This document shows, piece by piece, positions 1 to 64,000 of a stretch of 64,000 nucleotides of DNA. The DNA comes from Macrocystis pyrifera. Lineage: Eukaryota; Sar; Phaeophyceae; Laminariales; Laminariaceae. Every line of letters begins with the position of its first letter. The first letter of the stretch is position 1. The stretch covers positions 15,338,080 through 15,402,079 of the forward strand of contig JASSKH010000007.1 in the NCBI GenBank assembly GCA_031763025.1, in the 5' to 3' direction. The notes beneath the pieces were generated by a model that was not told the origin of the DNA, made no database searches, and saw only the letters and a list, made by a program, of their open reading frames with translations. The position numbers were made by a program, and so were the translations under genes.

Positions 1-141
1 CATGAAAAAGCGGCGACGGCGACAATAAAAACTTCGACCCGCTTCTTACCACGCGTATTATATAAATATATCGATGCTGCTCTCGATTGCTGTAAAATAC
101 ACCAGTGTGTACTACTGTACTCCGTATGAATGAGTACAATA

Positions 142-725
142 GAGCAATGGGCAGCCAGGGCTGCGAACCGAAAATGGAACATGGCTCGGTCGGTTCTTTG
201 GTTTTTCGTCGAAAAGTCTGTCGGTTTCGGTCGGTTTTTATGCAAAAATCGGATGCGAACGGAAACCGAACCGAACACTTCTCGCCCAGTTTCTCTCCGT
301 CGGTTTCTCGGCGTAGTCAGACAAATAGTCAACATTTCGAAGGATTCGGTGTGAATGTGTTAGTATCATGTAACTACGTGATAATATGGTGCCATGGTGT
401 CGCGTGGCGAGGTTTGTGAACCGACTCGGAAAGTGGCTCGGTCGGTGTTTCGGTGCCGCATGTGTCGGTCGGTTTTGATCGGTTTTTCGGGGTTTCCATG
501 ATGCAGATAGATACGTAGGCACCATTGGCGTAGGGGATAGGGAAAAATAAACCGGTCGGAAAAAATCGAGTCTGTACTTGTATTTCGTTTTTTTATTTCT
601 TTGACACCCGAAAAACCGACTAAAAAAGGTCGGTTTCCGGTCGGGAACAAACGACAAAAACCGACCGAAAAAACTCCTTTCGGTTTTCGGTTCAAAACCC
701 TGGCCACTGCTCATTGCTCTTTGCC
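142..725. repeat. Inverted-repeat (foldback) element rich in GGTCGGTTTTCGG
   Basis: The left end (from about 142) and the reverse complement of the right end (to about 725) share AGAGCAATG, then CCAGGG, then GAACCGAAAA, then a CGGTCGGT block. This makes roughly 60-90 bp imperfect inverted arms around a core full of GGTCGG and CGGTTT motifs. CAGGG near the end recalls hAT-type termini, but I could not find a matching 8-bp target duplication, so the superfamily is open. The reading frames through it are low-complexity and look non-coding. Confidence 0.55.
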
Positions 726-847
726 AACCATTGCCCACCTTGGTGACCCTTTGTCGGTTGGACAGCTTGAAGGCCACGTTGCATGGCAAGAAGCTAGACG
801 AAACCCCGTGTCCTAGGCCCAGCTGTCCCCTGTCGGGGGGGCATTTG

Positions 848-926
848 GAGCAAGCAATGTAAGCAATGCAAATAGTGTAAGCAATGCAAGCAATGCAAGC
901 AATGCAAGCAATGCAAGCAATGCAAG
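848..926. repeat. Minisatellite, 9-bp unit AAGCAATGC
   Basis: At least five perfect head-to-tail copies of AAGCAATGC follow several diverged ones. On the opposite strand the array reads as a CIA (Cys-Ile-Ala) repeat in a frame that I do not regard as coding. Confidence 0.9.
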
Positions 927-929
927 TGA

Positions 930-1850
930 TTGCGCGACCCATGTCATGGTCGGTGAGTGGGCACGCGATCAGACCATCAGGCCGTTGCAAAAATCTAAAG
1001 CGCTATCTATATACGCATACAACCTACCAGGTACAAGATACCACATCATTAAAATGTAAAATGGATTCACAAGAATGAAGCAAAGTAAGACAAGCGATTT
1101 TTCGATTTGACTTATACCCGAGGATAACTGCCACCAGCTATTGTACACTTGTAATACGTACCTGGTATGAACGTATATACCAGGTACAAGTACGTATCAT
1201 ACCAGTAGCAGTACCGCACAGACAGAGCACTGTCAGCTACGAGTACAGCGCAGGACGGGCGAAAACGGCTCGAAGCTACGTGTCAGAAATGCTGAGGGGC
1301 GCTCACAGAACAAACAGCACCTGCAATTTTACACGTGTACCAGGTACCCGGTATTAAATATACGAGTAGCACCGCACAGACAGAGCACAGCTGCACCTAT
1401 ACAACCAGAGCCAGAGCTACAACATTAAACCTGAGAAGCCTCCGATGCAGATGCTCGGATTTACGCGGCATATACGTGGATTGTGTTCATATACAAGATT
1501 TCCGCCGTATATAGTCGTACCAGGCCGAGGGTATAGATACTGCTGTGGCACACACACCTCGTCAAAACCAAGGAACAAGGAACACAACAAACCATGACCC
1601 TGGAGTACCCTGGAGTACATCCCGGGTGTTGCTTGCTATACATACCATGATTGGTGCCGACTTCGTTTTTATTGTTGGTGATGCGGAAATAAACCTTCAG
1701 TTACTTGTATTGATATTAGTACAGTAGTTGATGGACCTCATGTCGTTGTTGTTCTCTTTTCATAATGAAACACATTAATATTAATACGACGTAGTTATAA
1801 TTGTGAAAAATTCGGTATTTTTTCGAGCATATCTTTTCTTGCGAGCGCTT
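930..1850. other. Gene-free stretch with TACCAGGTA motifs
   Basis: No credible coding region. The motif TACCAGGTA or its complement TACCTGGTA occurs at about 1,025, 1,159 and 1,178, with a related ACCAGGTACC near 1,338. Two short blocks (about 1,205-1,225 and 1,370-1,390) share CCGCACAGACAGAGCAC, a local direct duplication. Confidence 0.6.
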
Positions 1851-1854
1851 TTGG

Positions 1855-2015
1855 GCAAAACGCCAAGTAGCCGACACGGGAAGCCCGGCCAGACACATTC
1901 ATTGGTCGAGGTCCGGACGCAATCCGTGCACTCTGGAGCGCGTGGCGGGCGCTCAGAGTTTTCCCTGGTTTCAGTACGAGAGGCCTTATTTTGTACGTAC
2001 GTACCGGCGAAATGC
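1855..2015 (+). repeat. Dispersed repeat R1, copy 1
   Basis: About 160 bp closely matches 45,338-45,520. Both contain GGGAAGCCCGGCC, CACATTGGTCGAGGTC (copy 1 has a small insertion), GTGCACTCTGGAGCGCGTGG and CAGTACGAGAGGCCTTA. The copies are in the same orientation. R1 lies about 1.2 kb before repeat R3 at both places, so both may be parts of one larger (about 2.5 kb) element. Confidence 0.7.
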
Positions 2016-2171
2016 CATCTTTTATATTTTTCATGAGAGTCGTACGTACCTACCAGTATAATTTTTTCTTGCGTCTGAACCTGAACACAGCACAGGATAA
2101 CCATACAATACAGCAGTAGAGCAAAGAGTGTGCTTACCCCTAGCTGCTTACAACACTACAATCCTGCCGTC

Positions 2172-2175
<4 letters not shown>

Positions 2176-2208
<33 letters not shown>
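2176..2208. repeat. CAG trinucleotide microsatellite
   Basis: About eleven CAG triplets in a row. Short CAG/CTG runs also occur at about 2,873-2,895, 3,296-3,345 and 56,142-56,168. None lies in a frame that I accept as coding. Confidence 0.9.
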
Positions 2209-2329
2209 CAGCAACATGCACGGTGATAGGCCAGCCCTATACGGGTGGATGGTTGCTCTATATCGGAGCCTATGCGAGCAATCAAATGACGCCGTTGCTC
2301 GGCTGCTGCTGCTTTTGCTGTGTGCAACA

Positions 2330-2500
2330 AAGATTTCAGGAGACAGAATTTTCACCTCTTGACAGACAGCAACTTTGCCTAGACATACCTTGACTGACAC
2401 CAAACTACTACGGTAGGTTTTAGTCCGGACCACTCGGCCCTACATCCTTGACAGCGCACGTTTGGTCTTGCTTGACGTACATGTCTCCATGTCTCCTGAT
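2330..2500 (+). repeat. Dispersed repeat R2, copy 1
   Basis: Shares about 170 bp with 56,540-56,700. Common blocks are AGGAGACAG, TTGACAGACAGCA, AACTTTGCCT, CTTGACTGACACCAAACTAC, a CACTCGGCCC block, GACAGCGCAC and CATGTCTCCTGA. Same orientation, origin unknown. Confidence 0.6.
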
Positions 2501-3039
2501 ATCTTTCGTGTATGACGGCACGAATTGATTTCTATTAATAGTGCTGCTGCTGAGCTCTTTTTCTGCTTGCGACAGATAGACGGCAGCAGAGCAGCAGCAC
2601 CAGTGAAGCAGTATAGTGCGATGCTCGCGCCAGCCGAGAGGCCAGCAGTCAGCAAGTATGTACCTACGAGTACCTACCCGTTGCTCGTTGCTGTTGCCAT
2701 GTTGGCCGCTATACACCAGGCACCCTGCTACTTGTTCGGCCTGCTGCAGTCTGCAGGCATTTTTTTCGTTTTTTTTTTCCTTCGCACTCAAGAAATGGAA
2801 CCGATCCCTCCCTCCGTATGACATGTACATCGTTCGCACGATCATCGTACGCAACACTGACTGCTGTTTGCCCTACTGCTGCTGCTGCTGCTGCTGTACG
2901 CTACTGGTCTCGTCCTGCAGAAAGCGGTAGTTGCAGCATTACTATTACAATCTACCGAAAGGGTAGCAGTACACGTCCCGGTTGTTGCGTGCAGCCTTAC
3001 CTTGCAATGCCGTCACATTCTTTAAATTATACAAGTATG

Positions 3040-4300
3040 ATATAATACAAGTTGTGTGTTTTTACGCAAGACCACAGAGTTTGGGCGCGCTCACGTGTGG
3101 CTTGCGTTCAAATCTCAACATTTCACAGTTGCTTCTGATACTTGGGGAGTAAAGAAAAGTATGCTCGAGAAAATAACTCGACGTATTTCGGGTTTGTACT
3201 GCAGATACTGCCAGTACTCGCAGTATTTGGAGGTTCTGTGCTACTGCCGATACTATGCGGATACTTTCGGGCTGGCACTAAATCGGGATTCGCTACTGCT
3301 GCTGCTGGTGCTGGTGCTGGTGCTGCTGGTGCTGCTGCTGTGGACACCCCCTGTTCTGCTTCAATGATGTCGGGGTTCTGTATTGCGGGTACTGCAAGTA
3401 CTATTAATAGCAGTATTTCGTTCATTGGTAGTGTACTTGCAGTACCGCAATACTCTCAATATCATGATACCTCCAGTATACTTGGAGTATGACGTATTTC
3501 GGGAATATTTACTGCGAGCACTCTCACTGCTGTCTCGAGGTTCCGTGCTGGGGATATCGCCTGTACTCCAAGTTTAAGTTTTTCGTGTATCGATACTGCG
3601 GATACACATTTGCCTGAGCTCTCGGGGTTTCCGAATAGCTCATGAGCTCTCGGGGTTTCCGAATAGCTCATACTCTCAGTATTTGGGCCTTCTCAGTACT
3701 CGCAATATGTGGGCCTCTCGGTACTCGCAACATTTTGGCCGCCAGTACTCCAATACTGATACTCGCAGTACTCGGACTACGAATTGTTCGCGAGATCTAT
3801 CTGTGAAGCCTTTATTTCACCCTGAGCACCAAGAAACGTTCATTTAATTTTGCGGGAATATACTGCTGAACTGCATTTACCAGGTATATATATTGTACGT
3901 GCTGGATTTTACTCAGCCAGTCACAAAGTATGATGTGACGTCGCAACCTCGACCTCACGCAACTTTTCGAGCGTACTTCAGTGTACTTGAGTGTACGCCG
4001 CAAGCATTGCTGAATTGATCGCCGCGAGTAATTGATCTGTGCAGGATCACTATCCACTTACCGGTGCCCTCTTTCATATTATTGTGGTAATGAATAATCC
4101 CACTATATTTCCACAGCTATACGTATACACATAGAAGTAAAAATAAATAAATAAAAAATAAAAAATAGTGAATCCTCAAAACAGGTGTGCAGGTAGGTAT
4201 TTCATACGAGTACTATTTCGTTCTTGCGCCACTCCCCTATTACTATTACTATTGATCGTGATTAATAGGAACCTCCCGGAGGGGAACCTTGTACAATACG
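3040..4300 (+). repeat. Dispersed repeat R3, copy 1
   Basis: This block of about 1.25 kb matches 46,625-47,925 in the same orientation. Both begin with ACAAGTTGTGTGTTTTTAC and CCACAGAGTTTGGGCGCGCT, pass through a long stretch of degenerate GTACTGCNAGTACTCGCAGTAT motifs, and end with TTCTTGCGCCACTCCCCTAT and CTCCCGGAGGGGAACCTTG. Copy 1 also has a CTG/GTG-rich expansion near 3,296-3,345. Its reading frames are broken and repetitive, so I treat it as non-coding mobile or satellite-like DNA. Confidence 0.75.
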
Positions 4301-4472
4301 AACACTGCAACACAGCGAGCGATTCATATACGCAGTAGCAGGTAGCAAACGTACCAGCAGCAATAATCGGCCCCACGGGCCTTGCGAGTACAACGACTGA
4401 TCTATGTGTATGTTCATATAATAGTAGGCAGAGACACAAAATGATACCAGGCAATCAGGCAACGCAAGCCAT

Positions 4473-4565
4473 GTTCGAAATATCAAGATCAATCCACTGA
4501 GCTACTCAGTCAGCGCAGCGCGCCCTGACTGAGTAGCTCAGTGGTTTAACCTACATATTTCGAAC
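4473..4565. repeat. Hairpin whose right arm resembles a tRNA 5' half
   Basis: Nested inverted repeats: GTTCGAAATAT pairs with ATATTTCGAAC outside, and CCACTGAGCTACTCAGTCAG pairs with CTGACTGAGTAGCTCAGTGG inside. The right arm contains TAGCTCAGTGGTT, a textbook tRNA A-box/D-arm. No B-box follows on that arm, so this is not a complete tRNA gene. Confidence 0.6.
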
Positions 4566-4945
4566 AGGCCAAGCTGGACAACACAAATATAGGGCAGGAT
4601 GGCAGTACAGCACAGCAGTAGTAGCAGAGCTACCCCTGCGAGTATCAATCACTGCATCACATAACTGCTGCTGTACGTAGCTTTGCCGGCTCAATAAAAA
4701 GCGTCTTGCGAACATCATCATCTATCATAGCACACTCAGCACTGACTCACTTGGAATTGCTACCAACGGCCCATACCAGCGGCTTCGCGCGTCGGATTTC
4801 CTGTTCGTCCATACCCACGTTGCACAAGCTACACTAGCATCAGACTGCACCGCCTGGGAGACTGCTGTGGAGCAGTTGACAGCCGGCACTCAAACGAACA
4901 ACCCCAGAAGCCCGCCTTGAGAAAGCCTTTACAGCTGATGAAAAC

Positions 4946-5056
4946 CTATTACGGGGGTCTATAGCAAACAGGACCAACTATTGTCAGTAAAAATAGTTAA
5001 ATATATAGTTTTTATGTATACCATAGGTCCTATTAACTATGGACCCCCCATAATAG
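4946..5056. mobile_element. MITE family M1, copy 1
   Basis: A 110-bp element with inverted ends CTATTACGGGGGTC and GGGGTCC-like TATTATAG sequence. Internal landmarks are GGACC, an AT-rich core (TAAAAATAGTTAAATAT) and GGTCCTATTAACTATGG near the other end. Four relatives lie at 16,922, 27,616, 28,147 and 39,157. Confidence 0.75.
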
Positions 5057-5215
5057 TCGATGTAGACTAAAAATGTTACCTGGTACGTGACAAACGAAAT
5101 AAAATACATGAATTTTTAAGGTTTTAAACTCGATTTCCACCACATTTTCCCTCACTAACCTGACTTATCTCTTCTCGCGATTAAGTCAGGAACTCCGATT
5201 AGACTCTGAGTATTA
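5050..5215 (+). repeat. Repeat family S2, left part of an interrupted copy
   Basis: Contains the family landmarks TGTAGACTAAAAATGTTAC, ACATGAATT, CTCGATTTCCACCACATT, CCTGACTTATC and AAGTCAGGAA, ending in CTCTGAGTA. The family resumes at about 5,721 with the sequence that follows CTGAGTATCC in the intact copy at 53,380. The block between, which includes an S1 SINE, therefore looks like a later insertion. Confidence 0.6.
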
Positions 5216-5246
5216 TTATTATGCTTGCCTTGTGACAAAATAGCGT

Positions 5247-5549
5247 AGCCGGCGTCCCCGGTGGCTTGGTAGGTGGTCCGCGAGCCTGTCAAGATCAATT
5301 TCGTGAGTTCGAGTCTCACCGAGTGCACGCTCATAGGGACTTTTTCTTGCATAAAAAATTGATAAGCGGAAAGCGCGAAAGCGTGAGTTGGCTACATTCG
5401 ATGAAAATCGACGAGCAGTGGGAATGCTGAACCCTATGCGCGATAAAAACTACCGGGGGGGAGAAGGGACGACACCTGTGACCACGGCTTGTCCAGAAGA
5501 TCGTCGAGGGTAAAACCTCCTACGAGTGGGCTGGAAAGTAGAAGTGATG

Positions 5550-5587
<38 letters not shown>
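5247..5587 (+). mobile_element. tRNA-derived SINE (family S1), copy 1
   Basis: The head GGCGTCCCCGGTGGCTTGGTAGG carries a pol III A-box (TGGCTTGGTAGG, about 5,262) and a B-box (GAGTTCGAGTCTC, about 5,305), spaced as in a tRNA. A body of about 230 bp ends in an uninterrupted poly(A) tail at 5,553-5,587. This is the usual architecture of a tRNA-derived SINE. Copies lie at 55,183, at 34,070 (split) and, badly decayed, near 18,930. The head is tRNA-like but does not fold as a functional tRNA gene. Confidence 0.85.
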
Positions 5588-5589
<2 letters not shown>

Positions 5590-5720
5590 TGATGCCGTTC
5601 CTATATAAGCCAAATGTGTATCCTTGCGCAAATATAAAGTAGTATCCCTCATACCAGGTACACTTCTCTGCCAGTCGTTTCCAAATTCCCTTTCCCCACA
5701 TCATTTCATTTTATTTAGTT

Positions 5721-6015
5721 ATCCAAGTTTTACCTCCGACTTTTCGGTACTGGACTCAGTATGCAATGGTCGCATTGCTCTCATCGTTCCTTTCTAGGTG
5801 AGTGAGTTTTTTACAGGTTCTTGAACACATGAGATATTATTCCCCTTTTTTCCTTTTTCGGGGAATGAAGGCAAGAATCGAACCACGGACCTCGCTCTTC
5901 ATAGTCTCACGTCCTGCCGTCGACGCCATTGTAGGGGAATGTGGACTAAAAATTTTGCGTAACAAACGCTACATGAATTTAAGGCTTATTTTAAACTCGA
6001 TTTCCACCACAGGTT
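5721..6015 (+). repeat. Repeat family S2, right part of the interrupted copy
   Basis: Continues from 5,215: ACCTCCGACTTTTCGGTACT, GCAATGGTCGCATTGCT, ACAGGTTCTTG, then GAATCGAACCACGGACCTC, and finally GTAACAAACGCTACATGAATT and CTCGATTTCCACCACA. Read on the opposite strand, GAGGTCCGTGGTTCGATTC is a B-box and the following CGCAGGC/TGGCGTCG block is A-box-like, so this family also has a tRNA-like core. It abuts an inverted start of another copy (TGTGGTGGAAATCGAG at 6,014). Confidence 0.6.
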
Positions 6016-6554
6016 GTGGTGGAAATCGAGTTAATAAGCTTTGATCTCTTATGGCAAACCAGTTTTTATTCTGGAAATCGAGGTTTCAGCACCAGGTTCG
6101 CAGGCGTGTTTGACTAGGGAAACGGGCGAATCGGGCACGCTTTTCTTGGAGTCCCACCAGCCATTTTGCGAGAGGCGTACAACGCCGTTTGCCGTTTCTT
6201 CAGGATAGCAGTTTGAAAACATGTGGATACACTCCAGTTTCCTCTATTTAGTTTCGGACGCAATTTATATCAAAAAGAGGCCATTTGTTCGGCTGAAACG
6301 TCGATATATACCTGGTATCTGAAAATGCCTTGTTGATTTTCTTGTCTGAAAATGACAACATCGTAAAAACTTGGAACGACTCCCCTGGCTGGAGAAAAGA
6401 AAATCGGGTCTAGATATCTCTCCCCCCAAAAGACTGCAAGTATTCCGAGAAGAGCGAGCCTGATTCGGTCGGACTCCGGGTGTAAAATACGTGAAAGCAC
6501 GTATAAAACACAGATTCGGGTAGTAAGTTTTTCGGTTTTGAAAACCCTCCCATA

Positions 6555-7000
6555 AGAGATGGCCTTAAATTCATGTAGCGTTTGTCACGTAACATTTTTA
6601 ATCTATATTCCCTACGATGGCGTTACATTTCCCTACAATGGCGTCGCAGGCACGGCGTGAGATTATGAAGAGCGAGGTCCGTCGTTCGATTCTCGCCTTC
6701 ATCCCCCGAAAAAAGGAAAAAAAAAAAAAAACATGGGAACATTTCATGTTCAAGAACCTGTAAAACTCATTCACTTAGAAAACACCCTACAGTAGGAAGG
6801 AACAATGAGAGCAATGCGATCATTGCCTACTGAGTCTAGTACCGAAAAGTCGGAGGTAAACTTGGATACTCAGAGTCCCATCGAGATTCCTGACTTACTC
6901 GCAAGAAGAGATAAGTCAGGTATTGTGAGGGACAATGTGGTGGAAATCGAGTTTATAAGCCTTAAATTCATGTAGCGTGTGTTACGTGACATTTTTTTTA
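6555..7000 (-). repeat. Repeat family S2, inverted copy
   Basis: Same family as 5,721-6,015 in the opposite orientation. The tRNA-like promoter now reads on the + strand: ATGGCGTCGCAGGC at about 6,638 and TCGTTCGATTCTCGCC at about 6,682. A short poly(A) run (about 6,717-6,731) follows, then GAAAAGTCGGAGGT, AGATAAGTCAGG and TGTGGTGGAAATCGAG. With the copy to its left it forms a large head-to-head inverted pair. Confidence 0.65.
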
Positions 7001-7654
7001 GTCTACTTTTTCCCTTCACATTTATGTTTACCAATGGGAATGACTAGCCATTCCATTGATTTTTACATCATATTTACAGCTACTCGTAGCTTCAGATTTC
7101 AGACGTTTTTTTTTATTCAGATTTTATTTCAGCTTCTCGCTTCTCGCGCCGCCCCTGCGTTTGGTTGTTTGGTTGTTTGATTGTTTGCTTGTGGGCGTTT
7201 CTCTGCCAACACGCAACCCCGGAGCACCTGCAGCCTGCAGCTGTGCATGTGCGCCTGGTCCTGGCGCTTGCTATGTTTTAAATGTATGACTCCACGGCCT
7301 CCGGTCAGATCAACCGGACAGCATACCCACCCGTTAAACTCGGAAGAATCGCAGCTCTCGTCAAGCAGAACGGGCTCAGAGCCCCCTGCCCCCTTTGGCC
7401 TAGGACAGAGACAATCGGACGCGGTAAGAGAACCCTCTGGCGATTGTTTGCCTACGACGGGCAATGGTGGCACAGAGTCAGTATACGTGGAACAGGACTC
7501 GCCACGTGCACCAGGCTCAGTGTTCTCGGAGAAGCACACCCCCCCCCCCCCCCCACACACACCGCAACTGCGCCCACCGACGACTCAGCACCGTCGGTCT
7601 TTGACCCTACTCTCGAGTAATCAACGGAGCGGATGGTACTACTGTTCTGGCAGC

Positions 7655-8140
7655 CCCCCTCCTATTTTCGCAGTGGTCCCTCTCGTCTTTTGTCGTTGAA
7701 GATGTGTCATATTCCTGCGCGGAGCAGTATAATATGATGGCTGAAAAGGCTCGCCTTCTTCAGGACCACGGCGCAACGGAGCGGATTATGGCCTCGCCAA
7801 ACCCACGCGAACACAAAACGCCTTGGTCGAGGGGAGCATAATTTCGACCGCGCTATCTCGGACCGCGTCCGGGAAGACGCCGTCCTTGCTGGTGCTTTTG
7901 CCAAAATAACCCAGAACCCGGCCATGAAGCAGCACCAGAGCACTGACTGGCATAAAAAAAAATGCTGAAGCCAGCCCTTTTGACCCCGTGTGGGGCATCG
8001 GTCTCCGGGCAGACGACCCTTGAGGACCAAGACCCCTCTCGGTGGCACGCGGGAAAAAATTGCTCCTGAAAAGCTCTTTCCGCCGTTCGCGACACCCTTC
8101 GCGCAAGTGAGGCGGGGTTGGCAGACCCCGCCTCCTCTCA
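7655..8140 (+). pseudogene. NADAR-like (DUF1768) domain in the retrotransposon polyprotein, frameshifted
   Basis: Conceptual reading in pieces gives the family's signature blocks in order: FSQWSLSSFVV, YSCAEQYNMMAEKARLL, ATERIMASPNPREHK, then (shifted) RLGRGEHNFDRAI, GAFAKITQNPAMKQH, then (shifted) AEASPFDPVWGIGLRADDP, then SRWHAGK and KALSAVRDTLR. NADAR proteins are known as N-glycosidases acting on riboflavin intermediates or as ADP-ribose-linked enzymes. The WGIGL and AEQY motifs are characteristic. At least three frame breaks and an internal stop make this copy non-functional. It runs directly into the protease frame at about 8,118, with no gap for another gene, so it was probably part of one polyprotein. 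Confidence 0.8.
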
Positions 8141-8590
8141 TCAATTTTTTACTCAGACCACGCCCGACAGAATTCATGACACTCCACCAGCGCCGCCCCG
8201 CCCTTTGGTCGTGGCTCGCGCATGCCCAGGTCCTACCTTGGAGTTTTCGACCTGTTTTTCTGACGCGCCTGCTGATCACAGCCCCGAGGTTTTGGCTGTC
8301 GTACCTAGTGTCGACCCCTCCCTCGCGCTGTCCGAACACGGCCCCTGCCTCGTCGGGGGCACCAATACCCTCGACGACGCCTCTTTTACGACCAAAATAG
8401 CGATTCACACCGGAGCTGGCGCTCTCGCACCTTTTGGTTGTGTGGCGCTTCTTGACACTGGCTCCCCGCATACTTTCATTCAAAGAGATGTTTTGGATCG
8501 CATGCTCTCGGTTGGTGCAGCATTCGTCGCGTACGAGCAGAAAGGCGCCCATCGTTCTTGGGGGGGCTTCGGCGAATTGGCCCCTCGGCG
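8118..8590 (+). pseudogene. Retrotransposon aspartic protease region
   Basis: An open frame from the NADAR C-terminus leads into GCVALLDTGSPHTFIQRDVL (about 8,437-8,500). The DTGS triad is typical of retroelement aspartic proteases. It continues to SWGGFGELAP at about 8,585, where a DNA transposon breaks the frame. The frame resumes on the far side at about 10,806 with LTTSTSVRLSV, so the two halves were once continuous. Confidence 0.8.
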
Positions 8591-10804
8591 GGTTTCGCAC
8601 TGAAGCTGAATACTTTTCGGGGGGGTTCCGTGAATTCTTACCGTCTACTTCTTGCTCCTCGTTTTTTAACATGGTTCTGTGATGAAGTTATGATGTGTAA
8701 ATTTTGAGGGAAAAAATCGTTCGTCTAGCCCGGGTTTCAGTGGGTATTATTTAATAGTATATTCCGGTGGCTAATAATCGAAACGCAGAGAGCAGGGACG
8801 GTACCGAAAAAAACCCGGAATTGAAAATGACTCGGATGAAGCTGAAAATTTCAGATGAGGGTAAAGTTGGGGCGGGGATCACGAATCCAGTGTCGAAAGT
8901 TGCCAATTTTCATTTGGTACAAAGTTATACAACTTTATGCTCCGCTTCGTTTTTATTCGCTGCCGCCGCAAAAAACGTCCAAGAAATAAAACATTTTGCA
9001 AGCACCTGTAGGCAACTAATTACACAACACCCCGATAATTCGAAACGCGCGTTACCTACGCGGCACCCTGCCCACTCTACCTCTTTTTACGTACTGCTGC
9101 AGAAGGAATCCCCACACTGTGTACTAGCAACCCTCTGCATCAAATAGGTGCTGCTCCTACTGGGGAACTTGATTTCCTTCTTTTTTTTCCTTGGACCACC
9201 GACCCCAGCATCCACCCAAACGTGGTCCACCCCGGTATCCATGATAATCTTCTCCTCGACTACGCTCAACTGAACCTTCGCGACAAGAGCCGGGTACTTG
9301 GCGAAAACGAAACACTTATCGTAGTCACACGCTCGGCAGGCTGAGCAAAAACAAGAAGCCGAAGAAGTGTACTGCTTGTGGTCGACGGTAACCTTCTCAA
9401 CACGAACCGTCTCTACCCCCGACACAGAATCCCCGATCTCCACATCCCCACCCTCCTCCTCCTCTTCTTCCCTCCTCTTCGGATGACCCCCCCCCCTCCG
9501 CCTTCTCCCGTTCCGTCTACTCTTCTTCCGACTCCACCACATCTGACTCTACTTCCGACTCGGGCTCTCCTGCTTCCTCCTCGTACTCAGACGACGAACC
9601 GTACCCCTCATCCGTGAGCAAAATACTCTTCTTCAGAGGCCGTCCACTACGCCTTGGCCCACCCCCGTCCGCCCCCGCTTCTTCAGAGACCTCTCCCCGC
9701 CCCCCCTCCTCCTGATCACTGAGACTCGCACTCCTCTGCCGCTTCCGACCGGTTCGCCTGCCCCCCCCCCCCCCCCCCCCTTCCCCCCCCTCTCGGCTCT
9801 TCCGGAATCTCCTGCCCGCCACCCTCGCCCCCCACCGTCCCCGCTCCCTTCTTCTCCCACACAGAGCTCCATGGCACATGCTCCCTTGCGACTTTCACGG
9901 TGAGCTCGGTCCCCTCCACTACTCCTTCGTCCACTCCCTTCGCCAACGACCAACCCTTGTTGACGACGTCCGAAACATCTGCCTTTCTCCCGAGTCTGGT
10001 AGCTGTGGAGGCCTCTGGTGTAGGCGTGTTGTCCACGATGAAGACGTAGGTGTCTCGAGTAGCTGTGATGCCCAGAAGATCCGCCTTCGGTCTGTATATC
10101 GCCGTCCATCCGATGAGCTTTGGGTGGACGCGTCGGACACGTTGCGATGACCACGTTGCGAAATATTCGGCGAGATTCTTCTTGCCGATATCGGCAAAAT
10201 ACTTCTCCACGAACGCCACCACACCATCTGCGCCGATGCCTCTTCCCATGCATGACCTGGTGAGCCTTCTCTTTCGCCTTCTTGGAACAAGCGTGCTCAA
10301 AGGCAGGGACGCCTACGGTAACAACCGGCTTTGTCCATCCGCCCCTCGCCTTATAATCCTTGCGGTCAGTGAGAAGTCGAATGCCGCAATTGTCCGGTCT
10401 GCTGCGGTCTGTGTGCATCTGCGATTTGTGCCGCACCGTGTGTTGTTTCAAGCCAGCATACACGATGCGAAGGCACTCGCCGTCTCCCGTAACAGCTGGG
10501 CCTTGTGGCCCAGCCTGAGACCGACTCATTCCAGGGCAGTTCCTGACGTGTTTTTTGGGTCTGATCAACTTTCTGAGTGGCTCTATCCCCCCTATAAATC
10601 GGCCAAGCGGGGTCGATTGACGCAAGTTCACAAAAACAAAATGTTCGGGAATGCGGCGGAAAAGTTCGGGGCGAAGGGGACCTTTTTTTTTCTTGTAAAC
10701 GTTTTTTTAACTTCGTATTTGGGCGTAAAAAATATATCCCCAAAGTCGATTTTTCGTTTTTTTCTTTTAGTTTAGGAGAGAACCTTCAGCTTTAGCGCGG
10801 AACC
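8591..10804. mobile_element. DNA transposon (2.2 kb) inserted in the retrotransposon
   Basis: The retroelement reading frame stops at about 8,590 and resumes at about 10,806. The inserted block starts with GGTTTCGCACTGAAGCTGAA (8,591-8,610) and ends with TTCAGCTTTAGCGCGGAACC (10,785-10,804). These are inverted copies matching at 17 of 20 positions. I saw no clear target-site duplication. The inner CACTG/CGCTA start faintly recalls CACTA-type termini but is not diagnostic. The insert carries one minus-strand gene, described separately. Confidence 0.7.
9100..10635 (-). pseudogene. Unrecognised minus-strand gene of the inserted transposon
   Basis: I do not recognise the family. Reading leftwards, an N-terminal segment (about 10,540-10,250) includes GDGECLRIVYAGLKQHTV and NCGIRLLTDRKDYKARGGW. 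A frame change near 10,250 leads to VAFVEKYFADIGKKNLAEY, VHPKLIGWTAIYRP and ATRDTYVFIVDN (about 10,240-10,020). A long Gly/Arg/Glu-rich, poorly conserved region follows (9,900-9,450, interrupted by a poly-C run at about 9,767-9,790). The C-terminal part (9,400-9,180) has a Cys cluster, CFCSACRACDYDKC, possibly metal-binding, and a basic tail. It needs two or three frame changes, so it is broken or spliced. It could be a divergent transposase or a captured host gene. Confidence 0.45.
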
Positions 10805-10805
10805 A

Positions 10806-11480
10806 GCTGACAACTTCGACGAGTGTACGCCTGAGCGTCCAATTTTTTCGAGAAGATAAGCCTACGTGCTCCCTCGTAGTTTGGGCCTGTGTGGTTCCCC
10901 CTTCCGTGATGCAGCATGCACTACTGCTGGGACCTGACAGCTGGGTGCGTTTTAATAGCCGCTCTTACTGCTCTCTGCCACCTCGGCCGTCTGACCAACG
11001 CGTTTTTGGCGAGCTGGAGTTAGTTCACTACACTCCCTACAGGCATGGTCGTTTACGCCATCGACCCCGCGGCTTCGGGTGGAGGCTTCTAACTACGCTA
11101 CGAGGGCGCCACAGGCGTCACCCTGTCCGACGATCCTAAACTGCTTGCAGTCAACCCGGTTCGCAGCGATGGTTCCCCGCACTCACTGGACACTACTTGG
11201 TTGACATGATGCCCCAGCCCGACCTACCCTCGATTGAGGAGCCCTTCGTCGCGTCCGGGCGACGGGTTTTTCCCCTCGTTGAAATGGCGGATCTCGAGCC
11301 GGGGGACATCCTTGGCGTCGCCCACGCCCCACCGATGAACGTCCCGCTGGACGTTTTGCAGCACAGCCACCGAGCCCCCGACCCCCCCTCCGGACTATCT
11401 GAGGCGTTTCCGGTCTCAAACAGTTACGGCTTCACCCCTCGCAGCTCCAGCCTCGCCTTCGCCTGCCCTGCTTGAGCGCT
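10806..11480 (+). pseudogene. Protease-to-RT connector of the retrotransposon
   Basis: The frame picked up after the inserted transposon reads LTTSTSVRLSVQFFREDKP, then VVPPSVMQHALLLGPDSW and VRFNSRSYCSLPPRPSDQRV. It then decays through frameshifts. Later blocks include GYFPGHYLVDMMPQP-like and FPLVEMADLEPGDILG pieces (11,195-11,340), the spacer that usually precedes reverse transcriptase. Confidence 0.65.
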
Positions 11481-11689
11481 TGAGTCCAGAATAACGCACT
11501 TCGTTCTTGCGCGTCTGGGCACGTTTGCCGTTACATCTGCGAGCGTTGGCGTTTGACCTTCACGGCACGGACTGGACCCCGGAGGCCATCGAACAATTGG
11601 GGGGTGTTCTCTGCGAATTTCCTGACGTTTTTTCGAAGTCAATCGGATTTTGGTTCCTGCTCCTTGAAGCCTTTCGTGATTTCGGTCCC

Positions 11690-12420
11690 GGAAGGAAGCG
11701 CTCCTGTCACGTCCAGGCCGCACCGCATCAATCCCATCGTGGCCAAAGAAGTGGACGCCACCTTGGACCAGTACCTGGCAGCAGGCCTGAATCAGCACTC
11801 GACCTCTCCGTACTCGAGCCCGCTGATGGTTATTCCGAAAACGTCTGGAGGCTTTCAGATCACCGTGAATTTCAAGAAACTCAATAAGATCAGCAGCCTC
11901 AGCCAGCTGCCTGTTCCTCGCGTGGACCAAGTCCTCGACTCCCTAGGGAAGGGACAGGTGTTTTCCCTCTTTGAATTGGTCTCCTCGTTCCACGAGATAA
12001 CCGCGCACAAGGACACCGTTCCTCTCACGGCGTTTTGCACTCCCAAGGGCCCTTTTCGAGTAGCTCGTCGTGCCTCAAGGCAGCAGTGCTTCGCCCGGCT
12101 GAGTCGTCAAGGTGATTAGCGAAGTCATGAAAGTTTGGCGCAGGTGGCAGCCTGCCTCGATGATATGATCGTTTTCGACTCTGATCCAACGACCCACGTC
12201 AAGACGATACGAGCCCTCTTCGAACGCCTGCGCAAACACAACCTCAAGCTCTCCCCCTCGAAGGCTCGCCTGGGCGTCACGGACTCAAATTTTCTGGGTC
12301 ACTCCATTTCACCCACGGGTATTCGCCCAAGTACGCAGAAAAAGTTTCGGCTTTGATGAAAATGCCCATGCCCAAGAACCTCAAGCAGGTCCGTGCGCTG
12401 ATGGGCGGCGTGGGGTATTA
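11690..12420 (+). pseudogene. Reverse transcriptase, broken
   Basis: Fingers and palm motifs are clear: INPIVAKEVDATLDQYLAAG, SPYSSPLMVIPKTSGGFQIT, NFKKLNKISSLSQLPVPRVD, GQVFSLFELVSSFHEI, LVVPQGSSASPG. A stop replaces the expected Trp after SASPG (about 12,094), followed by a frameshift. The catalytic block reads ACLDDMIVFD (about 12,149-12,180): the LDD is kept but the usual Tyr is Cys. HNLKLSPSKARLG and FLGHSISPTGI follow. The stop and frameshifts show the copy is dead. Confidence 0.9.
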
Positions 12421-12507
12421 CCGCAAATTCCTACCCGACCTGCCCAAGCGGATACCCCTTCTCACCGTCTTCTCCTGAAGGGGGTTAAGTACGACTTTAC
12501 GCCGGCC

Positions 12508-12960
12508 ATGGAAGTTATCGTTTGCCAGATCCTCGCCGAGCTCGCTGCCCCACCAATTCTGGTCTTCCCTGACTGGGACGCTGTAGCCGACGGCTTCCGC
12601 TCCTTCGACGTGTGCTGCGACGCCTGTATGGACGGTTTCGGTGCCACGCTCGAACAGGAACGCCCGGACGGCTCGGTACGGCACATTGCATATGTCAGCC
12701 GCTCTACCTTCAATCTCGAGGGGCACTGGGCCCAGTTGGACTTGGAAGCTGGCAGTATTGTCTGGGCCATCGAACGACTCGAGGTTGGCACGAAGTTCCG
12801 CATATTTTCGGACCACAAAGCGCTTAAGAGCATCGGCAAAATAGGGGACCACAAAGCGCTTGAGAGTATCGGCAAAATGGGGGACCACAACGCGCGAGGC
12901 TAGCGATGGCTCGAGTTCCTCACCGCGTTCGACTACGCTCTCGAGTACCGAGCGGCAACG
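12508..12960 (+). pseudogene. RNase H with an internal 36-bp tandem duplication
   Basis: Reads FDVCCDACMDGFGATLEQ, HIAYVSRSTFNLEGHW, DLEAGSIVWAIERLE, FRIFSDHKAL, the usual Ty3/gypsy RNase H blocks. A 36-bp unit encoding DHKAL.SIGK.G occurs at 12,811-12,846 and again at 12,847-12,882, then starts a third time as DHNARG before a stop. The family normally has one DHKAL block leading to DHNARV, so this is a copy-specific duplication. Confidence 0.85.
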
Positions 12961-13850
12961 GAAATTCTGATTTTCTATCTCGTTTGCTGGAGTCCGCGAC
13001 AAAACACGACCGCAGTAGGTCTAGTAGCCTCACCCCCATCGAGGACGGCAGTACTTTCCTCATCCAAGCCTGCGGACTTCGCACTCGCTCTTCGCCGACT
13101 CCTGGTGTCGGTTTCAGTGGGCTGGTGCCCCGCACCGAGAACGCCCTTTTGAGTGGGATGCCTTTTACCACCGCGGATTTTCGCAATTTTCGCGCTCACG
13201 GGTCACGTATGAGGATTGACAACTTTTCTGCTCCTTCGGGGAGATTCGTCGCTTGTGTATCTGCTCCCATCGCCACCGTCGATTGCCGTCCTGGCATGTT
13301 TTTTTTTTCGCCCACCGCCAACCCCGCTTTCGCAATGGTTTTTGTCGTACCCTCAGGGGGAGAGGACCAAGGCTCTGCTTAAGCCCCCGCTGCAGCGACG
13401 ATTGTCGCCCAGCGCGCTCCTCTCCCGACGAGCACCTTACAAGGATAAGATTCCGCCGTGATAATTGATCCGGCCGCGTCTGCCCCTTCGCCGCCTGGCA
13501 ACCCGGCGCCTCTGAATATCTTGCCGCCTACAGGCTGCATCTCCACTCAGACGCGCCGACGAACAGTCGCTGGCATCGTGCATGGCATCGTGCCGCCTGC
13601 TGTTGATATGACTTCGTGCCCGGCGGGGCCCCTAGACCATCCGCCCGGCGTGCTATCACCCCGCCGCGAGCCCCACGGCCGCGACCGTCCGCATCCGTCG
13701 TTATGACCCCAGCTCCTGTCGCCTCGTCGGTCCCGACGGTGCTCATCCCGTCCGACCTCGACCGCTCCGAGTCCGTAGGAACTCCTCTCTTACGGCTTCC
13801 GCTGCCAACTGACGCACCTCCCGTCACCACGACCGCCTTGGACGCCTTTG
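12960..13850 (+). pseudogene. RNase H to integrase spacer of the retrotransposon
   Basis: Begins with GNGNSDFLSRL, the conserved end of the RNase H tether, then a poorly conserved Pro/Ser-rich stretch in several frames (13,458-13,850), including PPVTTTALDAFGAAAEYQF. No separate gene is recognised. Confidence 0.55.
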
Positions 13851-14760
13851 GCGCAGCTGCCGAATATCAGTTCGGTGATTCCGCAGCGCGCTATTCGCAC
13901 GCTGACTGGGCTCGGGTACAACAGGCCGAGCCCGCGAGCAACGCCGCCATGCGCTACATCACCCTTGGCCGGCCGGAAGTCTTGCCCGCCGACTTTTTAT
14001 CGTGCTTCCCTTCCCACCAGCGCCCTCCCTTTTCGGAGATTCAGGAGCTGGCTAACAAAGGCCACTTGCACACCACCGACGCAGGCATGGTCCTACTCGT
14101 CCGACAGCCGTTCCCCCCCCCCCCCCTTGCACCGAGCACGCAACGCCCGGTAGGTCATACAGCCTGTTTAGTGAACGACAAGCCTGTTCATATTTATGTG
14201 CGGTTGCTCATGCGCCCCTGGGTCATGCAGGCTTGTCATTCCACGGCTTCTTGCCACCTAGGAATCGCGCGCACCCTACGTATGCTCGAACGTTTCTATT
14301 TGTGGATCGGTAAAATACGCATCTGCACCCGGTGGTGTTTACGCAACTGTTTGAAGTGCCAAGCACGAAAAACGTCGCGGCAGACGGTCTGGTGGCCCAC
14401 CATCACGTCGCCGTTGCCAGAAGGGCCCGGCTTCGCCGTCAGCGTCGACTACTTCGGCCCTCTCCCGGTGACGCCTCGAGGTAGTACCTACATCTTGCTG
14501 TGCACTCATCGTTTCAGCCGCTAAGCCAATATGTTCTCCGTCACAGCGGCGGAGTTCACCGCTGAGGGCACGGCTAACATTCTCATCAACCGGTATATTC
14601 CCCTCTGGAGATGCCCGTGCAGCATCCTCTCGGACAACGGCCTCCAGTTTTACTCCAAGCTTTCGCACGTCGTTTATCAGCTTCTCGGGGTTCGAAAAAT
14701 TGCCACCGGCTCCTACCACCCAACGGCAACGGTGGGGTGGAACGTGTAAACCACACGATG
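13850..14760 (+). pseudogene. Integrase: HHCC zinc-binding module and DDE core
   Basis: The zinc module is read as CHSTASCHLGIARTLRMLER followed by WCLRNCLKCQARK (about 14,235-14,370), giving the HHCC spacing. The core shows AVSVDYFGPLPVTPRGSTY (first Asp, about 14,445), CSILSDNGLQFYS (second Asp, about 14,630) and, one frame away, GNGGVERVNHTMAQ (Glu, about 14,735). All three acidic residues are identifiable, but a stop at about 14,522 and a frameshift at about 14,730 break the frame. Confidence 0.88.
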
Positions 14761-15180
14761 GCCCAGATGCTGGCAATGGTCGTTAACGGGCTCCAAAACA
14801 ACTGGGATGAACAGGTCTTTCATGTCGAATTTTGCGTACAATACTTCCGTCAGCACCGCCACGGGTTTGGCTCCCAACGAAGTCCATACGGATCGGCTGC
14901 CACGCCTCCCCCTCACGATTTTCGAGCCTGCTAGAGTCGCCGGCCACCAGAGTTTGGCCCGCGACCACCTACCTTACTGCGATTTGACGACGGACCGCCA
15001 GCAGCGTGCATACGATATCGTTCGCGATCACCACGTCCTCACTGTTGCTCGCGTGAACCACCGCAACTCCGCCCTTTCCGACGCTCTTCGTCCAGTCCCC
15101 AAATTCGCTGGGCGTCGGTACGCAAAGCCTGACACGGACGCCAAGGTCCTCAAGGCCAAACTCACATAACTGGACGGGCT
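14760..15180 (+). pseudogene. Integrase C-terminal region
   Basis: Two overlapping frames give NFAYNTSVSTATGLAPNEVH, LPRLPLTIFEP and DLTTDRQQRAYDIVRDHH, the standard C-terminal half of a Ty3/gypsy integrase. A stop after KVLKAKLT (about 15,168) separates it from the chromodomain part. Confidence 0.75.
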
Positions 15181-15815
15181 CCTACAACGTCTTCGCAGTT
15201 GGCCCCTGCTCCTCGGCGGATACCCCGGACGGATCTCCTCTTGGGGCCAAGCTGCTGTATTTGTATTTCCCTTTCGATATGCCCGGCGCTGATGCTCGCC
15301 GGCGCGTATCAGTTCAACGCTGCAGGGCCTGCGCCAACCCCCACGACCGTGGCGACATGCCGAAGTATTTACCCGCGGGGTTGACACAATACGTGCTCAA
15401 CAACTTCTCCAAGAAATCCCCCCCGTACCATGTCACCCAGGATGACGTTTCAACCCCTCTTCAACACCTCGAAGTGGAAAAGATTACCGGAGGCCAATCG
15501 GTTCGAGGTCAAGGTGGCTTCATCGAGGCAATGTACGAGACGCACTGGACAGGACTATCTCGACCATCCTGGGAACGGGGAATGGACCTCCAGCTTTCTC
15601 GCCACGAAATTTTGCGCTACTGGGCCGGCACCCCGAACCAGCACCGCCAAACCAACCGCCTATACCGCCGGATGAGAATCGGCGCAACCCAACGGGAGTT
15701 TTCTCGGGGTAACGGCGAGCGGTTTCTGGCACCCGGGTATGGCTGCGTATCGCACGCCGATTGGCTTCGCCGATACTGCAACACTGTACTTCCCAACGGG
15801 GCCCAATTTTAGTGC
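15180..15815 (+). pseudogene. GPY/F-like and chromodomain tail of the integrase
   Basis: After GSYNVFAVGPC and GAKLLYLYF pieces, a frame from 15,261 reads MPKYLPAGLTQYVLNNFSKK, PPYHVTQDDVSTPLQ, LEVEKITGGQSVRGQGG, MYETHWTGLSRPSWE and LQLSRHEILRYWAG. EVEKI, the central aromatic W..G and the W-E pair with a terminal L..YW match a chromodomain that targets integration to modified chromatin (about 15,470-15,640). It is followed by a basic tail. Confidence 0.8.
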
Positions 15816-16029
15816 AAGGGCGACGACGGTCTGTGGTGGCTCGGGAAAATCAGCGCGACTACGCCAACGGAATGGATATATTTGGTTCGATTTTTGGACG
15901 ACCCGGGACCGATCAAGCTTCCTCTTTCTCCGCTACGCAACACGGCGTCGACGAGAGCTGTACGAGGTTCTTGGTGTCTGCAAGTACACTTGGCTAGCGC
16001 GTTGGCACGGGGGGTCCAGCGTAACGTAG

Positions 16030-16921
16030 ATGAATCTCGAGGCGCCGCTGTGGATAGGTGATTTTCGCTTCTCGGCTGCGCTCGATTTTGTTTTTTCTTG
16101 TCGTTTTCCTGGACTTAGGAGAGTGGTCTACTTTTTGACGTTTTCCGAGTTTTCGGGTCGGGGTTTTTTCTGCTCGATATGCTTTTGATTTGTTTTTCTG
16201 GGGCTGGATTGGGGACGGTTTTTGCGTATTTTGTCCTGCCTACCCCTCCGCTCAGTGTCGGGGCTGGTCTGGGTAACCGGGCCACTCATTTGTAGCTAAG
16301 GATACGTTTCCGGAGTTGTGGGCTGGGTTTAGGTGGTTTTCTTGGCGTTCCGTGTTATTTTGCTTCTCGTCCAACCGATCCCTCCCGCTCGGGAGCTGGG
16401 GCCGATCTGGATATAATTGACAACACCTACTGGGGGACATGCCCTCCTTGTTTTTTGTGTCCATTTTTCGCTTTTCCGTAGACACTTTCTCGCCCTACCC
16501 TCGTCGCGGGTGGCATGGCGATGGCCTTCGTTGACGATTTACCTCAGTCCCTTAAGGCTAGGTCTTCCTTCTTTCTCTTTTCTGACGTACCTTTCCGGCT
16601 TCGTTACCTTGCCGTTCGGAGGTGTGGTAGAGGGTTTTGAGGAACCGTATCTTCGACTCATGTTCTAGCTCGTGGAATCGGGGTTTCCACGAATTTCCCA
16701 TAATGATGTATATACGGCTCATCGGAGTGGGCTAGTGTTACGGTACTGCTTCGAGTGAGGCTGAAAGCCCGGTAATTACCTGGGTTCAGGTATCGGGATC
16801 GTATTTGTAATACTTGGGAGGCCTATCTTAGATGGAAAATCAGGGGTTTTCCCAGTGAGGCACGAGCTTTGGTCTCAGTCTTCCCGTGCACGAAAGGAAT
16901 AACGCTGCTCTTCTTCTATCT
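16030..16921 (+). other. Non-coding DNA downstream of the retrotransposon
   Basis: T-rich DNA with repeated GGGGCTGG and TTTTTCTG pieces and no credible gene. It could include 3' untranslated or LTR sequence of the retroelement. I compared it by eye with the DNA left of 7,280 and found no matching repeat. Confidence 0.4.
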
Positions 16922-17032
16922 CTATTACGGGGGGCCATTGAAAATAGGACCAAATCTTGTTAGTAAAAATAGTTAAATATCTAACTTTTTGTGTGTACTG
17001 CAGGTCCTATTTACTATCGTCCCCCCGATATA
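16922..17032. mobile_element. MITE family M1, copy 2
   Basis: CTATTACGGGGGGCC at the left and GTCCCCCCGATATAG at the right, with TAAAAATAGTTAAATAT in the core and GGTCCTATTTACTAT near the right end. Closely related to copy 1 at 4,946. Confidence 0.7.
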
Positions 17033-18925
17033 GCAAACAACACACGTGAGTACCAACGAGTACCTGCCTAATAGGCAAACCTGTCCAGGGATACTAAATG
17101 TCCCGATCATGATCTTAACACAGGCATAAATTTCTCTGGTTATTACACCTACCTTTGCTTGTTTGTCCTCTCGTTGTTGTCGATCTATCTACCTGTAGCC
17201 GTTATAAGGATTACCCTGGGCTGGGTAATCGATCGATCTTTTATCCCTATAGCTGAGTAGGTAACACCTTCACATAGCTATGATGTAATCCAAGTGTGTG
17301 ATCTTGTTGTTTAACAGAAACGGCGAAACGACCAAAAAATAATAATAGGGGACGACGTAGTTCATCCTTTGCGTCGACTGTGTACGTAGTCCAACACGTA
17401 ATCGACACCCACCTGTCGCACGCGGGTGTCAAGTACACAGGGCTGCACAGCTGTGCGTGCGTTTGAGATGCGAACGAACGTTCTTGAAACTTGAAGTACT
17501 GCAATTCGGGAAGGGAAATAGGAGGAAGGGTACTCATCGAGTGCAGTTTACGAGGCACAAAAAAAAAAAACGATTGCCGTACGTCAGCATTCGGGAACGC
17601 CCGACAGGATTTGTTCACTATTCACACGAGCATCACCATACATACTATTACTATTTTTAATAATATTATTGTCATTGCCTTCGATGAAATGCATTCGAGC
17701 GCTGTTCTCAATTTACGTGTATTTTTTCTTGTGAAGTCGCAGTTGGAGTTGGTGGGAGTGACGAGAGAGACCAGTCGGCACCGGCACAGACTGCACCCCA
17801 GAAGGCGGGGTATGGCTCAGACTGGACGTCTGCGCGCTGGCTATCGGTACTCGTGGTCGTACTGGGCAGGGACATGGGATATTCGTCGTGTCGTAAAGGG
17901 TACTCAACATCCTACTGTAGATATACATTTCTACTTCGTGTTGTTGGTAGTGATGCACCAGACTCTTCCACAGCCCACTATTATATCACTAGAAGAGTGG
18001 GGATGAGGAAGAACGTGACAGATCTTCGGCGGGCGGCAGTGGTCAAGCTCCTGACTGCATGAAGCCTACTGCGTTGGCAGTTGTTGTAATGTCATGGATG
18101 TGTTGTTTTTGTTTTCGTACTCAGCCTCGTCATATACAGTATTACAGTAGTACTAACGACAGATGTCCCGTCAGCTGATCCAGAACAGGCGACAGGTGCT
18201 GTCAGCCGGCAGAGACTCGGGGCACACCAGCCAGGAACGACCCCGGGGACACAGGGACAACACGTCAGTTTCGCATGTAGTGCTACCAGCCGCAGCGCGC
18301 ACCACAGCGACACGAGCACCTGCACCAGTACTACAGCATTGGGATCGATTTCATTGAGATAATCGGTTTTGCAGTGCTAAATACATTACTTGAACGATGC
18401 GCGTCACAGCGCAGCAACCTTGTCCAACTGCTACAACCTCCTGTCGCGCGAGCTTGTCTCTGTCTAGGATAACGCAGGGACACTGGATGTCCTGGATATT
18501 CACGGGTGCAAACAGCAGCATAGTGTGAAGAACACACAGACCCACACCATATGTAAGGCGGTGTCTGGTGCCAGGTAGCCCTATTTTTGTGTACCGCGTG
18601 AAATTAACATAATTAATTGCACATACAACAATAATTGCACATACAACAATTCGATGTGAGTCGATGAGGGAAGAAAGGGCTGAATTATTCTCGTGATCAA
18701 AACAAAGGCAGGGACGGTAGTGGAGAGATGGGAGAAGACCCTGCTATGTAGGGAGAGATGGGAGGGATGGTTTATATTTGTGTCTTTCTTCAGTTGTTTA
18801 TCATTCTCACCAGATTGGTGCATTCTCTGGTTTCCTATTAGGTGGCATGCGGTGAAGTTTGTGTCAGTTGCGAGTCTTGAGTGGGGTACCTGATTTAAGA
18901 TTTAGGAGGCCAATCACGAGATTTT
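17033..18925. other. Intergenic DNA, no gene recognised
   Basis: Mixed reading frames with no domain signature. A short direct duplication of AATTGCACATACAACAAT sits at about 18,613-18,650 and a GAGAGATGGGAG repeat at about 18,722-18,762. Confidence 0.5.
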
Positions 18926-18929
18926 TTGG

Positions 18930-19105
18930 GGGGTTTCATCTCACTTTTACTTCCTAGCTTCTGAACAAGTCGTGGTCGCATGTGTCGTCTGCTTTATGTG
19001 TATCACCCAAACGGTTCAGCATTCCTGACTGCTTGTCTATTTTCATCGTTTTTTTGCCGTTTAACCCTCTGGGACAAGAAAAAGTCCCCAGGCTGGTGGA
19101 AATAT
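18930..19105 (-). mobile_element. Strongly decayed S1 SINE fragment
   Basis: Aligns with the minus-strand reading of the S1 body: CACTTTTACTTCC (for CACTTCCACTTTCC), CAAGTCGTGGTCGCATGTGT (for CAAGCCGTGGTCACAGGTGT), GGTTCAGCATTCC, ATTTTCATCG and AAAAAGTCCC. The order matches copy 3 at 34,070. The head is not recognisable. Confidence 0.55.
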
Positions 19106-19631
19106 CAGCTTAATGTCTCAACTGCGTACCAGGTATAATAGCTGCGCTATTAGTACTTGCTCGGTATCTGTCTTGCTTCGTTCTCAGTTTGTCATGCCGT
19201 CTTATTTTAATCATTGCTGCGGAGACCATTTTGCAAAACTCTGACTTTTTCTCATTACACAGCTTGTTAGAATCAAGATCTTCTTCAATAATGTGACAAG
19301 TCACCCCTGCACTGTCGTGATGGTACACGGTTTGATGGTTACACCATACCAGTGGTATTATGGAAAAATCACGGCAATACCACGTGATGTGGTATGTTAG
19401 TGGTATGGTATGGTGGTACGGTGTGGTGGATATATTTTATGGCTAAATATTGCCTGGTGGTATGGTATGTTTCGGTATATAAGGTGTCGAGTCGAATACG
19501 TCGTACCTGGTATGAATATAATTTGTAACAGAATTAATATATCGATCACTGGAACGAACTACAGGTAATACAAGTTCGAAAATATAAGAGATGCGGACAG
19601 ACAGACATATCTGCAATACCAAAATAGAGAC

Positions 19632-19672
19632 TCAGTTTTACAAACTGAGAAATACTCAGTTTGTAAAACTGA
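19632..19672. repeat. Perfect 18-bp hairpin
   Basis: TCAGTTTTACAAACTGAG (19,632-19,649) pairs perfectly with CTCAGTTTGTAAAACTGA (19,655-19,672) around a 5-base AT loop. Each arm is itself nearly palindromic. Confidence 0.8.
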
Positions 19673-22417
19673 CGACAACATGTGTTATTCGCGTACCTGT
19701 ATACCTGGTACTTCGCAGTGTCAGTATATATACCGTTTTTACCCGTTTGAAAAGACGAAGATCGCTGTTGTTGCGTTGTGGTGGCCTTTATGAGTCATCG
19801 ACGACTACTGTAAGTTTATGCCGCAAATTGTCTTTACCGGATGGCAAATACAATGACAATGATAGCAGCCGCGCGAAGAACGGTGTCCCCATGCACATAC
19901 ACATACTGCGTAATGTGCACAATGTAAAAAAAGCGTGTGTTACATCAGGTACAGGTACGTACAGTTAACCTCCAAAGTTTGTGAGACACCCCGAGATAGC
20001 AACCAAAAAAACCAGGTACCAGGTAGGTATAAATTTGATTATATCAACCTTTCACGAGTACTGTGAGCGCAGTATAACAGAGGTAAGATCATGCTGCGCC
20101 CCTGCCGTATTCAGCACCGACTGTACTACGGTACTTGATTGTACTGCTGTATTGTACTATACACAGTAGTTCGGACATCAAGTTGTATCATCCTCCAATC
20201 TGGTGCAGCGGCAGTGGACGGTGTAATCGTCACTTTTTTCGTCAATTTGTCCCGCAAGAAGTTCCAAGAAGAGGGTTTATGGCAAAAAATAAAGAGTGCG
20301 CACACAACAGACGAGGAGGGCGCTAACGTTCCAGCTATAAAAAGTTCCAAGTTCATCATCACCGCAACGGTAACCAAGGAGACAACCGCCGCAGGGTATG
20401 ATTGGCAGAAACTGTTGCGGTACGAAACACCACCACATCAATCATCCATCATCATCCATATGCAATAGCATCCTTCCGACGCGGCAAAAAACTCAGAAAC
20501 ACGGTCAAAAAAACGATTCATTCATGGTTGTGTCAGATCCCAAGAGTTTATGGCTGGCCCACCCACTGTACTCCAGATAGATCTACTTAGCTTCAAAACC
20601 TGGGCAGTGGTAGCTTCGTTGGGCGGCAGTGAAGGAAAAATAATACTAATACCATTCAACGTACAAAGAAAAAAAGGCTCATTTTGACCTCTGATATATA
20701 TTATATGATGCGACAACTCGTTCGCAATACCATCAGCACCGAAGCGGCACATGACCCCGGCAAGATGTAGTGTCATCAAACCGCGCACTATAAAAGTACA
20801 TGCAACGAATAAGGTACAACCTGTAATCCGGTTTCTCTTCCTCTTTTCCTCTCGAACTACCATCCCCCCCAAAGAACAGAACAGAAACGCCAGAGCGAAC
20901 AAAAGTGAAGCACTCCAACTAAATAGACGGCATGGTTGTATCAACCAACCAACCGACCGACCAAACAAGTAACAAAGTTAACAGGCAAAGAGTCAACCAA
21001 TCAATCCATCAAGAAAGCAATCAAGCCATCAAGCGACAACGACAAGCTACGCAGTCGTAAGCGACATTCCCGCCGCACAACCTTTGCATTCGAATAGTGG
21101 TAACTCAGTGACAAGTCAGTCACGGGCGGTGATAACAAAAAACAAAAACCCGACGAGAGTGACTCCCCTCTGAAAGACCGTAGTGACTAAACAGTGACTA
21201 AACACTTAAAGCACACTACCCCATACCTCCCTGACCGAGCAAACATCAAAATCGACGAAGCGTGAATCGAACGAAATATCAACCACAAGTTTCTCCTTGA
21301 CCAAGCCAACAAAAAAGCCGACAAAGCATTGATCGCTTAAACGAAATATCAACCGCGCGTTTCTCCCTGACGGTGTTGTGATGGGCGATGATTGGAGGAG
21401 CGCTCAACATACAGAAAATATACGTAATTGTATGTGGTCGCAATGAGATGACAGAATACAACAGACAAGATAACACAAGAAATAAAAAACAAGCGGGCTC
21501 TTGCACGGCTCCGGCAGCTGACACACCACACATAGGCACAGCATCAAACACAACCGATCGACAAACCAACTGTTCGATCAATCAATCAATGTTTTTATGG
21601 TGCTGCTATAAATACAACCACAACCGAACAAACAACCAACGGGCTCTGCAGCCTTCAACAGTAACACTTCATCCAGTTCCTTCCCTCCAGCAGCGACGCA
21701 ACTCTCGTACTGAGTACTGGTAGAATGTACGTAGAGCGTCGCACAAGATACAACCGCACCAAACCAATCGCACACCGCTAGGTGCCGAGAGAATGCGGGA
21801 CAAGAACAAAAAAAAGCACCCAAAACACCAATAACACAGAAAAAAGAAACACTTTGGAAAAAGGAAACCGACAAACCGCCTGTATTCGTGAAATCAACAA
21901 ACCATCAACAATCAATCGATAATCAACCATTACTCCTACAAAAATCAACACGCCTTCCAAAAATTGACTTCCACGTCCAGGAGAACGCCTCCACCAAACG
22001 CGGCTGAATCTCGTCCACCGCAAAAGTTACCATGTGGTTCGGGAAAAGAGTCTCATCATGTAAGACTCGGAAAATCGCGGACGTACGGAGAGTACCTACG
22101 TATGTAGATGCTGCAATCCATAAGTGAGAGCACTAGAGCACAACTATTACGATCAAATTTAATAGGCTGCACCTCCTTACAGATATACCCGGTAACTCCA
22201 AGAGGCCATGACTCTGACAACTGTGCATTCCTCAGTCATTGCGATGAGGCAACTGCACCCACGTGAATCAGCGGATCTTCAACGGATCCTCGTGGCGAGA
22301 GGCATCTCAAACGGCCAAATTTGTGAACAAACTGCACTGGTTAAAGGGACAATGCGGTGAACCAACCAACGGCCAAGGCCGTCGGCGATGCCGCTGCAGT
22401 ACATAGTGTCCCTACAC

Positions 22418-22480
22418 ACAAAGCATAGCACAAAGCATAGCACAAAGCATAGCAAAGCAAAGCAAAGCTAAGCAAAGCTA
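22418..22480. repeat. Tandem AAAGCATAGC / AAAGC repeat
   Basis: Three to four copies of CACAAAGCATAG grade into CAAAGCAAAGCAAAGCTAAG. Simple repeat with no sign of function. Confidence 0.8.
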
Positions 22481-23274
22481 AGGTTCCTTGCCACCAGTAC
22501 AAAACGTCTTCCTTGCTTCAAGGGGAGCGGGGGGGCATGTCTTATAAAACAACGATACGATGCTATTCATTGTGTAATAGACTACTCCTGTCTGTATGCG
22601 CTAACTTGCTACTTTGCCGATATTTCGCACGATTCGCTCTCATGCTAGAAAGCAGACATTTAGCTGGCCAGCGTCTGGCGTTATGGCATTACCAGAGGAG
22701 CAATCGAGAAACACGTGTGTGTAGAGCTGAAAACGGACGGAATGGGCAGCCACGACGAACGCTACCTACCGTAGCCGCAAGAAGATACCAACGCAATGTG
22801 CTACAAGCGGAGCAAAACAGTAGCGGTGGCTACTATTCAATCCAATAATCTACGCACGACGGAACGTCGCTTTCTTTGCGAGATAAATGTGGTTTCAAGA
22901 CCCTACACACCATCACATAACCCTCCTTACCCACAACAACACAAATAAAATTGAACGACCCCAAAAAACAGATTTTGACACCCGAATCCAACATAACCGA
23001 ACATGATCGGACCGATCCTACTCCATTCGGCAAAAGCAGTGCCCCCACAAGCCACAAATTTCCATCGCACCTGAATAGGGAGAGAACGCATGGCACCATG
23101 CACCATAACACTTCAACCCAATAAAAACACCTCCAAAAGCTATCAACTATGAATGGACATTCCTACACCTTGTAGCCTACTGGTATTGACCACAAATAAA
23201 CCGCTCCTAACCTCGTACCGTTGGCGCTATAAAGCATTCACGTAGCGTACGGACGGATGTAATCATCCCCCTAT

Positions 23275-23587
23275 TCACGCCGGCTCCGCCTTAGTCTCGT
23301 TGGCAAAGTCACCCCCATCCCCACCATCAAGAGCATTGGCAGCGGACGACTTTGCAACAGCTGTACGCTTCTTGCCGAACCGTGAGACTAGAAGGCCACC
23401 GAGGAGGACGATGCCCAAGCCCACGCCGGCACCACCCGCCGCTGCTACCCACCACGAGGTGTCCTGGCCGTCTGAATCGCCGTCAGCGTCTATACCAGAT
23501 TGCTCGGACCTTTCAGCGACTGTGGTGGGGGAGGGTGTGGCGCCGGTCGACTGAACGTTGTAGCCGAAACCGGCCACTGCCTCCGTA
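23275..23587 (-). CDS. Exon 18 (residues 1100-1203), membrane anchor and stop
   Basis: Acceptor CCCCACAG|TACGG is preceded by a poly-C tract of about 25 bases serving as the polypyrimidine tract. After a Ser/Thr/Asp-rich stalk comes WWVAAAGGAGVGLGIVLLGG, LLVSRFGKKR and a short acidic tail ending at TGA (23,275-23,277). This is a type I membrane anchor with a cytoplasmic tail. A different acceptor (CTGCAG|CCAAC, about 23,637) is possible but would add a poly-Pro run and shift the frame. Confidence 0.82.
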
Positions 23588-26500
23588 CTGTGGGGGGAGG
23601 GGGGGGGGGGGGGGGGGGTTGGGTCAGACGTTGGCTGCAGGGAGAAGGGTTTACTTCCAACAGACCATCGCCACAACACATGAATTGGACATTATTTGCC
23701 CCTCGATAGGGCAGTGCAACTGGGTCGATCAGCCAACGTCGCGCACAAAGGAAAAAAAGAAATAAACGCCAAACGCAAACCGTCGTTCGGCTATGGCATA
23801 GTGGTAGTGGTAGCTAATAAGACTTAGCTCTATGATAGGTGCGATAGCTGGCATAGTTCATCCAAACACGAATATTTCAACAATTAATCATGTCGCAACA
23901 GATCTAAAAACTGTTGCATTATTCCGGTATTACGTATGTTACCAGGGCAGACACACGTATGAGGTCAACTATAGCTGTGCTTGAGCCAGCCGCATTTGTA
24001 ACGAAAGGCCATTGACCGATTGGCAGGGGCAAAAACAACGATATCGATACATGACAATAGTCTCTACACCGATACCGATAACGACCAAGGGAAACGACCA
24101 GGAAAAAAGGGCGATTGGTCGGTCGGATGCCACACAACCAACAGAACCGAACCGAATGCCAAAATTACTATTAATGCGAGGCAAAACGAAACGGAACGCA
24201 ACGCAATCCCACAATGAGGTCAAGTATAGGCGATAGGCGGCAGCTGTCCTCACCCGCAGGTTCCGGCGGCAAGGGCAATAGGGTCATCGTTAGCCTCCTG
24301 TCCCCCCACAATGTTGCCCACAGCCATGATCCCGGTGTCGCTGTGGGAGTTGACGTGGCAGTGCATGGCCACATGCCCACCGAATCGCTCTGCGCGGAAC
24401 CGCACAACCGCCAAGCTCGCTGTACATCATACGAGTAGGACGAAAAAGCGAAGGAAGAGAGACAACACACGTGCAGCAAGCGGCGCACGGTCGGAAATGG
24501 GGATACAGGGGGCACACATTTAAGGTATACCAGCTATGATATGATGTTGTGTAATAAGTTTACTGCTATTCTGCTGCTGCAAAAAAACAGTATACTGCAA
24601 CCTCTGCTCTGCTACAATTGTGATGGTTTGCTGCAGCGGAAACAAACCCCGCGCGGTGTATGCCGCCTCCACCACAGCGGCGGTCCTCGCCGTCGCGCAA
24701 ACAGTAATGTTCATGCTGGTGTATAACGGAATATAATGTATACCAGGTATACTGGTACGTGCGGCTGGGTGATATTATGCTTGCATAAAAAATACTCACT
24801 TACTCAGACCATGTCAACTCATCTTTCGCTCGCTAAATAGAGGGTATGTAGCGTAGGTATAACAGCTCTCGCCAGGATCCCTTGCTATATATGGTACCCG
24901 GTAGTAGATATGTGTTCGTATGACATTCTTGTAACTGTCGGTTGACAATTCTCGTGTCTTATGTGTGTGCTGGTGCAAGGCTCGAAAAAAAAGCAATACT
25001 TGCTAAACTTTTGGGACGGACGGCACGGGTATCCTTCATCACCCAGCCTAAAAGGGAAGTCATGATTCACGAATAAGTTAGGCGGCCGTGTAAATCAGCA
25101 ACTCTTGACCCGCGGGTCGGGCCAGGAAGTTTTGAAAAATCACGGGTCGGGTCAGGTCACCCTTGCCCGAGCCGCGAGATTTGACCCGACCCGTTTCAGC
25201 CCTGACTTCAGCAATACAGCAATAGACTCAATTCGCACAGTCGACAACGTCAATATTAAAACAGTCACTCGAAAACGTGTCGATAACATTGGTATACATA
25301 AACTCACTTGAGACAGTGTCGATCCAGTCCCCCACATGGTTCCAGCCGGGTACGAGCGAAGGCCCTTCCACGTTAACAAACTGCATATGGTTCACGTGCA
25401 GGTGGAACGGGTGCTGCTCCGACCCCAACAAGTTCCACTGCTGCACCCCATCGGCGCTCATGTTCATCAGGAAATCCTCGGGCCCCGTGAAGTACTTGCC
25501 GCCGATCGTCTCCCTGACTAGAAGCCCCAGAGTGTCCGACTGATTGAAGTCTAGGCTGGCCAGGTCTTCAAGGTAGTACGGTCTGCCGTGTTCCGAGGGA
25601 ATTTTCATACAGTACACGATACCAGCGTAGGCCGTGGGAGATGGGTTCGGCGTCACAAGTCACAGTCGAGGACGGGGTTGCGACCGGAGTCGTGGTCGAA
25701 TTTGGAATTGAGTTGAAGTCGGAGTACGGATCGCAGTTGGAATGGGAGTCGCAACCGGATGAATGGAGTCGGTGTTGGGATCGGACTTCCAACCGGAGTT
25801 GGGATCTGGGTTGGAATAGGAGTCTAAATTTGATAAACGGAGCCAGAGTTGGATTCGGAGTGTACATTGGACGAATGTAGTTTGGTACCGGGCGAATGGA
25901 GTCGGCGTACAAATGTCGTTTTTCAAATCCGAGTCGAAATCGGACGAACGGAGTTGCAGTCAGATCATACTAACAGTTCAAATCGGCTGAAGTAAGTCCA
26001 AAAAAAAAAAAAGAAGGTGGATTCGAATGGACGGAGGAGCGACGTTAGGGAGGGAAGGAGGGAGGGCATACTGCGAAAAGGCGACCAAAGGAATTGGCGG
26101 GGAGGTGGAGACGCATTCCAGCCCGGCAATAACTTGTGACGAGATGACGTAAGTTGTTAATAAGGATACCCATACCCATACCCATACACTATGGACCGCA
26201 ACATAGGGACTATTTGGATAAATACTAACATACGAACGGTCTATATTTGGGGACAGGTGCTGAGTTAAATGATCACTGACGTCAACTGATCAGTAAGTCA
26301 AAATGTCTCACCTGCACGGTGTCCATGTCTCTAGGTCATCGTCGGCACCGGCCGAGCCCGCCTCAACACTGAGCACCGCGATTGGCATGGTATCTCCACC
26401 GGTGAGCGCGGATTCTATTCTAACGTCGAAGTCCCCAGCAGTCGAGCATCGTATCGCCGCATCAACCCTGCACACAACCACAACAACCACATTGATACCA

Positions 26501-29500
26501 GTATACATCAGTAAACAAGTATAGCAAGCACGTCACCAGCAGCACGAACAAAAAGAAGAAAGCAGCACCGCAAAATAGGGGGGTAGGGTAGGGTGGAGCG
26601 GTTGGGGGAGAGGGGGGGGGGGGGTTGTTTCAGATGTGCGCGCTGTAAAAATCAAATGGCAACAGGTGAGGATCGATCGACTAAGCAATCGGAAGACAAT
26701 ACGAGTGTTGCAGTACGATGCGGTGCGACCTAAGAATGAATCAACAGATTCGGTGCCGATGTCGACCGCCGTGCCGCCGTGTCGCCGTGTCGCCCCTTCG
26801 TTCTTTCGTTCTCACCGACCCTCTGTCATATTAATAGTGCCTTGTGCATATCATGTGACTTGTGGCTAGAGACGGTCAATATTTACTCGTGACGAATACA
26901 ACATTAGTAGAAAATAGTGGCTTTGTGACTACGGACGAGTGACTCCTGCTGGGATTTACAACTGCATATTAATAGTGGCTACTGGATAAGTCCATAAATG
27001 TTCTTGCTGACCGTACACGACGTATACATGTTGAAAGAAAGACCAGTCACCTAGAAGCTGGCGTGAAGAAGAGCACGGGCTCCATCCTAGGCACCTCTCC
27101 CAGGTACACCCCGTCCTTCGCCAACACGCCCATCTCGCAGTCACCGTCCGGGTCTAGTAGAGAGATGGCGTGATTCGCTCCGTGTCCAGCGAACGCCATT
27201 CGGAAGCGCATCCAGACTCCGGTGGTCATCTCGATCGTCGGAACCACTTGGCCACTCACGAGGTAGTGGCTGAAAGACAAGGACAAGGATAAGGCAGGCA
27301 GAGGCATCACCACGACAACATCGTTAAAAAAAATAGGACTTACTAAAATTAGTTGAAATCGGCCCGGACAGCTCCGCCGAAAAGACATTGCCGGGTAACT
27401 GCTGTATATGCGTATTCATTATATGCCTATTCCTTCACATCTGAGCGTTGTGCCTACCATGTGCATACCCGTCGGCCTCCGGCACACAGTGTCAGCGTCA
27501 GTGTCCGTGCTACTGTAGTTCTTCACGTCACCCTCTAGTGTAGTGTAAAGAGATACCTGATGCCAGCAAGACACAACACTACCTCTGCCGTGCCAAAGTA
27601 GGAGATATTATACAACCAATACGGGGGGGGGGGGGGGGCATAGTTGATAGGGCCTACGGTACAGACAAAAACCTACCAGGTAGATATTTACCCATTTTTA
27701 CTAACAACGTTTGGTCCTATTTACTACAGGCAGTATGGTCCCCCGTAATAATAGTTGAGCAATATCAAGGTAGAGTAGAGTAGAGTAGAGTAAAGGCATA
27801 CTGGCAAGCAACTCTCAACTCTTCTAGGGCAAACTGCAGCCCCCTTCGGGGACAGACCACTCAAATTCCAAGTAGTTTGTCTCCAAAAGTGATGTGGAGA
27901 GACTGCACTCCTACTGTGAGGAGGTTAACCTAGCACACACCCTGCTTTGCTTTCACGAAATCTCTTTGTTTTTTTTTCTCTCATCTCATCTATTATCTTC
28001 GCCCTTCGTTTCTCTCTCCTCCCGCTGCATAGCGGGCAGAAAGCAGGTGAGGCTCTTGTCCCTCCTCCCTTCCCCATTACGGTTCTTGCCTTGCCTTGCT
28101 TTTCTCTTTGCGACAAGACTTCAGCCCTTTCTTCCCTGGTGGACTACTATTACGGTGGTCCATAGTTAATAGGACCTATGGTATACATAAAAACCTATAT
28201 ATTCACCTATTTTTACTAACAAAATTTGGTCCCGTTAACCATGGACCCCCGTAGTAATACTAATAGCATCTCCACAACGGGGGGAATGCAACCACCGAGC
28301 GACGACGCATCAATGGAAATGTCTCGGCAGGGTGATTCCACCAGCACCGTTCACGCTGTGTGTGCCCCACTATTTACTACTTTGGGAGAAAACACAGACG
28401 GAAATTCGCTGCATTGGGCGTGTAGTCTTGCGTGTTATACGTACGGCAGTATAGGGATAGGACAGACAGACCGCATACCAAAAAGAGAAGCCGATGTATA
28501 GGAAGAGGACAGAGAGAACAGAAAGAAGAGCGAAGTCGATCGTGGGTACCGAAAAAACGCGAGACTTGAAACAAAGTTTTACCCTCTGTGTATAGCGTTT
28601 CATGCATCATACATTGAGGTGGCCGTGGTGTTGTACAGCTCGTCTCCGCAGGCGTCCCTGTCAAACGAAGACAGCTCTGGGTTCATTTCCTGTACCATAG
28701 AGACGATGCAGACGATACGACCATGGGGGGAAGGGAAGGGAAGGGAAGGGAAACGAACAGAAAGATGTTATGCGACGCGACGTTTCCTGCAAACCAACCT
28801 CAAACCAGTGTCCAACTTCGAAGACGGGTGTACCCAAATTTGAAGTAGTTTGTATCCACAAAGGTGATTGCAACTATAAAAAGAAGACAACAGCAACAGC
28901 GGCAGCACACCCCTAAAGTAACTATACATTGTACCAGTGGTATGGGTCATATGCTGCTGGACGATTGCTCTGCGCGGGTATGGGCGAGAAGGACGAACAG
29001 AACAACGACAAATGATGTTCCAAGTACCAGAATGATATTCGCGGGTATGCGGCTACATGGGTGACTTGTGCAGCGTCAAGCTAACGAGCGAACGCGTTGC
29101 CTGGCGTTCTTTCTTCAAGCACAAATGGTTGAATGCGACCGAACCGACAACATCATAACGCTACACAATTTTATAGAATGCCACGCCGCCCCCACCATAC
29201 CTCAGCATATATACATACATACTATTAATACCAGCGACACACCATCCCAGCAACTCAAGGTGTCCAGGCGAATCGCAACTTCTGATTGACTGTAACTTTT
29301 GAATCCAAGTTGAAACCGTCACCTGTATGGTAAGTACCATCTCCGGCATGTTGGCTATCTGGTCGGGGATGGCGTGTATGTCTGGTCTGTCTTCGATGAT
29401 GAGGGCCCCCATGGCACCTCCGCCCATCTGCAGGGAGGTGGAGCCGTGGTGGTGGGGGTGGTACCAGAAGGTTCCTCCTGCGTGGTCACAGGGAATGGTG

Positions 29501-32500
29501 TACTCGTCTGAAGCAAGACGCCGAGCGGGAAAGGACAAAAAAAATATAGATAGGGTGAAAAGATTGAGTTAGTTGGCTCTGCTGAAATGGAACCTGCATG
29601 GTCCCTGTTCACACAATGTCAGGGGCCGAGCAAAGAACGAGTGTAATTATCTTTTAGGTACAGAGCAGAACAGCAACATTTTCAAATATTTATAATATCT
29701 TCTATATGTACTAACTATAAATAATAGTAGTGTTTAATAGTGTTGGAGGAATCTGTACCGGCGTACCGCAATCACATGCCGTTCCAAGATTTTCTCCCAG
29801 GAGTTAATGCATAAGCGTTGCGACATGGAAAAAAAAAAACGTGTACAAGATGTTGCACCAGATTCTATCAACCATCCTCGGCGGGTTTGGGTTCCTCGTT
29901 CTCACATGTGTGGCTCTCTCCCGGAGTGATTTTGACGTACAGAACGTCATCGGCGGGGCTCTCGCCCGAGATGTGCAGTCCATGGGTGTGTATGTTGGTG
30001 GTATTGGGATCCTTCATTGTGTTCCAGTTCCCTCCCGGGTTAGGCCCTTCGAGTGAGTTTGTCACAGTGACCTGGTACGTCTGGCACGCTTCCATTCGCA
30101 TCGTGGGGCCCGGGATCTGACTTGGCCATGTTTTAAGCACAAAACGGTCAACGAGACCGATACAAAAAGGAGCAAGAGCGAGGACGCGCAAGTGCCAGGC
30201 GAAAGGACGGGGGGAAAGCGGCAATCAAGAATCAAAAGATCTAGAGAACGATGGCACAATGGTGGTGCCGTAGGGTAGGGTTACAGCAATGGTCTACAGC
30301 TGGGTCGGCAGCAGTAGTTTACAGCAGTTAGTCTACTGCCGCGCCAAAAGAAAACCGTTTTCCCCGACGAATCATACACGGGGGGTGCCTTAATGGTTTC
30401 CTTCTTGACCTTTGCCCAAATTACGCCAGTCACTTCAGCGCCAGGCGTCAACGCCGATAGCACCGCCGTTTAAAACACCGTCTCCTCTACATTGGACAAG
30501 CAAGGCAGGCCAAGGCCTTCAGGAAAAGCCTAGGGCAACAGGCAGTGACACCCACGCGAGACTGAAACACCGACCAAATGATGCTCACCCCACTCAACCA
30601 CCCACCTACAAGTATAAAAACATAATATTAATAGTAGTCAATGCAGTACGTATTCAGTCATAGTCCATGCAGAAAATCGACCAAGCCAGGTGCATCAACT
30701 TCGGTATGAATAACGACCCACAACACCCATTTGAAACGCAACAAAACATACGAACGCTCTCCCCCCGCGTCCTGCCCTCTCCTTCCCCCACTCTTCCCTT
30801 CCGTGCGTACCTGGTACTGGTACGTACACCGTAAAGGGTATACTTCCAAACTGTATGTATTGGCTGCAGTCCCCGATCAAACAATTCTCAGCACATCGCG
30901 ACGAAGGAAGCACAACATCAAAACCAACAACACCAAAACCAATTAAACCGCAACGACACCAAACGGAAGCACACAACACACCTGTCCGTTGAATCCGCGC
31001 GTGGTGGTCACTCCCCAGAAGTTGTCCAACGTCACCACCCCCACCTCCACTTCCCCGACAAACATCCCCGAAGCTTCGTCCAACACCCACTCCAGCTCGG
31101 GCGGCGACTCCAGCGCGCCTCCGATGGGTGCCGCGACCGGCGAGATGGTTGGGGCAGGTGCAACTGTCGGAGCCGACTTGGGAGCGGACGTCGGTACTTC
31201 CGTCATACCGACGGCATTTCCAGCGATAATTTCTATCGACTCGGAGGAGGTTTCGTTCTGAGAAGGGAGATAGGCGGAGGAAGGGGGTGAAAGAGGCAAG
31301 GAGGGAGGGAGGGGGGGAAGTAGAGAGGGAGAAGTCGGTGGAATGTTATGGGCCCGATGGTACTAGAGGGTCGGCTCGCTGGACTCCCTGAGTCGAGAGA
31401 AAGAACTACACATGCCGATACACACAGAGAAGCAGCGCATCATAAAAATTCAAAATTACGGTTGAGTGTTTTGTCGGTCGTTCAACTACTAATACGATGA
31501 CTACTAAACGGAAGCAGCATTTACGCGTGCTCTGTTATTCCCTGTCCTGTTCAGCCTTGTCACTGCATTGTACCTGTATATACCAGGCCAGCACGTGAAC
31601 AAAAGCTAGGGCGCAGTTCGCTTGCTCTTTACCAGTACTCTAGCTGTACCAGATGAAGGCGTTCACAACTGGTACTGTGTCTGGCATGTCTTTATGTCCT
31701 TTCGTACTCATTACGCTTGGCTTGCCATGTGCGATGCCTTTTCCCTGTTACGTAGTTCGTGACCACATCAGAGTTGGTGCATCTCTGGGGTGAATAATCA
31801 GTAGGGAAACTGGGTGTGCTTGTTTTTTCTGGGGAGAAGAATCAACACGGAAATTGGGTGTGCTTGTTTTTCTGGGGAGAAGAATCAGCGCGGACACTGT
31901 GTTAGACTGTGATCTAGAGTAGATGCCCATGGGTGGAAACTACGGTTGAAATGCGAAAACACACACGAAAACCAGAATAGGACAAACAGCAAAATCAAAA
32001 TGGCACCACAGAATAAAAAGTATACCCAGGTACTAGGTACGAAGTATACAAACGAGGTACGCACCAGCGAGTTTGTGGCGTGGACTGTGGCTTCAAAGGC
32101 ACCGTCTTCCGCGTAGGTGCAGACGTGCGTTCTCCCGTTAGCAACGGTCCAGTCACTCGTAGCCTCCAACTTTCCGTCTCCTTCGCAGTCCCATTCTAGG
32201 CTTACGATCCCTTCCACGTCGGAGGACTTCGATGCGTCAAGGGTAACCTCCAAAGGCAACTTGCACAGATGAAACAAAACAGCAACAAAAATACGAAAAA
32301 AAAAAACAAAACAACCGGGCGTGCGCAAGCAAACATGTCAGGGTCAAGGGTAACCTCCAAAGCCAACTGCACCTTACAAACGAATCAACAAAAAACTTAT
32401 GGCGAAAAAAAAAAAAGGCCGCACAAGCGAACATGTTATTATATACCGGTAATACGAGGCCGGTGCTTAGGACGCGCCAAGGCAGGGTATCTCTTGACCT

Positions 32501-35500
32501 CACTATACGATGCGACGCAATGAGTTTCCGTGCATGGAGGTGTGTGGTCAGTCAACATCAGTCTGGGGGTCAAACCGCGTTCTGCTAGAGTACAAGTGAT
32601 TATGAATACGAGCTACGAGTAATGACGGTCTGCTATCAATAGTCTATTAATACTGGTATCATAGCAATACGGGCCGGCCAAGAAGACACATACCTATTAT
32701 GAGCAAGCGTTAGAACCATACTAAACTGTGACACCATGCTTCACAACCTTGAACACACTGCTAGCATGGGCTATTTTACGCCAGAACCTGGTAGGGTCTA
32801 ATGCAGTGCAGCGCTCGCCGCTGAGCACGATTACATACCGTAGTCCAATTTTTCTGAGCGTCCCCCAACAAGTGAGTAACGTGTTCTTCTTAATATGGTA
32901 TTAATAGTGTCATATTTGTCAATTGTGGCCCTATACTGTGTTCTCCATTTTGGGCAGCACCAGTCTACACAAACTAAATTATACTACTGTTATTATCTTC
33001 AAAACGGTACTACTATATTCCCATCACCTGCCATAATTGCAATATTTGGCAAAATACTGGTCAGTACCGATACTAGATAGTGCTGCTGCTGCATGGTGAT
33101 ATGGTCATGATATGATACACATCAGGATAAGGATAGACACCATAAGACAACGAGCAGAAGCGGCGCATCTCCCAGCACGATCCTCCCGATGCCTTCAAAT
33201 GCCACCTACCCCCCCGGAGCGGACAAGGTGTCTCGTACTACTGCTGCACATCACTACTAGGGTATCATATTTCATTGTCCAACCATCACCGTCTGCCGAC
33301 TGCTGAGTCTCGAGTCATGACCAGTGGCGCCAAGCGTGCCCTTTCATTCAATACTTACATTAATATTAATACGCACTAATGCTGTACACCAACACTACTA
33401 ATACCAATTAGCACGTTTATTGATAAAATTCAGCTTCAACGCCACGTACAAAAAACAAAAAACAGTCGAGGGCGTTTGGATGCCGAAATCGGATCGGCAC
33501 TTTTTCTGTAAAAACAAAAAAAAAAAAGTCAGCTCCGGTCAGCTGTGAGATCCAGCATATCGCCGAACCTCGTCTTGGCAAGCTGGGAGTGATACTGCTG
33601 TAATACTGTACCATGAAGCTCGCCGGGCCATAGGCAGCCGTCAAGGAATTTCCTACACAAAAAATACTACAGTAGCTGGCATATTCCATTCAAAGAGGTC
33701 TTGGCGGGTTAAAAGTAAGAATAGGCCGTCAAACGTGTGAATAGACCGTCAACTACTGCTGTAAAGCTCACCGGGCCATCGACAACGTCGGCCTCGAGCA
33801 CGATGGCTGGTCCCCCCGAAGACAGAGGCCCTCCGACAGCAGATATTCTCATAAGGATAGAGAATTTCGCATCGATGGCGTACAGGACACCTGCACAAAC
33901 GAACCAACGAACAAACCAACACAAAGAGGGGAAAAAATGAGCCTAATACATAGCCAAATTCTGTACCGTGTCCCCGAATTACCAAAATAGTGAATTACAA
34001 CCCACATATACTCGGTCTGCTATATACATACATATAAATATATATTTATCACCACTTCCACTTTCCAGCCTAATTCGTAGGAGGTTTTACCCTCAGAGAT
34101 CTTCTGGACAAGCCGTGGTCACAGGTGTCGTCCCTTCTCCCCCCCGGTACGTGCCTTCTATTTATTTTTTGTCGCGCATAGGGTTCAGCATTCCCACTGC
34201 TCGTCGATTTTCATCGAATGTAGAAAACTCACGCTCTCGCGCTTTCCGCTGATCATTTTTTATGCAAGAAAAGTCCCTACGAGTATGCACTCGGTTAGAC
34301 TCGACCCCACAAAATTCAGCCGGCGAAAAAAACCGCCTGCGCAGGCGAAGTTTCAGAACCTGCCAGCAAAAAAAAAAAGGCACGATATTCCCTTGGAAAC
34401 CCGTACAAATATTTGAAAATCACCACCAAGAGTACACAGCGCGCAGCGAACGAACACACACCCATGTACACACGCAGCAGAAGAAGCTTGCAAAAATAGC
34501 TCGCAAAGCAGGCGGCCTGAGAGGGCGGCTCTACGGCGGGTTCGGCTGGTGCTATTAATAGTAGTGTCATTATTCCCAGGTCGTTTACTGACGTACTCTA
34601 GCACGCAGCTCGCACTATGGAGCCGTCGGACACAGCAACACAAAAACAGCAGCAGCAGCACGAGCAGGGGATAGAGGAGCGGCACGAGCTCCCTCGCTGT
34701 TGTAGCTGCTACGGCACAGCAGGCTAGTTGCTCGTTTATAGCACCCCTGCTACAGCTTTAGGTACCTACCTCTAGCGAGAAAAGCAACAAGATAAAATCT
34801 CGTTATTACAGGAAAGGGCACTACTATTATTTATACTCTTAGTACAACGGTATTTTATAGGTTAAAAGCACTACCACAGGTACGTTTTATTTTGGGGAGG
34901 TGCTGACACATACCACTCTGGACGAAAATATACGAGTAACACCTTTTGGAGTCTATTGATAATATAAAAATTAAATCCAATTATTTTTCCGGCCAGCGTG
35001 GCACTGCTGCACCAACGAACGTGGTGCATGCTGCTTGCTGTGTGCATACAGCAGTACGTTTACAGCAGTACCAAGGAACAAGCAATGGTGTACCAGGTAT
35101 ACGCTCAATCATCGACAGCAAGTCCGTGTGTGGGTGCTCGTGTTGGTACAGCAGTGCCACAAGCTGGCCGGAATAATGATTACTATTAATAGATAGGTTT
35201 AGTTTCGATACTGGCGTATTAGACTCCAAACGGTATTACCAGGTATTAAAAATTGCCCAGCATGGCATGCGTCCTCCGGTCGCAGCACCCCAACAAAAAA
35301 AAAAAAAACAACATCCGTATTTAATGCGTTCTTTTAACGCATAAAATACCGTAGTACTTTAACGAGTATTTAATATTGAAATAGTGTCCTTTCCTGTAAT
35401 AAAGATATTATATCTTTTAGCTTTTCTCGCTAGAGGAAGGTACCCATAGCCGTAGCAGGGGTACTATAAACGAGCAACTATCCTGCTGTGCCGCAGCAGC

Positions 35501-38500
35501 TACAACAGCGAGGGAGCTCGTGCCGCTCCTCTATCCCCTGCTCGTGCTGCTACTGCTGCTTGGTGCTGTGTGGGGCGGCTCTAGTGTGAGAGCTTGCGTG
35601 CGAAAGTACGTATGTCTACAATAAACGAGCAAGCAGGGTTTGACAGCACTAGCACCAACCGCACCCGCCGTAGAGCCGCCCTCTCAGGCCGCCCGCTCTG
35701 CGAGCTTGTGCGAGCTTCTTCTTCTCCCGAGCTAGTGTGTGCGTGGGTATGTTCGTTCGCTGCGTGCTGTGTGCTCTTCGTGGTGATTCTCAAAAAATTG
35801 TGCGGGTTTCCACAGGAAATAACGTGCCTTTTTTTGCTGGCAGGTTCTGAAACTTCGCTTGCGCAGGCAGTTCTACGCCGGCTGCACGAAATTGATCTTG
35901 ATGGGGACCCGGACCAGCTACCAAGCCGTCGGGAACGCCGGCTTATATACATGTATCTCTCAAATATACAAAAGTACAGCAGTATGTGGAGGAAAAAGGG
36001 TCCGTGCGCAGTAGTACTTGGCAAGTGTGACCTGATGCACCCAAAAAGTGTTTACAACAGCAGTATTAATAGTAGTGTAACCAAGGTGAGTTCAGTACGT
36101 TCAGTAATAGTCCCAAGTAGGGGACTTCGGTATGTACTCTGGCTCAACGGTACCCCGGTATAAAAGCTGCTTTGTTGGTCATACCCGGCTAGATACCCAC
36201 GCACTCTTGCTAAAATACACACCTGAAGTGCACCATTAATAGCCTACCAGTAGAGTTTGCTCTATTTCATCATCACTGATAAGGTTGTTTAATACTCATA
36301 CAGCAGCAGTAGTCCTTACACAATAGTTGGTATACGAGGAGTCCGACTTTACGGAACAATATCTTGAGGGCGGCAACAAAATATGTACCAGGTACCAGGT
36401 ATCTTGGCAACGAAGGCCGTATCAACAACCCCCACCCGACAGAAATGGGAATCAAAATGCAAAGGGGAAACAGGGATAATGTTGTTCTTCTTGCCACTAT
36501 GCCGTTCATGATGAAAAGGCCATGTTAATGCCCCCATCTACCATGATACAATACCTGTCTTTGGGTCGGCATTGAAGTCGACGATAGCTCGGGCTTCGAA
36601 GAGGACGTGCGGCGTGGTCCAGTCCACCTTGCCCGTCTTCTCATTCATGTCAAAGTAGAAAACGCAGTCCTGTCCACCACGCATTCGTATAATCGGAGGC
36701 GACAGGCGATAGACATCAGGCGGAGAGCGGAGGCGTTGCAGGCCAGTTGATGCTCCCAAGGCCTACTGTAAGCCATGCTCCCAACGCTTAGCGGTAATAA
36801 ATTCGTACGCTATCGTATGCTATCGTGAGTACCAGTCGTTGGGAAAGAACGTACCTGGTACAGCAAATTACTACGAAGTGATATCTTTTTGTTGGCCATG
36901 TTCATGTTCACGTCTTCTGAAGGATAGCACAGGTCCTACTACATTGGCGTCTTCTGGCCTGCCCAATCGAGCGAGCAAACGAACGTCTCGCGTCTGTCCG
37001 ACACGAGTAGCATAACCGAAACCACAAGCAGTGACTTTAATAGTACAGGCAGTACTACTGTTTTGTACATAATAGTGAATGATAGCTCAAACGGTCAAGC
37101 CCAATGGCAACGGACGGCAATGTTCCCCCGGGGTACATCAGAATAATAGAGGCTGCCGACCGTTGACAATCATCCACAGCAGTACAGAGTACTATCATTA
37201 ATAATAATATTAATACATCGTACCTTGTACTGGTACAGCAATATGTATGTATGTACAGCAGCAGCAGCAATGCTACGCAGCACGTACTACGATAATAGAA
37301 ACTCTTGGTAGTATTAATATTGTATTTAAAAGGTAAACATAGATCAGGTGCAGCCAGTCACGAGGCATAGAACAAAACAAAAATATTGCTCAAGAGTAAA
37401 GAGTAAAAACAGGTGTGATATACACTGTAGTCCCAGGTACGTATTATATATTTGAGGGAATAGAGGGAACCACTGGTTATCTCGTCATGCCGCTTTTTAC
37501 GCCCCCGACAGCCTCCTACCAGTATACATCATCCAAGGAAAGCGTACGGCACATGGTAGACATACTACATGCCAGGTAGGGCTTACTGCATTCTGTAGAT
37601 ATCATATTCGGCACCTCGTATGACACACGACACACTGCATATCAGACAAGGCATGGCAAATAAAGACTGCGGCCGCTCTACTCAACGTTGTCGTCGCTTT
37701 GACATGCTGCATTCTCTATGTATAGCACTGTATGTATAGCACACCACACACTGCATACCACATTCCTGGTGCAAGGTGTGAGACACACCGGCAGCAGTTA
37801 AGACAACAACGAAGACATTTCGCGCTGACCTTGGAGTAGTCGCCGATGAAGAGCGCGTTGAGGTAACGCTCCGGGAGGTGAGCGCCCATGTAGATGTACG
37901 CGGCGGACACAGAAGACTGCGTGTTCGCGCACATGTCCGGGTACTCAGGGTCGACCACACCTATTCATTTACGCAGTAGATGATTAGGAGTTCACAACCG
38001 TTAGGGCGTTGGTCGAGGTTACAACCGTCAAGGCATACGTTGACGAGCTCATAACCGTCAAGGCTGTGGCGGTGTGGCAGGGTCGGGGTGAGGGTTAAGG
38101 CAGCGCAGGGGGGGGAGGGGGGGGGTACGGTTGGCAAGAGCGCGACAGCCACGTTTGATGCACGCAGCACCATATGCTGCTTTGCTCTTGTATCGTACCG
38201 AGAGGACATCGAGAGGAGAGATAGTAAGCTAGCAGGCGGGGAGGCAGACGTTGGCGAGGTGAGCGCCAGGTATAAAAATGAGCGTTTTGTACCGCAGTAC
38301 CTGTCTGTCAATAGAAATAAAACATACCTGGTATTAAACTATGAATGGCACGTGACTAACACGTCACTACTGCTGTACCATACGGTATTAGGTTTGGTAA
38401 CATGCCTCTAATATATTTACAAAATAAAAAATAACAGCTAGCTGTAAGTGAGATCGAGGATTTCGTCGAAACTTATCTTTGCAAGCTGCGTGTGTGTCAT

Positions 38501-41500
38501 ACTATTAATAGTCATACTTCGATTGCGCATACTGCGGGTTTTCTATGGCTTCAGTCGGGATAAACATTCCGTGCCTGAGGAAGACAATCTCATGTACCAG
38601 GTATGTACCAAGTACAGTATGGGATTGCGCCTCTGCGCTGATAATCAACATCATGTGAGAGGCGTTACCATTAATATACCTTAGTCTACTGCTGCTCTAG
38701 TCCAAGAATAGGTTAAGGTCACTACTCTGATGTCATAAAATGGTGTACGAGTAGGGCTACTAAGCTAATAAGTTACCGTCGCTGTAGGTGAAGGCCGGTG
38801 GCACCCAGTCCACCTCCCCTTTCATGGCTTTCTCTTTCAAAGCGTCGTAGTCGATGTCTAACGGCAGGCCCAGGGTAGTGCCGCGGACGGCGTCGCAAGC
38901 ATCATTCTCATTGTCCACAAGCCACCTGGAATATCATGTAAGCATCCAAGACACCGAAGAGATATACCGCAATCACGAAAGTTACCACAGTACGTACGCA
39001 CGCACTCCGACTGAATTAATTAATACGACTAGTAAGAGGAACAACAGTGTCTGCGCAGTTAGAGGAACAACGATAACTGTATATGTGAATACTGAATACT
39101 GTTAAAATCTACGGTAAAAGGCCACCACCCCGGTCATGATCGAAGCAAGACAGTGCCACGGGGGGCCATATTTGCGGGCGACCATAGTAAATAGGACCTA
39201 CGGTACACACAAAAACACATATATTTACCTATTTTTACTCACAATATTTGGTCCTATTTACTATAGCCCCCCGTAATAGTAGAGCATCGATAGTATCATG
39301 GATGTAACGATAGCCATAAATCATATGGCGTATTAATGGCAAGACTTGCCCTCGACCAAACCCCTGCAGGCATCCAATCCACCTGACCGATACAAGCAAC
39401 ACTGCCAGGTAATAGTCTCAACACGGCTGATCACACGGACACTTTGACTCGGGCTATCGTATCGCATTGTACCACAGTAAGAATCCTATCGTACCAAATA
39501 TGATGGTATACTATCACAGTATATCCATCAGCCCGAACGTGGCTCTTTTCTGCTGGTTATGTTATCGCGTGGAACATTTCAATGCGCTATAAATGGACTA
39601 CGCTGCAATGTTGTACTATGCTGCGCTATTGCCATTTTATGCTATGCCTTGATCTATTCTGGTAACACTACGGAAACACCAACACTACGAACTCACTGGT
39701 TTGTGAAGGGAGGAATCCAAGCATCGCCCTCGATACACGGCCATCCGTGATTGCCCAAGCTTGCCCCCAGCGGAGTCGCGAGAGGGTCGGGTACTACCTT
39801 AATGCTCTCCATCGTATCCAGACCCACGTCGGCGATGATGACGTCATCGGACACGGGAGCCACCGTCAACCGGAACGGGTTTCTGAAACCCTTGGCTTCC
39901 AGCTGACACACAAAAGTGACACACAAAAGTGACACACAAAAGTGACACACAAAAGCGACACACAAAAGAGGCGGTACGTGTACGATACAGGCGCCAGCGT
40001 GTCAGATTAAGCAGAATACCTATTACTGTAGTAGTAGGCACTTAAGCATCCAGAGCCCTAGAGCAACCGAACGCGGTAGTATTGCGATAGTAATGCAGTG
40101 CTGAATCGACAAGCGTCACCTCTGCTCTCATTAAAAAAAACACTTCAAAACGTCAGCTGTGAGTCCGACAAACTTGTTAAATTACAAGCTGCGTGATACT
40201 TCGGATTTTGAAGCACTGCTTTTGAAGTACTCTTTTGAAGCGCTCTCCTGAAGCACTCTCCTGAAGCACTCTTTCAAGTTTCGCACGACCGTTCAAGTCT
40301 CGCACGACATGAGCGTCGCCACCATACATCGTGTTGCTAGACACACAACCCAGAAGACAGCTCACAGCAGCTGATATCACTTAGAACACATGACGCACAA
40401 GGTATCTGCATACACCATAACGACAGAGCAGTGTTTTCGCAACTGCCCCCTAGGTGCAATAGGAGCATTTAATATGTACCGGCACCGCACCAGCTATGTA
40501 CGTGTTAAAGCGACTGCGGTGCCGCGCTTCAAAAATCAGTGCAACACCAGCAAATACCCTGGAAACAACCGCGTAGGTACATGTCTCACAAAGAAGTCTT
40601 CGTCCCGTACGAGGAATCCAGTGGTGGAAGCATCGCCCGTGGCAGGCTTGACCAGCGATTCAGACAAAATCCTTAGCAGCTTGCCCTCGTTGAAGTCGTC
40701 CCTCTGAGCGCGGAAATTTCCCTGGGGGAGGTCTACCGACGGTCTCAAGCACGTGTTTTCCTCCTGGTCTCCCGGGTCTCGTTGGTCAGCCTAACCAACC
40801 ATAGTACGCGTACCGCAAACATGTGGAGGCGGGAGAGCGCGCAGGGGGGGGGGTCAGTTACTGAAGGCAGTCAACCGCGACTTAGTGCAGCTCGTGGCTA
40901 TTTAATACCAGGTACTTACTAAATTAATCGTACGGTAGCAGAGAGGGCACACACACACACACTGACGTTTGACCGCGATTCGGACACACAAAATAGCGGT
41001 TGATTGCTTCATTTGATGGACGAAGTACGGATAATGGGAAACGCTACACCTGCCGCACCAACTTTGGGCACTCGGGTAACATATAGTATAAATAGTATCT
41101 ATATACCAGGTACCTGATAACAACCTTCCCCCCAGTCAACTCTGTAGCCTCGCTCAAGACTACACAATCTTGAACAAACGTGCGCTTCAGTAATCCATAA
41201 CGCCTTCCAAACGATGTAGACGTCGGACAGATCATGATCTAGACAATCTGGATCCTGCCTGTTGAGCCGTTATGATGTGTTGTGCAGGATTCGTTACTAC
41301 TGCTGTAGCACAGATCCCACCAAGGGAACTTGTTCTACAGCAGCAGTACTGTACTTCAATATAGCATGCAGATTACACGGCCCCCACGCGGCAACACGGG
41401 CCACATCATACCAAATCATATCCAGACGGTAGTAGATCAGGGATATATCTGCCCTGAAATACGTTTAACTGATGAAGATCAAGTGGGAATGATCCATAGA

Positions 41501-44500
41501 GGATCCGTTCGAGGTGTCCAACAGTGACAAGACACCCTCCGCCCGCTGCATTCTCAATATCAAACAAACGACCAGCCCCGCGGTCGACCGATCGCATTTT
41601 CCCGCCACCACCTGCCATTCTGCTATTCGCGACCAATAACCTTCACGGTTGTATTACATTGCACTGCTGTTCCTGTATATGCGATGAATACCAGGATACT
41701 TAAATACCACAATTCGCCTGTAGAATAAAACCATACCATGTACCATCAACTTCTGTACCGGGTATCAGGTACCAGGTATGACACCGGCCTACCTTAGACA
41801 TATCCCCCACGGTGAGCGCCATGTCCCCATTGGCCAAGAACGCCATCCCCCCACCCCCGTGATGGTTCGATCCTGTGCACCAATCATTGATCAAGATTTC
41901 CTGCGCTCCGCATGTTACGGCCCCAGTGGCCTCATTCAAATCCACCTCCACACGAACCAATCGGTGATCTTTCTCACAGAAAAACGGTATCACAAGGCAG
42001 TCATCCTCGTATCTGCGGGCAGCGCGGGCAGAGGCAAAAGGTCAACTTACACAACTGCTGTCGTATCACATGGTATCAGGCAACCGTTATCACATAATAG
42101 GACAATCCGTGAGACTACGTGCTACATTACGGGTGAGAGGGCGTACTAATACAAAGTAATACATACAGTAGTAATACATACCTGGTAGTAATCAGAACTC
42201 ACGACGGACCCAAAAATAATGTATCCCCCCATGTGTTTACAGAGACGATATTTGGTTATCATTACTATCATTAGTGTCATTTCAATAATACAGCAGCGGT
42301 ATGTCCACCCGTAAGGGTCAGGGGTGGGCGTTAGAAGCTGCCCCACTGCCACTGCTACAGGTATGAGAGAGCACTTACAGTCTTGCAGGAATACTATAAA
42401 GCATACAGCCGCGATAATTGCGGAAACAATGGCACTGTATCGCAAGAGAGGACGGCCCCTATATTGTGACCTTGACGATGACCACTGCACTGATGCCCTC
42501 CCATTCCCTTTTGTCTCTTCGCCACGAGAAATTAACAGACTGGATTAATGGGGTTACGACGCTCCCTCTACATTACTGCTGTAGTACTCGGATTGGACAA
42601 CACCGTATAATATATACCTGGTAATATTTATGAGTCTTCCTACTGCTACTCGTGCTGTGGTAGAAAATGTTCCGAGTGTGTTTTGTCTTTCCATATGACC
42701 ACAGATTTAGCGTATCTCTCCAGGATGAGGAATCAGGACGGACACTGGGTGTACTGATGAAGCTATTAATAGGTATTAATAGAAAGGACCGCCTAATGTG
42801 AAGACAACAACAACAACAACAACAACAACATATATCTGGTATATCAGGTACGCATTATTATAGATGTACCAGGTACTACCGATATCCTATATCGTACTGG
42901 TGGTCTAACACAACAACCAACGAGTTGACAGTAAAACAGCAGCAAACGTACAGGTGCTACCACACTTTAGGTGAACTGCGTGGACAACAGTAGTAGCAGT
43001 TGACGTGAACGGAGCATTAAATAGTACCTGGTAGCTAACAGCAGACAAGCTAGCGGACTTTCGTGCCCAACAGATCCCTAGTCCCAGTTGTCCGTTCGAA
43101 AAACGAGCTCCTCGCAGCACGGGTGAGTGGTGAGCGGTGAGGCTGATGGGTGACACGGAAGCTTTCAAGATTTTTTTCAAGCTTTGGAGAACCATGTCAC
43201 ACCCGTAGATAAAAAATGGGCTGAACATAATACCGCTATAGACGTTGAGTGATGCACCAGTACAATCTTACAATATTAGTCAAATGACAAATCCTTACCC
43301 CACGTCATGAGTGTAAAGCATGAACCCATATGGAGAGGTCGGCCAGTCAGGGTGTAATCGGAAGTTCAGCAACCCCAGGTCGTTGTTGTCGTAAACCTGT
43401 TGACAATTGGGAGAAGCAAATGAGAGAAGTTGCACAGAGCATCAGTGATTCAGTACCTATTAATACGAGTAGTACAACAACCGCCGTGTTTTTTTTTTGT
43501 TTAGCATCATCAAAGGACGGTAAAACAAACGTCGAGGAAAAAAAGAAGGAAAACCGCCAATCACCGGAAACAGGCTACCTGAGGCTCTACGTACATCTTT
43601 TTTCCGCATCGCATTCATCATCTTGGCCCTTCTCGCTCCTGCTCCCTCCTACTGTATGTACCAACGTTAACCGTCGTAACGCAGATCCGGGGTCACCCTT
43701 TGGGCAGGCTGTTCTCGCCCCTGCTCATCACGGTGCCTTGCATATTTATCGCGAGAATGGTTCAGCCCTTTCTTCCCTCGTCGACTCGCGTGGCATTGCG
43801 GAGGACATCGAGAGAAAATAAGTGTACCAGTACTACTGGTGGCCTTGCCAGTACATACGTATAAACACAAACAACAGATGAACTGAGCATGCAAAGGTTT
43901 TATGGCTGACGCCACTCGCTCAATGAAGCGAGCCCGAAGCGAGCCCAAGAACAAAAAATGGTAAAAAAAACATGGTACAACTGTGTACACTAAGCTATAC
44001 TACTCGTAGTTTGGACTGATAGGGCTTCACAACTCAGGAACTGCCCAACCTCGTTCCATTTTACGATAGTATTAAATTAACAGTGTGTTTCGTGATACGA
44101 CCTACAGTAGGCCATGGGATTGATTATCGGGTTAAACGTGCGTACCTACTACCGGAGCATGCCTGTTTGTGTGACTCATACCAGGTACCAAGTTAACGTG
44201 TTTTCCGCGACTGCAGTGTAGTGTAGATAGTTGGGTCAAAAAGCGCTACCCCTGTGGTAGCACCCATCATGTCTACATACGATATTAATACCAGTATCAA
44301 AATAGAAAGGTCCACAATTCAGTATACTACAAAGATAAATTCTACGACTCAAGACATGAAACGAAAAAATATTAGGTCGCTTTGTCGAGAAGGTATTTTG
44401 CAGGCGTCGTGTTTATAGGTGCGTGCAACGTCACGGACCAGTGGTGATTCGCGGGCTCGCTCTGACGAGTACCTGGTGGGCACTTCGCGGCAGTTGAGTG

Positions 44501-47500
44501 TCGGTGTGTTTCTTTTAAAGAAGCATAACATCAGCCGCCGCAAGTTTTCGGTATAGGGTGATTTGGGGGCTCGCTTTGGCGAGATGACAGGTATGATACT
44601 GCTATAAGCGTCATTTCACCTTGACCGCTCTGGGAGCAAGTGCTTGCTATTGCAAGTCTGCTATTAGTACCATCAACAGTGAATAATCGTAGTAGTCTTG
44701 GATGGAGGACAACACCGGTCCTGCACGCTCTGTTCTTGCCCTCGAGCGTGTAGCGTGGCTCCATGCCAAATGCAAATTTGTATTGCCTGGATATGGATAG
44801 GCCGGTTATTTATTGCCAGGCTTGACATTTAGATGGTTCACGTAGCATTACGAGCAGCAGCAGCAAATCACATGCACTATTGCAGTAACTCACGCCCCAA
44901 AACTCAAGGCGTGAAGGGACGAAAGACTAAACCAAAACATGTGGAATCGGGTTGAGATACTAATTCCACAAAAGACGCGTTCGTCGCGCAGCAATTGTAG
45001 TATTATTTTCCACTATTTTGGCGTCGTCGGCAGGATATAGGGTATTTTCGACAGGCAAGTAGGTCGCGGGTTCGATCCTTGCCGTCATTCCCTGCAAAAA
45101 CATCGAATTTCCAGCCCCCAAGAATCTGTAGAATATCCCAATGGCTAACAAAACGTCCAGGTAACGGTGAGAGCGATGCGATCATCGCAAACTGACTCTA
45201 TCACCGAAAAAAAATCGGCTGAAAAAATCGGATTCGTATACTGCCGTATTCGGATTTCATCGGGGTTTCCGACCTAGTCGGAGACATACATATTCATATG
45301 TATACGTATGTTTGTCAATTTTTTGTATTTTAGCAAAACACTAAGCACTCGGAAACGGGAAGCCCGGCCGGACACATTGGTCGAGGTCTCGGCGCGATCC
45401 GTGCACTCTGGAGCGCGTGGCGGGCGCTCAAAAGTTTTTTCTGGCGGGAGTGGATAAGACGATTTCCCTGGTTCCAGTACGAGAGGCCTTACTTTGTACG
45501 TACGTACCGGTATAATAATGTTGTCTGTTTTCTTGCCTAGGCTCTCATGAGCTGTGAGCACACAGTCCGGACATATACCAGGCACACAACAGACAACGTG
45601 CACAGGTCCCATCGTTACAACGCTGCAGCCGCCCACACGTCGTGCGTGTGCGACACACCCATATGCACAGTATTGTTGTGGCTGGTTGTATTCATCGGAG
45701 CCTGCCGTCCGTATTCCACAGCACAGTCTGCTTTACCAGGTGCCAGAATTGTTCTCATGCGCACATACCCGGGCTGATGTACCTACCTGTCATCATCATC
45801 ATCTCTTTTCCTGTTGCTTCTTCTGCGTATTGCCCTGTGTGATCCAACATTGCCACTGCTCCAGCTGTGCTCAGCACAGTGCGCCAACAGCAGCAGCAGG
45901 CAGCGTACTATGCGCATGTGGCAGATCCGCGCTGTACTCTCAGTACTCAGTAGTGTTTGTTGTTATCGCGGCATTGGCCTATGCACATACCTGCTGCAGT
46001 GTGTGACCGGTATTTTTGCTCCCCGCCGATCATCCCCGCATCGTGTACGTACGTTCGTTGAGTCCAATACGACAGATTGTACAAGCATCGTGTACCAAAA
46101 AATATACTTGCAGTTAGTACTGACTGTTGTGTGTCGTCCACCGCTGACCGATAGATCCTATAGAGCCAGCTGAAAGGGCAGCAGTACACCTTCCTTTGTC
46201 GCAGTACGCGTATCTTCTGCTGTCGTATCATATCACATGCCATTTTATAGCAGTACAGCTGTACATGCAGTTAAACCTATATAAGCTACTCCACAAGTTC
46301 CTTTGTCGCAGTACGCGCAATTCCTGCTGTCGTATCATATCATACGGCACTTTACAGCAGTACTGCTGTACATGCAGTTGTACCTGCCTGTACAAGCTAC
46401 TCTTGAGAGATCCTGCGATGTGCTTTAAATTGCGTAAAAAGTACAATAAATACAACGCGCCAGATGTATGAGTACTTATGTAGGGTAGATGACACACTGC
46501 GCTTGATAGTATTTTCGTTGCCGGGGTTCGAATCGAACGATTCCCGCTTTTTATTCTTTTCAACTTTCGAGTTATTTTGTACCTAGTATCACTTCATCCA
46601 CCTCCCTTTTCTGACCTACTAATTATACCTGATATATGACAAGTTGTGTGTTTTTACACAAGGCCACAGAGTTTGGGCGCGCTTACGTGTGGCGTGCGTT
46701 CAAACCTCAACTTTTCACAGTTGCTCCCAATACCTGGGACTAAAAGCAAAGTATGTTCGAGAAAATACACAGTAGGTACTTCGTGCACTCGCAGCACTAC
46801 GGGTACTGCGAGTACTCGCAGTATTTCGAGGTTCTGTGCTACTGCTGCGGATACTTTCGGGCTCGCACTAATTCGGGGTCTGCTACTACTGCTGCTGTGG
46901 ATACTCCCTGTTGTGCTTCAAGTATCTCGAGGTTCTGTACTGCGGGTGCTGCAAGTACTGGCAGTATTTCGTCCGATGGTAGTCTTCGTACTGCGTACTG
47001 TGAGTACTCGCAGTACCGAAATACTCTCAATATGCCCAGTATACTTGGAGACGTATACTTCGACCGTCTGCGCACCGTGTCGACAATTCTCAGGCCCATT
47101 GTTCGGCACTGAACACTCACAGATGGTCCCACGAGGGGGAGTTGGAGCAAATTACTTTCGCTGGGGACAACTCGAGTACTTAGAGCACTGGCAGTACTTC
47201 GAGAATATGTACTGCGGGCACTCTCAGTATCTCGAGGTTCCGTACTGCGGATATTGCCTGTACTCACAAATATTTCGTGTTTCGGTACTGCTGGGAACAT
47301 ATTTGCCTGTGCTCTCGGGGTTCCGTACTGCTCATACTCTCAATACTCTCAGTAGTTGGGTCTTCTCAGTGCTCGCATTATGTGGGCCATCTCAGTGCTC
47401 GCAATATTTTGTCCGCTGGTACTCCAATGCTCTCAGTACTCGGACTCCGAATGGTTCTCGAGCATCCACTGTGTCTGTGAAACCTTTATTTTGCCGTGAG

Positions 47501-48535
47501 CGCCAAGAAACATATTCTACGGGAATGTATTTTGTGAGTGCTGCACTTTACTCAGTCGATCACAAATTATTATGTCGCAACCTCGACCTCACGCAACTTT
47601 TCGTACTCAAGTTCACGCAGCAAGCATTGAATTGACTTGATCGCCGCGAGTAATTGATCTGTTCAGGATCAATATCCACTTACCGGTATACCCTCTTTTA
47701 CATTATTGAAATGATCCCACACTATTTCCAGAAAGGGCAAGTAGTGCATAGTCTGTCCCTAAAAATGTGTGTGTGTTTTTTTTTCACATCAATGATGGGT
47801 GGATGCAATTATTGATACTGCTGTAGTTCTAAACAGGCGTGGAGGTAGTTCATACGAGCATTATTTCGTTCTTGCGCCACTCCCCTATTACTGACTAATA
47901 GGCACCTCCCGGAGGGGAACCTTGTACCAGAAATAAATCGAGTATATGATATGATACACCGTAGACGCGAGTTTAGCTTTTAGTCTTCGTTGAAACACGG
48001 ATGGGGTTTCCATGGGGCAAGGCAGGTCAGGCAAATTGGTTTGCATCATCCGGCGTTTAAGGCTGTGCATTGGAAAGGACGGCCATTCATTCTCGTAGTG
48101 CTTTGCTGCCATCCGGCGTTGGTCGCTGCGCTTTGGAAAGGAGTGTTAGCAATCAAACTTGATTTGCTATCATCCGGCGTTGGTGGGTGTGAGATGGAAA
48201 GGAGGGCTATTAATAGGACAAAGTGTTGTTGTCATCCGGAGCTGGAGGTTGTGCGTCGGACAGGTGTGTGAGGAAAATGGTTTAGCTGCCATGCGGCATT
48301 GGCTGTGCGTTGGTTAGGACGATCAGGAAAATTGAAAAATAATTCGCTGTCTGCGGCGGTAATAAATAATAAAGTACAAAAGTTGGTGGGTGTGCGTCAT
48401 AAAATGGTTGAAACCTTGGAACAAGGAAATATGTTCTTGTCAACGTACTCCGTCATTGTGCTGCAAGAAAAAAATATATATATATATATATTAAGACGCG
48501 AAAAAACATACCAGGTTGTTGTTATTGTTGTTGTT

Positions 48536-48571
<36 letters not shown>

Positions 48572-51500
48572 TCTTCACATTAAACCGTTCTTTCTACCCG
48601 TCGACAGGTACAACGGTAGAAAGAAAGGAAGAGAAGAAACCGAGCTTTTTGCCATGCCGTCACGCCGACTTGCTTACCCGCGTCCATTCGTGCGAGGCAT
48701 GCACCACGACGCCACGACAATACAACCTTTAATTATCGCGAAAGACGATACAATCACTATTTTACTCTCGCATGAGTACATAGATATACTTACTTAGATC
48801 TCGATCTCTGAGCGTGCTCGGTTGGTACATCCCTGGCCTCTCAGAGCTCCCACTTGGGAATCGCCTCCTTTCGTTACTTGCCGGACCGTTCCAGCGAGTC
48901 TTTGTTTTCTCCATTTCTCGTCGTACTTTCAGTCCTTCTTTCCTTTTTTCTTCTTTCGTTTCGTGTGCGTGCGGGTACTCCGAGCACGGTTGCGCGGGCG
49001 AACCCGGCACCGTCGCGGGTGTCAGCGGATGCTGGCGAGTAGAGGGGGAGTTGCAAGGAGCGCGGTCGCCGCTTTCGTGCCTAGGCGTCGCGTGTCATCC
49101 CTGGCCTCTCAGAGCTCCAACTTGGGAATCGCCTCCTTTCATTACTTGCCGGACCGTTCCAGCGAGTCTTTGGTTTCTCCATTTCTGGTTGTATTTTCAG
49201 TCCTTCTTTCCTTTTTTCTTCTTTCGTTTTGTACGCGTGCGTGTACTCCGAGCACGGTTGCGCGGGCGAACCCGTCGCGGGTGTCAGCGGATGCTGGCGA
49301 GTAGAGGGGGAGTTGCAAGGAGCGCGGTCGCCGCTTTCGTGCCTAGGCGTCGCGTGTGCCTCGAGCCACGACGGATGCATCAATAGGCTCTGTCTGGCCT
49401 CAATTTGTGATTTTGGATAGAGTACGTACGAGCATTTAAGGGTCGTTCGGGATTGTAAGATAATATTCAAGCGGTGTTTATTTTTGCGACCGGGCTGAGA
49501 GTCACAAGAGGGAGGTACCCCGAATGAGCACCAACATTGTCGAGCTTGCGTCGAGGTCCACGGTGAGCACCGGGCTTCACGCGAGGCGGGCGATTGGGCT
49601 CACTGTGGAAGAGAGGGAGGGAAGCTTTACCCGGACTGAATCGATGGCGAGATGGTCGCGAGAGGGGCGGGCGGCGTACGAGGCTGAGAGAGCTCTGCTG
49701 TAAGATTTTTTCTTTTTTTCATTTTTTTCTTTTTTTGACTGGTGTAAGGTGTTCCATTCAGGTAGTAAATTATTGCACGAAAGGGGACGGGGATTTTATT
49801 TATTTTAGGAGCTTTTCGGTTTCATTTTTTCATTGTTTTTGCTGTGTTGCTGTGCCGTTCTGTGCTTTATCTTTCGTACATACGACGAGTACACAGACAC
49901 AGAGCATATCGAAAGAAGAAAATAAGTACCCTACCTGGGGTACGTATGTACGACGTGTGAGCGAGCGTAGCGGAAAACCGCCCGCGACGCGAAGCATATG
50001 TCGCGTCCGAGCTGTTTTCTCCTGAAGTATGGCGGCGGGACTCTTGGCATTATCAAGTCGCCAGTTTGCAGCTAACTACAGGGGCCATAAAAAAAACAAT
50101 ATTCAATCATTGACTTCTGTCCGCTTCGCATAATTTGATGTTTCCTTCCTGAGCGAGCGTAGCGGGCGGCGTAGGCCGCCCGCGGAGCGAAGCGCCTTGT
50201 ATATACATAGAGCTCTTCTTGGGAGTTGAGAGCATGAGAGGGGAACAGTAAAAAAATGTAAAAAACGAATAACGATTGCGCAGCATCGGCGACCCAAACC
50301 AGAGATTCGCTTCGATCCATACAACCAAATCGGGCTAGAGTAAGAGTAGGGTGTTCCCACCTGCAGTAGTACAACAGCGGTATCATAAGATCATAAGAGA
50401 AGTGCAAATTGCAAGAGGTTCAACGACACGCACGCAGCTTGGCAATACTTGTACTGTGCGGGCTCATGCCATGACCGCACTTATCACGTTTTCGGATTTA
50501 TATACAGCAGTATATACTATACTTGGGGCCCGAGAAAAGCCAAAGGGTAATAATTACTACATGTAATAATACTGACTGCTGCTCGGTATAAATAAAAATA
50601 CTTGGTTGAATTGGGTACCAGGTCCCCTTCCCATAGACACACAAGATTGCCCAAGGTCGACTACTGCTGTCACTCCATTCGATGTAGACTCGAGGCGTCA
50701 ACCCACCCGGGTGTGCCGTCTCTAATACACTCCACACCACCCACCATTTACGACACAAAAGAGAGAAGTAAGCCGTTTTCCGGATTCTCATTCTTTGCTA
50801 ATGAACGAACCGACAAGGACCAGCAGCAATACTGAACTGCAACGAGTACAACTATTAATAAATAACCCACGTTTAAGTACCAGGTCCCTGGTATACATAC
50901 GCCTGTCCTGCGACCACAGAATGCATTGTATTTTTGTGGCGATGAGCTAATGTGAGAACAACAACGATCACATTAACAAGCTCATCGCCACAATGCAATA
51001 CAATGAAGTTCGTGGTCTAACGGCAGGAAAAAGATATCTGCGGAAAAAATGAAATTAAGCAATTAAGAATACACATGATACAGAAGTCCTTTGTCTTCCC
51101 TTTGTTTTTGTTTATTTTTATTTTATTTTGTTTTCTTCTTTTTGCGCTGACCCTATGTGATTTTCATTTTATTTCTTTCTCTTCCTTTCTCCGATTGATA
51201 AGCCTTATTGACAAAGGAGTCGTGTGGCGTGGGTGAATGACGAGCCTGCTTTGCTTGTTTCGTATTGTCTGACGCCGAGGGGCCGGGCATAGTTGACGAA
51301 CGCTGGACGGAGGCGGCAGACAGGGTAGCAAGGTACCAGGCGGACTAGCAGGGAGACCCTGGCTGTGCTACTCGTACCATAAACTGCTGCCGCTACCTGG
51401 AGGATGCTTTGTGCGTTGGTTCTTAGTATTACTCTTACTCTGTTGACGACTAGTGGTATTTTTCTTTTGTTCTTTTTTTCCTTTTTTTCCAGCTTTTTCT

Positions 51501-51851
51501 TTTCAAGTGTCTGCCAGATCCCCTGCGGGGGGGGCACGATGATTTGTTTCTTACATTTTTTTTCTTGTTTCTTTTTCTCTTTCTAATTGTCTTCTTTGTT
51601 TCTCCTTGTTTCGTTTCGTTTCTCTTTTTCATGGAACGTGTGTGTCGTGCCTGTTATATGCAGTATGATGACATGGCATTGCATTGCCCACGGTGCTTAC
51701 TACATACGTGGCAACCTAGTATCTCTGCTATGTGGTGTAGCTTTGTGACCACAAACATGTAACTCTCTGGATTGCAGAATCGGCACGGACGCACGGACAC
51801 TGGTTGTGCTGAATGTCGACGGGTAGAAATAACGGTTAAATGTGAAGAAAA

Positions 51852-51890
<39 letters not shown>

Positions 51891-54800
51891 CCAGTATCTC
51901 TAGTTCATGGAATGCGTATGTCGTGCCTGTCGTATCCAGTATATATGATGACATGGCATTGCATTGCCCACTGCTGTGCTTACTCACTGGTACGTCGCAA
52001 CGTAGTTTCTCTGCTGTGGCGTAGCTTTGTGACCACAGACCTTGTATCTTTTCTACGGACACTGGTTGTGCTGGATGTCGACGGGTAGAAAGAACGGTTT
52101 AATGTGAACAACACACACAGCACCATGAGCAGTATGGCATGCCTTGTTTGCCCGTTTGTGATTGTATCGCTTATCATCATGCCGCTGTTGTGTTGTCCGC
52201 CTTCCGTCCCTCTCTTCCACACCACACCCTCACCACGTCTATCCTTGTCATGGTGTGCTATTTTTGTATATAGATTATCATTGAAAGAACTTTAAACTCG
52301 TCTGGCGCGGTCGGTCGCCAGCTGGGTCCTTCGGTAGACTTGGCTAGATTTTCACTAGCCATCAGCCATGATTCGTAAGTACTGGAACGCTTCGCGGGAA
52401 TAACTTTTCACCTTCCAGGACTGTCAGGTTCATTGAGTTTATTCCCTGTACGTAGCTTTCAGAACAATTTTTCTCCGGCTTACCAGGTATGGTGAATTGA
52501 CAGCACGCTTCGCTGCTGCTATGGAATACTGCTGCATGTCTGCAGCTTTTGCTCACAGCTTTCCGCGCGGGCAGGGCTCAGCGTTCACACCCACACCTTC
52601 GCCTCTGCGCAGTAGCTAACTGCCCTGTCGTTTATATACAGTATACAGGGCGGACAAATTCGTAGCTAGACTGCTACCTGCGCTTGCAGGTTATTTTGAT
52701 AGTATTTGCAGTATTAATAGATGCAAGTGATTTTGACCCAATACTAACTTGGAATTTGAGTAAGGACTGCCGTATGGTTCCAACGGCCAAAGAACCTGGT
52801 CATATTGTATGATAGTTATTCTCGTGATGCAGTAACCGCACACCCAGCACAGAGCAGAACATCATAGCTCACCAATGCCCTCGTGCGGTACGTAAATACC
52901 TGCCCTGCTGCTGTTGAAGTCTGGTCGTGGGCCGATGAGGACTGATCGGCCACACCCTCTTCGGTTGCCGAAGTTGGCTGGAACGGCCGAATGTTTTAGC
53001 GTGTGGTAATTTCTGCTGTACGTACGAGTAGCTGGCGACGAGTCATACTTCTTGCTACAACAAATAGGTAGCTTTCACGCGAATTTGGGTTGCAGAAATC
53101 TTCTTACGACCGTAGTACGAGTAGAGGTAGGACCCTGACTTCAATTACCCGGGTACCCGGCGGGTATACCCGTCAGGGTCCTTCCCGTTTGACGGGTAGG
53201 GTCGGAGCTCATTACCGGCGGGTAATCGGAGCCTGAAGGGCAATTGGGTTGTCGGGCACCGGGTACCCGGGTACCCGCGTGTTTTCGGGGACCCGCGGGT
53301 AAGTGGTATTCCCGTTTCATTACGCCTATACAATCTCCTTATTAATAGGAAACCCTTTCAAAACATGTAGGCAAATGCATACTAAAAATGTTACGTAACA
53401 AACGCTACATGAATTCAAGGTTTATATACTCGATTCCCACCACATTCTCCCTCACCAAACCTGACTTATCTCTTCTTGGGAGTAAGTCAGGAACCCCGAT
53501 GACACTCTGAGTATCCGATAATCTCGATTCCCACCACATTCTCCCTCACTAAACCTGACTTATCGCTTCTTCGGAGTAAGTCAGGAACCCCGATGACACT
53601 CTGAGTATCCACATTTTTACCTCCGACTTTTCGGTACTGCACTCAGTATGCAATGATCGCATTGCTTTCATTGTTCCTTCCTGTTAGTAAGTGTTTTCAA
53701 AGTGAAGTGAGTGAGTTTTACAGGTTCTTGGAACATGAGATATTCCTCTTTTCGGGGGATGACGGCGAGAATCGAACCACGGACCTCGCTCTTCATAATC
53801 TCACGCCCTGCCTGCGACGCCATTGTAGCGAAATGTAGACTAAAAATGTTACGTAACAAACGCTACATGAATTCAAGGCTTATAAACTCGATTTCCACCA
53901 CAAACACGCACTCACAGAAGCCAAACACACAAACCATCAACTAGCTACATTCAACGCTGAAGGGGGCGCCCACGGCACACGGCAGTATCGTCACGCGGCA
54001 CCAGCTGGGGACAACGAGCCAAGAGGCGAGCGATCCTGACGCGGTCTCTCAAGAAAATGAATTGCTGGGGGGGGGGCGATCTTTCTGAGAATCCTGCCGA
54101 AAGTTCCAAGTCGCCTGTGCAAATCACCCTCGAAAGCGATGCAGACGGCAGTAGCGACGACAGCGACGACTCTGCAGGCCCTGGCTCTCACAGCAGCAGC
54201 AGTGGAGAGTCGTATCAGAGTGTGTTTCTGTGATGCTAGTCCCTGGCCCCTACTGAGTTCAGGGTTGTAGGTGTGGGTAGCCGCTTCTTTGCGAGCAGCC
54301 ATGTGTTCGTTTCTTTCATGCTTGTATGTTTTCTATCCGTCCACGATTCCTTCGATTTTCGAGCACAGGCGGTTGTTGACATGTTGTCGACGGTAGGTCC
54401 GCATTGCTATGATATAACGGATTGTAATTCAGCGTTACACGGTCAATCATTATGTTGATGACACAAGTAGTGCTACTTTCCGATGATCTCCACGTAGTGG
54501 GGCGAAAAATGTTCACAACCATCTCCCCCATCGTACATATTTTCACACTTTCCGCCCATTCAAACCTATAATGTCACGCCAGCGCAATGAAGTAATACAC
54601 GACAAGGCAAGTTTAGGCGACTTGTGTTTCGAATCGATCATGGAAACTGCTGTTCGTACTAGTCCTTTCGGCATAAAACACAGCAGTACTGCACACTATC
54701 CTCCACTTAAATTTCATTCTTTGTGGCACTGAAATATGGAGAAAAAACTTCAAAAATATGGCCGGGTACCCGGCAAAAAAACGGGTACCCGGGTACCCGG

Positions 54801-57770
54801 TCGTCAAAATGGCATTACCCGGCGGATAGGGTACGGTCCGGGCTCCAAAATTCGGCGGGTACCCGCAGGGTCCAACCTCTAAGTACGAGTACTGCTTGCT
54901 GCTGTATGCATCTACTGTCTACTGTAATACCTGCTGCATCAATTCTTGATGTACTACTATTAATACTGTAGTTCAGGTCTCCCACAACACTAAACAAGCG
55001 CTTAGCCGCGCAACCATGATATATATATACAGTATGTGTCAGCCTCATAACATCACGACGAGTACGAGTGTCTTTGTTGTCTTTGGTACCCGAAAACTTA
55101 GCCGGTACATTATGTGTCGACTCCTCAGTATGCCGACAGACTATACATGCTTCTCTCTCCTGCTGCTGTTCTGTATTTCTACCGGCGTCCCCGGTGGCTT
55201 GGTAGGTGGTCCGCGAGCATATCAAGATCAATTTCGTGAGTTCGAGTCTCACCGAGTGCATACTCCTAGGGACTTTTTCTTGCATAAAATTGATTAGCGG
55301 AAAGCGCGAGGGCGTGAGTTAGCTGTACATTCGATGAAAATCGACGAGCAGTGGGAATGCTGAACCCTATGCGCGATAAAAATTAAAGGCACGTACCGGG
55401 GGGGAGAAGGGACGACACCTGTGACCACGGCTTGTCCAGACGATTGTCGAGGGTAAAACCTCCTACGAGTGGGCTGGAAAGTAAAAGTGATGAAAAAAAA
55501 AAAAAAAAAAAAACATCTGCTCTGTCTTTCGTTGACCCATTTTTGGACTGCATAACTCATGGCATTATATATGGTACATCATTTACAAACCGCGTCGGGA
55601 CTCATTTACAGCAGTCTCCTCGCTACGTACAGCAGCAGTATCAGGTATACCTGGCACATACATAACTGGAACTCGACGTATCAGGTAGCATATAAGTAAA
55701 GCATTAATGGCATGTCTCTTGCGTCACCCTCTGAGAACCTAATCCATCTTACCAGGTACTGGTAGCTTTCTTCGTGTGGCCATACCTGCTGTACTTCGAA
55801 GTAACCTACGAATTAATAGTGGTATTGTCGTATATGCGTCTATTAATAGTCCTCACATATCACTCCCGAGGGAAATCTTGTACTTGTGGTATGGTCGGTG
55901 GTATCATATGAACATTTGACAAACAGGCCCGTCACATCACAGGCAGCTTTTATCATCCCAAGCTACGAATGACAGCAGTCTACAGCAGCACCAGTAGCCA
56001 CACAAGTTTCAAGTCTAGATAACTTTACAAAACATAGTGATGTACTGCTGCTGCGATGTGGGTATCGTTCAGGATAGAACATCGAACGTGTGAGACGGCG
56101 GCAGTCCGAAAGGATCTGAGTCTAATTTGAGTACCGCTGCAGCTGCTGCTGCTGCTGCTGCTGCTGCTGTGTGCAACTTGGAGCTTGGCTTGGAGGGAAG
56201 GAATCCAAAGTCGGAATTCGAAGGTTGAAACTAGTTAAAGGTTTTTCGGATCTTCCTAGGGCTCCAGCACCTTTGCGACCACCGACTACTGCTGGTGGGT
56301 GTACGAGTAGAGTGAGTGAGTGAGAGGCTGAGTCGAGTGTTGATAACAAAAACACGAACAACAGCAGCAGTACATTACACCTCCAGCACAAGTGTACTCG
56401 TATCAGATGAATACGACGTACACGTACAGCGTATTTCAAAATTTATAAAATATTTTACAATGCGATGCTTGTCCATTTGTACAGGTACGTACGATGCTGA
56501 GGTTCTGAGGTGATCTTATACCATTGCAACAGGTTGGAGCTAGGAGACAGCATTTTCAATCCCTGACAGACAGCAGTAACTTTGCCTCGATATGCCTCGA
56601 CTGATACCAAACTACTTGTTTCGAGTCTTGGAACACTCGGCCCAACTCCCTCGACAGCGCACTTTTTGCCTTCCTTGACATGTCTCCTGACTCCTATCTC
56701 ATGCATGATCTTTGGTTGGAGGCGTCGATTTTTCCTTGCAGCTTGTCGAATTTCAGCGGGGACCTGATCAGAAGCGGCTGTACTTTGATTTCGTCGCTCA
56801 ACAAGGAGCACAAAAAGCTGGACTTTGCTGTACGAAACGAACCTGATATCTCGCTCTGGCTCGTGTCAGCAGGCGAGCATATGCGTTTATACGATACGGC
56901 TGGTGCAAAGAGAGGGCTATGATGGCGATATCGCCTGCCCCATACACAGAGTGGTGGTGGCGGTGCTGCTGCTGCCGCCGCTACTCCTGGTAGTACACAC
57001 CAAACGTACCAACACTCACGACGGCCCTTCCGAAATTGGCATCAAGTTTTTAGTAAAGATTTTTGTACGGTAGGCCAAACTTTCGTTCGATGTGCAGAAC
57101 ACTTGTTATTTGTGCGACGGCATATACCCTTGCTGCTGTTACTGGTGTTGGAGAGCATCCAAGCACCAACTATTAATACTATGACTTCCCATGCATACGA
57201 GCAGCATGGAGCCAAGCCGGCATGTATCGCCTACCACTGGCAAAGTCACGAGTCACACGCGCACCCCGGATAGGAGATACGGGGCATCAGCGGACGAATA
57301 TACGGCAGTAGACAACAGAAATTTCGGTAAATAAACGTACTCGAACCGCCAAAACTGTGAGTGAGATATATGCGTTAGATTCGCTATTCGTTACAGCTTG
57401 ACTCATGGTGAGAGCGCGACACAAGGAACAACCCTAAAAGCCCTCTTACATCTTCCTCCATGTCCACGCAGGTATCGAAGACGGCCGCCACTTCCGTCGC
57501 TCCTCCGTCAGGGTAGATTCGCACCGCTCCTGCTTTGAAGGCGATGAACATGTGGTCCGACACCGCTGAAAAGTCGACAGAAACGGGTACCATGCCGAAT
57601 CCCTCCAAAATATCCTCCACGATGAGCACGTCCTCATCCCGGTCAACTACGCTGTCCAGTATCTCCAGTGCAGTGCAGGAAGGTCGTCTCTGCAAGGCCA
57701 GAACAAGCCCCGCGAAGGCGGCGAAGCGCGCCCATGGACGGAGGCTGCTCGTCGGTCGAGACGTGGCCAT
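23275..57770 (-). CDS. Membrane-anchored secreted fusion: sugar dehydrogenase-like propeller + PKD + multicopper oxidase
   Basis: Eighteen exons with GT-AG borders and consistent phase give 1,203 codons. Residues 1-35 look like a signal peptide (hydrophobic AAFAGLVLAL after several Arg). Residues about 40-510 resemble the PQQ-dependent glucose/sorbosone dehydrogenase propeller, with NHHGGGG (His191) and GFRNPFR (Arg287) at the positions of the catalytic His and Arg of soluble glucose dehydrogenase, plus NHGWPCIEG. Residues about 505-590 are a PKD domain and about 596-620 a Pro/Ala/Thr linker. Residues about 640-1,100 are a three-cupredoxin multicopper oxidase with HTHGLH, WYHPHHH, HPFHLHVNH and HCHVNSHSDTGIM. 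A membrane span (about 1,146-1,168) and a basic stop-transfer RFGKKR follow. Probable role: oxidise a sugar or alcohol at the cell surface and pass electrons to oxygen. Substrate and cofactor use are inferred. Exon coordinates are listed separately. Confidence 0.88.
24254..24419 (-). CDS. Exon 17 (residues 1045-1100), copper motif 4
   Basis: Acceptor GTACAG|CGAGC and donor GCGG|GTGAGG. Reads SLAVVRFRAERFGGHVAMHC then HVNSHSDTGIMAVGNIVGG. HCH...H (His1064, Cys1065, His1066, His1070) completes the copper sites. Ile at the usual axial position suggests a type 1 copper without a Met ligand, although a Met follows. Confidence 0.94.
25308..25582 (-). CDS. Exon 16 (residues 953-1045), copper motif 3
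   Basis: Acceptor CGGCAG|ACCGT and donor TCAA|GTGAGT. Contains RPYYLEDLASLDF, then GSEQHPFHLHVNHMQFV and GWNHVGDWIDTVS. HPFHLH (His1010, His1013, His1015) supplies type 1, type 2 and type 3 ligands in the standard order. Confidence 0.95.
25660..25960. repeat. Degenerate GGAGTTGGGATCGG minisatellite in intron 15
   Basis: Imperfect repeats built on GGAGTCGG, GTTGGGATC and GGATGAATGGAGTCGG. The minus-strand reading is a Pro/Thr/Ser-rich low-complexity frame that overlaps no exon. Confidence 0.6.
26312..26467 (-). CDS. Exon 15 (residues 901-953)
   Basis: Acceptor GTGCAG|GGTTG and donor GCAG|GTGAGA. Reads RVDAAIRCSTAGDFDVRIES then TMPIAVLSVEAG, matching the end of domain 2 (R.D..VR....G.Y.......). 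A shared AG splits codons at both ends. Confidence 0.86.
27051..27269 (-). CDS. Exon 14 (residues 828-901), second cupredoxin domain
   Basis: Acceptor CTTTCAG|CCACT and donor TCTAG|GTGACT. Reads HYLVSGQVVPTIEM, GVWMRFRMAFAGHGANHAIS and RMEPVLFFTPAS. The VNGQ..P...M..G...R.R pattern is typical of domain 2 of multicopper oxidases. Confidence 0.88.
27616..27754. mobile_element. MITE family M1, copy 3 (intron 13)
   Basis: Starts AATACGGGG with an expanded run of about 15 G, then CATAGTTGATAGGGCC, a TTTTTACTAAC core and GGTCCTATTTACTA, and ends GTCCCCCGTAATAATAG. A TACCAGGTA motif lies inside. Confidence 0.7.
28147..28258. mobile_element. MITE family M1, copy 4 (intron 13)
   Basis: CTATTACGGTGGTCCATAGTTAATAGGACC at the left pairs with GGTCCCGTTAACCATGGACCCCCGTAGTAATA at the right, giving roughly 30-bp inverted ends, the clearest of the five copies. 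Confidence 0.8.
28613..28689 (-). CDS. Exon 13 (residues 803-828)
   Basis: Short exon: acceptor GGTACAG|GAAATG, donor TCAAT|GTATGA. Reads EMNPELSSFDRDACGDELYN and is chosen because its phases join exons 12 and 14 without a break. It lies between the first and second cupredoxin domains. Confidence 0.72.
29323..29507 (-). CDS. Exon 12 (residues 741-802), copper motif 2
   Basis: Acceptor CTTCAG|ACGAG and donor CAG|GTGACG. Reads CDHAGGTFWYHPHHHGSTSL and MGALIIED. WYHPH (His757, His759) is the second motif, with both His binding type 3 copper. An earlier donor (ATG|GTACTT) is possible but would drop the conserved MVLTIQ strand. Confidence 0.93.
29906..30116 (-). CDS. Exon 11 (residues 671-741), copper motif 1
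   Basis: Acceptor AAGTCAG|ATCCC and donor ACAT|GTGAGA. Reads IPGPTMRMEACQTYQVTVTN and NIHTHGLHISG. HTHG (His713, His715) is the first multicopper oxidase motif, in which the two His bind type 2 and type 3 copper; Thr replaces the usual Trp. Confidence 0.94.
30982..31257 (-). CDS. Exon 10 (residues 579-670), linker and start of the oxidase
   Basis: Acceptor TTCTCAG|AACGAA and donor CAG|GTGTGT. A PKD end (NETSSESIEIIAGNAV) leads into a Pro/Ala/Thr/Ser-rich linker (APKSAPTVAPAPTISPVAAP), then the first cupredoxin strand with GVVTLDNFWGVTTTRGFNGQ. Confidence 0.86.
31640..31960 (+). repeat. Repeat family S3, diverged copy (intron 9)
   Basis: Internal threefold repetition of GGGGAGAAGAATCA...GGGTGTGCTTGTTTTTCT (31,785-31,900), with CGTGACCACA and a GGGTGGAAAC..ACGGTTGAAATG ending. 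It resembles the tandem pair at 51,630-52,120 and a copy at 42,640. Confidence 0.5.
32065..32259 (-). CDS. Exon 9 (residues 514-578), PKD domain
   Basis: Acceptor TGCAAG|TTGCC and donor CTG|GTGCGT. Reads LPLEVTLDASKSSDVEG, SLEWDCEGDG, RTHVCTYAEDGAFEATVHAT. These are the PKD (Ig-like) features PL.V..DAS.S.D, W..DGDG and Y...G.......A. Such domains space catalytic modules outside the cell. The acceptor region is tandemly duplicated just upstream. Confidence 0.88.
32236..32450. repeat. Tandem duplication of about 107 bp spanning the exon 9 acceptor
   Basis: GTCAAGGGTAACCTCCAAAG occurs at about 32,236 and again at 32,343. Both copies continue into A-rich DNA and CAAGCAAACATGT/CAAGCGAACATGT. The upstream copy preserves an acceptor (GTGCAG|TTGGC) that would put the PKD domain out of frame. 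Confidence 0.75.
34070..34316 (-). mobile_element. S1 SINE, copy 3, 3' part (split by a MULE-like element)
   Basis: Reads on the minus strand as the S1 body: CCAGCC..TCGTAGGAGGTTTTACC, GACAAGCCGTGGTCACAGGTG, GGTTCAGCATTCCCACTGCT, TTTTTATGCAAGAAAAGTCCC and GCACTCGG. It stops inside the B-box region at 34,316. The missing head is found at 35,885-35,945. Confidence 0.85.
34317..35884. mobile_element. Mutator-like foldback element, 1,568 bp
   Basis: Begins CAGCCGGCG and ends CGCCGGCTG. The arms (about 34,317-34,830 and 35,385-35,884) are long inverted copies sharing GAAGTTTCAGAACCTGCCAG, GAGAGGGCGGCTCTACGGCG, GATAGAGGAGCGGCACGAGC and AGCGAGAAAAGC. It is flanked by the 9-bp duplication CACAAAATT/CACGAAATT. 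Long inverted arms plus a 9-bp duplication are typical of Mutator-like elements. No transposase is visible, so it is non-autonomous. It lies in intron 8, inside an S1 SINE. Confidence 0.85.
35885..35945 (-). mobile_element. S1 SINE, copy 3, 5' head (other side of the split)
   Basis: The minus strand reads GCCGGCGTTCCCGACGGCTT, GGTAGCTGGTCC and CAAGATCAATTTCGTG, i.e. the S1 head with its A-box, ending exactly at the duplicated AATTTCGTG. It continues at 34,316 on the far side of the inserted element. Confidence 0.85.
36550..36762 (-). CDS. Exon 8 (residues 443-513)
   Basis: Acceptor ACAGTAG|GCCTTG; the donor is taken as ATT|GTATCA because this phase 0 exit joins DFNADPKTGI in frame to LPLEVTLDAS of the PKD domain. 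The alternative donor ACAG|GTATTG would break the frame. Contains GGQDCVFYFDMNEKTGKVDW and ARAIVDFNADP, the propeller end and PKD start. Confidence 0.78.
37830..37960 (-). CDS. Exon 7 (residues 399-442)
   Basis: Acceptor GAATAG|GTGTGG and donor AAG|GTCAGC. Contains CANTQSSVSAAYIYMGAHLP and LNALFIGDYSK, which match the propeller's closing blade (usually GG.VY.G...P.L.G.Y.FGDY). Confidence 0.88.
38777..38925 (-). CDS. Exon 6 (residues 349-399)
   Basis: Acceptor ATTCCAG|GTGGC and donor GACG|GTAACT. Reads WLVDNENDACDAVRGTTLG, LPLDIDYDALKEKAMKG and DWVPPAFTYSDG. The two Cys-containing acidic stretches suit a secreted protein. Phase 2 entry and phase 1 exit fit the neighbouring exons. Confidence 0.82.
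39157..39280. mobile_element. MITE family M1, copy 5 (intron 5)
   Basis: CACGGGGGGCCATA then CCATAGTAAATAGGACCTACGG at the left, TTTTTACTCAC in the core, GGTCCTATTTACTATAG then CCCCCCGTAATAG at the right. Confidence 0.75.
39697..39902 (-). CDS. Exon 5 (residues 281-349), with the catalytic-Arg block
   Basis: Acceptor TGTGTCAG|CTGGAA and donor CCA|GTGAGT. Contains KGFRNPFRLTVAP (Arg287), DDVIIADVGLDTMESIKVV and GNHGWPCIEG, three hallmark blocks of glucose/sorbosone dehydrogenases. A 13-bp minisatellite abuts the acceptor. Confidence 0.92.
39905..39968. repeat. 13-bp minisatellite abutting the exon 5 acceptor
   Basis: Five copies of GTGACACACAAAA run up to the AG of exon 5. On the gene's strand each unit reads TTTTGTGTGTCAC, and the last one, changed to TGTGTGTCAG, is the acceptor itself. 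Confidence 0.85.
40590..40790 (-). CDS. Exon 4 (residues 214-280)
   Basis: Acceptor GGTTAG|GCTGAC, donor TTT|GTGAGAC, phase 0 at both ends. Contains PQGNFRAQRDDFNEGKLLRI, the segment before the catalytic Arg that ends in GK.LRI in this family. Confidence 0.85.
41793..42012 (-). CDS. Exon 3 (residues 140-213), with the catalytic-His block
   Basis: Acceptor CCCGCAG|ATACG and donor AAG|GTAGGC. Contains DCLVIPFFCEKDHRLVRVEV, EILINDWCTGSNHHGGGG and MAFLANGDMALTVGDMSK. The His in H-x-x-G-G followed by MAF and GD matches the base position of soluble quinoprotein glucose dehydrogenases (His191 here). Confidence 0.9.
42640..42830 (+). repeat. Repeat family S3 copy with CAA microsatellite (intron 2)
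   Basis: Carries TGACCACAGATTTAGCGTATCTCT, GGAATCAGGACGGACACTGG, GTGTACTG and TAATGTGAAGACAACAACAA, which runs into about eight CAA triplets. The order is the same as in the copies at 51,630-52,120. Confidence 0.6.
43299..43396 (-). CDS. Exon 2 (residues 108-140)
   Basis: Acceptor CAACAG|GTTTAC and donor GG|GTAAGG. Reads VYDNNDLGLLNFRLHPDWPT and GFMLYTHDV, the glucose/sorbosone dehydrogenase block usually seen as NDRGLLG..HPDF followed by YV.YT. The Arg of NDRG is Leu here. The join to exon 1 keeps frame and motif order. Confidence 0.88.
44985..45235 (-). repeat. Decayed S2 repeat (intron 1)
   Basis: The + strand shows TTGGCGTCGTCGGCAGG and GGGTTCGATCCTTGCCGTCATTCCC, the S2 tRNA-like A- and B-boxes. 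The rest of the family follows at low similarity, including GAGAGCGATGCGATCATCGCA. The flanking stems do not pair as an acceptor arm, so it is not a tRNA gene. Confidence 0.55.
45338..45520 (+). repeat. Dispersed repeat R1, copy 2 (intron 1)
   Basis: Matches 1,855-2,015; it has a short insertion (GGCGGGAGTGGATAAGACGA) before the shared CCCTGGTTCCAGTACGAGAG. Confidence 0.7.
45625..45725 (+). repeat. Dispersed repeat R4, copy 1
   Basis: Shares CGTGCGTGTGCGACACACCC, TGTGGCTGGTTGT and TTCATCGGAGCCTGC with 59,490-59,585 in the same orientation. Confidence 0.6.
46190..46412 (+). repeat. Tandem duplication, about 109 bp per unit (intron 1)
   Basis: CCTTTGTCGCAGTACGCG, CTGCTGTCGTATCATATCA, AGCAGTAC.GCTGTACATGCA and AAGCTACTC occur twice in a row. 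Confidence 0.75.
46625..47925 (+). repeat. Dispersed repeat R3, copy 2 (intron 1)
   Basis: Matches 3,040-4,300 along its whole length in the same orientation. An open frame of about 330 codons crosses it, but it is dominated by the GTACTCGCAG microrepeat, is not open in copy 1 and shows no domain, so I do not call a gene. Confidence 0.75.
47990..48340. repeat. Minisatellite with CATCCGGCGTTGG units
   Basis: Five to six degenerate units of about 60 bp, each with CATCCGGCGTTGG, GTGCGTTGGAAAGGA and a GGAAAATTGGTTTGC-like end. Confidence 0.75.
48531..48571. repeat. GTT trinucleotide microsatellite next to an S3 end
   Basis: About thirteen TTG/GTT units precede TTCTTCACATTAAACCGTTC and CTACCCGTCGAC, the reverse complement of the S3 end at 51,815-51,850. 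It is therefore the tail of an inverted S3 fragment. Confidence 0.7.
48780..50205 (-). repeat. Repeat family T, inverted copy (intron 1)
   Basis: This is the reverse orientation of the units near 60,880-64,000. Read leftwards it starts with AAGGCGCTTCGCTCCGCGGG and the hairpin GCGGGCGGC-CTAC-GCCGCCCGC, continues through CAAACTGGCGACTTGATAAT and GGGTACTTATTTTCTT, and ends near GAGATCTAAGTAAG at 48,790. Positions 48,829-49,096 are tandemly duplicated at 49,097-49,360 (period 268). Confidence 0.8.
50908..51018. repeat. Foldback element with about 45-bp arms
   Basis: GACCACAGAATGCATTGTAT and TTGTGGCGATGAGCTAATGTG at the left pair with CACATTAACAAGCTCATCGCCACAA and ATACAATGAAGTTCGTGGTC at the right, around an AACAACAACGAT loop. 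Confidence 0.8.
51630..52120 (+). repeat. Repeat family S3, tandem pair with AAC tail (intron 1)
   Basis: Unit 1 (51,630-51,893) and unit 2 (51,905-52,120) share GTGTCGTGCCTGT, GATGACATGGCATTGCATTG, GTAGCTTTGTGACCACA, ACGGACACTGGTTGTGCT, ATGTCGACGGGTAGAAA and GGTTAAATGTGAA. Unit 1 ends in about thirteen AAC triplets, resembling the simple-repeat tail of a non-autonomous retroelement. No clear tRNA promoter is seen. Confidence 0.7.
53148..53305. repeat. GGGTACCC-rich palindromic block
   Basis: Repeated GGGTACCCGGGTACCCG, GGCGGGTA and GACGGGTAG words, self-complementary at many points. A second block lies at 54,765-54,880, and a related ACCCGCGGGTCGGG block at 25,098-25,205. Confidence 0.65.
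53380..53902 (+). repeat. Repeat family S2, near-complete copy with duplicated ends (intron 1)
   Basis: Flanked by direct copies of ACTAAAAATGTTACGTAACA and ACGCTACATGAATTCAAGG...CTCGATT(T/C)CCACCACA. The CCTGACTTATC...AAGTCAGGAACCCCGATGAC block is also duplicated inside (53,462-53,505 and 53,545-53,605). The tRNA-like B-box lies on the minus strand at 53,766-53,784. Confidence 0.75.
54765..54880. repeat. GGGTACCC-rich palindromic block, second copy
   Basis: GGGTACCCGG, CGGGTACCCGGGTACCCGG, ATTACCCGGCGGATAGGG and GGCGGGTACCCGCAGGGTCC, related to 53,148-53,305 in inverse order. Confidence 0.6.
55183..55513 (+). mobile_element. tRNA-derived SINE (family S1), copy 2 (intron 1)
   Basis: Same head (A-box TGGCTTGGTAGG, B-box GAGTTCGAGTCTC), body and poly(A) tail (about 20 A, 55,493-55,513) as copy 1 at 5,247, with only scattered differences. 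The two copies look recent. Confidence 0.88.
56540..56700 (+). repeat. Dispersed repeat R2, copy 2 (intron 1)
   Basis: Matches 2,330-2,500 in the same orientation, including AGGAGACAGCATTTT, CTGACAGACAGCA, GACTGATACCAAACTACT and GACATGTCTCCTGA. Confidence 0.6.
57450..57770 (-). CDS. Exon 1 of the dehydrogenase-oxidase fusion (residues 1-107)
   Basis: ATG at 57,770-57,768 begins MATSRPTSSLRPWARFAAF, a signal-peptide-like start, and no other in-frame ATG precedes a hydrophobic stretch. VPVSVDFSAVSDHMFIAFKA and GAVRIYPDGG are the first blades of a propeller. The exon ends DMEED at a strong donor, GAT|GTAAGAG, phase 0. Confidence 0.88.
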
Positions 57771-59026
57771 CGTCCTGCTTCGGGATATTTTTTAAAGGGG
57801 GAAATTAGAACCGATGGCTGCAGCTTTCAGCTGCTGACAACAATATCGGTATCTATTTTACAAGTAGAGCAGGGTTTCCTGGCAGCGCTTCACAGCACAA
57901 GCCCGCTACGTTACAGACGATAGTCTCTTGAGGCGATTCCCTACGATAAGTGCTCTATGACCTTGCGGTTAGTTGTGTCTGGTCCGGCACCGATGGTGCC
58001 TCTTGTGCGTTGTCTCTTGTCTTGACTATTCTGCTATGTAGGGTTTAAACCTGAACCCCCAGAGGCATAATTGTTTGTAATTTTTTGTCGTGCTTTTATG
58101 TCTTGTAAAACCAGACGATACGAAAAACAAAAACAAAAACGAAAATCGAAACAAAGCGATGGGAGAGTCCTTCGCTGCTGTTTTCGATACATGTACCAAC
58201 AAACTAACCCAGACCACGACACATAAAACGAAGATTTTTTTTTGCGGCGCAACTTCTCGTACAGCAATTTTGTTGTGGCCTCTGGCACTTGGAATCTTGG
58301 GATGCTTCCGGCTTCTGCGGCTGTGCTGTGTGACGTTGCACTGCTGCTGTTCTTATTTAGGTATATTACTAGCCCGCTGCCCGCTGACACCTTCATCGGT
58401 GCCCTCTTTTTATCCTGGTTTGATGCCATGACTGCCGCAGCAACGACAGCGACCCCACGCCCAGCGAGTATTCCCGAAACGGTTCGTTTTCCGATTTCCG
58501 CAATAGCGGAAATCAATTGAAAATCGAGCCTGCCGCAAGTATTATCGTCTCGTCGACCCTGGCTGCTGGTAGCATCCCGAGGGGGGCAGTAGTCAATCGC
58601 GAGGGAAATAATGGAAAACCCCCGAACGGTTCACGCAATCTGCAAAGTTGAGTATCGACCGATCGGTTGAACTCACAGCTGACGACGTTTTTTTTGTTTG
58701 TTTTTTTTTTTTCAATTTCGTTTTCGTTTTTTCGGTTTTTTTTTTTCCATTGTGTTTCGTTTCTCCCATTTTATTTGGTGTCGTGCCCTGTCGTTCACGA
58801 ACGCGCAGGACAAATCCAACCCAACCAACGAACAACGAACCAAACGAAAAAAAACAAATCGGAAGCAACCAGAAACACCAGCAGGTACACAGAACGTCCC
58901 AGTTTCCCTAGTAAACTCGCTTCTGCAGGACATATAACGCCCGCGCGAGAACAGGGTTGAAGGATGCAGTGTTGCTTGCTGTCTTCATGCTGCACTCCAC
59001 TTCATCTCATGGCACCCATGCGAAAC
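57771..59026. promoter_or_regulatory. Presumed divergent promoter region
   Basis: About 1.25 kb between the start of the minus-strand fusion gene and a possible + strand exon. No TATA box or known operator is convincing. A T-rich run with TTTTTTTCGG words lies at 58,689-58,747, and a near-palindrome TTTCCG...GCAATAGC...GGAAAT at about 58,489-58,513. Confidence 0.3.
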
Positions 59027-59419
59027 ATGAATCCAGGTGGCTGCAAACACGTTCACCTCTACCTTGGCATAAAGTCAGCGCTGGTGGCGGCCAGCTTATT
59101 GCTGTTGTTGGTGAAGGACACACCAAGTGATGCTTTCTCGATTGCACCCGTCATCGCCCATCCTCGTTGCCGAGCGAGCAGCGACGCGTCGTTCAATAGA
59201 CACCCTCAGAGATATCAACATCACCACAACAACGGTCACCAACGCAACAAAAGGATGTCCATGCAGTCATCTCCGGCGGTCGATGAGCAGGTGTGGAATA
59301 TTCTCGCTGCGGCCGCACTAACTCCCGTGGCCCGTGGATGGTTGGTCCTGTCCCTTTTGCTGACGTTCATGTTTCCACGTTTCCACGTACTCCTCCTGTT
59401 GTTGTCTTATTATTGGTGA
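59027..59419 (+). CDS. Possible first exon of a divergent gene with a plastid-type leader
   Basis: From ATG 59,027 the frame reads MNPGGCKHVHLYLGIKSALV, then AASLLLLLVKDTPSDAFSIAP: a signal-anchor-like stretch followed by DAF, close to the A-F cleavage motif of stramenopile plastid pre-sequences. A Ser/Arg/His-rich basic stretch follows, as in transit peptides. The mature part (SPAVDEQVWNILAAAALTP) is too short to identify. The exon may end at CAG|GTGTGG (about 59,288); the frame stays open to 59,419. An upstream in-frame ATG lies at 58,964. No downstream exon was recognised, so this is tentative. Confidence 0.3.
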   Translation: MNPGGCKHVHLYLGIKSALVAASLLLLLVKDTPSDAFSIAPVIAHPRCRASSDASFNRHPQRYQHHHNNGHQRNKRMSMQSSPAVDEQVWNILAAAALTPVARGWLVLSLLLTFMFPRFHVLLLLLSYYW

Positions 59420-59489
59420 AAAGGTGCTCGGGGCGTATGTACTCGTACCGTACGTTACAAACCACAGAAACGCGTAAGCACCAGCAGGC

Positions 59490-59585
59490 AGCACCGTCCG
59501 TGCGTGTGTGACACACCCATCTGAACTGTACTTCTGTGGCTAGTTGTGTTTATCGGAGCCTGCGATCCGTAATCCGCCATCTACC
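59490..59585 (+). repeat. Dispersed repeat R4, copy 2
   Basis: Matches 45,625-45,725 (CGTGCGTGTGTGACACACCC, TGTGGCTAGTTGTGT, TATCGGAGCCTGCG). Confidence 0.6.
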
Positions 59586-59589
59586 TATC

Positions 59590-60880
59590 TGTGCTGGTGC
59601 TGTGTGTGGCACACACTGTGGCAGACCCACTCTCATTCTGGACGGAAATGTAAGGATCGTCTTGGATTAAATATAAGTATCTCAACTATCCTTATATTTC
59701 CGACGATGTATTTTTGTTGGCCAGTGAAGCGCCTATCCCTGAGAGGCATTTTTTGTTAGGATTTATCTTGAAAGTTCTTGAAGTTTCTGCCAAGCAGCCC
59801 CTATCACCGACGAATTTTGTGGGGATTTTGTTGGGACAAACGTCGGTGATTGGCACCACGATCGCGCCACCTTTGCCACACGAGACGAGAGGTGGCGTGG
59901 GCGAAGAATAGAGAGACCTCTGGGCTGTTGCAGCTCGCAGCTCAGACAATCGACGCAGCAGAGGGCGGCCTCAACACCGTGCTCGTGTTGCGGTTTCTCC
60001 CGCCTATACATGTGCCTTGTTGTGTGTCTTGGAGTCTACGCTCTGTCTCTGTGAGAGGGTAGAAAGTCGGCGCCTGCGCAGCCTGCTGTCCCTTTACTTA
60101 CCCTCATCCGCCTATAGGCCATAGGCGCAAGTTTTGAGTGCGTGTGCATAGCCAGACCACATCAGCACCTGCACCAGACTACAATACCAGCAGCAGAAGC
60201 TTCGTCTCCGTCAATCCGAGCTCTGGCCCTTGCCTGCAGCAGCGGACAAACCCCGTCCTTGCAGTGGCTAGGACGCATTTTCTGTCAAATTTCAAACAGC
60301 AGCAGTACCGCAGAAATCTTACCTCCCTGTCCGGACATGCAAGAGGGTTTTGATACTCGTATTTATCCCCAAACAGTCGTTATATTTCCGAACATAGTGG
60401 TACCGCCGGCACCACTGTCTCCGGAAATGTAAGAAATGTTGGTGCTGATATTAATATGCAAGAGTCCTTCCATTGTCGGACACTATGGCATCGTTCACGC
60501 GAAAAACCCAAAACCAATTGTAAAACTAAGTTGAAGGAACTCTCCCCGAGGAAAACATCCCGATAATTTATTGCCCTAAAAATGTTCCCCAGGTATAGGA
60601 TTGGAGCCAGAAATCAACGGTATTCGTACATCATCAGACAACATGCACAGTGCACAAACAACGTACAACCCTGCCTAGCGGCACAGTCAGCAGCGGACCA
60701 CACCACGCGCGTGTCGCAGGTCCATGGTGTACTGGTATGGCTACTGTCGTTGTTTTGTCGGAGGCTGCGGTCTGTCATTCATCTGTCATCACCACTTCTC
60801 TCTTCTGCCGTGCTGCTGCGCATGTTGTTGCGGTGTGTTGTGCGCGCCGCGAAATATGACGCCAGGTAATATGATCTGTA
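59590..60880. other. Intergenic DNA, no gene recognised
   Basis: Short open frames only, with no domain signature. TCCTTATATTTCCGA/GTTATATTTCCGAAC words near 59,690 and 60,378 suggest another low-copy repeat. Confidence 0.4.
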
Positions 60881-60881
60881 A

Positions 60882-62037
60882 CACAAGGCGCTTTCGCTCC
60901 GCGCCGCCCGCTACGCTCGCTCAGGAAGGAAAAGTACATCAAATTATGCAAAGCGGACACCTCTGGTCCATGATTGAAAATAGTTTTTTTCATGATTGAT
61001 TGTGGTTGCAAACTGGCGACTTGATAATGCCAAGAGTCCCGCCGCCGTGCTTCAGGAGAAAACAGCTCGGACGCCACTTACGCTTCACGTCGCGGGCGGT
61101 TTTCCGCTACGCTCGCTCACATGTCGTACGTACGTACATACCCCATGTAAGGTACTTATTTTTTCTTTCGATATGCTCTATGCTATGTCTGTACTCGTAT
61201 GTACGAAAGATAAAGCACAGCATGGCACAGCAGCTGCTGCAGCGACACCGCAAAAACAACGAAAATGGAACCGGAAATTTCGGAAAGAGAAAAAATCCCC
61301 GTACCCTCTCGTGTAATAATTTCCTGGGTGATTGAAACACCTTGCACCGGTCAAAAAGCGAAAAAAGAAAAAAATCAAACAGCAGAACTTCTCTCTCAGC
61401 CTCGGACGCCGCCCCCTCCTCTCGCGACGGCCTCGCCACCGATTCGGTCCGGGCAAAGCTTCCCTCACTCTCTACCACAGTGAGCCCCGTCGCCCGCCTC
61501 GCGTAAAGCCCGGTGCTCACCGTTGCCGTCGTTCGCCAGCTCGACAATGTTGGTGCTCAGACTGCGTACCTCTCTCTTTGTGCTTCAAGACCGGTCGTAA
61601 AAATAAGCACCGCTTTAATATTATCTTGCAGTTCCGAACGACCCTTGTAAACTCGTAGATACTCTATCAGAAAGTACAAGTGAAGGCCAGACAGAGCCCA
61701 TTCATGCTTCCCTCGTGTCTCGAGGCACACGTGATGCCTAGCCACGAAACCGGCGACCGCGCTCCTTGCAACCCCCTCTCTACCGGCCACCATCCGCCGA
61801 CACCCACGACGGCGCCGGGTTCGCCCGCGGAACCGTGCTCCGAGTACACGCACGCACACGAAACGAAAGAAGAAAAATGGAAAGAAGGACTGAAAGTGCC
61901 AAGAGAAATGGAGAAAACAAAGACCCCCTGGAAAGGTCCGGCAAGTATTACAAGGAGGCGATTTCCAAGTGGGAGCTGTGAGAGGCCAGGGATGTACCAA
62001 CCAAGCACGCTCAGACAGTGAGATATCTATACGTAGT
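60882..62037 (+). repeat. Repeat family T, unit 1 of the right-end array
   Basis: Runs from CAAGGCGCTTTCGCTCCGCG through GGAAAAGTACATCAAATTATG, GCAAACTGGCGACTTGATAAT, CCAAGAGTCCCGCCGCCGTG, CGCTACGCTCGCTCACATGT, CGATTCGGTCCGGGCAAAGC, GAGCCCCGTCGCCCGCCTCG and TTGGTGCTCAGACTGCGTAC to GGGAGCTGTGAGAGGCCAGG. It resembles the inverted copy at 48,780-50,205 along its length. No known protein is recognised in its fragmentary frames. Confidence 0.8.
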
Positions 62038-62040
62038 TCT

Positions 62041-62310
62041 ACAAGGAGCTTCGCTCAGGAAGGAAAAGTACATCAAATTATGCGAAGCTGACAGAGGTCC
62101 ATGATTGAATATAGTTTTTTCATAATTGCAATTGCAAACTGGCGACTTGATAGTGCCAAGAGTCCCGCCGCCATGTTCAGGAAAAAACTGCTCGGACGCC
62201 ACATACGCTTCGAGTCGCCTGCGGTTCCGTCCGCTACCCTCGCTCACATGTCGTACGTATGTACGTACCCCAGGTAGGGTACTTATTTTCTTTTGGTATG
62301 CTGTACAAGG
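62041..62310 (+). repeat. Repeat family T, truncated unit 2
   Basis: Holds only the first part of the unit (ACAAGGAGCTTCGCTCAGG to GGTAGGGTACTTATTTTCTTTTG) and is followed at once by a new unit start. Confidence 0.75.
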
Positions 62311-63500
62311 CGCTTCGCTCCGCGGGCGGCCTACGCCGCCCGCTACGCTCGCTCACGAACGAAAAGTACATCAAATTATGCGAAACGGACAGGTCCATGA
62401 TGGAATACCTGGTATAGTTTTTTCTATGATTTTATAAAATTCTGAAATACGTCAGCTGTGAGTTGGACTGATTAGTTAGGTAGTTGATACTCAACTTTGA
62501 AATGATCGTACAGAGTTGCAAACGGCCGACTTGATATTGCCAAGAGTCCCGCCGCCATGCTTCAGGAGAAAACAGGTCGGAAGGCACATACACTTCGCGT
62601 CGCGGGCGGTTCGCTCACATGCCGTACGTACGTACATACCCCAGGTACGTAGGGTACTTTTTTTCTTATTGTGAGTAACTGCTGTATGTACGAAAGAGAA
62701 GCACAGCACGGCCCAACAGCAGCACCGCTAAAACAATGAAAATAAAGCCGAAATTTCGGAAAGAAAAAAAAATCCCCGTCCCCTCATGTAATAATTTTCT
62801 GCCTGATTGGAACACCTTGCACTGGTCAAAAAGAGAAAAAAATCCAACGGCAGAGCTTCTCTCTCAGCCTCGTACGCAGCCCGCCCCTTTCGCGACTACC
62901 TCGCCACCGATTCGGTCCGGGTAAAGCTTTCCTCACTCTCTGTCACAGTGAGCCCCGTCACCCGCCTCGCGTAAAGCCCGGTGCTCACCGTGGCCGTCGT
63001 TCGCCAGCTCGACAATGTTGGTGCTCAGACTGCGTACCTCTCTCTTTGAGCTTCAAGACCGGTCGCAAAAATATGCACCACTTGAATATTATCTTACAAT
63101 CCCTAACGACCCTTATAATCTCGTATATACTCCATAAAAAACCACAAACGGAGGCCAGACAGAGCCCATTCATGCTTCCCTCGTGTCTCGAGGCACACGC
63201 GACGCCTAGGAACGAAAACGGCTACACCGCTCCTTTCACCCCCCCCCCCCCTACCTGCCAGCACCCGCTGACATCCTCGACGGCGCCGGGCTCGCCCGCG
63301 GTGCAGTGCTCCGAGTACACGCACGCACACGAAGCGAAGTAAGAAAAAGGAAAAAAAAACGAAAGTGCCAAGAAAAATGGAGAAAACAAAAACCCGCTGG
63401 AAAGGTCCGGCGAGTAATAGAAGGAGGCGATTCCCAAGTGGGAGCTGTGAGAGGCCAGGGATGTACCAACCGAGCACGCTCAGAGAGTGAGATCTAAGTA
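62308..63500 (+). repeat. Repeat family T, unit 3
   Basis: A full-length unit starting ACAAGGCGCTTCGCTCCGCG, with the perfect hairpin GCGGGCGGC-CTAC-GCCGCCCGC at about 62,318-62,342, and ending CGAGCACGCTCAGAGAGTGAG and ATCTAAGTAAG. Confidence 0.8.
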
Positions 63501-63504
63501 AGTG

Positions 63505-64000
63505 GTTCTATGTCTGATGTACGAAAGAGAAAGCACAGCACGGCACGGCAGCTTCGCAAACACAATGAAGATGAAACAGCAAATTTCCGAAAGAAAAAAT
63601 AATCCCCGTCCCCTCTCGTGTAATAAATTCCTGCCTGTTTGGAACACTTTACGCCGGTCAAAAATAACAAAAAAAAAAAATGGAACAGTAGAGCTTCTCT
63701 CTCAACCTCATACGCCGCCCGCCCCTCTCGCGACCATCTCGCCACCGATTCGGTCCGGGTAGAGCTTTCCTCCCTCTCTTCCACAGTGAGCCCCGTCGTC
63801 CGCCTCGCGTGGAGTCCGGTGCTCACCGTGGACCTCGGTCGCCAGCTCGGCAATGCTGGTGCTCAGACTGCGTAGTTCTCTCGGTGAATTTCAGATTGGT
63901 CGCAAAAATAAGCGCCGCTTTTGTTTTCATTTTTCTTATCAAAATGACCCTTATATACTCGTACATGGTATAACCGGAACCACACCAGGAGGCCGCACAA
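63505..64000 (+). repeat. Repeat family T, unit 4, cut by the window end
   Basis: Begins inside the unit at TGTACGAAAGAGAAAGCACAG and reaches the TCGCAAAAATAAGC segment and beyond. The array continues outside the window. Confidence 0.75.

Follow-up and report, generated by a model that had tools for sequence, protein, structure and literature searches.

Gene structure and predicted protein

This locus of the kelp Macrocystis pyrifera raises the question of whether one gene joins a sugar-dehydrogenase-like propeller to a complete multicopper oxidase and, if so, whether the two halves could work together at the cell surface. The window, meaning the whole stretch of 64,000 nucleotides analysed here (C221:15338080-15402079), lies in a genome of 537,376,219 bases in 223 contigs. 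On its minus strand, from 57770 to 23275, we predict from the sequence a gene of 19 exons that form one frame of 1,210 amino acids (Table 1), with GT donors and AG acceptors for all exons, consistent phases and a lone stop at the end. The domain order is a signal-peptide-like start, a GSDH propeller, a PKD-like domain, a linker, a three-domain multicopper oxidase and one membrane helix. Oxidase motifs were found at 25413 and 24363 on the minus strand by a six-frame motif scan, and exon 2 and part of exon 4 were located via homologues. GSDH motif patterns did not locate the second exon, and a GLLGL string directly after exon 1, considered as the second-exon motif, was rejected since homologues place that exon at 43396-43299. 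The multi-exon gene of the sequence-only reading is thus retained, with its count of 18 exons corrected to 19 by the homologue-aided chain.

Table 1. Exons of the predicted fusion gene, in order of transcription (positions in the window; aa, residues of the predicted protein).
Feature	Position	Strand	Content
Exon 1	57450..57770	-	Start codon; N terminus resembling a signal peptide; first strands of the propeller; aa 1-107; P0001 66/106, P0002 68/107
Exon 2	43299..43396	-	Propeller, aa 108-139; P0003 27/32
Exon 3	41793..42012	-	Propeller; catalytic-base His equivalent H191 (codon 41861-41859) in NHHGGGG
Exon 4	40590..40790	-	Propeller, aa 214-280
Exon 5	39697..39902	-	Propeller; GFRNPFR, Arg-Asn pair R287-N288 (39884-39879)
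Exon 6	38777..38925	-	Propeller, aa 349-398
Exon 7	37830..37960	-	Propeller, aa 399-442, GDYSK; Ser at sGDH Lys377 position
Exon 8	36555..36669	-	Propeller, aa 443-480, RAIVD; Ala/Val at sGDH Arg406/Arg408 positions
Exon 9	33772..33890	-	Final strand of the propeller and beginning of the PKD-like domain; aa 481-520
Exon 10	32065..32259	-	PKD-like domain, aa 521-585; PKD below Pfam cut-off
Exon 11	30982..31257	-	End of PKD-like domain, Thr/Ala/Pro linker, first oxidase strands, aa 586-677
Exon 12	29906..30116	-	Oxidase domain 1; HTHG copper ligands (29990-29979)
Exon 13	29323..29507	-	Oxidase domain 1; YHPHHHG copper ligands (from 29463)
Exon 14	28613..28689	-	Oxidase, aa 810-834
Exon 15	27051..27269	-	Oxidase, aa 835-907
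Exon 16	26312..26467	-	Oxidase, aa 908-959
Exon 17	25308..25582	-	Oxidase domain 3; HPFHLH copper ligands (from 25413)
Exon 18	24254..24419	-	Oxidase domain 3; HCHVNSHSDTGIM, type 1 and trinuclear ligands (from 24363); Ser at Glu506-type position
Exon 19	23275..23587	-	Stalk; membrane helix at about aa 1151-1178; short C-terminal tail with ETKAEPA as its last residues; stop

The signal peptide and membrane anchor proposed earlier both find support, the former in an N terminus that looks signal-peptide-like by eye and the latter in a C-terminal helix whose best 19-residue hydropathy is 2.04, at aa 1156. The product is predicted to be a type I membrane protein that displays its enzyme domains on the extracellular side. 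It has six N-glycosylation sequons (aa 586, 715, 829, 973, 1000 and 1203), of which the one at aa 1203 is beyond the membrane helix. The C-terminal tail, FANETKAEPA (23275-23310, minus strand), is nearly identical to FADETKAEPF in the homologue P0001 and is a possible sorting signal.

Elsewhere in the window, retroelement remains in separate open frames (12169-14521, plus strand; RT_RNaseH, 59.7 bits; Integrase_H2C2, 30.8 bits) sit in a GC-rich stretch at about 8-16 kb. A repeat of about 1.5 kb occurs in two to three partial tandem copies at 61000-64000, beyond the 5' end of the gene, and inverted copies of parts of it, with arms 82-97% complementary, lie in intron 1 at 48780-50200.

Evidence for a single fused gene

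We consider it almost certain, judging from the exon chain and its homologues, that a single gene encodes the fused propeller-oxidase protein. Exon 9 bridges the propeller and the PKD-like domain and exon 11 bridges the PKD-like domain and the oxidase, so the fusion is independent of guessed introns; each is one uninterrupted open exon with an alignment to P0001, P0002, P0003 and P0035. No in-frame stop is seen between exons 8 and 11, the final stop being the only one in frame. The protein is 69.6% identical to P0001 (EukProt gene g13031.t1, 1,209 amino acids, itself predicted) from residue 4 to 1209 over 1,219 columns, and each of the 19 exons can be aligned to it at 48-85% identity.

In the first-pass protein of 1,154 amino acids, the Pfam scores for Cu-oxidase_3 (63.7 bits, cut-off 21), Cu-oxidase_2 (34.1, cut-off 20.4) and GSDH (28.4, cut-off 25, hence just 3.4 bits above it) confirm two of the three proposed domains, but the PKD models fall below their cut-offs (PKD_4, 19.2 bits versus 27; PKD, 18.2 versus 23.5), and we speak of a PKD-like domain. 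PF00801 is precomputed for the Sphacelaria homologue P0035.

That two adjacent genes, or an assembly join, have been mistaken for one might be suspected from the position of exon 1, 14 kb upstream of exon 2. Against this, each of exons 9 and 11 runs across a domain boundary with its reading frame open throughout, other brown-algal predictions show the whole fusion or at least its junctions, and the two domain trees are concordant; we regard this reading as highly improbable.

Relatives, copy number and history of the fusion

The brown-algal relatives (P0001, P0002, P0003, P0035 and P0103) are all gene predictions. P0001 falls inside the brown-algal rows of both domain trees. The partial predictions P0002 (Ectocarpus), P0003 (Hapterophycus) and P0035 (Sphacelaria) all contain the propeller, the PKD-like part and exon 11; P0003 and P0035 begin at exon 2, and the last exon reached is 17 in P0002 and 12 in P0003. 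The closest named match, Laminaria digitata P0103, is 92% identical over the oxidase part and starts exactly at the first residue of exon 11, over which 85 of 92 residues are identical.

Outside the brown algae, Chrysoparadoxa australica P0004 and the metagenome proteins P0005-P0007 align as a propeller followed by an oxidase, with the PKD part absent. Their propellers are divergent: P0004 and P0005 score above the GSDH cut-off and P0007 below it, and P0006 has no match at E 0.01. CBM6 is matched in P0004, P0006 and P0007, above cut-off in P0006 only. Tribonema minus P0119 begins at the oxidase, so that any propeller would lie outside the sequence seen, and clusters with the Chrysoparadoxa-type rows. 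Chrysoparadoxa and Tribonema belong to the PX clade (NCBI taxonomy). Brown algae are also members of this clade.

Brown-algal and Chrysoparadoxa-type rows form one group in the careful trees of both the oxidase (44 rows, 100/99) and the propeller (42 rows, 100/100), with which the quick trees (63 and 80 rows) are concordant. P0014 and P0015 have the same order, GSDH then oxidase, but are placed elsewhere in both trees, which points to one old fusion and a second one, most likely of independent origin on this sequence evidence. With groups chosen after the quick trees had been seen, a single clade of all fusions is rejected by the oxidase (p-AU 0.003) and, only moderately strongly, by the propeller (p-AU 0.029).

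Among the 71 proteins listed by a second search with the fusion alignment, none beyond those already known combines GSDH with Cu-oxidase in its Pfam domains. Among the best 80 prokaryote loci of at least 578 related stretches, 78 have the oxidase and 2 have GSDH, and none holds both halves within the fetched DNA. Viral contigs gave no relative of the fusion, and phages gave no megablast match to the oxidase end. Searched against its own 537 Mb genome, the oxidase half has eight matches, all within this locus, a search that intron-split distant relatives could escape. A Pfam model search of the same genome returned zero matches, even at this locus, which we attribute to splitting of the domain by introns. 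In NCBIfam, P0001, P0004 and P0103 score far below cut-off throughout.

We know of no description of a propeller-oxidase fusion, and none was found in the open-licence literature; both families are known, and their linked architecture is the new part. To call this architecture unusual is fair, yet Chrysoparadoxa and several further brown algae have it as well, and GSDH and oxidase have been joined a second time, probably independently.

Copper ligands and missing proton donor of the oxidase

The oxidase half bears out the complete multicopper oxidase claimed from the sequence: the four motifs that supply the copper ligands, ten His and one Cys, are complete in the window protein, P0001 and P0103, and the oxidase part has three cupredoxin domains. 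Its three-domain fold and copper ligands are shared with Thermus thermophilus laccase and CueO, which in contrast are standalone enzymes. The second-sphere Glu position (CueO 506, CotA 498) is Ser in the window oxidase, and none of the 10 rows that represent both fusion groups, two being partial sequences with the propeller unseen, has the proton-donor Glu, compared with 119 of 127 ungapped other rows. This Glu is not universal among multicopper oxidases and hence not strictly defining. The place that we take to correspond to Fet3p Glu487 is Asn. Replacement of CotA Glu498 by Thr or Leu causes severe impairment, according to passages of PMC2944330. The missing proton donor renders the proposal that the oxidase makes water rather than peroxide less safe than for ordinary laccases.

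The multicopper oxidases P0014, P0015 and P0016, of which the first two make up the second GSDH fusion, have Asp in place of the final type 1 copper His (HCHxxxH), a further difference from the kelp protein, and their type 1 copper site is probably altered.

Residues kept and lost in the propeller

The GSDH domain has a six-blade propeller fold, and the catalytic His and Arg blocks claimed for it are retained as H191 and R287-N288. With Sphacelaria P0035 as a lone query, the PDB yielded no GSDH relative, and profiles were required; the numbering of soluble glucose dehydrogenase (sGDH) residues was counted on the 1c9u alignment. In a broad set of 80 GSDH rows, mostly GSDH-PKD proteins and some named PQQ-dependent sugar dehydrogenase, the sGDH catalytic residues His144, Arg228 and Asn229 are kept in 79 (with 1 gap), 80 and 80 rows, respectively. 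Basic residues at the sGDH 377, 406 and 408 positions are nearly always missing from the same set: none at the Lys377 place (3 gaps), none at the Arg408 place (3 gaps), while the Arg406 place, with 4 gaps, is Arg in one row and His in two. The five brown-algal rows have Ser, Ala and Val at these three positions. Bacterial GSDH-PKD proteins (P0018-P0022 and kin; 25-31% identity over propeller and PKD), some annotated as PQQ-dependent sugar dehydrogenases, share the kept His and Arg-Asn and lack nearly the same basic residues, but unlike the kelp fusion none of the GSDH plus PKD_4 rows among the search matches also has a copper oxidase.

Arg406 of sGDH holds PQQ carboxylates. Lys377 and Arg408 have the same role, according to passages of PMC6881789. 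An Arg-x-Arg pattern is visible in the four PQQ-type chains whose alignments were inspected, namely 2g8s and 1c9u and also 2ism and 3a9g, which align only weakly. With the basic residues missing, PQQ would be held another way or be absent, and the "PQQ-dependent" name given to some members of this subfamily needs testing. Of the PQQ-type propeller claimed, the His and Arg-Asn residues are upheld but the PQQ-carboxylate contacts are not; PQQ use and oxidation of a sugar or alcohol are conjectural, and we rate the chances that the propeller is catalytic as even.

Possible mechanism and alternatives

As an explanation of the whole, we tentatively favor a quinone-type propeller dehydrogenase that feeds the fused multicopper oxidase at the cell surface, a model that we hold with somewhat less than even confidence. 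The exported, C-terminally anchored protein would face the wall, where the propeller, with a quinone-type cofactor bound differently than in sGDH, would remove hydride from a hydroxyl or aldehyde of an extracellular sugar or polysaccharide. The linker would allow the oxidase to swing to the propeller and accept electrons at the type 1 copper, from which they would pass to oxygen. Fungal dehydrogenases have a mobile haem domain that probably plays a comparable part. As a PKD-like domain and a low-confidence stretch (pLDDT <50 at residues 605-631 of the P0002 model) separate propeller and oxidase, the architecture does not imply that electrons have a short, fixed route, and passage of electrons from propeller to oxidase inside the molecule is a doubtful part of the model. 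The Coprinopsis PQQ pyranose dehydrogenase CcPDH (AA8-AA12-cellulose-binding) offers a eukaryotic parallel, since in the passages describing it a PQQ-type propeller of six blades is joined to another redox domain; its AA12-type PQQ contacts are Arg273, His539, His560 and Arg621.

The main rival is a propeller that is no longer an enzyme and serves as a matrix-binding or spacing module, holding a laccase-like oxidase on wall polysaccharide so that phenols are oxidized. HHIP, with its GSDH-fold propeller, is the model for such a nonenzymatic module, but has His-Asp at the Arg-Asn place (in a very weak alignment), whereas a propeller acting purely as a scaffold would not be expected to retain the catalytic His, Arg and Asn almost without exception in the GSDH rows. 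This retention counts against the scaffold, which we rate as unlikely while giving it real weight. Alternatively, the substrates of the oxidase might be metal ions, namely Fe(II), Mn(II) or Cu(I), in uptake or detoxification, with a propeller unrelated to electron supply. CueO is among the best structural neighbors of the oxidase, and a multicopper oxidase coupled to an Fe(III) permease has been proposed for Ectocarpus (PMC3904714, in passages that name no gene), but the features tested here hold no pointer to a metal-substrate site, and we judge this reading rather improbable.

Returning to the dehydrogenase-oxidase model, its broadest form would be a self-contained surface oxidoreductase that arose twice, both times without the usual proton-donor Glu of the oxidase, so that the partner domain tunes or gates how the oxidase handles oxygen; this we offer as a speculative and fairly unlikely extension. 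Dehydrogenase/copper-oxidase pairings of this kind have been built artificially for biofuel cells. If the model is true, the kelp protein would be a natural pairing, in one chain, of a dehydrogenase-type propeller and an oxygen-reducing copper centre. With matches to the oxidase half in the genome confined to this locus, any part that the protein plays in wall or phenolic chemistry seems accessible to removal of the gene.
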